From Paramacrobiotus metropolitanus (lineage: Eukaryota > Tardigrada > Eutardigrada > Parachela > Macrobiotidae): a stretch of DNA of 52,835 nucleotides. This document shows positions 1-52,835 of the stretch, in pieces (the stretch's first letter is position 1; each line of letters begins with the position of its first letter). Below the pieces are notes generated by a model that saw nothing but the letters and a program-made list of their open reading frames with translations, did not search any database and was not told the origin of the DNA. The DNA is taken from the NCBI RefSeq assembly GCF_019649055.1, contig NW_026570540.1, forward strand, positions 1 through 52,835, written 5' to 3'. The translations under genes were made by a program, and so were the position numbers.

Positions 1-179
1 AGGAATAACAACCGACAAAACTGCATGGACACAATGAGAATTGAAAAGCGACAAGATTTTTGCTGTTGTTGCCATTATCTTCTGGCAAATTAATCAAAAA
101 GTAGGTATACAACATACTCACCTACTAGGTATACAAGTAAGTACATATGAAAGTCTCTTGAATACAATATTGGACCTGT

Positions 180-730
180 CTATCTACATAAATCCTCGCT
201 TCTTAGGCTTTCAGGCCAGATCAACGGTTGCACGCTTCGGTTCTGAACGTCCGGTGCTGTGGTATCCTGATTGCTGATTACTGGATCTCTTCCGAACCCC
301 TGAGATATCGCTGCTTCCAGAAGTGACTTGCGTATTCCGTTCACTCGACTCAGTGTTTTCTGACGGGTCCAGTTTACGGCACTAAAAGATCGTTGGACGG
401 ATTCAGAAACATAAATACAAATACAGTTACATTTTCTTGAGCAGCAGCAACAGCAGTTGAAAATTTGAATACCGGTATATAAAAACATTGCGGTGCCGCG
501 CATTATCCTTACCTAAATTTTTCGGTTTCCGTTTCATCTTTGTCTGTGTATACGATCTCCATCGGTTCATCGAACAAACGCCGGCTTCCGGAAAACAGAA
601 TTGCGGTTTTAGTTCGTCCGAACAACGACTCCCAATAACTAATAGGCTTGGTACGGAGATCTGACGTTGAGAGTGTTTCAGCCCTACTGTCGGGAACACA
701 ACCATGGGGACGAGTGTTCAAATCCATAGC
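180..730 (-). CDS. Unrecognised two-exon gene (3' end or complete small gene)
   Basis: I do not recognise this protein. Exon a (730-513) follows a good pyrimidine-rich acceptor and ends at a GTAAGG donor in phase 2. Exon b (381-180) starts after a TTTTAG acceptor and runs in matching phase to TAG at 180. The two exons together are 420 nt, exactly 140 codons, and this phase closure is the main support. The first Met lies at 727, so the gene could be complete at 139 aa, or further exons could lie to the right. The product is polar, with an acidic/Thr-rich stretch at the exon junction (YTDKDETETEKF) and no signal peptide or membrane segment. It lies downstream of the EnSpm-type transposase on the same strand and could be a second ORF of that element; nothing in the sequence decides this. 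Confidence 0.4.
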
Positions 731-1575
731 CTGAGGAAAGGGCGACCAGTGCCAAAAACATAAGTGCATATCATTCAAGAATAATGCTTTAACCATGTTG
801 GCAACCAATGCCTAAAAAACAAATATTTTCCTAGCAGTACGGAACAGGTATGCCAGATAAATGGACCAACAAACGGTTTTAGTTAAGTTTCAATAAGCCG
901 AACGCAGTCGCCTTACAAGTTAGATCGAACGATCCAGATGAATGCGACAAGCTTGAAAAAGCGGCATTGTGATAAGCAATGTAGGCCTACTTTGCCTTTG
1001 CCGCCCCTGTTCTGCTGCATTTTAGTGTGCCTTTTATATCAGTTTAACTTTTTTACCTTTTACCTTGCCGCCGCGGAAACTCTTGCTGGTACCGCTTGGC
1101 GGTTTGTAAGCAGTTGTTAAGGTGCATTGCGAACTGCTTTCGCCTTTAATTAACAATAAAAATTAACTCCTATCGACAATAACTTTCTATGCCACACCAA
1201 AATTTTACTGCATAAGTGTAAGCAGCGTTAGGTATTTTGTTCAGTAAGCTTCATAAAGACGTTACATCTACATCAGTTTACTGCGCTATGCATTTGTAAG
1301 GATAATATAATAAAACGGTATTTCTGAGTCCATTGTACTAGAGACTTATTAGGATACTTTAGATCCGCAAGGTTCTTTTTCATCAGATAGCCGCTAACAG
1401 TGAAAAATTTTGTCAGTCTGTGAGGGCAGAATGATTTTGTAAAAACTGCTGGCGTATTGCGGGCTATTACGTATATCAGCTGGAAAAAATGTCTAATTTT
1501 TGGTATATACTCTAACGAAAAGTATACGTAGGTGTAGCTGTACTGTAGAACAACGTGGGTATTAGTTTACCGGTT
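731..1575. other. Stretch without recognised genes
   Basis: AT-rich sequence between the two-exon gene and the transposase relic. Only short ORFs without motif or splice support are visible. I see no repeat or RNA gene here. Confidence 0.5.
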
Positions 1576-4500
1576 TTACACAATATATTTAGAGTTTGGA
1601 ACAAATACAACGAATGCTACACTAGAAGCACTGCAACAAACAGTCACCACAGGTCGAAATAAGGAATCGACATCAATAACAGAAAAAACACCTGGTTGCG
1701 AAACACATTTGCGAATGAATTCGCATTCTGTACCGTCACCTAATTTAAAAACGGTATTGTTTGGATGCGCTGTGCAACTGCTAAAATCCTCGATTGATCG
1801 CGAAGAACTAGAAACCCTTGAAGCTCCACCACTCCACAATCATATAACTGAAAAATACTGTTGCACCGGGTAGTGCGACGGCTGTAATTTTTAGCTTCCA
1901 AAAGCACCTGGTCACTACGCGCAAGTCGCATGTATACACAAACCGTGTCCAGGTTAACAACGTCATTCAGCGCAACAGTCCATTCCGGATTTATCGTTCG
2001 CTCAGGTCGACCCTTCGGACTGTACTCAAAACGTCCAGATCTAATCGAGTCCACATCGCGCACCGTTTCGCTGTTCGTACGGATAAATTCTTCTTGCTGA
2101 AAGCTTCTTGCGATTTGGCTTAGCAGGTCTGTAGTGCCATGAACAGATCGCATTAGTACTCCAAGAAAATCTTCAAAACAAAACGTTGAAGTGTGGTAAA
2201 CAGGGCCCCAGTGTCGCAGACTTTCTGGCAAATGAAAAATTTGATGCAGGTTATACATTTTTCGCTTTCCGTAAAGCTGTTGAAACGTTTCCATGTACTT
2301 GTCTAGAAGCACTTTCGCGTTTGCGGCATGGGCATTCAAATCACTGTGGCATAAGTCGTTATCCATCAACAAAAGATGCATAGCGAGGACAAGATCTATC
2401 AAGTTCTTATATAAAACATCCGGCAAGATACCATCCAGTGAGTAAAATGCTGCATACAGCAGAAAATGGAGATATTCTGCGCCCGTCTGTTTTACCCTTG
2501 ACGACAGCTGGGCGTACGTGCGACTGAAAATGCTGGGGAATTTCAACTTTTTCGATCTTGAGTCGACATTTTCCTGCCAAAGAATTCCAAGCAACTTCCG
2601 TCGCTTGTCGTGTATGTCCGAATAAGCCTCAATATCTGCCATGCTCTCTTTCGTCCAATATCGAAACAAATATCTCACATGGCCAATGCCTACAGCGTGC
2701 AGTATATCTGGTGGCGCTCCAGAACTAGGATCAAAAGAATTAATCCGCAGCAAACGGCTGGGGCGAATTGTACCGTGTACAGCTATTCCTGTGCGGACAG
2801 CCTCTTTTGCGTTTGCACATGTCTCCTGTTTGCTTCGCCTTCCGTGGCTTACTTCTTTCGAGAACGGATATACCCGAACACCTCGGTTTCCAGTACCAAA
2901 TCGTTCACCTGGATGATAGCAAACCGTACATCCACTTTCCCCGTGAAACGATCCGTGTCCTAACGCCGCCATTCTTGCAATGCTGTCAGCCACAAACAAC
3001 GGTGCTCGCACTGTATATAAGTGATTCAACACACTGAGACCGTTGCTCTCCAACGCCTGAACTTCCCGAGAAAATAAATCTAGCAACATATCAATAGGTG
3101 GAAGAGGCGCGCCTGTTGCCAGTCCGTATAAAAATCGCGTACGATATCGCAGCCGGGTTGGCAGCTCGTTAACTATAAAACTCACAGCCAACACGTTTCC
3201 ATTCTCGCTCCCGTTAATTCCGAAAGTTGAGCCTTCATCTGCATGAAACGTAAGCGAGATAACGTTTTTTCACGCCGTATCTGCCGATATAAACTCCCGT
3301 TTGTTATGTCCAGGTCATGTAACTTAGAGGCATCAGTTGAATTGTGGAGCACTTCTGAAGCATGCGATAGCATGAATCGTCGAAGTTGATCCTCCAGAGG
3401 AAAGGTCACAAAATTCCCTCGGTTCCCTTTCTTGGCAATCGGCGCAAAAGCACAGTTTGGATGGAGACAGTATATCTGATTGCCCAGTAGGATATCTTCG
3501 CCAATGTATCTGTTGTGGTCGACACAGAAATGATGGCGTTTGTACCCTAGCAGATGCGGTTTTAGCAGTTTATCCAGGTAATACAAATTTTCGGGAAGGA
3601 TACGTTGTCGTTCACTGATGAGGCTTAGCATACTGTCTTGTTGCGAGCGGGACATCTTGTGCATGCGAGCGGCGCGCACAAATGCGACCATATCTGTCAA
3701 GCTGCCGGCACACTGGACTTGTTTAGGGTCGTCAGTTTCCATGGACTGTGGGTCTTCTACCCGTTCTTCGTTTTCCTTTGGTGCTGCGGAATTGCTTACA
3801 GATGAATGGCCCTCGTGATCGGCCTGAAAGAGCGCAGGATCACTATATAGTTTGGATTAAACGTCAATAGATCTACAAGGTCATCCGGAACCAAGAGCTT
3901 GTGTGTTAACTGGGATACTTGTACGACGCGCACACGCACTTACGGATGGACTAGTACTTTGGACGTGTCAAAATACTTTCAGTATTAATTACGGAAAATT
4001 TTTTATTAGTAAAAACCATAAAGTTGTGCGTAGAAAAACTGAAAATTAAAGTCCAGGCAAGCTGAGCATTGCCTCCACCACGAGGAATCCAAGAGCAGTT
4101 GTCAGACTTACGTAGTCTATATCAACAGTATATGCTCGCATTATAACTGTATGGTATAATTTTTACTCAAAATAACTGTGTAACATTTATTGATTAAATG
4201 TGCACGCAAACATTTTATTTGTAAACCAAAACTAGCATTTTCGGAAAGAAACGCTTTGGTTAATTTAACATGCCAGTTTAGTACAAAAAATTTGGAAAGG
4301 TCCGATTGTTAAAACCCGGTTATTAATTGTTATTATTATACCGATTATTAAAACCTGAGTACTGCTAACATCAGTACGCTAAATTTTAAAATCCAGCGTT
4401 CGCTTACATGGAAAAATAACTTACTTCATTAAACGTGTCTTCTCGGATCGGACGAACAATAAACCTGCTGTTCCTGTTTTCCTTCTTTTTACGGTAAAAA

Positions 4501-4598
4501 GTGCTGTCAGGCAGGCACTCCCCAAATAAATGAAGATTATATCTGGTACGCTTTTTCTTAGTGCGGAAACTGTCACCGGATACAACGCGGTTTGGCAT
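1576..4598 (-). pseudogene. EnSpm/CACTA-type transposase, one intron, decayed
   Basis: Exon 1 (4598-4425) starts with Met and ends at GTAAGT in phase 0. The intron is 4424-3824, and exon 2 starts at 3823 after CTCTTTCAG, also in phase 0. The N-terminal part holds the helical region (SLTDMVAFVRAARMHKMS) and a Cys/His cluster (HHFCVDHNRYIGED, then C..H..C). The central part has the family block IVNELPTRLRYR, then a zinc-ribbon-like GCTVCYHPGERFGTGNRG. The C-terminal part carries a DUF4218-like block (LHQIFHLPESLRHWGPVY). These are established features of metazoan EnSpm transposases. Near 3190 the frame shifts and the usual DG...WP segment before NELP is missing. Near 1745 a second shift moves the last ~55 codons to another frame, ending at 1576. 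I could not identify CACTA termini. Confidence 0.75.
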
Positions 4599-5112
4599 TT
4601 TTAGGTAAAAAAGACAAGAAACTAAGTTAAATCTGCACTACACAATGATAGCAATTCAAAGCAGCGTGAGAATCAGCGCGGCCAGTAGGCAGAAGCGCTT
4701 TGTTATTGCTCAACGGCTTCAGCTAACTGTATACCGCATTAATTAGGTCAAATTCTGCTAACAACGCTTATGTTGCCCGGCCCGCGCAAACGAAACCAAG
4801 AGGCACAAGTGCGGCAACAGACAATAGCGCTTTGTGCAAGCTACCCCGGTCCTGGTGTTCCGCTGGCAGAGGAAGTTATGCTGTGCAAACGCTGATTAGC
4901 CCTGAGTCTGCAGAAGTGCATGTAGTCATAGGACAAGTGAAATTTCATCTTCTCATTTTCACCGTTGGCCTCTGCTCAACGCTCTTCATGAGTATCAGTA
5001 TCTGACTTCCTATGAACATTCTTTAAAGGTTCTGCAAACAACATCGTTTATACGTTTAGTTTGGAAACATTTGATTTGTATATCTGTACAGTGTGTACTG
5101 TTCAGTAGTAAA
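4599..5112. promoter_or_regulatory. Shared upstream region of two divergent genes
   Basis: About 510 bp between the first Met codons of the transposase (-) and the BEN gene (+). Any promoters for both must lie here or overlap it. I see no clear TATA box. An in-frame upstream Met of the BEN gene at 5071 could be an alternative start. Confidence 0.35.
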
Positions 5113-8100
5113 ATGTCACCTTCACCAAAAAACTTGCGTCAACGGTCTTCTCGTGCGCAAAGCGATGATTTATCTGGGTTCGACGCTCAGGAGAAGATGC
5201 ATCAAGCCCACGCCGAACGAAAGGGTGAGCTAATTGCAAATTTCTTATCAGTTTCGGTTATGATCACTTGTTCTGGTGCGGCAGATGATGTGATAACCGT
5301 TCCGCATTTCTATTGGTTTGTAATTATTTTTTTGCTACATTGTGCCGTATTCTTTGCGTTTACAGATTATTTGCTAGTACGATTCGTCGAAGACCAGAAA
5401 TCCTTGGTTTTAAACATGGCAAAACTATCAACGAAAAACGACTGGAGACTTTCGGAAAGTCAATACTATGGACCTTTGTTGGAAGAAAAAGACGTGATTC
5501 TTGTTCGTGCCAGCAAGACCATGGATCCTAGCCGCAGATTCTATGAAGCGGTCGTGGTTCGCATTGAATCGGTAGAGGAATTGCTAAAGGTCGAGGCTGC
5601 TGACCTCTCGAAACCGGTGAGGCACTTTGTATGAAAAATCATCACTAAAAGGTTCAATATTCGCTTTATTTTTTGCACTAAACTGATTTGCGGCCCCCAT
5701 AAGCATTTATTTCTACGATTACTTTTCGATTTCAACAATCAATTAACTTTAAAGAAGCACCACAGCTTTATTTAGTAAGTTTAATGTACGGTAGGATAGA
5801 ATTCGCATGTTTTTTAATCTTCAATTAATAGCAATGAAATAGCGTGTCCGAGCTTGCATCCTTGATTATTTGATGGCTATTGTCTGTACAATTTTAAAAA
5901 AAAACTAGTCGGTGGGGGTGACCTCAACGTATATATCTAACGGCATTGCTAAGCTGTGCGGGTTTCAAAACTGCCTATCCATTCACCCATATTAGTAATA
6001 ATGTTTTACCGTAGCCGAGGCCAAAAAAGCGGAGTGCAGAACTGTCGCCAAGTAAGAAGGCCGATGAACTGCAGTTTTTGGAGTCCCTACCCATAGCAAG
6101 CTCGTCTTCTGCAAATTCTTGGATGTTCGATCCGTACACTGGTGAAAAGCTAGGTGCGCACTGACAGGAAGTCGACGACATGGATTGCTTGCGGACCATA
6201 CATTGCATAACTGTTTCAGAGGACGTGTCAATGGAGACTGTCAAGCGCCCTGTCCTGTACAAAACTCACGGCAAGTTTTTACATATATTGCGAACGGACA
6301 TCCAGACAATGCGGCAGCTTATTCATACACCTTTATGCTAATTGCTATATATTGTGAATACGGGTAGTATCTCGATTCTTTTCTTACTGGGTTTACCAAA
6401 TCTGACGAAAGATAGCATGCCCTCCAGTGAACACGTTAAAACACCTTATAACTTTGTGCACTGTAACATTAATGTAAAGCATCCGTAAGACCTAATTCTA
6501 CGCAACCGTTTAGGTAGGAAGAATTGAAAGCTTGCGATCGCTGATCATAGAAAGTTTACAAGAAATTGAATACTTTAAACCTCTGCTGTTGCACTTGCAG
6601 AAAAACTCGGTTCGTCTTCGGGAGTTTCTCTTGGGACAGCGAAATCTTCGAAGAGCGCCGGCCGCATTCGAGTGATGGGTAAGTGCATACGTTTGCCCAC
6701 GTCAGAAAATTTGAGATAAAAATCTGTCTCTTGTATAGAATATCCTGAAGATGATTCTGAAAGTGACGGCGATGTGGCAGATGATGAACTCGATTTTTCG
6801 CCCAATGGTAAAATTTGTCCTGGCATGCCTTTGCCTGGAATCGTAACTGCTTTTGCCAATCAGCGAAAACGTGCTGCTGCGGAACAAGGTGGAAGTTAAA
6901 ATACATACTATAGTGTGCCACCCACAACATTACGAAGTCTTTTTGCAGGCTACGACGACCCCAGCCCACATGGTAATCGGACTAGTTCTGGTACGGTTGG
7001 AAATTTTGTTAAATATTAAAACATGTTCCAATGACTCTGTATATTAGCCGAGTCGGAAAGACGCGTGCGCGGGGAGGATATTCAATCTGCAAAAAAAGGT
7101 ACAAGTACAATAGTCCCTGTCCGTGATCAGGCGCCAGGTATTTCCGGTGGTTCACCCTTAATAAAATTCGTTTGTGAATAGGAAGTAGTAGCACAGTTAG
7201 CGTTAGATTACAGTTTTTGAAGAAATAGAATGTTTTCAGTCCTCACGTTTAATGTCTATTGCCTACGCAGCGCTGAAAAACCTAAGTAAAACAGTACTCT
7301 TGCAGCCAATTACATTTCTTACTTGCGAAAGGGCAAATTTTAAATATACTCTTTTTGGATGTGAAATGGCGGGGTTACAAGCACGATGCAGATGGCTTAA
7401 TCAGTTTGCGCTACTTAGTATGTACAGCAATGCCAGCTACAAGCTTGCTTCAGATGGCGAAAACCTTAAATAAAACCAAGATATATGTTGATAAAAAAAC
7501 CTATATAAAAACCCGTATGTGGAGAGGCTCATAGTGGGTCTCATATAACATTCCCTGCACAGAATGCTATCAAAGTTACTATTTATAGTCACTGCACGCA
7601 GTGACCATAAAAAGCGGTTATATATAAACATGAATTTTCGCTTTCTCGTGCGCTATGACCCCGGCAAACGATAGTGTTCTTCGTGTTTAACATGTTGTAT
7701 CATATTTTGTTCACAAAACGAAAACTTCTACGCGGTGATGCCGCCGGCTGGTTTCTATTCAAATTCATGTTGGCTCTACAGGTGTAGAAAAGTCAGCAAA
7801 AAAAGAACACCGGAATCGTCTGCCGAAGAGTTCTAAGCCAACTAGCGGTGAGTTTAGTAGTCTTTTTTAAGTTTCGGAATGAAGTACTTGATTATGTGCC
7901 GTATTAAAACGATCTTAAACTGCACGATTAAAAGAAATTGAGGAGGCGCGACCGCGCACTGGCCAGTCGATTTTAACTTCTTTTTGCCGTCCACTGTACT
8001 AGGTTCAGTTTGCGTGCAGGAAAAAGCACGGGCGTTGGCTGCGTTCAGGGGTGTTTGCACTGATTGACTGCGTGTATGGGGTTCATGAATGGGGTTTAGC

Positions 8101-9914
8101 TGTCTGTTAATTTTTTGTTTTGAAACCAATAACAGTTTTTGAAATTATCTTTAGAAAGTCGATTAGTTGGCTGAAACATAACGATGGAAACAAAGCGTCT
8201 CTAACCGTCCAAAACGACCGGTCGTCTCAGACGACCGCCGGTCGTTTGGGCTCTAAGCCGTCCGAAACGATCTGGGGCCGCCACAAATTTTGTCCACAAT
8301 TTTTTTTTCGTTTTTGATCAAAACCAAATGGAAAAACTTAAATTTCATATCCGGTCGTTCCTTCCGGAAAGAAATTTCGTTTCCGGTCGTTCCGGTCCAA
8401 GAATGATCGGATACGAAATTTAGCTTCTTCCATTTGGATGCGATCTAAACGCGAGAAAAACTGGGTGGGCGAAATTATCCGCGGTCGTTTTGGAGGTTCC
8501 GGTCGTGTCGGACGGTTAGAGGCCGAAACGACCGGCGGTCGTATGCAACGACCGGTCGTTTTGGTCGGTTACAAGCGTTTAACTGGTCACCAAATGAAAT
8601 AAAATTAGAGATACGGGGTGTGGATATGTATAGTGTCAGTCAATGCAGTCAATAACAGAAGAGCTTCGAACATCGTTGCTGTATGTTTTGCAAATGGCCA
8701 CCGCAGTTTTTATCGGGTTACCCCGAAAACGGCGACATTCAAACCGAAATGATAAGTGGACCTCTAAGGGCCATTCGACGCTATCTCCATTACCCCTTCC
8801 TTCTCCACTAAATAACAAAATTATAACGCAAAATGCAAAAACCCGTGCATGCAGCAGAGACCTGTGGCGATTTTCGTGCGCAGAGCCATAATGTACTCGT
8901 ATTAGTAAACATTTCCTTCCAACAAGTCGCTCGCTCTTAGCTTTGCATCCATAAATGGCAATGGTATCGGCATCTATGAAGTTCGACGGTCTAAGAGTAC
9001 AAACAGTCCCTTAATATCATTCAATATAGCACTTTTCCCTGCTATCTATTTTATAATTTTATAAGTAAAGAGAAATTGTGCTAGAAGATTTAGTGTGTAT
9101 GTTTATTATCACAATATTGTTGAATGCATGCGTTGTTGCACTACCAAAGATTTAATAATGTGTTCAGAAAGCAATGAAGCTAAATTAATTTTTTAGGAGA
9201 TATTATTAAGAAAAAGGATCGTCCCCACACTTTTCGGCGCGGAAAGCCTGCAGGCGGTAATACCCGAAAGCAATTTTCTATTTTGTTTTTCTGTTTTGTA
9301 ATTTAAAACAAGAACCCTAATCGGTTACTGGGCAAGCTCTATGTATTAACAAGAGTATGGGATAAGCAACTACTCTTTAACACAGATAAAAAAGAACTAC
9401 TGCACGGGATAAAGATTTCTTTGAGCACCAAGGGATCGGACAAGCTAGAACTCTTTCCTGGAGCCTCTCGTTACCTCCCCAGGGGACGACTGCTGAATTT
9501 TAAGGCTCAGTGGCACCTCAGCCGTCCAATGACCGACGCCGTTAATCTCGCTTGCATGATCTTCGGGACGACTGAAAATATTCTGCACTTATTCGAGGGA
9601 GGGCATTTCGGACTGAAAGCTGCTCTTGGGGCTGACGTGGTGCGCGATTTGCTAGGTGAGTATATAGATTGCGACAGCCTCTTAACAAACAATTTATCTT
9701 GTACATACAACTATAAAGTAATACGTGCAGTTGATATAAGGCATAACCCTTCTTACATGCTGCAGCATTCATCAACAGCGAGCATCCGGGTATCGCAGCA
9801 GGAAGACAGGAACCTGTCAAGGAAGAATTGCTGTATAAGGCTTTCAGTCGCAGAGTGTGGTACCTGCGTTCAGAAGGTAAAGGCGCCCCAAAGGAATCCT
9901 CTCCTGAAGTTTAA
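5113..9914 (+). CDS. BEN-domain protein, eight exons, intact
   Basis: Exons: 5113-5224, 5366-5616, 6015-6153, 6601-6678, 6739-6888, 7782-7847, 9386-9655, 9766-9914 (TAA). All seven introns are GT-AG. Six are phase 1 and the second is phase 0. The sum is 1215 nt (404 aa) with no stop. Residues ~38-105 form a compact domain starting YLLVRFVEDQKSLVLNM, of the kind that precedes BEN domains in invertebrate proteins. A basic NLS-like PRPKKRS follows, then Ser-rich and acidic (YPEDDSESDGDVADDELDF) linkers. The last two exons give a C-terminal BEN-like domain (MTDAVNLACMIFGTTENILHLF, then ADVVRDLLGAFINSEHPGI). BEN domains are known DNA/chromatin-binding modules, usually in repressors, and nuclear DNA binding is inferred. 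A MITE sits in intron 6. The start at 5113 is chosen by context; Met 5071 is possible. An extra exon in the long intron 6 cannot be excluded. Confidence 0.75.
8201..8572. mobile_element. MITE with ~90 bp terminal inverted repeats, intronic
   Basis: The left arm (TAACCGTCCAAAACGACCGG...) is repeated inverted at the right end (...CGACCGGTCGTTTTGGTCGG). Short GACCGGTCGT palindromes recur in both arms, and an inner pair (TCCGGTCGTTCC, 8350-8395) continues the fold. The flanks AAGCGTCT (8193-8200) and AAGCGTTT (8573-8580) look like an 8 bp target duplication with one mismatch. It lies inside intron 6 of the BEN gene. No coding capacity. Confidence 0.65.
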
Positions 9915-10615
9915 AGCTTAGTAACTATCATGACTCCGTTGTTATTTGGACTATACGGAAGCTGAGCACCACTCCATTAAGTGCGAGTAATTATTTTCAA
10001 TGTCCATTAATCTTTTGCGTTTGTCTCTTTCTCGGTCTCATTTAACCTTCATTGGTGTATGATGCGGATCGATTTTATCGATGTATCGTTCATATCTGGA
10101 AGCGGATATGCTTGACTTGTAATTGCACTTATGTTTTCTTCTCTTGGTTGTTTTTTTTGCTGCTGTATTAGCAGTTAAGAAGGTCTGAGCACTGCCGGAA
10201 TTTTGTTGCAAAAAGTTACTAATACTATCCCATATTGTTCCTCAGTTTGTTTCTCATAACACCTCAAAATGTACGCAAAATGGTACGAAAAACACTCCCA
10301 ATTTAATAACTACACGAGGTGCCAGCTGGAAGTTCCAAGTACTAAAAAGGTCACCAAAAAACTTTCAAAACCAGTACGACTTTTTGACTTGGGATTGTTT
10401 GAATCATTATTTGGAAGTTAGAAACGCGAAATCCTGATTATCTCATTTTGCATTTCCTGGATTCCGCTCATCCCGATCAAAAGCGACGGAAATGCAAGCG
10501 CGTAAAGTGAGAAAATTCGGACCTCATGCGGCGACAAAGTTGACAATTCAACTGTTAGAGTTGCGATAATAAAACAACCCAACGAAAACATCTTTGTGTG
10601 TCTAAAATTATACTG
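9915..10615. other. BEN gene 3' flank
   Basis: No gene supported. It probably contains the 3' UTR of the BEN gene, but I could not fix a polyadenylation signal. The ORF at 10418-10636 on the minus strand has no recognisable motif. Confidence 0.4.
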
Positions 10616-10623
10616 CACGCTTG

Positions 10624-12995
10624 TAGCCAGCATCAAGGTTGACGGGTTGATGGTTGACGTTTTATGAAGGTCATCGACCTCTCTCTACAGGTCATCATCC
10701 TTCCCACTATCCTTTCCCTAAAGGTCATCTGCCTTTCTGCCTAACGTCGTCAACATTTTTTCAGGATCATGAATCTTTCTGCTGCTATCTTCAACCTTTC
10801 TCGAAAGGCTCTCATGTTTCTGTACAGCAAAGGTCTCAGAGACACAGGCCGGGGCACGCAATAAGCGGGCAAAAACACAGCCGTTCTTTGCGATTACGTA
10901 CTTTGTTGGGCTAGTTATTTCGAAAATTTATTCGGCTAGTTATTATTTGAGAATTTATTTGGCTAGCTGCTCCTGCCAGCCAGCAGTCGGCCGCAAGTTC
11001 ACAACCCATACTGGCGCTTTCAGCATCGGCAGGGCACTATAGCAGATCACACACAAACGTACGTGTAAAGTGCGAGCGTAAGTTGATTGTGGACACCGTG
11101 CAAACAAGTATTATAGTGCCAAAGATAAGGAAAAAAACATGATGGGGAGTTGAGCTGTAAGGCTGACAGGACATCAACCTTTCACCAAAGGTCATCAACC
11201 TTTCTGTAAAGGTCTTCCACCTTTCCGCCAGTGGCATTCACTGATTTACCTCGAAGTCATTATGTGTATCTACGTTAATTTTGCGGAGGCAAATAGTTTA
11301 GTTTTTGTTTATTACAGGACGTCTGTGTGTTCGATTGCGTAAGGCCTGTTACTGGAACGTAACGCGCGGAAAGGGCAACAAGACCCGCGAGTTGTCCCGC
11401 AGAAAGTTAAGAATGGAGAAAGATTTCTCCGTGGATGTGAAAAATATTACAAAGTGCTCCGTTTTACGATTAATCGGTGGCAAGTTTTTTCATTTGTATC
11501 TCAAAATTTCATTTAAAAAACGACCAAAACAGACTTTGCCCTGTTTAACGACCAAATCGCAAAAGGCGTACGGATGCATCCACCTTTCTCCCAAAGCGGT
11601 GGCGGCATCCATTTATTAAGCTTTTGCGCAATTGCAAACATTTCACAGTTTTTACAATGGGTATCGCCTTATCAGTTAAACCGCTTACAGTACAGATACT
11701 TATGATCAAACAGGTAGCAACGAACATCGTAGACATATTACTTAACCGAGTGGCGAAATATTTTTTCGCGCGATGAATTACAATGAGCACAATAAGATCA
11801 ATGCTCATCGCCGCAGAAAGGTTTGATGACCTTTACAGAAAGGCTGATGACCTTAAGGAAAGGTTGATGACCTGTAGGAAAGGTTGGTTACCTGCCAGTT
11901 TTGTAGCCAGCACCCAATGTTTTTTACCGTATCCTTGATTTGCCATTGCCGATTTACTGTGCAATCTTCTTGCGTGAGAAGCTTTGGCCGAAAGAAGCCA
12001 TATCCATCGCTTAACAACGGCCCTTACCAATTTATATAAGACCGCTCTTAAAGTGGCAGTGTACCGAGTATTTAACGAGCGCGCAACTGACTTCTGGGGT
12101 CTTTCAGATTTCCTTTTCCTATCGCACTACGTGATACAACAGCTTTCAAGAAACGAACAGATTTGCAAAATGTTTTTCGTGTTTAAAAATTTCATATCTG
12201 GTGAAATTTAAATGCATATGCATTAAGAGGAGCCTTTCAAGTCGAGCGCTATATATAGAATATGTGTTTGTAATTTGTGCGATATCCATAAATCACAATC
12301 ACCAGACACTCACACTTAACCATAATGACGTACCGTAATTATCGAATTATAAGCTTCCCCGAAATAGAAGCTCCCCGTAATTAGAGCCCACCCTTAAGGT
12401 CATTTGAAAATTATAAGCTCCCCGAAATATAAGCCCATGGGCTTAATTAAATGCTATATAGCCCATGTTAGCGAACGCCAAAAGTTAGTTTGAAAAACTG
12501 AAGCCCCTCCGAAATACAAGCCCATGCCCGTAATTGGAGCCCACCACGTGAGGCGTTTGAAATATTGTAACCCTGGGGCTCTCATTCGATAATTACGATA
12601 TGTTTGTGTTTGATCTGCGATCGTGCCCTGCCGATGCTGCAAACGGCACTGGCAGTATGTCTTACGGTTGGCAGCCTGTAACAACTAGCCGAAATTTCCG
12701 AAACAAAATGCCGAATAAAGCAACCGCAAAGAGCGGCCGTGATTTTGCCCCTTTATGGCGTGCCCTGTCCTGTGTCTCTGAGACCTTTACTGTACAGAAA
12801 ACAAGAGAGCCTTAAAGCTTGAAGATCTTCGGCAGAATGATTGAAGATCATTAAACAAATGTTGACGACGTTCGGCAAAACGGCTGATGGAAGGTTAATG
12901 ACCTTTAGGAAAAGACCGAAAGGTTGGTGAAAAGGTTGATGACCTTTAGAAAAAGGCTAATGTCCTTCATTGAACGTCAACCTTCCTGCCGGCTA
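10624..12995. mobile_element. Fold-back element FB2 (2.37 kb) with degenerate tandem subrepeats
   Basis: The ends are TAGCCAGCATCAAGG on the left and, inverted, TAGCCGGCAGGAAGG on the right. Perfect 8 bp flanks CACGCTTG occur at 10616-10623 and 12996-13003, a target-site duplication. Both arms consist of degenerate copies of a motif like AAAGGTTGATGACCTTT, and the order is mirrored: 10650-10860 pairs with 12750-12990, 11010-11060 with 12600-12640, and 11150-11240 with 11805-11900. The arms are therefore ~0.6-1.1 kb each around a ~560 bp centre. The centre contains an ORF (11305-11619, 104 aa, Lys/Arg-rich) that I do not recognise. No transposase seen, so it is probably non-autonomous. Confidence 0.75.
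12333..12598. mobile_element. Mariner/Tc1-like MITE (266 bp) flanked by TA
   Basis: TIRs CCGTAATTATCGAAT and, inverted, TCGTAATTATCGAAT (one mismatch), each flanked by TA (12331-12332 and 12599-12600). The interior is repetitive, with motifs such as AAGCTCCCCGAAAT and GAGCCCACC. It sits in the right arm of FB2. The mirrored left-arm sequence near 11050 runs straight through the same point (ACGTACGTTTGTG), giving an empty-site comparison. Confidence 0.7.
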
Positions 12996-13003
12996 CACGC
13001 TTG

Positions 13004-14152
13004 CCTCGGACAAATTTGTGTGCATAGTTCTGCATAGTGCAAAAATGTTGTTCGAGAAAATTCTCGATTTATACTGTATAAAGTCTCTGCAGTATTCGAT
13101 CGCTGGTATTTGCATAAAATTTGTTTAAGTGCGGGATTAAAGTAGTGTTAGACAGTAGACTAAACTATTGATAATTTGTGAGACAAATAATCGATCAGGG
13201 AGCTGCCTCTAGGGATGTTGAAGAGCAAGATAAAACTAAGACACTGATTAACTAGATACTCGTTGAGTCCGGTGGTTGCCTGAAGTGATCAAAACGGAGC
13301 TGAACGGGTTCGCGGTGTCCTTGGCTAATAGCCAAATGAGTCCCGCATCAGATAATTATGAAAAAAAACACCATGTATGCTTAGGACTTTATCTAAAGAT
13401 GAGCAGTTCAAACACACGTAGCCAGACACCGTCCGACTGCGATCCTTGAAAAATTCTGTTCCTGATTTGGTACAAATGGTGTGCTACTGTTTTAAGCCTG
13501 GAGTGTACAAATCTGCATGCAAGGTAAAAAATGTGCATGCGCAATCACAAAATCGTACTAACTTTGCTCTTCTTAATGATCATGTTTCAGTGGTCATCGA
13601 AGTCACCACTGGTTACTCACGGCCAAAAAATTAGAAAAATTAATTCATTGGGCAGTAGCGCAAAAACTAAATAGTAAGTACCAGCGGTGTCAGGAAAAGT
13701 GGCTTGTTGCGTCTCTCCCAGCACGAATTCAACTGTGCAGAAAATGTGTAACAATGACATAAAAATTTAAATGCTGAGAAATACATTCTTATTGCCATAT
13801 CGGCATTTGATGCGAACATGACCGGCACGCAAATTGCGGCGCCTTGGAACTTTTACGGCCCGGTGTTTCCCACTTTTGTTGTCTGTTGGGTACGGATTCT
13901 GAATGCCAAAGCGTCTACATTGCAGAAATGAACTTGCAAATGACCATTACCAGCCAAGAGAGCACATAGGAAAACGTCATTCTCGTAAATATTATCTTTT
14001 CTTACGTTATCAAAACAAATACCAAATATTACGACAAAACTCAATTTACCTAGCTCCCCAACTACAAAATACGCAAAACAATGACGACACTTGCAGTTAT
14101 TATAAAAAAAGCAACTTCGCCAAATTCGCGGCGTACAGAGGTAACGTGCAAG
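13004..14152. other. Spacer between the two fold-back elements
   Basis: No gene, RNA or clear repeat recognised. Short ORFs on both strands lack motifs or splice support. Confidence 0.4.
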
Positions 14153-14697
14153 CACGTCTGTAGCCGGCAAAACAGTTAACATGTTAACGGTTAACGCATT
14201 AACATGTGAGCCGGGCGAGAATGTTAACGTTAACATTCCAGCCGGGCCCAAATGTTAACGCCCGAAATCATGCAAGCTGTTCATTCAATTTCTGTAACAA
14301 ACTACAGTAATCGCATTTTACGGGCCCTGGACCGTAAGAGTTGGCTGCTCCTATTCCTTGGGATAGTAATAAGAATACTTAGCTTGTTTGTGTAAATTAA
14401 GGTGGAAGAAAGTAGATATAGCAAACATTACGTGCGGCTCCTTAATATGTATGCAGCCCAAACTTATGATAATGTTTTGGCCCGGTACGCAGCACCCATT
14501 TCGTGTACATCCACGGGAACTTTCGCTGTCGCGCATTCCCAAGCATTTTTTTGCATTGCTTTATACGTAGTAGTACTTTGCAGCCAAAGAATTCTGTACG
14601 TAGGTGTAAAATCCGTTTGCGCGCGTGCAACATCCGGTTGCGAGGGTACAAGGGCAACAAAATTCCAAAAGTTTTAATGCATTCCGGTAAAGCAAAA

Positions 14698-14935
14698 GTC
14701 ACTATGGACCGATCTTATTTGAATTTGCATGTAAATGCGCATAACCATGAAAATTGTTCTTACACCGATCAGAGCTCAAGCATGTTTTTTTAATTTTTTA
14801 AACAAATTTCACAAATTTTTAAATTCATCCTAAAATTTGAAAAAAATTGTGGAAGTAGTCTGGATCTGTATAACGATCTTCAAGGTTACAAGCAATTGCG
14901 TGGAAGATTTGAAAAGGATCGGTCCATAATGTGAC
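14698..14935. mobile_element. Short MITE in the left arm of FB1
   Basis: The left end GTCACTATGGACCGATC is matched, inverted, by the right end (GATCGGTCCATAATGTGAC). The interior is AT-rich with long T/A runs. It has no counterpart in the opposite arm, so it probably inserted after the arms formed. Confidence 0.5.
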
Positions 14936-15336
14936 CTCTGTACACCTCATTGCATTTAGTTTTCGTGCACGTACACGTATTTTGTGCCATGTACCGGACC
15001 AAATCGCTTACGTTGAATTTCTACTCACATTACACCAAAGTCCGGAAGAGTATACATGCAGAAAAAGCGAGATATGGGAACGGAACATCTGAGCCAGGGG
15101 ATCAACATCGAAGTGCAGTGCGAAAACGCAGCCTTTGTCATGGGAACAGCACCAGCATCGGCTAATTTTGATGAAATGTTCTGCCTGTTTAGACCGCATA
15201 TTTCCGAGGTGGGCTTGGGCTGTGTAATCAGTGCAAAATTTGCTGTTAAAAAAACTTGTGAACGGTTTGTACCGCCATTCCGAACAAAGTGCTGTCCAAA
15301 GTATTTAATGTTATTATGTAAATTATGGAATGTTTA

Positions 15337-15545
15337 CGGTGTTATAACGCGTGCCGGCGGAAATGCTAACGGCGTTATAACATGTGCCGGCTGAAATGTT
15401 AACGGCGTTATAACATGTGCCGGCTGAAATGTTAACGGCGTTATAACATGTGCCGGCTCAACTGTTAACGGCGTTATAACATGTGCCGGCTAATATCCTA
15501 ACGGCGTTATAACATTTGCCGGCTCAAATATTAACCGGGCGTTAA
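15337..15545 (+). repeat. 33 bp tandem array, left arm of FB1
   Basis: About six copies of a 33 bp unit of the form GTTATAACATGTGCCGGC followed by TGAAATGTTAACGGC. The unit contains the palindromes GTTAAC and ACATGT. Unit-to-unit variation is low (mainly TGAAAT/TCAAAT/TAATAT). The array recurs inverted at 17575-17830. Confidence 0.8.
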
Positions 15546-15843
15546 CAAGCGGTTTAACTGAAATGCCGGATATTTACTTTATACGATACTTAATGCGGTG
15601 TTGCCTTTAATGCATTGTTTCGAAAGATCAACAAAAAACTTTATAATCAACATTCAGGATATGTGCATACAAAATTAAAAATCGTGAAACATGAATTCGA
15701 AAATAGCTGCACAATAAACCATATACTATTCACTCAACAGTGTTTATAAGTAAGCATGCTAAGGATTTAAGTGATAACTGAGTGCGGATTTGGTATTACT
15801 AATTATTATTTACATTCCGGGAAACTGAGCGATGCAGCAAATA

Positions 15844-17073
15844 TCTTTATACTAGCAGACCCCGCGCAAATTGCGCGGAATAAATAATGCGATGGACGAA
15901 TCATAACCTAGTGCAAAAGTTAAAACTCATAACCGCAGGTAAGTATAGGACTGAGATTTTATGACCGAAGGTCCGAAGCGTAGAATTCTGTTATTACGGT
16001 ACCAAATGCCACGGTTGACGATGGTCTTCTGTGGAAAATTTCCCTTTCCTTTAATTTAACTGACTATTGATATTATGATATTATGCCGGGAAAGTTATTA
16101 ACTTCAATAGGAAGCAAGTAAAAAAATTAGGCTCGTGCACAGATACAACGTTATTCGATTCAAGTTTTGTACTGACATGCTGCGTAATATGTTCATGGGA
16201 CAAATCATACAAGGAGGGTCATCCCGTTCCGGTTTTGAAACAAAGAAGGTAGAATCTAAACAAGATAAATTAAGAAATTGATTTTGGGAATTGATTACAA
16301 TAAATACCTGTGTCGAAATACAGGAGGTGGTTCTTTGACCATATCAGGAAATGCACTCTTCATTTTTTTGTGAAAACTGCGCGATTATTAATTCTTTGAC
16401 AAAATATTAACTTTGAAGAAGGCAGCTTTAAATGGTTCATTCCGGAAAAAAACCGTTATGCGAGCACGCTACGCTTCGGTCATGCAGTGCCCGCAAAAAG
16501 CGAGTGCACTTTCCTAGTTTAACTGACTATAGAGATGACATAAGACCTGAAATGCGAACAATTTCCCCCAAAAGCTGACAAATTTTCTCATTAAATTTCG
16601 ACCTATTTCTTTATTTCCGGATCAGTCACCCATCAGTTAAAACTCGTGCAGTTGGTGAACAGAGACTTCGTAATTTATGTTTTGGAAGAACTTGTTTTAC
16701 CTTCCGGTTTTTTGTCACTCCGCGGTCTTTCAAGCTGCAAACTATCCAACAACAGTGTACCAACTCTAAATCCCAGTTTGACCAACCACTGCTGCCCTTT
16801 GAATCGCGGCGAGGCCTGTGCCCTTTATATCCCAGTTTAACATTCAGTAGACTAATATGTAGAGCAATAGTCACCATTTCTTCTACTGCTTTGACCACAG
16901 AACACAGTCGAACCACTTTAATAAAATAAAGATGCAAGTGTTTCGTTTTGTTGCCTTCTGCTTTTCGCTCTTCTTTAAAACCGGGAACTGTTACTCGAAA
17001 TTTCTGCATGTTTGCTGCTCCGCGAGCTTCGCTCGCACCGCAGCAGGGCTTCGCCTGCGGCTCAGCCTTCTAA
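15844..17073 (+). mobile_element. Helitron-like non-autonomous element (1.23 kb)
   Basis: The 5' end TCTTTATACTAGCAGACCC is directly preceded by A. The 3' end has a GC-rich hairpin region (GCAGGGCTTCGCCTGC) followed by CTAA and then T. TC start, CTRR end, a hairpin just inside the 3' end and insertion between A and T are the established Helitron hallmarks. Another GC-rich stem (CCGCGAGCTTCGCTCGC) lies just upstream of the terminal hairpin. No Rep/helicase coding sequence is present. The 127 aa minus-strand ORF at 16626-17009 has no motif I know. The element occupies the centre of FB1, between its two tandem arrays. Confidence 0.5.
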
Positions 17074-17574
17074 TGCGTTATATAACAAACTAAAATAAGT
17101 AATGATTTCAAGCTTTCTTAAAGTCCCCTGTTACTTAATAACGAAGCATTTCACCTTATTATGAACTTAAAGCTGTACTGTGGTGGTTTTGCATTTGCAA
17201 TATGTATCGGACGGTCTCTTATCGGATTGCTCTTCTCAATCTCGAGTGACCATACTGTCCATAAAATGTGACAACAGCGCATTTTCTACTGTTTAAAAGC
17301 GGCAAAAAGCCTTTGTGTCGGCCTGCAACAGAAAGTCGATTGTTACAAGGGCGCTGCAGCCGCAGGATCTCCTCTTTGATCATCTTCACTACCACCATCC
17401 GTTTCCCCGTATTAGCTAGGACTTATTTGAGTTTACAGTTATTTTTGGATCTTTAAAACGTTCATTTAAGGCAGCATCGCGTTTAATATTCCGAGAAATA
17501 AAAATTTAATATCGTTCCGCCATTCCAGTTAAAACCGCTGATACGTGTGTAGCCAACGTAAGTTAACCCCGTTA

Positions 17575-17830
17575 AACCCCTGTACAGATAGAGCCCGACG
17601 CGCTTAATAACGCCGTTAACATCTCCGTCAGCACACTCAGTACATGCTATAATGCCGTTAACATTTCAGCCGCTCCATGTTACAATGCCGTTAACATTTG
17701 AGCCGGCACATGTTATAACGCCGTTAACATTTCAGCCGGCACATGTTATAACGCCGTTAACATTTGAGCCGGCACATGTTATATCGCCGTTAACATTTCA
17801 GCCGACACATGTTATAACGCCGTTAGCATT
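17575..17830 (-). repeat. 33 bp tandem array, right arm of FB1
   Basis: Inverted counterpart of the array at 15337-15545. Six to seven units of ACATGTTATAACGCCGTTAA plus CATTTSAGCCGGC. The outermost copies at the centre-facing end are the most diverged (GTTAACCCC, GTTAAACCCC). Confidence 0.8.
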
Positions 17831-18524
17831 CATGAATTTAAATAATGACATTTATTTTTTGACAGCACTTTATTCAGAATGGCGTTACAGAACGTTCACA
17901 AGTTTTCTTTAACAGAATATTTGTACTGATCACACAGCATCAGCCTAGAACGGAAATATGCGGTCTAAACTGGCAGAACATTTTATCAAAATTAGCCGAT
18001 GCTGGTGCTGTTCCCATGACAGAGGCTGCGTTTTCGCACTACATTTCGATCCAGATCTCCGGGCGAAGATAATCCGCTTCCATATCTCACCTTTTCTTCC
18101 CGTGTAATCTCCCGGAGTTCGGTGACCAAGCGAGTCATTTAATTTGCATTTATTTATATTATATGTGCTAGATTATGCTTTGCAAATAAATGCATTCACA
18201 TCCTACCGAAAGAAAAACGTTATAGTGTGTATTTATTGCACACTAAAGAGCCGCACAAAATTATTACTGTACCTAATACTGTACCTGCACTGTTATTACT
18301 GTACCTGTACAAAATTGTTACTGTACCCGTTGTGCATCTTAATCTACACGAGCCAACTGAGTATTGTTATTACCAATTAATTATTGCGTAAATTTGTAAC
18401 TGTCAGGACTCAGTGCACAAGAGCAGTCAACTCTTACGGGAGTACCAAGTCTGGCTTTAATGTGATTTGAACTAGATCCATGGCTCGTAAACCTCGCGAA
18501 AATGCTGAGTGCTGTTACAAGAGC

Positions 18525-18785
18525 TACGCGAAAGGTCGTCGCGACATTTGGTTTTCTGGACATTTCGTCGAAGGACAACTCATCTTTGTGGCAAATAGTC
18601 ATATGGCTGTTCGTTGCCATACACCAGTCGATAGTTTTTCGACTCCCAGTAAGTCGTGCGACCAAATGTCACACAAAAAACGGCTGCACAACGAGTTATT
18701 CCAAACAAATTAGCCGCTGCGACGAAAAACGAGAGGCGAAATGTCCCACGACGAAATATCCCGAGACCAATTGGGCTGTCATAGT
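18525..18785. mobile_element. MITE related to the 26.3 kb Mutator-like element
   Basis: The left half carries GTCGTCGCGACATTTGG and GGACATTTCGTCGAAGG. The right half carries these motifs inverted (GCGAAATGTCCCACGACG and ATATCCCGAGACCAATTGG). The GGACATTTCGTCG motif is shared with the termini of the element at 26276-27938. Imperfect direct repeats (AGAGCA...TACGGGA...) flank it at 18420 and 18805. It lies in the right arm of FB1 and is absent from the mirrored left arm. Confidence 0.5.
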
Positions 18786-19093
18786 TACCAACAGCACAAG
18801 GCATAAGAGCACCCAATTCGTACGGGACTTCCAGTGTAAACTATAAATGTGGCTTGGACTCGGGTTACGTCAAATTCAAAATCAAACAAATTACACCAAA
18901 CTCCAAACGAATTAGTAAATGGCCCGCAAACTGCGATTACTGTAGTTTGTTACAGAAATTGAATGAACAGCTTGCATGATTTCGGGCGTTAACATTTGGG
19001 CCCGGCGGGAATGTTAACGTTAACATTCTAGCCCGGCTCACATGTTAATGCGTTAACCGTTAACATGTTAACTGTTTTGCCGGCTACACACGT

Positions 19094-20515
19094 CTACCGA
19101 TAAGAGCGGACTTGGTTCACTTGTGGTTCCATGGTGATTCCATTAGGTTCCATTGGTTCCATTGGTTCACGGCACAAAGAGGTAGTGTGCAAGCATGTCT
19201 GCAAGTAAGAGCGGACTTGGTTTACTTGTGGTTCCATGGTGGTTCCATTAGGTTCCGTTGGTTCCATTGGTTCACGGGATACAGAGATAGTGTGCAGGCA
19301 TGTCGGCAAGTAAGAGCGGACTTTGTTCACTTGTGGTTCCATGGCGGTTCCATTAGGTTCCATTGGTTCCATTGGTTCACGGATACAGAGGTAGTGTGCA
19401 GGCATGTCGGCAAGTAAGAGCGGACTTGGTTCACTTGTGGTTCCATGGTGGTTCCATTAGGTTCCTTTGGTTCCATTGGTTCCATTGGTTCACGGGGTGC
19501 AGAGGTAGTGTGCAAAGCATGTCGGCAAGTAAGAGCGGACTTGGTTCACTTGTGGTTCCATGGTGGTTCCATTAGGTTCCATTGGTTCCATTGGTTCACG
19601 GAATACAGAGGTAGTGTGCAGGCATGTCGGCAAGTAAGAGCGGACTTGGTTCACTTGTGGTTCCATGGTGGTTCCATTTGGTTCCATTGGTTCCATTGGT
19701 TCACGGAATACAGAGGTAGTGTGCAGGCATGTCGGCAAGTAAGAGGACTTGGTTCACTTGTGGTTCCATGGTGGTTCCATTAGGTTCCGTTGGTTCCATT
19801 GGTTCACGGGATACAGAGATAGTGTGCAGGCATGTCGGCAAGTAAGAGCGGACTTTGTTCACTTGTGGTTCCATGGTGGTTCCATTAGGTTCCATTGGTT
19901 CCATTGGTTCACGGAATACAGAGGTAGTGTGCAGGCATGTCGGCAAGTAAGAGCGGACTTGGTTCACTTGTGGTTCCATGGTGGTTCCATTTGGTTCCAT
20001 TGGTTCCATTGGTTCACGGAATACAGAGGTAGTGTGCAGCATGTCGGCAAGTAAGAGACTTGGTTCACTTGTGGTTCCATGGTGGTTCCATTAGGTTCCA
20101 TTGGTTCCATTGGTTCACGGAATACAGAGGTAGTGTGCAGGCATGTCGGCAAGTAAGAGCGGACTTGGTTCACTTGTGGTTCCATGGTGGTTCCATTAGG
20201 TTCCATTGGTTCCATTGGTTCACGGAATACAGAGGTAGTGTGCAGGCATGTCGGCAAGTAAGAGCGGACTTGGTTCACTTGTGTTCCATGGTGGTTCCAT
20301 TAGGTTCCACTGGTTCCATTGGTTCACGGGATACAGAGGTAGTGTGCAGGCATGTCGGCAAGTAAGAGCGGACTTGGTTCACTTGTGGTTCCATGGTGGT
20401 TCCATTAGGTTCCACTGGTTCCATTGGTTCACGGGATACAGAGGTAGTGTGCAGGCATGTCGGCAAGTAAGAGCGGACTTGGTTCACTTGTGGTTCCTTG
20501 GTGGTGCCATGTGGT
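19094..20515. repeat. Minisatellite array, ~105 bp unit, 13-14 copies
   Basis: The unit begins TAAGAGCGGACTTGGTTCAC, contains repeated 12 bp words of the type GGTTCCATTGGT, and ends with GTAGTGTGCAGGCATGTCGG. Copies differ by few substitutions and small indels. A rare variant unit (GGATACAGAGATAG with ACTTTGTTCAC) appears twice, ~533 bp apart, indicating a five-unit higher-order duplication. Because 105 is divisible by three, both strands show ORFs of 60-113 aa with a 35-residue period. Indels break every frame, so I do not call it coding. The array starts a few bases from the right end of FB1 and ends next to truncated LRR copy 1. Confidence 0.9.
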
Positions 20516-20539
20516 TCTGAACCAATCTACTAATGTCCT

Positions 20540-21429
20540 AACTTGGACATTCTCTCACGGCGCCTTCCGTCGCCTGCTGCAACAAGTCGCTGACGCGCCA
20601 CCAACGTCTGAGCGGCTCGAACTCGCGACCGCAGTGCAGCCTTATCAGATACGCTTGCACGTCTTCCGAGAAGAGTTCCATCTGACTGAAGCCGCGCTCT
20701 AGCGAGAGCAGTCGCAATCCGGGCAAATCAGCGAAAGTACCGGCTTCGAGGGACTCCAGCGTGCTGTTGACGAACTGGATCAGGCGCACTTTGCTCGACG
20801 GCCAAAAGTCCACTCGACGCACGTCCAGCGCCCGGCAGTCATGTGCGGAAAACTCCAGCAAATGCGGCAGGCGCAGTTGGGTCAGCTTGTCCGTGGCGCG
20901 GGACGAGCGGCAGTTGCGCAAGCGGAAGACCACAGTCTGCTCCGGACCGGTGCCAAGTTGTCGAAGGTTATCTGAGGTCCGTCGTTCAGACTGATGGAAA
21001 CCGCCTTCAGAGGCGGCTGCGACAGCGCTAGCGCTAATTTGTGCACTTCCTCGTTTGTCGCGTTTTCGCTGCAGTTGATGGCCAGTCCTTGGTTTTGGGC
21101 GCAGGCGATCGAGTTGTCAACGCTTATGCGCCCTCCGCAGTTGGCTGTAAACTGCAGCTCGCACTGGTCGCGCGTCATCAGTTCCGTGTTGAAATTCGGC
21201 AGGGGCGAAAATATACCGACATCGCAACTGTTGAATTGGCCGCCTGTGAAACAGAAATAGGGAAACCGGTTTCAACTACGTAGGTTACCGAATAAAGGAT
21301 TAGCTCTTCACAAATGTTGACTTCGAGTCTAAGGCATATATCTGACTCAATACCGTTGCTTTCGCCAGCGGTGGCGGTAAATAAAGGCAGTAGAACTGCG
21401 CAGGCAATCAACGCTGTTGATGGATGCAT
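20540..21429 (-). pseudogene. Secreted LRR gene, copy 1 (module 1 only, truncated)
   Basis: Exon 1 (21429-21354) encodes a signal peptide (MHPSTALIACAVLLPLFTATA) and ends in phase 1. The intron is 21353-21244, and exon 2 starts at 21243 in phase 1. Exon 2 encodes a Cys-bearing N-terminal region (MTRDQCELQFTANCGG) and LRR-like repeats (LEAGTFADLPGLRLLSLE). A C-terminal flank with RLHCGREFEPLRRWW follows. Compared with copy 2 (48082-50023), one base is missing near 20945, which shifts the frame. Similarity stops abruptly near 20545, just before the tandem array, so the rest of module 1 and all of module 2 are lost. Copy 1 keeps the segment that copy 2 has lost (28 nt). Secreted LRR proteins commonly bind other proteins; no specific partner can be inferred. 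Confidence 0.75.
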
Positions 21430-21639
21430 AGCGAATTAAGTAAACGTATCTAGCGGAAACTGCAGGATGCCGCCCATTACTTGTTGGCCGAGAAGTTTTG
21501 CGAATTTCTAGATATTAAATGGAATTCTCTACGTTGCGCACAGTGTTCTATTCAAAGACTGTGAGACGTCTAAAATTACCAATTTATCTTGCGACTGCCT
21601 TTAAGCGCCAAGCCGAAATTTTGCAAACCGGCTTTCGGC

Positions 21640-21845
21640 AATCGATATTTCTTGGAACTGTGCTGACATTACACTAATGCAAGAGTGCTGATTCACGCAC
21701 TACGAGTTCTGCTGCCATTAAGCGCTATAATTTCATGAAGTCTCCAGTGCACAAGAGACACGGAACTGAATCTGCTTCTTGCTGAGTTTAAGCGGAGGTT
21801 GACTAGAAACATTTGCAGCCCGAAGGCTTTTACGGATGCTAACTC
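21640..21845 (-). promoter_or_regulatory. Upstream region of LRR copy 1, conserved with copy 2
   Basis: Contains blocks shared in the same order with the region upstream of copy 2 (about 50210-50430), for example GTGCTGACATTA, AAGCGCTATAATTTCATG-like text and TTGCAGCCCGAAGGCT. It marks a duplicated 5' flank; any regulatory role is inferred. Confidence 0.4.
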
Positions 21846-21985
21846 GTTTTTTTTTCTTTCCATTCAATAATTTCAGCATAAAGAAAGTAACACAGCTACA
21901 TAAGCTACATAACAAAGCTTAAGTGTAACAAAGCTACATAAATCATTTATTTATCTTTCGGTACAGTCATTTTGGCGCCCGCATA

Positions 21986-23175
21986 CGCCTTTTCGAATCG
22001 CTTGTTCTGTCAGTTGTTGATTGTTGCGGTTTCATCACGAACCCTTATCTAAAGCAGTCAGCCGATACTCTGGAACGTTGTCAAAGAAGATTTTCAAAGA
22101 CTTTGAGACTCGGCAACGATGTTCCAAATTACGAAAAACGTTTGAAGGAACTAAACTGGGATAAGCTATCCTTACGCCGTTTGAAAAAAGCTATGACCTT
22201 TATGTACAAGCTGGTGTTTCGAATAGTTCCTCTGCGGGAGTTCATCATAACCTCACGTACGATTTCGGCTGCTACGCTTGAGCCTGTTGCAGGTAATACC
22301 AGGATGGCTCAACGTGTAACGAACCATCCGTGCCCCATCCAAGCGGCCCCGACCACTATTTGCGGAACCACGGTAACTGCTATCCATGAATCGTCGTATC
22401 TGTCTCACCTCACCTCTGTTTGGAACGAGCTTCCTTTGAACCACTGGTGTATCAGTCACTAAACTCGTTTACGGATGCCCTCACGAACGTTAAATGGAAT
22501 GACTTGCCTTCAGTCAAAAAGCTGAATTTACTTTGTTCGTCTTGAACTAACTTTCTTACCACGGCCGGCTGATATCACGTTGGACAAGTTCACCAAAGCC
22601 CTACTACAGTTAAAAAGAACGAGCCACCACCGGAAAGATGTTTCTTTGCAAATGTCTTCAAAATGTTCTCTTCTGTTACTTTTACTTGTGCACATAATAA
22701 CCATAGTGTCTCCGTTGCGACTCAGTTGGAAACATACGAAAAGGCGATTACGTGCGTAAGTGTCAATGCTTTCCTTCTTCCCACGATTTCTTTTTGAAAT
22801 TTTCAGAAAATATGATGAGTTTAAACGTAGGTGGGTTTTGGTTTTATGCATCGACGCCAGCGCGATCGCCTCCGTCACTTTTTCCACAGTAACATCGACT
22901 TGTCGCAACCGAAATGATGTTAGTTAGTAATTCGTTTTTTTAAAATTATTTCTGTCTTCTTATGTGCTACTGCTTGCTGTATACTGTGATTTGTTGTTAT
23001 TTACCTCTGTGTCTTCATGCTAGTGCTTAATGTCGCAACCATGTTTTACTGTTATCACTTCACGATGTTCTCTTACATTTCTGTATTTTTCTGTCTCGCT
23101 GTCTAAAGCTATCTGTAAGAAGGAGCAATCGCTCCGTGAAAGGACAATAAACTTACATTATTATTATTATTAAAA
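21986..23175 (+). mobile_element. LINE 3' end (CR1/jockey-type), 5' truncated
   Basis: An open reading frame from ~21986 to ~22540 encodes the C-terminal part of a LINE reverse transcriptase. It contains NPYLKQSADTLERCQRRF, then LSLRRLKKAMTFMYKL and LTSVWNELPLNH, all typical of the thumb/C-terminal region of this clade. A ~600 bp 3' UTR follows, ending in ACAATAAACTTAC and a short (ATT)n tail at 23159-23174. A simple 3' repeat after an AATAAA-like signal is usual for these LINEs. The 5' part is absent (dead-on-arrival copy). There is a frame break near 22460. Confidence 0.7.
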
Positions 23176-23464
23176 ACAAACGCTGCGCGAATCAATATTT
23201 GGAATTATATTTTTTTTTGTTTTATTTTTCATGTTTTCCAATGTTTCTCAAGATTTCTCATAATTCTTTGTTTTTGTCACGACTTAAAAGTGGAGTAACA
23301 TATTTACTTAATATTTTCTTGCCACTGAGGGCTCACAGAACCAACTAAATACCAATGACGTTGCTACGCTAGCATACTGCTTCTCCAGCTGCCGCGCTAG
23401 ACAGATGACCCACAGAGGTTACTAGAGCCGAGGTTATTAGAGAACAGCACATTCTCGTGATATA

Positions 23465-25038
23465 CGAGGACATTTGGGTGCTGTGAACATACCCTGCACG
23501 ATTAGGCTGCGATGAACAGCCGGCTCAATTAATGGCACTTGGCAGTCGATTGCCTCAACCGTGTATGCCATCCTGGGCGGCTGGCAAACCAGCCCGTAAT
23601 GTTACGAAATTGGTCGCATCCACGGTTTTAAACAGATTTTCTCCATAGACTGGTATGCTAACTTCAGATGCGTGTCATTCTTGATTATGAAAATAGAACT
23701 GTTCAAGTCGTATGCAAACGACAGAAAATTAATTTTCACGATTTTGAGACCAAAGAAGTTGTGGTTTGTAGCAAATGAAACAAGTTACAGCCATTTTAGT
23801 TTTCTCGTAGACTTAGCATACAATTCACGATCAAGGGTCCCACGCGGCGATTCTATGCTGTCACTACGAGAAACTTCAAACAGCTGTAACTTGTCTTTCA
23901 CGCCATAAACTGCAACTTTTTTGGTGTCGAAAATCGTGAAAATAAATTTCTGCCGTTTAGTATATGACTTGAACAGTTTCATTTCAAAATCAAGAAAACA
24001 GGCATCTGAAGTTAGCATACCAGTCTATGGAAAAAATCTGTTTAAAATCCGTGGATGCGATATTCATGTTGTCCCAGGCTGATAGAAACTGCACGCCGAG
24101 CCGCTCGGCTCGGCTCACGAGCTCTCGGCGCTCGCGAGCACCTCGAGCGAGCAGGCGTCGTTTTGCGAATTTGCAAACGAGCTGAGCAATAGAAAAAAAA
24201 TTGCGAGCGAGCCGAGCGAGCGGGATGGTCAGGTGCGAGCGATCGCGAGCCTACATTGTTGCGAACTGGAGAAGTTTCTAGTACAAAATTATATTGACCG
24301 ACCTGAAAAAAGGTCTTAAACGACCGTCACCTTCGCTTCGCGCGAGTGATTTCTAACTTTCCTAGACCGGTTGGGACTCAGGACTAACCTTTGATATTTT
24401 GTACTCGTAGATAACAAAACATTATTTGACGGGTTTATGAATCAGTTGAATGCTTCCTGAGAAAGGTGCATTTTAATTTTTTTAGCATTCTATTATAATT
24501 ATGTATTTATTTCAGGCTAAATTAAGAAAACTACATCCAGTTGAAAATTAGAGAAATGTATTAGCGAAAAATGAAAACTGTAATGAAACGGACTACCAGT
24601 ATGGAGATATAAATGACTGTCTCTGAACATCCAATTACACTTACTGAGTCTTTGTGTTGGTGAAACGTTTGGTATAAGTAATTCGTGCAAAAAAATTGAT
24701 GCGTAAATTACAAATTTTTGCGATCTCACGAGCGAGCCGATTTGCCAAAATAAAATTACGAGCGAGTTGAGCGAGGCGGAAACAAAGAAAAATTGGAAAA
24801 CGAAGCGAGTTGGCGAGCGGCGGTTTGGGAGCGAGCGAGTTGAGCGAGCAGGAAGTTAAAAAAGCAGAAACGAGCGAGTTGAGCAGCACTTTTGCTGCTC
24901 GTGCAGGGCTCTACGGGCTGGTTTGCCAGCCGCCCAGGATAGCATACACGGTTGAGGCAATCGACTGCCATTAATTGAGTCGGCTGTTCATCGCAGCCTA
25001 ATCGTGCAGGGTATGTTCACAGCACCCAAATGTCCTCG
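23465..25038. mobile_element. Nested palindromic element FB3 (1.57 kb) flanked by TA
   Basis: Outer TIRs of ~140 bp start CGAGGACATTTGGGTGCTG and include GCCGCCCAGGATAGCATACA on the right. Each end is preceded or followed by TA (23463-23464, 25039-25040), suggesting a TA target. Inside the left half lies a second, complete palindrome (~23610-24065) whose arms share TAGACTGGTATGCTAACTTC. The remaining interior is flanked by GAGCGAGC-rich low-complexity stretches (24090-24260 and 24720-24900), also in inverted orientation. No coding sequence recognised. Confidence 0.7.
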
Positions 25039-25040
25039 TA

Positions 25041-25633
25041 GTGCCCCTACACTGCGCCACAGTTTTCCTATCCTCATGTTTTCTTATGCTTCTGATGATT
25101 TCTTATGTTTTCTTACAATTCTTATGCTTATTACAATTGTTAACTTCTAATACAGCAGTTCTTATGATTGTTTTTAAGGATGCATTTAAAGTTAACATTG
25201 GTGGCAGAAATAGGCGACACGTTTTTCGTGTGACTGTGCCAAGTGTTTTGGAATCAGGGATAAAAGTTACGTTACCACGAAAAATAAAGTCAATATTCTG
25301 GGCTCGGTAAAACGGTAGATTGTCGCAGTGTTAGGCATTCAAGTTCGCGAGGCTAACTTATGCACGACAGAGGAGTGTAATCATTTTATCAAAAATCAAC
25401 GGTTAGCACTGTACAGAGTATGTTAAGCAGCACTCATCAAGCAAATGTCAAAGAAAAATAGGGATAAACGCACTACTAATTATGGTAACTAAAAAACTGG
25501 TTTTCGATGGCCGCGGTTTGCGGATGGCGAACGTCTGGTTCAGGAAATTTCAGACAGACAACCCAAGCAAAAAATTGAGAAGCACTTACATTTGGGCAGG
25601 CAGAAAGCGCGCGCACAAACCGCGAATGATAGG
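25041..25633. other. Spacer, T-rich
   Basis: Contains a degenerate TTTCTTATG-like simple repeat (25070-25135) and no supported gene. Confidence 0.4.
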
Positions 25634-26127
25634 CTACGGTTTGAGAATCGGCGGTGGGGCCTGTGCTGCTGCTGCACTGATCTGCGCAAAGGTAGGCTTC
25701 GGCGCTGTAACTGCCGGGATGGCGGTTGGCTTGGTTGTCGAGCCGGGGGTTTGCGTGTGGAGGTGGTTTCCTCGTCACTGGCAGCCTCGGTAACCGTGAT
25801 GGCGGGCCCGGGCATTTCCCCTGAAGCGTCGGATTTTTCTTGTTGGAACACTCGCAGTGTCTGTTTCTGCACAGTTCCTCGGTGCACCCTTTGAAGCAAT
25901 GGCTGTCCCTGTGGCATACCTTGCCAAGGCAAGTTTGACCGAGTTGTTCTGCAAAAAGGCCCAAAACACTCGCGTTATCATCATGCACAGCACGGTAGTT
26001 GTTATCATGTACATCGTCTTGTACGTCATCATCATGGTTGCAGCAATGAACAGCACGTTAAGGTCACTTACCGTCGTCAGCCGAGGCCGCACAGGACTAC
26101 GCAGAAGAACAGGATAAAAATCCGCAT
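25634..26127 (-). pseudogene. Cys-rich secreted protein gene A, frameshifted
   Basis: Paralogue of intact gene B (45893-46360). Exon 1 (26127-26072) encodes MRIFILFFCVVLCG and ends at GGTAAGTGACC, the same donor context as B. It is 56 nt long instead of 76, giving the wrong phase and an in-frame TGA. Exon 2 starts at 25948 after TTTTTGCAG and holds the Cys block TCLGKVCHRDSHCF, then EELCRNRHCECSN. After GKCPGP the frame shifts (to ITVTEAASDEETTSTRKPP) and shifts again before the end TAIPAVTAPKPTFAQISAAA, stopping at 25634. At least three frame breaks make this copy non-functional as read. The Pro/Ala/Thr-rich tail is conserved despite them. Confidence 0.75.
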
Positions 26128-26275
26128 GTTTGATCACTTTGATGGAGGGAAAGAGAGTAGAATTTTAGAGGTTAGCAGCTGGAGCTGTTGGTAGCGGATG
26201 CCGGCTTTATGTTCCATTCGTCCTCATTGCCGATCAGCTGCTTCAGCACTAGCATATCGCATCTTCACCGAAATC

Positions 26276-27938
26276 GTGACCGACCAAGTCGTCGCATAAA
26301 ATCTCGTCGCGGGACACTTCGTCGGCCACATTTAGTCGCGAAGACATTTAGTTTCTGGACAAGTCGTTGCTAGTCAATTTGGTCGGGAGATATTTGGTCG
26401 CGAAACATCCGGTAACACGGACACATCGGGGTCAGACATTTCGTCGGCGCGACAGTTGGATAGGCAATTATGTAACGGAGGGGCGCTCCGCCCTCCTGAG
26501 TAGCTATTCGCTGTTTCTGGGGATTTCCACCCCGCACATTGCTGCGCTGTTTTGACGGATCTGCAGCACAGGTGCACTGGCTGCAGAATCCTTCCTTGTT
26601 AGTCTGGTGTTTGCTGCGCCACGGTGCGCATTAGATTCGGCAATAAAGCCTCATCCGGGTTCACCGCTGTTTCGCTGTCGAGGATACGCGTGGCGCCCAT
26701 ACGGCCCCGCGTTATAATTATTTTAAAAGAAAAATTTTATTTTCAGTTTAAAAAACACCGTCGTTTGACTTCGAATTAATTTTATTGAGACCGGCATGTA
26801 AGATTACACATTTCCGTATATTTTTAAATTTCTAAAACCATAGTAATTACATGGTAAATAAATTATACACAAACTTAAGTTGCCGATTTGTACATAGTGC
26901 CTTTCTTGTAATACACTAACGAATCATAATACGACAAACTATACTAATCCATTTGCTACTCGTTACGTGGTATTAAATAACAAATATTACACTAATAAAT
27001 CAACCTAGTTTTTGCTCTTTCACTGGCAAAAATAATGCAGAATTAACAAACAAGCGAGATCCAGTTTGGTTATTTATCCCGGTTGTCTATCTCCGGCTTA
27101 TAACCGACTCTCTATTTGGAGCTAATTCACAGAGAAATCACAGCACGGACAGTCACCCTCACTTTCATTTACCCGAACAGATGTCGTTCCAGTTCCCATC
27201 ACACATTTTGATTATGTGATATAGGGGCTGGACCGAACCAACCTCCGTTTCCACACACTGACACAGATAAGATACAAAAGGACGATGATCGAGTCGTTTA
27301 CTGTTGAACAGCAATAAAATTTAACAATGCCTTTCTCTTTCTGACTTACTGTTGCTCTTTTTCTCTTAAGATTGTAAAAGGCAGGCAAGTCTGGTTTAAT
27401 GTCTTTAAAAGTCGACGCTGGAGCGTGCCAAAATCACACTTCGAAAATCTTACGACAACGGTGCTTCCAACATAATTACAGTTTTGCTAGTTTTTTTAAC
27501 TAAAGCGCCAACCTAAACAAACTTGGCCTTTCGATTGATTTTATTCAGTTATAAATTATGATGGCTGGATACAGTTTTTCTTTTCTTGGTAATGTTGGTA
27601 TTTGTTTTATTGTTAGTTAAACTGTTTTTATCCCTTAGTAATTTGTTTTGCTGACAGAACATGGTATTCCGTTTCGTAATAATTCCCATTAAAAAACCCA
27701 AAAAAATGCGGCGCAACGAAAAGTCCATGCGGCGATTTATCCATGCGGCGAAATGTACCAGTTAAACAACGAGTAGATTTGCAACCAACTGTCACGACAA
27801 CGAAGTATCCCAAAACGAATTGTCCATATAACGAAACATCCTAACACCAATTGTCCCCCGACCAAAAGTCCTTTAAACGAAGGTGTCCCCGACGAAATGT
27901 CCCGCGACGAGCTGTCCCGTGACGACTTGTCACGTAGC
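26276..27938. mobile_element. Mutator-like TIR element (1.66 kb) with 10 bp target duplication
   Basis: CACCGAAATC occurs at both borders (26266-26275 and 27939-27948). The paralogous region at 39191-39240 reads straight through the same sequence (TCTTCACCGAAATCTGATG) and is an empty site. Terminal ~200 bp are degenerate inverted repeats built from AAGTCGTCGCGGGACATTTC-like words, matched inverted on the right (GAAATGTCCCGCGACG). A 9-11 bp duplication is typical of Mutator-like elements, so that assignment is an inference. The interior has a GC hairpin (GGAGGGGCGCTCCGCCCTCC) and an AT-rich half (26710-27940), with no recognisable transposase. It splits the upstream module of Cys-rich gene A. 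Confidence 0.8.
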
Positions 27939-27948
27939 CACCGAAATC

Positions 27949-28366
27949 TGATGTCGGTTGAATACCACGGGTAGGTCTCAAGGACCTCGCTCCGAGAAAA
28001 ATGTTGGCCAAAATGCAAGTTGGCGCTTTTAAACGTGGCATGCCCTTCACGCGTTTCCGACTGGAAGCGCGGCACGATCGCCACATACAAGCTACAGCCG
28101 CGTATTCCCATGCAAATCTTCATGCTGCAATTCCGCTGACTTGTGAGGTTTACCCATTCGGCTTCTTTCTAAAGCGGCATCGTGACAAAGTGGCAGTGTA
28201 ACGCCGGAGAGTTTCTCCGGATTCTTGCCGCGCCTTAGTCGACATGTACAGTTTGTAAGCCGCAACATCAGTCCGATCGACACGTGACGCGATAACCAAA
28301 AGTAAAACTATCCGATAACGGAGCAACCGCAACGGTTGCAATATCCCTGTTATTATATGGATGCAT
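27949..28366 (-). repeat. Upstream module of Cys-rich gene A (distal part)
   Basis: Before the insertion at 26276-27938 this was continuous with 26128-26275. It is similar, in the same orientation relative to the gene, to the regions upstream of genes C (39065-39606) and B (45201-45892). The distal edge is GCAACCGTTGCGGTTGCTCC. The small ORF conserved in the other two modules is disrupted here: its ATG is replaced by AGG-type sequence and a frameshift follows. Confidence 0.65.
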
Positions 28367-28453
28367 CAACTTAATAACGATAACGAATGCGATATTTAAC
28401 GATAATGTGGTACCAGGAACAACGTATGATATCATTCATCAAAATGTGTTAGT

Positions 28454-28933
28454 TTAGTTAGCTTGTTCAAGATTCAAGATTTGTTCATATAATTTTAGAA
28501 TATAATTCGCTACGTTTTCGCTGGTAATTTTGCAGTATAATTTCCGGTCAAGAAAAATTCCCAGGTTTTTCACGTGATCACAATTTGGGACAGGCATATT
28601 GTCAATAGTATAACGATACGGACAGATAGGGCTTTGTTTCTTTGAAAAGTGAACGTGAGCCGACTTGGTCGCATTAAGACACAGGCTTTTGCTTGCAAGC
28701 CATTTGTGTAACAGCGTTAGGTCTTCCAGAAGTAGGTCACTGTCAGATTTGTCAGTGATCGGACGAAACCCAACGATGTCATCGGCAAAAATAAAAGCAA
28801 CACTACCGTTCTTCAGCGCTAACCTAGTGCTGTTTAAAACGCAGATAAACAATAAAGGCCCTAAAACAGACCCTTGAGGGACACCGCTGTAAACAGATAG
28901 GCAGTTTGGAAATTGTACCATCGACACAGACAC
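28454..28933 (-). pseudogene. LINE reverse transcriptase fragment (jockey/CR1-like)
   Basis: A 159-codon frame begins in the RT core: SVYSGVPQGSVLGPLLF (motif 4 region), then FADDI (catalytic YADD-type box) and a LGIFLDRKLYC block. The fragment lacks the endonuclease and N-terminal RT on one side and the C-terminus on the other. It lies immediately downstream of LRR copy 3 on the same strand. It differs in sequence from the LINE at 39739-42595, so it represents a separate family. Confidence 0.75.
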
Positions 28934-29114
28934 ACTGCAACCGGCCTTTCAGGTAGTAAGAAATTAGGTGCAAAGTTTTTTAGGCAACGCGCCCTGATAG
29001 AAGCGTTTCCCGACGGCAGGTATAAAGTTTTAGCCGAGAGTAACAATAGTTCTAGCGAAAAATATACTCGCAAACCAAGAGTGCCGGTTCATTGAGCTGC
29101 ACAGTGCAGTAGTA

Positions 29115-30008
29115 TCAGGGAACAGTACACATTTCCGCGTTTCTCGAAAATGCGGTTTCCGTGAGGTTGATGCTTTCGGCACCCATCGGAATTGGCTCCG
29201 CACAGTCAATGGGTAAAAATATGTCTTCCCGATTGTACGGTCGGCTTGTGAGATCGGTCGGATAGGCCCACACTTCACCCGAGTCAACCGCCCCGTGCAA
29301 CAGCCGCGTGTTATTCGCCCACCAGTGCCGGAACCACTGGAAATCGCAGCCACAGTGCAGTCGCCACAAGTAATCCCTGATCCGCGGCCGAAATGTTTGC
29401 TCAAAAACACGTTAAAATAGAAGTCACCTTCTGGTAGCAACAGGCGCAGGTCGGGGAGAGCGCCAAATGCGTCGAATTCCAGGCTGCGCATTGTAGTGTT
29501 GGCCAGCACTAATTGCCTCAACTTCGGTATACGCTGGAAGTCGCTCCGTTGCACAACCAGGTCGCTGCAACCCCAGACACCGAAGTACAAAAGACTGCTC
29601 ATCCGGAGATCGGCCGCCGCTTGCGTCCCACGGCTTCCGGAGCAGCCGGACACGTCGAGGCTGACAATCGACAGCCGAATCGGAGCTATATCGGCAGATG
29701 TGAGATTCCAGCGCTGAATGATATTCAAGTTGTTGGCCGCTGCCTTTGTTTCGCCATCCCGATTGCCAGTTCTCGAATTTCGCGTAACTCTGGCTCACTG
29801 CGGTAGTCAGGTCGCCAAAAGTTGTGTTTCCTGCAACTCCCCGGCGGTAAGTGAAAATTGTTGCAGTCATAAAGATCACGTTGTAGTCACCAGCATTTGA
29901 CAATTGACAGTATCTGACATTCGGTCTCCGTTAACGGCTCGCTCGAAAATGTTTGGAATTCGTCACCGCGTTCACCCCAATCGACAGAGGGGTCATGACC
30001 TTCTGGGC
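29115..30008 (-). pseudogene. Secreted LRR gene, copy 3 (module 2 only)
   Basis: Matches exon 3 of copy 2 (48980-48082). An acceptor (GATTTCAG) ends at 30009 and the frame then reads GDEFQTFSSEPLTETECQIL. A TGA interrupts it at the position of a Tyr/Ser pair in copy 2 (KCW*LQRD versus KCYSLQRN). A shift follows near the NIIQRWNLTSADIAPIRLS block, and another occurs after LRLLLPEGDFYF, before RLHCGCDFQWFRHWW and the end TAFSRNAEMCTVP. The LRR-like (FDAFGALPDLRLLLPE) and LRRCT-like (CGCDFQWFRHWW) elements are clear. Module 1 is absent; upstream sequence is the 5' end of a Helitron, which may have removed it. Confidence 0.75.
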
Positions 30009-30035
30009 CTGAAATCAATCATGAATCTGTAGAAA

Positions 30036-33000
30036 TCCTATATATTAATAAAATAAGCCTTAGCGAATTTCATTTCTGTCACCCTTGTTTGAGCGAGCCA
30101 CTGAACCAAACTTTGATGTCCTTATGTCATTCAATAGCGCCCAGCTTATAGATTTGCAGAAACCAGTCAGTTTTTCGAAAGTATGTAAGGTTTAAGAGAA
30201 ACATTCAAAAGAATTTAACATAAAAAGTCTATGGGAAAAGTGGAAAACTCACCACTGCAAAATCCTCCACACCACCACTGTAACACACTGATGCTACCTG
30301 TCATCTGTCCAGTATAGTAATTGCCTACCGCAGCAGGAAACCACAACCGTAATTTAAGCAGTTGCCGGACTATAGGGGTTGACAGCACTGTATCATTACG
30401 AGTACTGTTACTGTGCTGCCAAGTGAATTCCGCCCTTTTTCGTACAGCATGCTAGACAAGAGCTGTATGGACGGCTCTAGCGTTCAGTGGGTTCACTGTC
30501 TACAGGCTTATGAACTGCCTGAACAAGCAATTGTTCAGGCGCAGCTGCAGCTGCAGTTTTATTCGTACCGTCTGGCAGTGCGTTCCCAGTTCAGTTTACT
30601 CCACGCTCCGGGAAAACTGTTTCTGCAGTTTGTAGTTGACGCTTACGTCAGAGTAGAAGGAAGCCGCTTACAGTTTATCCGACTTAACCAAAAACATTTG
30701 CGTGCCGAGTCGTATGCCGGCCTGCTGGATCACATCAACAGTATTGCCGCCGATAATAATGTGGCTGCCGGCAAAGTCGTGGTGCTCGCATGAACTTTTA
30801 TGGGAAGTCCCAGAAACATGCAGCAAAATTACCAGGACGCTATGGCAATTGTCAGACGATACGGTAAACCCGACCTGTTTATCACGTTCACCTGTAATCC
30901 CCAATGGCCAGAAAATCCCCAATGGCCAGAAATTAAAGAAAACCTTCGAAAATGGGAACGCGCTCAGTATCGGCCAGATTTGATTGCAAGGTACCGTAGT
31001 TCCTTTTGATCCATTAAAATAAAACAAGTGCATGCATAGACACGCAATTAAGAAAATATTCATGGAAAATAAATTAAGTGGCATTGCATGTTAATTTGTT
31101 TTCAAAATTAAAAAGTTTTCTTCAGTTTGTGCCTGCAGAGGAAATTCTATTGCCAAGGATGCACGAATAGCCTGCAAATTCGCACAAAATAGTAGTATAG
31201 GTAATCGGCATATTACCGGCATATGTGTGTAGTACAATGGTTAGGTATAACTTAGGAATATATTACGTAACACAAAATACAAAGAAATCTGTTGAGAATA
31301 TTACGTACTTCTATCGAGATATTTAGTATGTAATTATGCGGTATTTGCTTCACAGAAAAATTATTTAGTGGTTTCTTTAGGGTGTTCAAGTTGAAGCTGG
31401 AGGAACTCATGCTGAACGTCATTAAGAAGCGAATTTTTGGGAACGTTACGGCTTATGTATATGTTATCGAGTTCCAAAAAAGAGGTTTACCGCACGCCCA
31501 CATTTTGTTAATCTTGGATTCTGAATCAAAACTCCGGAACATTGAAGATATTGATAGAACTGTGAGCGCAGAATTTCCTGATCCCGTAGGCTGTCCACGA
31601 CTTTTTGATGTCATAAAGACAACCATGGTTCATGGGCCGTTTGGAAAGCTTAACCCAAACTCACCGTGTATGAAGGACGGAAAGTGCAGCAAGGGATTTC
31701 CGAAAGAATTTTCGCCGGCTACTAAAGAAAATGGAAGCGGCTACCCAATTTACAGACGACGCGATACTGGAAGCACGGTGATAATCAACGAGGTGCCGGT
31801 CAACAATCAGTGGGTAGTTCCCTATAACAGTTGGTTGTCTTGCAAATTCAGTGCCCAAATCAACGTGGAAGTGTGCACCAGTGTCAAGTCTGTAAAATAC
31901 CTATTCAAGTATGTCTACAAGGGCTACGACTGTGCGAATGTCAAGATCACGCAGCGATTCCAGTCTGCAGATGCCGGGACTTTAGTCTGGGATGAAGTGG
32001 ATACGTTCCTGAATGCCCGATATGTGAGCGCTCCTGAAGCTGTGTGGCGGCTCAATGAAAATAAAATGCACAAACAATCCCATAATATCGAGCGCCTCGC
32101 AGTGCACTTAGAAGACATGCAGAACGTTGTGTTTGAGGAAGGAAACGAAGTGTCTGCAGCAGCAAGAGCAGCAATGTCGAACAGCACACTAACAGCGTAT
32201 TTTGCTCTTAACCGGAAAGCGATGCAGCTAAGTTGATGCACTATATCGACATTCCGGAGCATTTTGTTTGGAACGTTCGGGCAAGAAGTGGGAGCCCCGA
32301 AAACGCGGTGGGGATACCGTTATCGGGCGCATGTATGCAGTATCGCCGTCAGGCCGAGAAAGATTCTTCTTGCGTTTACTGCTACTACATGTAAAGGGTA
32401 AGTGAGAAGAAGCGTTAACATAATACACATTACATAGAACAGGGGTGCATCGTACAAATCTGGATTACGATTTACGCTCATATTGCTTTTTGCGTTTTTT
32501 GAACATTGTTAACGAGCAAACAGGTCAAACAATATAGCAACGTTTTTTTACGCGAAATAAACCGGCAAATGGTATCAACATAGTGCGCATACAGAAAGAC
32601 TTATCTGTACGCGCATGCGCATACGATGACTTTCACACGCTTGCCTTTTCGCTTTTTGACACTGGAAGCCAAAGGTTTTTCTACATGGTCGTGAACATTC
32701 TATTACATTTTTATCCCTACAGCTTACATAAAATCCTTTTGCTGAAGGATGTGATGAAACGGTAAACAAAGGTGTACGAGCGTGTGTGAAAGTGAAAGTT
32801 TTCGTGAATGTACGACAATTCACATCTAAAAGAAGTGACCTGTATGTACAGGTCACATCTTTAAGCATCTACTACAACAGGGTGTGTTTAAAGCTCTCAC
32901 TTTCGTATGAGAAGATAATTGTTAGTAATTTTAGGAGCAACGTCCCATGCCTCATTGCGAACAGTGGATGGAGTACCGTATGACACCTATCAAGAAGCAG

Positions 33001-34060
33001 CGAAAGCACTTCAACTTCTAGATGATGATGCCAAATGGGGTGCATGTTTAGCCGAAGCGAGTCTTTCCAGTATGTCGAAATCATTGAGGGACATGTTCGC
33101 GTACATTTGTGCATTTTGTATACCGGCCGATCCTAACGGACTTTTCGAAGCGCATCAAGAACATTTGATGGAGGACTACCGGCGTACTTACTCGGAAGAG
33201 GAAAGTAGAACAGGGCTCTATGGGATGTTGAGTGTGTCCTGATTCTGCATGGATTTACCTGTGAACAGATAGGACTACCGAAGCCAGCCCGTCCTGTTCA
33301 CAATATTTGTGATCAGTACAACACAGAAAAAGAGGCTGCAGACGGTGAAAGACTGTAGCTGACGCTTAACCAACAGCAAAGGGAATTTGTTCGTGAAGTT
33401 ATGCATTCGGTAGAAACTGCCTCTGGCCCGAAACAATGGTTTCTGGATGGCCCCGGTGGAACTGGTAAAACTTACGTGTACCGTTGCTTGGCTCACATTC
33501 TGAGAGGGCAGGGAAAGACGGTGATAATTGTTGCATGGACCGGGATTGCAGCGACACTGCTCCAAGGTGGTCGCACCTGTCACTCCGCATTCAAATTTCC
33601 TCTGAATCTGGATGAGTATTCAGTGTCCAGTATGAAACCGAGCTCCTTAGAGGCGCTACGGTTGCTAGATGCTGCCCTGATTATTTGGGACGAAGCACCA
33701 ATGGCACCTAAACATGGCCTTTCGACGCTTGACCGTCTTTTACGTGATCTGACGAGGAATGAACTTCCATTTGGTGGGAAGGTTATAGTATTCGGTAGCG
33801 ATTTTCGGCAAGTCCTTCCAGTTGTACGGCATGGGTCACGCACAAAGATTGTTGAAGAAAGCATTGCTAAGTCCACTGTGGCCGTGTATTACAACCAGAA
33901 AGTTAACGGTGAACATGCGAACTGACCAGAACAGCAAGTCTTTAGCAAATGGCTCCTGGAGTTTGATGCCCGTAACAGCGGTTATCGCCACATGGCCTCC
34001 AACAAGTCACCCAACTGCGCTCTTCCACTGCGGGAAGCCCGAATAGAAGAGGACCGCCCA
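30036..34060 (+). pseudogene. Autonomous-type Helitron relic with two introns
   Basis: The probable 5' terminus is TCCTATATATTAATAAAA preceded by A, in Helitron style. The coding relic runs from ~30413. An N-terminal Helitron_like_N region and GSPRNMQQNYQDAMA lead to DLFITFTCNPQWPE, where NPQWPE is duplicated in tandem. Intron 30991-31380 (GT-AG, phase 2) precedes VFKLKLEELM. The HUH rolling-circle motif is RGLPHAHILLIL. A frameshift near 32288 is followed by LRLLLLHVKG and a GTAAGTGAG donor; intron 2 ends with TTTTAG before GATSHASLRTVDGVPY. The PIF1-like helicase has Walker A GPGGTGKT, Walker B IIWDEAPM and SDFRQVLPV. A TGA at 30793, a stop near 33356 and frameshifts near 33880 disable it. 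Late helicase motifs and the 3' end were not found. Confidence 0.85.
32400..32935 (+). other. Intron 2 of the Helitron gene
   Basis: Donor GGTAAGTGAG and acceptor AATTTTAG bracket 535 bp of AT-rich, non-coding sequence between conserved helicase-upstream blocks HVKG and ATSHASLRTV, which are contiguous in Helitron proteins without this intron. A short hairpin GTGACCTGTATGTACAGGTCAC occurs at ~32836-32857. Confidence 0.7.
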
Positions 34061-35981
34061 CCCTAGCTTCATAGTCCCGCAGAAATGTGCGATGGTTAGG
34101 TGCCGGCAGTGCGTTAATCCAAGCGCCGGAGTTACGGTGTAAAACAGCCAACAGCAATGCTTTGTGTCTCTTTCATGGCAACCAGCCTCAGCGAAGACAC
34201 AACAAAGTCGATTGATGGTCGATCCCAGTGTTACGGTGTATACTGTAACCGTGTGTGACGGCGTAATGCTGCGGTGTTGTCTTTCATCCGAAAATAGTTT
34301 CGTCACCGTTCCACATCGTGCTAATTGATCTAACGGATTTTTCAACCTGTGGTTTTTCAAGGGTGATGACCTTACAGCGTGGAAACGCGATACGTGTGAT
34401 GGGAACAATCCCAGAGCAGGAAAACATCGAGGTAGTGTTCTTGGGCAGGGTGTAAAACCTGGCAGTGGCACCTGCCAATGGCACTGCCAGCGGCATGGCA
34501 TGTGCTAAAAACTGGAGACTCTGGCAACTGGCAAACGATAAAACCTGGCAGATGGCACATAAACTGTGGCATCACCTACAGACTGTATAAGCGGGTGTGG
34601 AGACGCATAATTCATGAAAATGTGGCCAGTACAAATCAACTTATCATGTAAAGTGCAAATAGCATTGGCTAGGTGCATAAGTAAGCGCCGGCACACAAAA
34701 TTTGGAAAGGTCACACTGCATTTGCCGTTTCCGCAGTACCACAGTGACAAAGAGTTACGAGACGCGTTAAAACTACAGCAGTGGTACTTTCAGATCTAAA
34801 TTGTGTAAAAGGAGCACAGGGCTGGCGGTTGAAAGTGGTTGTTAAATCCGTTAATTAATTGCACAGCTGTATTGAGTGTACTACTGCGGACGCTGCCCCC
34901 GATGCACCACAAATACAAACTGTAGCCGTAGGTGTAACCCTGTGCAGAAAGAACCAAAGAAACCATAAGTGCAGCCTACAGGGTTTTGCCAGTCCAGCTG
35001 CACAATTTTAACCGGTGACACTGCAACTTTACTGTATTTGGTAGTAAAGTCGCAGTAACAAAGCAATTGAAAGCATGCAACAGTCATAGTAAGAAAGCAT
35101 TCAATAGTCACTGCTACAACGTTTTCCCATTACAGTAAAACCTGTGTAATCTGAACACCTCCGGTTCCTTGAAAAGTGTTCAATGTAAGTAATGTAACCA
35201 AGTGTTCAAAATTCGCAGTAGCTTTTGCAGTATACGAGACGCGCCGGTTCCTACACGGGCGTTCAATATTCGCAGTTGTTCAGTTCTCGCAGTTGATTAA
35301 TCTCACAGAGTTTACTATGTATTTTTGTTGTGCACCGGTTTTATCCTCCATATGCTAAATATCTTAGATGTAAAGGTCATCTAAAATTGTTCCTGCGCAC
35401 CAACTGCCAGGCTGGATGCTTGCCGTACAAATGTAGTAATAATATAACAGCGAATCATTGTTAACCACAGCATCTCTTTGCGGTCGATGCAAAATAGATG
35501 TATGCGAAGATGAATACATCGCACTATTTGCCTTACATTTGGGACTCCGTTATCAATATTCTGCAGCGGTGCCAATAAAATTAACACCTTACTATCTAAA
35601 AACCTTGCATGCTCTTGCCCAGTGACGCGGATAATTTATTCCTGACGCCTGAGTGCATTTGACGCCTATCCAGATTGCGATCTACACTGTATATTGCCCC
35701 GTGTGGGATACACCAGACCACCAAACCAGAGAAGACCGACCAAAACTAATACATATTACTGTATATGCCGAAGGCCATGCACCAGACTTTTAGACATAGG
35801 CTGGGCCGCTGTAGTAAGTGTATTGAAATACTGTATACAGACAAACAGTTTACTGCAATTAACCTTATCGATAAGTTTGACTGTTTGAGGTGAAATACTG
35901 TCTAAGATGAGGTTTAAAATGAAGAAGAAGATGTTAAAATGAAGAAGAAGATGAAGAAGAAGATGTTGAAGAGAAGATGTT

Positions 35982-36021
35982 GGTACTTCTCGGTTTTTAA
36001 AATGAAAAACCGAGAAGTACC
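35982..36021. repeat. Perfect 17 bp inverted repeat with 6 nt loop
   Basis: Arms GGTACTTCTCGGTTTTT and AAAAACCGAGAAGTACC pair without mismatch around AAAATG. It sits in the centre of FB4, directly before the LINE fragment. It is too long to be chance in ordinary sequence; its function is unknown. Confidence 0.9.
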
Positions 36022-36032
36022 AGAACATCATC

Positions 36033-36179
36033 CACGATTACCTGTTCCGAGCGGTCGGCGTAGAGACACTGGGGCCACTCGGACCGGAGGCCTCCCGGCT
36101 GATTAGCGAAGTGGGCAAGATGATATGGCAAGAAACAGGCGAGAAACGTGCAACGGAGTTTCTGCGCCAGAGGTTTTGA
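36033..36179 (+). pseudogene. LINE RT C-terminal fragment inside FB4
   Basis: Frame HDYLFRAVGVETLGPLGPEA, then GEKRATEFLRQRF and TGA. The pattern Y.F...VETLG...GE.R...FLRQR is the C-terminal signature of a LINE RT family common in marine and other invertebrates. Three more pieces of the same family occur in the window (38044-38316, 51902-52070, 52490-52835). Confidence 0.7.
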
Positions 36180-37412
36180 ACTGTGTTATTTTTAATCAGA
36201 ACTGAAAATGGTGCGCACTCTGTCAGTTCAATACACCTTATTCAGAGAATTACAGATAGCATTACTGCTGATAATGCATATAAATTAGCCGTAACAGATT
36301 AGGCTGTGTAAAATAATTATAATGTATGCAGACAGACACTAAAATATGCAGTCTCTAAAATCGTATTACTGTTACCGACACTAAAATACAGATATGTACC
36401 ACTTCAGGCACTAACGTAAATTATGTTGGGTATGCATAAAAACACTGAAATGGTTTTAGTAATGCAGTTTTGGATATGATCCTTGCCCATCAGACACTTC
36501 CAGTACAACGTTGTCGTTGTTCTAGTAGCACAACGTCGAGCAGTAGGAATTGTGTATTAATTCTTCTTTAATTAGTCTAGTGGTAATATTGGTCTAAATT
36601 TAAATTTCGGATTGCCATGTGCTTGTTTACGTGTAATTTTACATACTGTAATGTAGTGCCGCGCTAAAGTGCTGTATCTGTAGGGCCGTCTAAATAATGA
36701 TTGGTAATATTAAATTAGAAAACCAGTAAAAACTGTTCTGCACTTTTGTGTTCCCAGTTGTTTAAAATAATCATGCCAGTTCTGTTTCGGGTTTGTCGGT
36801 TTGATAATAATTACTTTAAAGCTTGTGTTTACATATAATAAAGATAATCACGTTGAGCGAAAACGCGTGTGCAGGAAAAATTTAACAAAACTTTTTTTAA
36901 ATTTCAGCAAACGATTTGCCTCTGCGTGTCTGCAATAACCGTGTCAGCTAACATGCTAGTGTTAACGATTTATCAATCAACCGCACTTAATTAACTGATT
37001 CATACGCCATATGTAACCACAAGAGAGATTCTAGCGCTAACAATAAGTGACGTGCTTTCCAGATCTAAAAGTGTCATAGTTGCAGATTTAACGCGCCTTG
37101 TTTGCGGAAACGGCAAATGCAGTGTGAGTGTGTGACCTTTCGAAATTTTGTGTTCCGGCGCTTAATTACTTAACCTAGCCAATGCTATTTGCACTTTACA
37201 TGATAAGTTGATTTGTACTGGCCACATTTTCATGAATTATGCGTCTCCACACCCGCTTATACAGTCTGTAGGTGATGCCACAGTTTATGTGCCATCTGCC
37301 AGGTTTTATCGTTTGCCAGTTGCCAGAGTCTCCAGTTTTTATCGCATGCCATGCCGCTGGCAGTGCCATTGGCAGGTGCCACTGCCAGGTTTTACACCCT
37401 GCCGTGTTCTTG

Positions 37413-38043
37413 TTCTGAATTTGCCAATTAGGCAGAGAAAGCTAGCTTCTCGGTGCTCGGTGGAATTTTCTGTTCACGATTAAGTCGTTCTTAATTGACG
37501 GCACTTGACGCTGTCTTCTCGTAAGTTTAGCTCAAGACAGCACGGAACATCGATTATGACAACGGCATAAGCAACTACGATAAAAACAATGACAATTCAT
37601 TGCATTTCATGAAGGACCACATCAGGCAGCACTGGTTATTTTTCCTGATCAGGTAAGTACATTTGCTGTGTTCGACCTATTAAAGCAATCTTTGCCGAAG
37701 CTTAAATGCTTACCACAGAAGAACCATAGCGAGTTTTGGTGAAAAACTTGCTACAGTAATCTGTAATTTGAAATGTGCAAGGTGGATCAAAATTCCACAT
37801 TAGTTTTATTATGGCAACATAACTTGTTTGTGCAAAATGCAAAATGTGTGTTCGCCTAATTCGAACCGCTACTCAAATCATACTCGTAATAACAAACCTA
37901 ACGTAAGAGCCATTGTATTTTTTTTTATTCGGCCTCGGCCAGCATACATGACAATTCGCCTGCGCAGGTTTACACTAATTCAAAGCATCAAATTTTTAAA
38001 CATTGAAAAAACATCCAAAATCGTTAGTGTCACGCATGATCAT
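37413..38043. other. Spacer right of FB4
   Basis: No gene recognised. A short T-run precedes 37930. The sequence left of FB4 (34061-34434) should be continuous with it if FB4 is removed. Confidence 0.35.
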
Positions 38044-38316
38044 AGGACGTGCGTGGAGTGTACCCAAAACAGCCGCTGCATTTCGACGGACTAGTGCTAA
38101 ACTGAAACGTTGTCTTAAAAAAGCGGTAGACCGTGGTTCCCCGGTAACTTCACGAATCTTTCTGCCGGCGAAACGGATCAGCTCGGCGAAAGGCGCTCCG
38201 AAAGTCTCGACTGCCAGCGGGTAAAACAGATAACCCATATCTTCGATAAAATTGTATGTCCGGCGCTTGCTTGTTTCCACCATTTGCGCTACACTTCTCG
38301 CTTTTTTCGAGCTGCC
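38044..38316 (-). pseudogene. LINE RT C-terminal fragment
   Basis: Open frame with KKARSVAQMVETSKRRTYNF, then YLFYPLAVETFGAPFAELI, then GEPRSTAFLRQRFSLALVRR and NAAAVLGTLHA. This is the same C-terminal family as 36033-36179 but better preserved, including the upstream 'A...AE..K...Y' helix. It is embedded in a 140-codon ORF whose outer residues are flank. It lies ~190 bp downstream of Cys-rich gene C. Confidence 0.75.
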
Positions 38317-38500
38317 ATTGTATTGAAAACAGTTGCATGACCTTGTAAGTTCGGCGACAATTCTCATGCAAATGCAAAAAGCAACTAAAGCTGAACAAGC
38401 TAATAATCTGCTTGCCAAAATGTATTCGTTCAGTCAGTGCCTGTGTGTGCTGACTACCATACCTGTGCTATCACGAAGGAAACGCGTGCACAGCCAGAGG

Positions 38501-39064
38501 TTACAGCTTGTCAACCGCCGCGAGGGCCGCACGAACCAAACCTCCCGGACGTCTAGTAGATGTCGTAGCCTTTGCTGTGGAAGGCCGAATTACAGATGCG
38601 GCAGGCGCGGCGGCTTTTTGCTTCGATGGTTTTGCAGGATCCCCGCTAAACCATCGAAGCAAAATGCCGCTGCGGGGACAGCATGCGCTGATGGCGCTTT
38701 CTGTGATGAAGATGGCTGATTGCGGCTGGGTACGACTTTAACCGCAGTTCTTTGGCAGTGTCCTTTACTAAGTCTATTGGCTCTGGGTAGTCTTCGGATA
38801 ATAGTGATTGGAACACTCACAGTATCCCCTTTTGCACCACTCGTCTGAACACTTGGTAAAACAGTCCTCATTCGTTTGACATTCCTTTTTTTGGCAAATC
38901 TCGAGTGCTTCTGTATAAAGGCCGGCATTTACTACATAACCGAGTTATCGCGTCGTTGATAAACAATAAACAATAACGCTAAGGTCACTTACCGCAGTCA
39001 ACCGGAGCAAAGACGATTGCAGCGATCACCCAAAAGCAAAAAACAATGCTAGGGAAATCTCCAT
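38501..39064 (-). pseudogene. Cys-rich secreted protein gene C, small frameshifts
   Basis: Paralogue of genes A and B. Exon 1 (39064-38993) begins MEISLALFF. A T6 run is one base shorter than needed: with one more T the exon would have the same phase 1 as gene B and continue as a hydrophobic signal peptide. The donor GGTAAGTGACC is identical to that of A and B. Exon 2 starts at 38910 after TTATACAG. It encodes ICQKKECQTNEDCFTKCSDE, then WCKRGYCECSN, with the family Cys spacing. The frame stops at TAG after TTQSQ. Another frame continues with GHCQ and a Pro/Ala/Thr/Arg-rich tail to TAA at 38501. A perfect hairpin (38616-38664) lies in the tail. Two or three single-base shifts separate it from an intact gene, so sequencing error is possible. 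Confidence 0.7.
38616..38664. repeat. Perfect 17 bp inverted repeat in the gene C tail
   Basis: Arms TTTTGCTTCGATGGTTT and AAACCATCGAAGCAAAA, with a 15 nt loop that includes GGATCC. It lies within the Ala/Pro-rich coding tail of gene C and has no counterpart in A or B. Confidence 0.9.
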
Positions 39065-39606
39065 CTTATGAAAGGGGTGAGAGGCAAATCGTACAACAAA
39101 CGTTGGCAGTTTGAGCTGTAGGTTGTGGATACGGCTTTAATGTGCCATTCGTCCCCGTTGCCGATTAGCTGCTTCAGTACTAGCATGTCGCGTCTTCACC
39201 GAAATCTGATGTCGGTTGAATACCACGGGTCGGTTTCAGGGACCTTGCTCCGAGAAATATACTGGCTAAAGTGCAAGTCGGCGGCTTTTAAAAGTGGCAC
39301 TGGGCGCATTTCCGACTGGAAGCGCGCCACGATCGCCACATACAAGTTTCAGCCGCATAACTCCATGCAACTATGCAGCGCGTGCAATTCCGCTGTGTTT
39401 TGCCGATTCGGCTATTTTCTAAAGCTGCATCGTGACAAAATAGCAGTGTCATGCGGAATTTCTCGGGGTTCTTGCCGCGCATTTAGTCGCTATGTACAGT
39501 TTGTAAGCCGCAACATCAGTCCGATCGAGCTGTGACGCGATAACAAAAACTATCTGATAACGGAGCAACCGTAACGGTTGCAATATCCCTATTCCTATAT
39601 GGATGA
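39065..39606 (-). repeat. Upstream module of Cys-rich gene C
   Basis: Uninterrupted copy of the module. It carries the small ORF at 39288-39482, the block with GTCGGTTGAATACCACGGG near 39210, and the distal edge CAACCGTAACGGTTGC near 39570. It is the empty-site reference for the element inserted upstream of gene A. Confidence 0.65.
39288..39482 (-). CDS. Small Cys-rich ORF upstream of gene C
   Basis: 64 codons, MRGKNPEKFRMTLLFCHDAA at the start and KCAQCHF at the end. An in-frame stop lies directly before the ATG, so the start is not arbitrary. The counterpart upstream of gene B (45487-45672) has 61 codons, the same start, CMWRS block and KC..CH ending; both length differences between them are multiples of three. 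It ends 223 bp upstream of the gene C start codon. No signal peptide is evident. It could be a separate small gene, an upstream ORF, or an accidental reading of a conserved DNA module. No known family recognised. Confidence 0.35.
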   Translation of the reverse strand: MRGKNPEKFRMTLLFCHDAALENSRIGKTQRNCTRCIVAWSYAAETCMWRSWRASSRKCAQCHF

Positions 39607-39738
39607 CCAACTTACGATGCTTTAATTTTATTACCAAAAACGCGATAACAATATCAAGAATCAATTTCGATTAAAGAAAAAACTTACGATAACGGATGCG
39701 ATATCATATTATTATGTGCTCCTCTGTATAATGTGCAC

Positions 39739-42595
39739 GGCATATTATTATTATTATTATTACATCAAGAGCAGACAACCCGATTAACGGGACTTCAACG
39801 TCTGGTCGGTACAAAATTAAACAACACAAGCTTACGACAGATCAACCATTCGGAGAGCAAATTCGGAGAGCAAATTTGAAAAAACCCACGCCATCAACAC
39901 TGAGTATCTGCATATTAACTTTTTGTATGCGCTCGAAAATGTCCTTTAAACGCATGGCCAATGTGCCTTCTCCGATCTTCTTCTTCGCTGACGCTTCGAT
40001 TCTCTTTGGCTTACGGAATATACCGCGATGTCATATCCGTGAAGTCAATCATGTCGACCATGTACTGCGGCGGGCGGTACGCTTCGTGGTTGTAGATCTT
40101 GTACAACCATACTGCTTCGGACTGCTTCCAACGGTCGTACACCGCCAGGATTCGCAGTTTCTGGTACAGCTCGGGGGTTACCCGCTCCTTGTAATCAGAA
40201 ATCGCCCGCAGTGCTTTCCGCTGTGCTTTAGCCAGTTTGCCGCGCAAAGCCAAAGATGCCGGTGACCACGTATCCGACCCGTAGTCGAAGTGTAGTTGCA
40301 CACAGGCATGGTAAAGGCTCCTACGCTGGGGCAGATCCAGGCCGTCTTTCCCGCAGTTAATCATTGCGATGCCGTAATTAACTTTTCGCAGCACATTATC
40401 TACATGAGTTCCCCACTTCAGGTTGCGGTCTATGTAAACCCCCAGATACTTTACGCATTTCTCTTCCTCCATCTGGTGGTCATTGATCGTCACCACGGGA
40501 GAAGGTTGGCTATTCTTCGATTCGGGACAGATGTACATGAGTTTGCACTTCTTTTCGTTTATGCAGAGGGTGTTATCTGCAAGCCAGGTTGTCACACTGC
40601 CAATCTGCACGGATAACTTCGCTGCGGCTTCTTTTTTCGTACGGCCGACGCCATACAGTACCGTGTCATCGGCGAACAATTCTGCGTCTTTTCCATCTGG
40701 CATATCATTTATGTACACAATGAACAACACAGGCCCCATCCTTGTGCCTTGCGGCACTCCCGACCGCACTGGGAGCCAGTCCGACACATGCGCTGTTACT
40801 TTCACTCGCTGCTTACGAGACGTCAGGTAGTCGTAAAACCACAGCAGCGCATTTCCTCCAACTCCAATGGTCTGCAGTTTTTCAAGTAATTTGGCATGGG
40901 AAACAGAGTCAAATGCTTTCTTCAGGTCCAGAAAGCAGACGGCCGTTACTTCTCCCTTATCCATCGCTTTTCGCCATTTCTCTGACATCTTCAACAGTAA
41001 TGTTTCACATGAATGGCCCTCTCTGAATCCGGACTGTTTGTCAGAAAGGATGTTGTTGGCTTTTAGGGTTGCAACGAGCTGGCTCTGTACGACTTTCTCA
41101 AAGATTTTTGAGAGGTTGCAGAGAAGCGAGATAGGTCGAAAATCGTCCGGCTGCTGCGCTATGCTGCTTCGGAATCGCAATGATATCAGCGTTCTTGAAG
41201 ATATTCGGATACACTCCCGCCTTGAGTGACGCGTTGATCATGCCCGTCAGCGGTTTTGCCATGTGCTTGTTCATTTCACCGAGGATTTTTCCAGGCATTC
41301 CGCACGGGCCCGCGCTTTTTTTCTTTCTGGCCATTTGCTGTATCAGGAATGATACAGTATCCTCGTTAACGTCTTCGAATCTGCAAAGCAATGGGTTAGT
41401 ACTGCCCCCTCCTGAGGGGCGGCTGGCAGCGTGCTCGTTGCCGTGCAGACCCTGAGCTGCAAAATGTGCGTTAAGTACGTTCGGATCCAAGGTTGGCTCA
41501 TCGTTTTGCTTCCCTTTCCGAAGGAGTCTGCCCAGCTCGCGCCAAACAACTTCCGCTTTATCCTGATTTTGTTTAAAAAACTTTCTCTTCTCGTCCAGAA
41601 TCATACAATAGACCTGCTTTTTCAAGCTGTGGAATTCCGCGTTGCACATTGAGTATTCATCTGTCCCACGGAGTTGACACCTGCGGCGGTAGCACTTGTT
41701 CTTTTCTTTAATAAGATTTTTCAGTGATAGACTCATCCAGGGGGGATCGTTCTGTCGCACTCTCCGGGATCGCAGTGGGAAACTTTCATCTACGATCTGG
41801 TTCAGTTCTTGGATAAAGCTGGTAATAACGTTATCGATTGAAACAGACTCATCATACACATTATACTTTTCACACACAGCTGCAACTCGCTCGTTAAATG
41901 CTTCAAGAGGAGTATGCTTCCATAAACGAAACGTAATCGTTTTGTGTATCGAAGAAACTGACTTGTAGGACGCTACTGTTCTGCATAGGCGGTGATCCGA
42001 AAAGCACACATCATCGGCTGGTAGACAGGAGTAACATTCTGCTGGTGAACACAGCAACACATCAATCTTTTTGGCACTATGCATCAGCGTACCATCGCGC
42101 TTTCGTATTCGACAAGCTATCCTAGTAAATCCCGAGACTTTATCCTCCAGCGCATGGTTGTTCAGTAAATCAGAATAATGTCGGAAAAAAGGGGAAGACG
42201 GTGCTGAGACATCTATATTGATATCACCACAGACAACGTGATCAATACCAGGATACTTCAGAAGCATTTCATCCGCATGGTTAAACAGAAACTCAGTATC
42301 AATCGCGTTTGCGTCAGGTGCTCTATACAGAAGTCCCAGTAGTATTTTACGTTGTCCGATCTGAAGGAGAACCCACCAACTTTCACAACGGCCACATGTT
42401 TCTGTTCTCCGAATTTCTTGGCAGGGGATATGGGCAGGAACATATAATAGGAGACCACCACCACGCGATTTACCCGATGCTTTCGTACGGTCTTTACGAA
42501 ATACCTGATAGTCAGGGAGCGAGTAGAGCTGATCGGGATCGTTCACAGTTAAATGGGTTTCCGATAGGCATAAAATTAACAGAAGGCGCATTGCG
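39739..42595 (-). pseudogene. CR1/jockey-type LINE, 5' truncated, one frameshift
   Basis: The upstream frame (42591-41098) holds the apurinic endonuclease: CLSETHL, then GDINID and the catalytic SDHRL. The linker has WMSLSLKNLIKEKNKCYRRR. Near 41165 the frame shifts by a small indel into the RT domain (41180-40011). There, DFRPISLLCNLSKIFEKVV is followed by FLDLKKAFDSVSH, VPQGTRMGPVLFIVYINDMP, FADDTVLYG (catalytic) and KYLGVYIDRNLKWG. The C-terminal region follows. The beginning of the endonuclease and ORF1 are absent, consistent with 5' truncation during target-primed insertion. A (TAA)n tail lies at ~39740-39760 on this strand. Apart from the frameshift the RT is open, so the copy is fairly young. 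Confidence 0.85.
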
Positions 42596-43010
42596 CTAGT
42601 TAATACTGTAAAAACCTAAGCGTTCCCACCCGGGCATTCCTGACAGATATAATTATGATTTACAAATAAAAACATTATGATTCTTGCCTCGTTCAAATAA
42701 ACGAAGCAAAACGAAAAAAACGCTTTAGCTAGACTGGATGCGAATATTCATCCACAATAAAAAAAACGCAAATGCGCTTGAACTTTCGACAAAATTAGTT
42801 CCTAGGTGCCACCGTGTAGTCACTGAAATACCGCACTAAAAAATTGACTGAACAACAACTACCAGTTTGAATACTAACATGGATCTAAATAATATCTGCC
42901 AGGATCGGTTAGTTTTTATCGGTTACTGGTTGTTATAATGTCAACGCATTAAATATATTAGTGAAGACAGTATGTACTATGTAATAATCAAGACACAAAA
43001 CCAGGATTCA
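42596..43010. other. Spacer, AT-rich
   Basis: No gene recognised. It lies beyond the truncated LINE 5' end. Confidence 0.35.
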
Positions 43011-44050
43011 GCCAGTGTGCATCCCTGGTAGCTGGCTAACATAACTGACGTGTACGGGTGTACTAGCCCCGTCCACATCGGTACTACTGTACTTTACTAC
43101 TTTTGCCCCGAGGCTCAGGCTTAGGCTTTACTACGCTGACTACTCCTGACATGACCCCGACTCCGAGTCGACGCTTCTGAAAATGTCCAGCAGAAAACTA
43201 ACTTTGACCGCAACTTGCCATTTCGACGTGACCGCGACTCACTGACGTAGCTTTACCTATTGTTCTGTTGTACTAGCTGACTTCTCTCTGTGATTAGTTA
43301 ATGCTATGTTGATGCCACCTTTGATTAGTCCACGTGTCAGTGATTGTAGAGTATTGGCTAGACTCTAAATCCTTATTGTTCTCAGAACCGTACCTGCGCG
43401 TACGAAGAGTCTCACCTGCGTGTGCCCAAGACTATATAAGGCACTCGTCGCCCACAGAAATGTCAAGAGTTATCATTCCAACAAAAGTAGAGACTTGTTC
43501 TCGACCTGATTAACTTCAGACTTTTGCTCTGGTTTACTTTTTCCAAGTGAGGATCCTGCTAACTGACCTCTTGGTGACCTTTCACCTATGTCAGGGGTTT
43601 TCCCTCTACTTCGTTGACGTGCATTATAATCTTCGGATATTCTTGTATCGTGATAGGTTACCCACTAGCTTGCATCCCGTGACCTTTACGGTCTGTGACC
43701 TTTTGGTCTCTTCGATCTTCATGCCGTGTAGCGCCAGGTTGATGGAAATTTGTATCGCCTCTGCTTACATCTAGCGTGAGTCAGGTAACGTATTCTCTCC
43801 TTCTTCTTGTGAATTTCTCGTGTTTGCAGCAGGGATTCCGGGTTCCAGTCTTCCACCTTCGCATATCATCAAGGATACTTCTACCATTTACTACTTTCTA
43901 CCAGTTTGAGATAGAGCCGCTCTCCCCGATTGTGTCGTGGTCGGCAGTGAGGATAAAGACAAGCGTTGTGCATTGTCTACTTTTTATCTTGTACACGCCA
44001 TAACAGAACAACAGACTGAAGAAAACTGGTCGGCCGAAATTCACATATCA
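43011..44050 (+). promoter_or_regulatory. Promoter-bearing, LTR-like stretch
   Basis: A good TATA box (TATATAAG, from 43434) is followed ~30 bp later by an initiator-like TCGCCCACAG. Pyrimidine-rich sequence with many CTGAC/TGACC words extends on both sides, unlike the surroundings. Near 44050, TATCAGGCGCCCCGGAACG resembles the tRNA-derived primer-binding sites that follow LTRs. I could not find matching terminal duplications or a gag/pol frame, so a solo LTR is only one explanation; an ordinary gene promoter is another. Confidence 0.3.
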
Positions 44051-45200
44051 GGCGCCCCGGAACGATAATTTTTGGAGGGTTTATTATTTCGCGACGCGCG
44101 TACGGGGCGTTTAAAACCGCACGTGGCGTTAATTTCGGAGATGGAGCAAGCGACTAATTCCGAATTTCCGGTATATAGCACTTATCCAATTGACAACTAC
44201 ATTTTAATTATCAAATAGTTTATTAACGTGTGCTACTTTGGTGGCTGTTGCCAAAATTTGTAGCTTGAAGCGACCCGTGATTTATTTGCAGCCATATCGT
44301 CGAAATTATTGTCCAACAATGCAAAATAATCGTCCAGCATTTTAAAGGCAAATGCAGATCTTTCAAGAAGTTACTTCCTCTTATTCTCCACTTCGTTTAC
44401 TGTTAGCCTGTTATGCGCGATGCGCCTTGTTGGGTCGCAAAAGTAATGCGATCGTAACTCATATACATGTATCCGCCAAGATACTTTAAAGTAGCGAAGT
44501 GTCTCGGGGCAACCGTTTTTATTGGAACTGCAATACTTTGTACTGGTATTGTTAAACTGTCACACTGTCACCAAAAATTCACCACAAAGTGCACATATAT
44601 GAAAAATAAAAATAAATTCGTTAATAGAAGTTTTTTAAGCTATTATTAACAATAATTGTTATGTTAAACAAGTAAAATTATTATTAAATAAAAAAGTAAT
44701 AAAAAATAAAAAAATAAATCTTTTTAAGAAATAATCCAATTCCATTAAACACAATTCCATTAAAAACGAAAACTGTTGCCCGAACCCTTGAGCTTAAAGT
44801 AGGTGCAGCCATTACGGCATCCCTCTATTAACTAAATATGTATATAGTAATAATTATTGGTAAGGTACGAAATGACCGCATTTAAAACATAATAAATGTA
44901 AATTACGCTGAAATTTGAATGAGGATTTGCGTAAAAGTGCAGTGTTGTTGTAATGATGTGACATAGCAAGGCATGTAATTACATAGCGCAATAAACGCGT
45001 AATATGCCGACATGATCGAAGAGCTGATGAATAAAAGGTATTTTATGAAGTGGTGACAATTGTGCATGTTGTAGATTTTTCAAATGTCTTTACTGCGTAC
45101 AAATATGTAAAAGTGGTTTACTATGTAGGGAAAAATAGACATTTCGCTCTCTGTTATGTACAGCTGAACATATGATCGCGCATCCCTTATCGCAAGCTCG
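44051..45200. other. AT-rich spacer
   Basis: No gene recognised. Includes an A/T-only stretch around 44640-44740 (AAATAAAAAAGTAATAAAAA). Confidence 0.4.
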
Positions 45201-45892
45201 AGCATCCATATACGTATATTGCAACCGCTACCGTTGCTCCGTTATCGGATGATTTTAATATTATCGGTGTGACATGTCGATTGACAACATGCACTACGGG
45301 TGTCTATTTCATGCACCAAAGTTGACAATCCACTGTCTCAGCAGAATGAAATAGCGTCTTCACCGTAAGCGGATGACAGCTGAATACCTTAGCCCGACTC
45401 CTAGAACGGGCTCTCAGAAATCAGCCGGAAAACAAGCCGGTCAGCGGGCTTTCCCAGTACAAAGCACTTCAGAAATTGTCGACAGGATGCGCGGCAAAAA
45501 TCCAGAGAAATTCTCTGGCCTGACACTACCATTTTGTCACGATGCCGCTTGGGTAAGCAGCCGAATCGGCAAATCTCAGCGACAATGCATTTGCATGGGA
45601 AACGCGGCTCCAGCCTGTATGTGGCGATCAAGGCGCGCAACCGGTCGGAAATGCGTCAAGTGCCACGTTTAAAAGCCGCCGACTTGCATTTCAGCCAGCA
45701 TTTTTCTCAGAGCAAAGTCCTCGAAACCGACCCGCGGTATTCAAGCAACAACAGATTTCAGTGAAGACGCGATATGCGAGTGATGAGGCAGCTGATCGGC
45801 GGCTTTGACGAATGGTACATAAAGCTCGTATCCACAAACTGCAGCTCAAACTGACAACTTCTAAAATATAACTCTCTTTCCCTCAGCGAAAC
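45201..45892 (+). repeat. Upstream module of Cys-rich gene B
   Basis: Shares with the modules of A and C the distal edge (GCAACCGCTACCGTTGCTCC), the small-ORF block and the block next to the gene. It also contains a short inverted pair: GCGTCTTCACCG...GCTGAATACC at 45357-45390 matches the inverse of 45735-45775 (GGTATTCAAG...TGAAGACGC). The module is ~150 bp longer than in C. Confidence 0.6.
45487..45672 (+). CDS. Small Cys-rich ORF upstream of gene B
   Basis: 61 codons from MRGKNPEKFSGLTLPFCHDA to KCVKCHV and stop. The frame is open further upstream to 45373, but the similarity with gene C's module begins at this Met. Shared features are CHDAA, SRIGK, QR.C, CMWRS and the KC..CH ending. It lies 220 bp before the gene B start codon, nearly the same spacing as in C. 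Seven Cys, many Arg/Lys, no signal peptide. Function unknown; it may be a 5' exon or an upstream ORF of the secreted-protein gene. Confidence 0.35.
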   Translation: MRGKNPEKFSGLTLPFCHDAAWVSSRIGKSQRQCICMGNAAPACMWRSRRATGRKCVKCHV

Positions 45893-46360
45893 ATGAGAAT
45901 TTTTAACGTGTTCTTCTGCTTAGCCCTGTGTTTCCAAGAATGGATCTGTGTGACATCGGCTGAGGACGGTAAGTGACCTTAACGTGCTGTTTATTGCTAG
46001 AGTCAACAATATGATGATAACGCGAACGTTTGCGACCTTGTTGTAGGAAAACGGGGGCCCACCTGCCTCGGCAGGCCTTGTTCAACGAACAAGGACTGCG
46101 TTTCCGAAGAGTGTACGGATATATGTGGACGCGGACATTGCGAGTGCGCAAACGGTGGGCGCCCGTGGCTTAACGCAAAATGCTCCGGGACCTACAGCCC
46201 GCCTTCCGATGCTGCCAACGATGAGGAAGCATCCCCCACCCGCAAACCTCCCGTGGTTACAACGAGGCCGACCGCTATCCCCGCTATCACAGCGAAGAAA
46301 CCTTCGCCTGCCCAGATCAGCGCAGCAGCACTGGCCCCACCGATGATTCTTAAGCCTTAA
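45893..46360 (+). CDS. Small secreted 8-Cys protein (gene B), intact
   Basis: Exon 1 (45893-45968) encodes a hydrophobic signal peptide, MRIFNVFFCLALCFQEWICV, with likely cleavage near TSA/ED. The intron 45969-46046 (GTAAGTGACC...TTGTTGTAG, 78 bp) is phase 1, and exon 2 (46047-46360) is open to TAA. The mature part has eight Cys in ~40 residues (TCLGRPCSTNKDCVSEECTD, ICGRGHCECANGG, KCSG). An 80-residue tail rich in Pro, Ala and Thr follows (EEASPTRKPPVVTTRP, AQISAAALAPP). The Cys pattern suggests a disulfide-stabilised extracellular domain resembling EB/EGF-like modules, but I cannot assign a family. It is the only intact copy of three. LRR copy 2 lies 1.7 kb away on the other strand. Role unknown. 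Confidence 0.75.
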
Positions 46361-47811
46361 ACTATCGTTTAAATACATAAAGGTTTCTGCCTTGCTGTCA
46401 TTTTGCTGAGCCAAACATTCGCCATCCGCAAACCAGGACAACCGGTTTTTCAATTAATATATTTAGCCGCATTTTTTTCCTGCTCGACGAGTGCCGCTTA
46501 CCGCTTACCATAATTATAGTGTACTTTAAAAAAATAATTTTTAATCTGCAGTGTAAAAGTGTTCTTCTTGTTTTTTTATGCAGCCAGCAGCATCAGCCAG
46601 TATACATATCAAAAAGCCATCGCAGATTCACACTGTTTTCTTCTCCCATTAGGGACTAATTAAGGTGATGGAATAACAGCTACAGCTCAAAATGGTCGGC
46701 TGTTACTTCGGTCATTTTCGAATAAAGAATGCTTATGTATTCAAACGCCTCTGCTTATTGCGGTCGGTAATCATTTTTTTACCAAAGGGTATTTCATCAC
46801 CCTAACTGATATTTCTCGTATTTTCAGATGAGTTTCGATTCGTTCCCGACACAAACATTTTGCACGCAGGTCCTTTTGCACTACGTAGTTTTTGCGAACT
46901 TGTAACCTGTTTTGTATGTAATTGTCGAGTTGTCGCAGCAAACAAATTCGAAAACGTCATTAGGGCTTAACGCGAAGTATTGTCAGGGCGGGCTTACGTA
47001 TAGTCGTGACCCACCAGCCCTGCTGCTCTTTGCTGTTCTTAGGGATTTCCATCCATGCATTTACCGTGGTTTACGAGTACGGAGTCCATAATATGGTTGT
47101 CACCACGTCGTCACAATCACAATTCACAATTACGCCGATTTCCTGTTCACAATCCCATCATGGCGAAGAATTGCTTTTGTGACAAGAGGATGTGATGAGT
47201 TATGGGCATATGAATAAATGGGACGAATTCCTCTTGTATATTGTAGAACACGAAAGGTCAAAATCTAGTACACAAACTAACATCGCATTACACACAGGCT
47301 ACAGCCGCACAGGGGCTGCGTAATGCGTAGGACAGCGTCGCTTATAAAGTGTTTGTATTAAAACGATGCTTCTAGAACATCTCAACTGGAATTGCTTATA
47401 AATGCGCTTCCTGGGAGCAATCGACTGTTATGTTGGAAAAGGGTGCGACGTCACGAAGCAGCTGTGATTATGATTACTAGAATCGAGAAAAACAGGTTCA
47501 CTATGCGGCCAGATCGCAAGGCTAAATTTATTAGTACGTCCAGTGCGAGCACTCGTACGAATGGAACGGAAGAAGTACAAAAAATAAAATCAGGTATAGA
47601 AATCTGTCTATTTTTTATCTGCGTCCGATAAATGTGTCTACTCGTAGTTATGCTGCGCTCATGGTGCTGGATAGAACAGGTAGTCACACATGGTGAACCG
47701 CTTAGACAACATTCATCCGCTTTAATACGCAAAGAACATCGAGTTGCTGCAACAATAAGATCGAGAAAACGAGTATATCAGTCAATAAAATCCTTTCTGG
47801 CGAAACAGTTA
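46361..47811. other. Spacer without firm genes
   Basis: Mostly AT-rich. At 47392-47631 (+) there is an ORF with a possible donor (AAAATCAG then GTATAGA) and a possible following mini-exon up to GAACAGGTAG near 47681. The support is too weak to call a gene. Confidence 0.35.
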
Positions 47812-48035
47812 CAGTGAAACTCCTCTACTACGTACACCCTCCGTTCCTAGCTTCCAGAACGTTACAAAGGGGTATACGTTAGCTAGGGGCACTGTCCCTA
47901 GGGGCGAATAATAACGCCCCCCAAGGGGTGAGTTATAAATTTGTGTGTACCTGCCGATAGTCCGGTTCCCAGCTATATGCACATAATAAAGGGGTGAACG
48001 TTATAAAAGGATGTACGTTACGGGGGGTTTCACTG
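47812..48035. mobile_element. Pogo/Tigger-like MITE (224 bp)
   Basis: TIRs CAGTGAAACTCCTCTACTACG and, inverted, CAGTGAAACCCCCCGTAACG, flanked by TA (47810-47811, 48036-48037). CAGTGAAAC-type ends and a TA duplication are known for pogo-like elements. The interior has several GGGGTGAACGTTATAA-like words. It sits directly after the end of LRR copy 2. Confidence 0.7.
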
Positions 48036-48081
48036 TACTTGCAAAGAAGAGCGCCAGTTTAATACACTTTACATTTTGCTA

Positions 48082-50023
48082 TTATTCGTGTTCAATACAC
48101 ATTTTTGCGTGTCGCGAAAACGTTGTTTCCGTCATGTTGATGCTTTCGGCAACCTGCGGAATTTGTTCCGCACAGTCAATGGGCAGGAACATATCTTCGC
48201 GACTGTACGGCAGGCTTCTGAGATAGTTCGGATAGGCCCACACCTCACCCGCGCTAACCTGCGCCCCGTGCAAAAGCCGCGTGCTATTAGCCCACCACTG
48301 CCGGAACCATGCGAACTCGCAGCCACAGTGCAGTCGCCAGATATAATCGCGGATCCGCATCGAAAATCCTCGTTCGACAACAGCGCGGTAATAAAACTGC
48401 GCTTCCGGCACCAACAGATGCAAGTCGGGCAGAGCGCCGAACGCGTCGAATTCCAAGCTTCGCATCGTAGTGTTGCCAAACACTAATTCCCGTAACTTCG
48501 ATATGCGCTGGAAGTCGCTTCGTTGCACAACGAGGTCGCTGCAGCCCCAAATGCCAAAGTAAATCAGATTGCTCAGACGGAGTTTGCCAGCCGTTTGCGT
48601 CGCACGGCCAGAGCAGCCGGAAACGTCGAGGATGACAATCGACAGCCGAATCGGTGCTATATCACCGGATGTGAGATTCCACCACTCAATGATGCTCAGA
48701 ACTGTTGGTCGCTGCCGTTGCTTGGCCATCGCGGTAGCAAGCTCTCGAATTTCGCGTTTCTCTGGTTCGCTGCTACAGTCCGGTTTCGGTCGTTTTCCGT
48801 AACTCTCCGGAGTGAATGGATAATTCCTGCAGCTACGAAAATTCCGCTGTAGTGAGTAACATTTGGCAATTGACAATATCTGACATTCGGTCTCCGTCAC
48901 CGGCTCGCTCGAAAAAGTCGGGAATTCATCACCCATTTCGGTTGCATTTTCCAGATCTGTAAGCACTGCATCACAAAGTACTGCAAGAATTTGTAAAGAA
49001 AATTTAATTCGAATCTAATAACTCACGGAGCCCCTCGTTAGCGGAAAATACTTCGAGCGCAAAACCTACAGAAGCTGATCCGTTGGGAAATGGTGTTGCT
49101 GCACAGTCGATGGTAAGAAACACATCATTTTGTTAAGGTCTTCGTTCTTCCATGAGTCGTACTCGATGCGATAGACGGCGCCTTCCGTCGCCTGCTGCAA
49201 CAAGCCGTTGACGCGCCACCAACGTCTGAACGGCTCGAACTCGCTACCGCAATGCAGCCGCATCAGATACAATAGGACGTCTTCCGGGAATGTTTCCATT
49301 TGACTGAAGCCGCGCTCCAGCGAGAGCAGTCGCAATCCGGGCAAATCAGCGAAAGTGCCGGCTTCGAGGGACTGCAGCGTGCTGTTGACGAACTGAATCA
49401 GGCGCAGTTTGCTCGACGGCCAAAAGTCCGCTCGTCGCACGTCCAGCGCGCGACAATCATTTGCGGCAAATTCCAGCAAATGCGGCAGGCGCAATTGGGT
49501 CAGCTTTTTCGTGGCGCGCGACGAGCGACAGTTGCGCAAGTGGAAGACCACGGTCTGCTCACGGACCGGTGCCAGGTTGTTGAAGGTTATTTGAGGTCCG
49601 TCGTTCAGACTGATGGAGACCGCCTTGAGCGGCGGCTTGGAAAGAGCCAACGCTAATTTGTGCACTTCATCACTAGTCGCTGCGTCGCTGCAGTTAATGG
49701 CGAGTTGCCAACATTGGTACGCACTCCGCAGTTGGCTGTGAACTGCAGCTCGCACTGGTCGCGCGTCATCAGTTCCGTGTTGAAGTCCGGCAGCGGCGAA
49801 AATATTCCGACACCGCCACTGTTCAATTCGTCATCTGCTAATCAAAGGAAGCGTTTCAATTATTCGCTGTTTTTATTCAGCCTCGTAATTATTTATTCCT
49901 GTTTATCCACAGATCGTTTCGTCAGAGCTAATCTCTTCAACTGGTACCTTTGCTGCTTGCAGCGGCGCTGTGCGAAAGTGCTGGAAGAAGTGCGCACAGG
50001 GCGAAATGTGCTAACGAATGCAT
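48082..50023 (-). pseudogene. Secreted two-module LRR gene, copy 2 (near-complete)
   Basis: Exon 1 (50023-49948) encodes a signal peptide, MHSLAHFALCALLPALSHSA. Exon 2 (from 49837 or 49834 to 49027) encodes module 1. A GTGAGT donor and a 46 bp intron (49026-48981) lead to exon 3 (48980-48082), module 2, which closes in frame (1 + 899 nt). The modules are paralogous: both have LRR-like repeats (LEAGTFADLPGLRLLSLE; FDAFGALPDLHLLVPE), an LHCG.EF..FR.WW flank, and a FL.IDCA segment. Exon 2 has two lesions: a 28 nt deletion near 49710 relative to copy 1, and one missing base near 49133 before VFLTIDC. Restoring 29 nt would give the expected phase, which supports one gene rather than two. Exon 3 is intact. 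Likely an extracellular binding protein; ligand unknown. Confidence 0.75.
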
Positions 50024-50204
50024 TATGATATTACCGTTAATAACGGTTGTGCAACAGCGTTCTCGCGCGTTTAAACACTCTGCAATTCTAAAAAGTGCTA
50101 AACAATTGTCAGCGGCAGGCTGTGCACAGTGTTTATGTATAGGCTGTAAAACAAAACACAGCAACGTTTCAGGCGGATGTGTGATCGCCACGTCTTCGCT
50201 GAAA

Positions 50205-50430
50205 GGGCTTCCGGCGATTTCTTTCTGTAGGAATTGTGCTGACATTAGCAGTAATACAAGAATACTGATTCAACTTCATAAAAGCACCACATTCAGAGAC
50301 ACATAAGCGCTATCGTCAAGCAACAGACACATAAGCGCTTGTGATTTACCGCCATCTGCAACAGACACGGACCTGAATCTGCGCTTTCCTGTGTTTATGC
50401 GAAGATTGGCTAGAAACGGCTTGCAGCCCG
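50205..50430 (-). promoter_or_regulatory. Upstream region of LRR copy 2, conserved with copy 1
   Basis: Same block order as 21640-21845. It also has a local direct repeat (GACACATAAGCGCT at ~50297 and ~50326), of which copy 1 keeps only one partial unit (TTAAGCGCTATA). The role is inferred. Confidence 0.4.
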
Positions 50431-51901
50431 AAGGCTATCCGTAGTCCGTACGACACCCGTTTTCCGCCTTCATAACATACACATACAGATACTGCATTGA
50501 ATGAATTTTCGGCTTTATACTGAACGGCTTCACGCACTGGCTGAAGTTCCGTAGTGGAGATACGGCGATTTCTGTTACAACGAAGCTCTTGCTCTTACTG
50601 CCTCTTAGTAAGCATTTGAAGTCCCGGACCAACGGCTATGATTACGGTTAGCACCATCGAGAAACTCAAGACTGGTCGGGATGTGAAACGGTTTTTTTAG
50701 GCCATTTTACTAGTGCATCAGGCACGGCTCTTCACAATTGTAACCGCCCAGCGGATGCGTGAAAGAAAGCGCTATACTATGGTGCTTAATTCCATCAGTT
50801 ACTTACTATAGCTAGCTTCTTGTTTCCTTTTGAGCGTTCAACAGGTCTGCAAGGATTTCGCAGTATGCATGTGCGTTCCTCAGCATGAGAAAACCAAGGG
50901 GTATTTGCAAGGCTAAGCCTAGTCGGTTGCACATCGTGCTTCTCCATACGGAGCACTATGCACTAACGAACAAGTAATTTTGGGATAAATTACTTTAAAT
51001 TTAAGTACCTATATTCGGACATTAACAACTGCTGAATGTTGACAAAACAAAAATAGATTCACCGAATAAATATCTTCACCAAATGTTTAATCAACAAACA
51101 GAACACACTTCTGAAGGTCACACCAACTTTCTAGTAAAAAGCTAACTTCACAGTCTCCTCAATCAAGACTCGAACACACTGAACATTCAACCAATCGCTC
51201 ATCCAGTTAGTGATCAAATGCGTTAGATAAAAAACAGCAGTCGTACGTAACAGACAGATAACACGTACGTCACAGCACGTACGTACGTAATACACGCTTT
51301 CTACGCATAGCATGTTAGTATTGAAACTAACTGAAGCTAACTGCAATTTTGATATCGAGTACTTTACGTGAAACTACGGACATCATAAATAAAGCTGCTC
51401 AATAATTTTGCTGACCGGTTAAAGACAGTTCAAAACACCCAAAAATGTCAGTGTAGAGATAAAAGGAAAATAGCTTTAAAATGTTCCCGTATCACGCGCC
51501 GCGTCGCGCTGTTCAGTGTTCAGTAAGTATGCGCTAAAGTACTATACGAGCTTGTCGTAATGTTCGCTTGGAAAATGGGAACAGTCAATAGCATTTAAGG
51601 ATAACGGCAGTGAACAGAGATATACGGATTTGCTGTGTGTGTGCAGCGTGTCTATACAATATACTCTTCTGTTTACATACTGAGGAACAGCAGTCAGCAA
51701 GACTTTAACAAAAACTTTCGTCCAGATACTGAGGGCTTAGAAAATTTAATGCGCAAATTGGCAATAGTCACAAAGGAGTAAAGATAACATTAAATGCAAC
51801 CCCCTTTACACTACTTAATAGTTAAAATTTAAACATTAAAAACAACCAAAATCCCTGTCTCCTCTGGAGTTTAACGGTAACGTGCACAAGACAACCGTTA
51901 A
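50431..51901. other. Spacer without recognised genes
   Basis: AT-rich, no splice-supported ORF. Short ACGTACGT runs occur near 51240-51290 and a duplicated AACGGTAACGTGC word at 51874-51914. Confidence 0.4.
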
Positions 51902-52070
51902 ACGGTAACGTGCTCCTTTGACAGCGGCAAGACTGCAACGCTGCTTAAGAAAAGCAGCACAACGCGCTTCTCCAGTTAAGTCTCGGATTTTACGGCCCAT
52001 AGAATGCAACAGCTTACTTAAAGCCGGCCAAATACTCCCAGCGTCTCAACCACCAAAGGATAAAAACAGG
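51902..52070 (-). pseudogene. LINE RT C-terminal fragment
   Basis: Reads CFYPLVVETLGVFGRL and, after a small shift, SKLLHSMGRKIRDLTGEARC then AAFLKQRCSLAAVKGAR. Same family as 38044-38316. The order VETLG, GRKI.D.TGE.R, FL.QR.S is conserved. Confidence 0.65.
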
Positions 52071-52489
52071 TTTCCATTTTCCAAAAACGAAATGTTCGGC
52101 GTTTGGAACTTTCCGCTAGCGGAGCCACGCTTCCAGGTTTCCTCCAGGGAGCAGGAATACACGTTTCACACTGGCCACTGCTAGTTAAGAACAGACGTTA
52201 CCTTACCGACTCTGTAAGACGCCGATTTGATTTGTACGCGTACAGATAGAAGCGTTACAGATGTGGTACTTGAAGGCATTCTGACTACACACAATGCGCA
52301 AGGCAGCACGAGCCTTCCGCATGTGGGCACTCAGGGCCATCCGGTTCAGAGTGCCAAGTCAGCGCTGAGTGGGTTTTACAGTAGATGTTTCTTTGCCGCT
52401 CGATATAAAACCGGCGCAGCTTCTATGTTAGGTACTCGTATCACAAGACTAGTAGTATGTTTATTACAAGCCTCAATAATTTTCCACGT

Positions 52490-52835
52490 GCTTACTGCAT
52501 GCGGCGCACAAATGCATCCCATGCAGTAATGACGTGGAAAATAATGGCCACCAGGGGGCAGGGGTTACCTTGCAGTAAGCACCAAAGGACGATGAGAGGA
52601 ACCAGCACCAAAGGTCAAAGGATGATGGGCGCGGCATAAGGAAATCAACAGCATCATCAAACAAGGTTGTGAAAGCGCTGGTCTTCCTTCCCAACTGGAA
52701 CCCACTGGCTTATCAAGAAACGACGGAAAAAGTCCCGACGGGATGACACTGATACCTGTTCGCCAAGGGAAACCGCTAGTTTGCGAAGTAACAAGTTACG
52801 GTACGGTCGCAGATTCTCATGTCATCGGCAGCTCT
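52490..52835 (+). pseudogene. LINE RT C-terminal region, runs off the window
   Basis: From 52632 the frame is open to the window end: RHKEINSIIKQGCESAGLPS, then EPTGLSRNDGKSPDGMTLIP and GKPLVCEVTSYGTVADSHV. This is the segment that precedes the VETLG block in the same LINE family. Just upstream, in shifted frames, CGAQMHP and GLPCSKHQR match the preceding zinc-ribbon-like CGA..GL.C region. Orientation is opposite to the fragment at 51902-52070, so these are two separate insertions or an inversion. Confidence 0.75.

Follow-up and report, generated by a model that had tools for sequence, protein, structure and literature searches.

The window, the whole stretch of 52,835 bases (0 N) that was analysed, probably holds (roughly 70%) a local cluster in which genes of two unrelated families of secreted proteins, 8-Cys and LRR, went through birth and death, with the array broken by transposons and a satellite and most copies decayed. 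This reading draws on homologies, candidate exon-intron structures, truncations (one LRR copy, LRR20, beside the satellite and another, LRR29, beside a Helitron), frame breaks, insertions and, for the LRR sequences, purifying selection in the past. Frame breaks or stops occur in five of the six copies. One 8-Cys copy of three (A3 only) and none of the three LRR copies read intact. The unusual point of the locus is that the DNA just ahead of the 8-Cys genes is better kept than their cysteine-rich part.

Sequence analysis

The window was compared with itself by blastn; matches with E up to 1e-6 were kept, and matches inside the satellite were excluded. Exon models are our own reading of splice signals, made without transcripts, and even A3 may be silent. 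An earlier note had placed three 8-Cys copies at 25.6, 38.5 and 45.9 kb and three LRR copies at 20.5, 29.1 and 48.1 kb. Self-blastn and tblastn confirmed both repeat families at these coordinates; the frame breaks and stops had not been reported. Across the whole window, ARAGORN detected 0 tRNA genes and Rfam gave 0 matches at gathering scores. NCBIfam profiles did not match any of seven proteins of the window. The Helitron and LINE sequences, the relation of the LRR modules to ectodomains of animal LRR proteins and the short GT..AG introns indicate an animal genome. Viral contigs were scanned with the alpha and beta LRR modules, the LINE reverse transcriptase, the satellite pattern and A3 exon 2, and prokaryotic genome contigs with the alpha module. 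Some stretches fitted a pattern, none passed tblastn, and 0 relatives were found in either set. No description of this pair of families was found in the literature, which is no proof of absence.

8-Cys genes

Three 8-Cys copies were identified.
45893-46360 (+), A3, 8-Cys secreted-protein gene, the sole copy reading intact (ORF, splice-signal reading)
25634-26127 (-), A1, 8-Cys copy with ATG at 26127 and the Cys domain at about 25830-25934
38780-39064 (-), A2, 8-Cys copy with ATG at 39064

The copies at 25.6 kb (A1) and 38.5 kb (A2) lie on the minus strand and that at 45.9 kb (A3) on the plus strand. The A1 region 25625-26275 matches the A3 region 46369-45754 by self-blastn (E 7e-45), and the A3 protein matches the A2 region 38896-38807 by tblastn (E 7e-7). 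A3 has a signal-peptide-like exon of 76 nt (45893-45968), a phase 1 GT..AG intron of 78 nt (45969-46046) and a second exon (46047-46360) with eight cysteines and a Pro/Thr/Ala-rich tail. The introns of A1 (25949-26071, 123 nt) and A2 (38911-38992, 82 nt) share the donor GTAAGTGA with A3. Both A1 and A2 are broken, with the signal exon out of frame with exon 2. Matches of A1 exon 2 to A3 are spread over three different frames (tblastn), and A2 has a stop after the seventh cysteine. Eight cysteines are present in A3 and in the matching A1 piece, and seven before the stop in A2. All three copies retain the first seven, spaced 4,5,3,4,4,1 in A1 and A2 and 4,5,4,3,4,1 in A3. The A3 product is predicted to be small, secreted and disulfide-rich, ending in a Pro/Thr/Ala-rich tail. 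A structure prediction for the 8-Cys protein had a mean pLDDT of 53.4, too low to use. In PDB, two small disulfide-rich toxin chains matched the 8-Cys proteins weakly (E 2.5 and 0.12), which was put down to chance.

EB modules have eight conserved cysteines. The EB profile (PF01683) scored 17.2 bits (E 0.0054) against A2 and 12.1 bits (E 0.21) against the Cys part of A3; it matched neither A1 nor the whole A3 exon. The likeness consists of these two sub-threshold scores, and the family differs in that every score is under the curated cut-off of 24.3 bits and A1 is unmatched. Among ten shuffles with cysteines fixed, none matched EB and two matched other families (E 0.14 and 0.29). The A3 match is therefore within noise, and only the A2 match stands out.

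Conotoxins and mussel myticins are families of secreted peptides whose cysteine core is variable (PMC3823881, PMC7356231). The 8-Cys family likewise has a variable cysteine core next to a better conserved part, but here that part is the near upstream DNA, there are only three copies, two of them broken, and there is no venom or immune evidence. The abstract of PMC3823881 names a site-specific codon bias; in contrast to the bias described there, the cysteine codons vary among A1, A2 and A3.

Upstream DNA of the 8-Cys genes

The earlier note had described duplicated upstream regions in both families. Those of the 8-Cys genes are clear; for the LRR genes the claim is weak, as one 78-bp block at 82% passed E 1e-6.
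45202-45858 (+), A3 upstream region, with a near block (45487-45858) and a far block (about 45202-45281)
26171-28373 (-), A1 upstream region, split by a TIR element (self-blastn)
39102-39614 (-), A2 upstream region, uninterrupted, TATA-like motif at 39285-39293
21752-21828 (-), LRR20 upstream block, 82% to 50359-50436 (self-blastn)
50359-50436 (-), LRR49 upstream block, 82% to 21752-21828 (self-blastn)

By self-blastn the A2 region 39102-39614 matches 26171-26275 and 27928-28373 on the A1 side, and 45858-45487 with a separate block, 45281-45202/45210, on the A3 side. The stretch between the near and far blocks of A3 has no match to the other copies. A TATA-like motif, TTTAAAAG, is found in the A3 upstream region at 45668-45675.

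Near upstream DNA differs at 44/281 sites (A1/A2), 45/274 (A1/A3) and 48/272 (A2/A3), or 16-18%. In the Cys domain, aligned by its cysteines where spacing differs, 42/105, 34/81 and 33/81 sites differ in the same pairs, or 40-42%. Fisher p values for near upstream against Cys domain are 1e-6, 6e-6 and 4e-5; the contrast with A3 is confined to the near 270 bp or so, a stretch chosen after the self-match was seen. The 5' untranslated stretch differs at 18, 23 and 19 of 92 sites (A1/A2, A1/A3, A2/A3), and far upstream DNA of A1 and A2 at 17/130. Over the whole upstream stretch, matching sites number 367/431 (A1/A2), 290/428 (A1/A3) and 285/419 (A2/A3), the pairs with A3 being low because the far part of A3 aligns poorly.

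For non-Cys codons of the Cys domain, dN and dS are 0.67 and 0.79 in A1/A2 (28 codons), 0.72 and 1.40 in A1/A3, and 0.67 and 1.44 in A2/A3 (20 codons each). Synonymous and replacement divergence are both high in the core, and dN is above dS in none of the pairs. The A1/A3 tail is less divergent (dN 0.22, dS 0.72). Possible causes of the contrast, which comes from three copies with two broken, are promoter constraint, gene conversion acting on the 5' part, broken copies that decay under relaxed constraint, and a diversifying core. The conservation of the near upstream DNA is unlike what is expected of a long-dead family and counts against the birth-and-death reading preferred here.

LRR genes

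The earlier note had counted three secreted LRR genes. Relatives do lie at 20.5, 29.1 and 48.1 kb (E 0.0 for both self-blastn alignments), but they are one two-module gene, one 5' half and one 3' half.
48082-50023 (-), LRR49, two-module secreted LRR gene (ORF, tblastn, splice-signal reading)
20557-21429 (-), LRR20, 5' half of an LRR gene: signal exon 21354-21429, intron 21244-21353 and beta module
29123-30008 (-), LRR29, 3' half of an LRR gene: alpha module from a splice-acceptor-like site
19101-20517 (no strand), satellite with a 105-bp unit repeated 13.5 times, next to where LRR20 is truncated

LRR49 begins with a signal-peptide-like exon (49948-50023) and a phase 1 intron (49835-49947). Its beta exon runs to about 49027, a short GT..AG intron with its acceptor at 48981 or 48957 can join beta to alpha, and the alpha exon ends at a stop at 48082. 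The beta and alpha modules are paralogous (36% identical, E 6e-26, tblastn). The second intron also reads as phase 1 from the sequence and would fit duplication of a symmetrical module exon, by which the two modules may have arisen. The alpha exon is open; beta has a 28-nt gap relative to LRR20 and a later frame break.

LRR20 matches LRR49 beta at 85% over 682 columns and has one frame break. No alpha module was found at LRR20, which matches beta only, and its end adjoins the 105-bp satellite. LRR29 matches LRR49 alpha at 79% over 850 columns, with one in-frame stop and two one-base gaps. No beta module was found at LRR29, which matches alpha only, and its start adjoins the Helitron. Omega for LRR20 against LRR49 beta, taken in two parts, is 0.19 (bootstrap 0.08-0.37, 82 codons) and 0.34 (0.16-0.69, 128 codons); for LRR29 against LRR49 alpha it is 0.31 (0.21-0.43, 273 codons). 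With omega values of 0.19-0.34, the LRR copies show purifying selection in the past, so for a long time they evolved as working proteins.

A profile of five module segments matched SLITRK1 (E 3.2e-8) and LRRC4B (E 2.2e-7), and the match extends into the C-terminal Cys region. Pfam LRR_8 scored 19.4 bits (beta) and 12.1 bits (alpha), under its cut-off of 27. An AlphaFold2 model of alpha had a mean pLDDT of 33.9, too low to use. Signal-peptide-like first exons of 76 nt, ending in phase 1, are found in LRR49, LRR20 and A3. No membrane helix was found in the pieces read, by simple hydropathy applied to pieces rather than to the whole protein. The highest 19-residue mean among four non-signal pieces is 1.21, in the alpha exon; two beta pieces gave 0.51 and 0.71. 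The LRR segments align with those of SLITRK1, LRRC4B and Toll-like ectodomains and, in some alignments, so does the Cys-containing C-terminal flank. The signal-peptide-like first exon is a further likeness to these extracellular LRR proteins of metazoans, which carry a C-terminal Cys cap. LRR49 differs from them in having two short modules in tandem, and the LRR pieces of the window in scoring under the LRR_8 cut-off with no membrane helix in the pieces tested. The product of the LRR gene would have been soluble and extracellular, with two LRR modules.

Transposons and other repeats

Invasion by transposons, proposed in the earlier note, is borne out by a TIR insertion in the A1 upstream region, a second TIR element, a Helitron and a LINE.
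26276-27939 (no strand), TIR element inserted upstream of A1, 1,664 bp long, its terminal repeats imperfect (self-blastn)
34444-37403 (no strand), TIR element with arms of about 300 bp (self-blastn)
30383-33922 (+), decayed Helitron lying 5' of LRR29 and retaining Helitron_like_N and PIF1 helicase segments
40014-42615 (-), LINE between A2 and A3, with RVT_1 above the Pfam cut-off and an endonuclease segment below it

The first TIR element is flanked by ACCGAAATC at 26267-26275 and 27940-27948, a 9-bp target duplication. It separates the A1 start codon from a TATA-like motif, and its insertion site is uninterrupted in A2. The second has a perfect 9-bp target duplication, GTGTTCTTG, with an outer span of 34435-37412.

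Other repeats and open frames were seen in the window. A reverse-transcriptase fragment lies between A1 and LRR29 at 28454-28933 (-) (RVT_1 E 7e-11). Between LRR20 and A1, a TIR element at 23463-25040 has arms 93% alike and an internal palindrome (23614-24060); no clear target duplication was found there. Nested inverted repeats at 14154-19093 have outer arms of 173 bp (97%) and inner arms (84%) with 33-bp tandem repeats, and the 105-bp satellite begins just outside them. Two long overlapping ORFs of 509 and 224 aa at 1743-3856 (-), which look transposase-like, have DUF4218 as their sole Pfam match (E 0.039, below cut-off). An open frame of 242 aa with a hydrophobic stretch at 4906-5631 (+) has 0 Pfam and NCBIfam matches.

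It is distinctly unlikely that every copy works and that errors of sequencing or assembly produced the frame breaks. Several breaks are indeed single-base gaps, and the pattern of substitutions shows that the LRR modules were long under coding constraint, yet the 28-nt deletion, the in-frame stop, the missing modules and the 5' insertion of A1 are hard to explain by base-calling. If some one-base breaks are assembly errors, there are more living copies than stated here.

Duplication history

The earlier note had proposed repeated duplication of a neighbouring 8-Cys and LRR pair. One form of this idea takes the pair on the minus strand (A2-LRR29, A1-LRR20) as the duplicated unit, with an inversion rearranging a third pair, A3 and LRR49, and transposons filling the gaps afterwards. 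The minus strand does carry a head-to-tail series, A2-LRR29-A1-LRR20, in which the families alternate. Alternation at least as strong as that seen, however, arises in six of 20 possible orders. Among 11 flanking stretches (the satellite side, 3' of LRR20, lay outside the comparison), no LRR flank matched the LRR flank of another copy beyond the 78-bp block; of the matches found, one of 72 bp joins the 3' flanks of A1 and A3, and two, of 27 and 33 bp, lie upstream of 8-Cys copies. Two further rows of the comparison were a single piece of DNA entered twice under different names. Orientations also differ: A1 and A2 are on the same strand as their LRR neighbours, and A3 points towards its LRR neighbour, inverted relative to LRR49. 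Divergence varies by family and region, so a common duplication date cannot be shown. Duplication as a pair was not upheld and is considered unlikely. In the preferred birth-and-death reading, each family would have gained nearby duplicates, transposons and the satellite would have split the array, and most copies would have decayed.

Function

The two families could instead form a linked ligand/receptor or recognition system with the 8-Cys protein as a variable ligand, which we regard as very improbable. They are linked in the window, both have signal-peptide-like exons, and the Cys domain, which retains seven cysteines, has diverged further than the near upstream DNA. Binding is also a common role of LRR proteins, which fits. 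Set against this are the failure to detect a membrane helix in the LRR pieces tested, the broken appearance of five of the six copies and the lack of any pair with Cys-domain dN above dS. Upstream motifs also fail to join the families: 82 8-mers are conserved in all three 8-Cys upstream regions (either strand) and 29 in both LRR upstream regions, with an overlap of 0 as a raw count without chance expectation, so shared regulation has no support here. A fuller version is extremely improbable: an animal locus for self/non-self or immune recognition, turning over by duplication and decay, in which a fast-diversifying 8-Cys secreted protein, its promoter conserved, is genetically linked to its binding partner, a soluble LRR protein of two modules. 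Linkage of the two families need not imply a functional pair. Under the birth-and-death reading, each family would most likely serve, on its own, in extracellular binding, whether for host defence or for some other function of a secretory tissue.

The cluster is most likely of an ordinary kind, gene-family turnover. It provides a compact worked example of such turnover while transposons invade, and includes the duplication of a module within the LRR gene. Should further copies show the same contrast of conserved near upstream DNA with a variable cysteine core, the 8-Cys family would become a candidate for a fast-evolving protein of defence or recognition, and one to survey across the genome.
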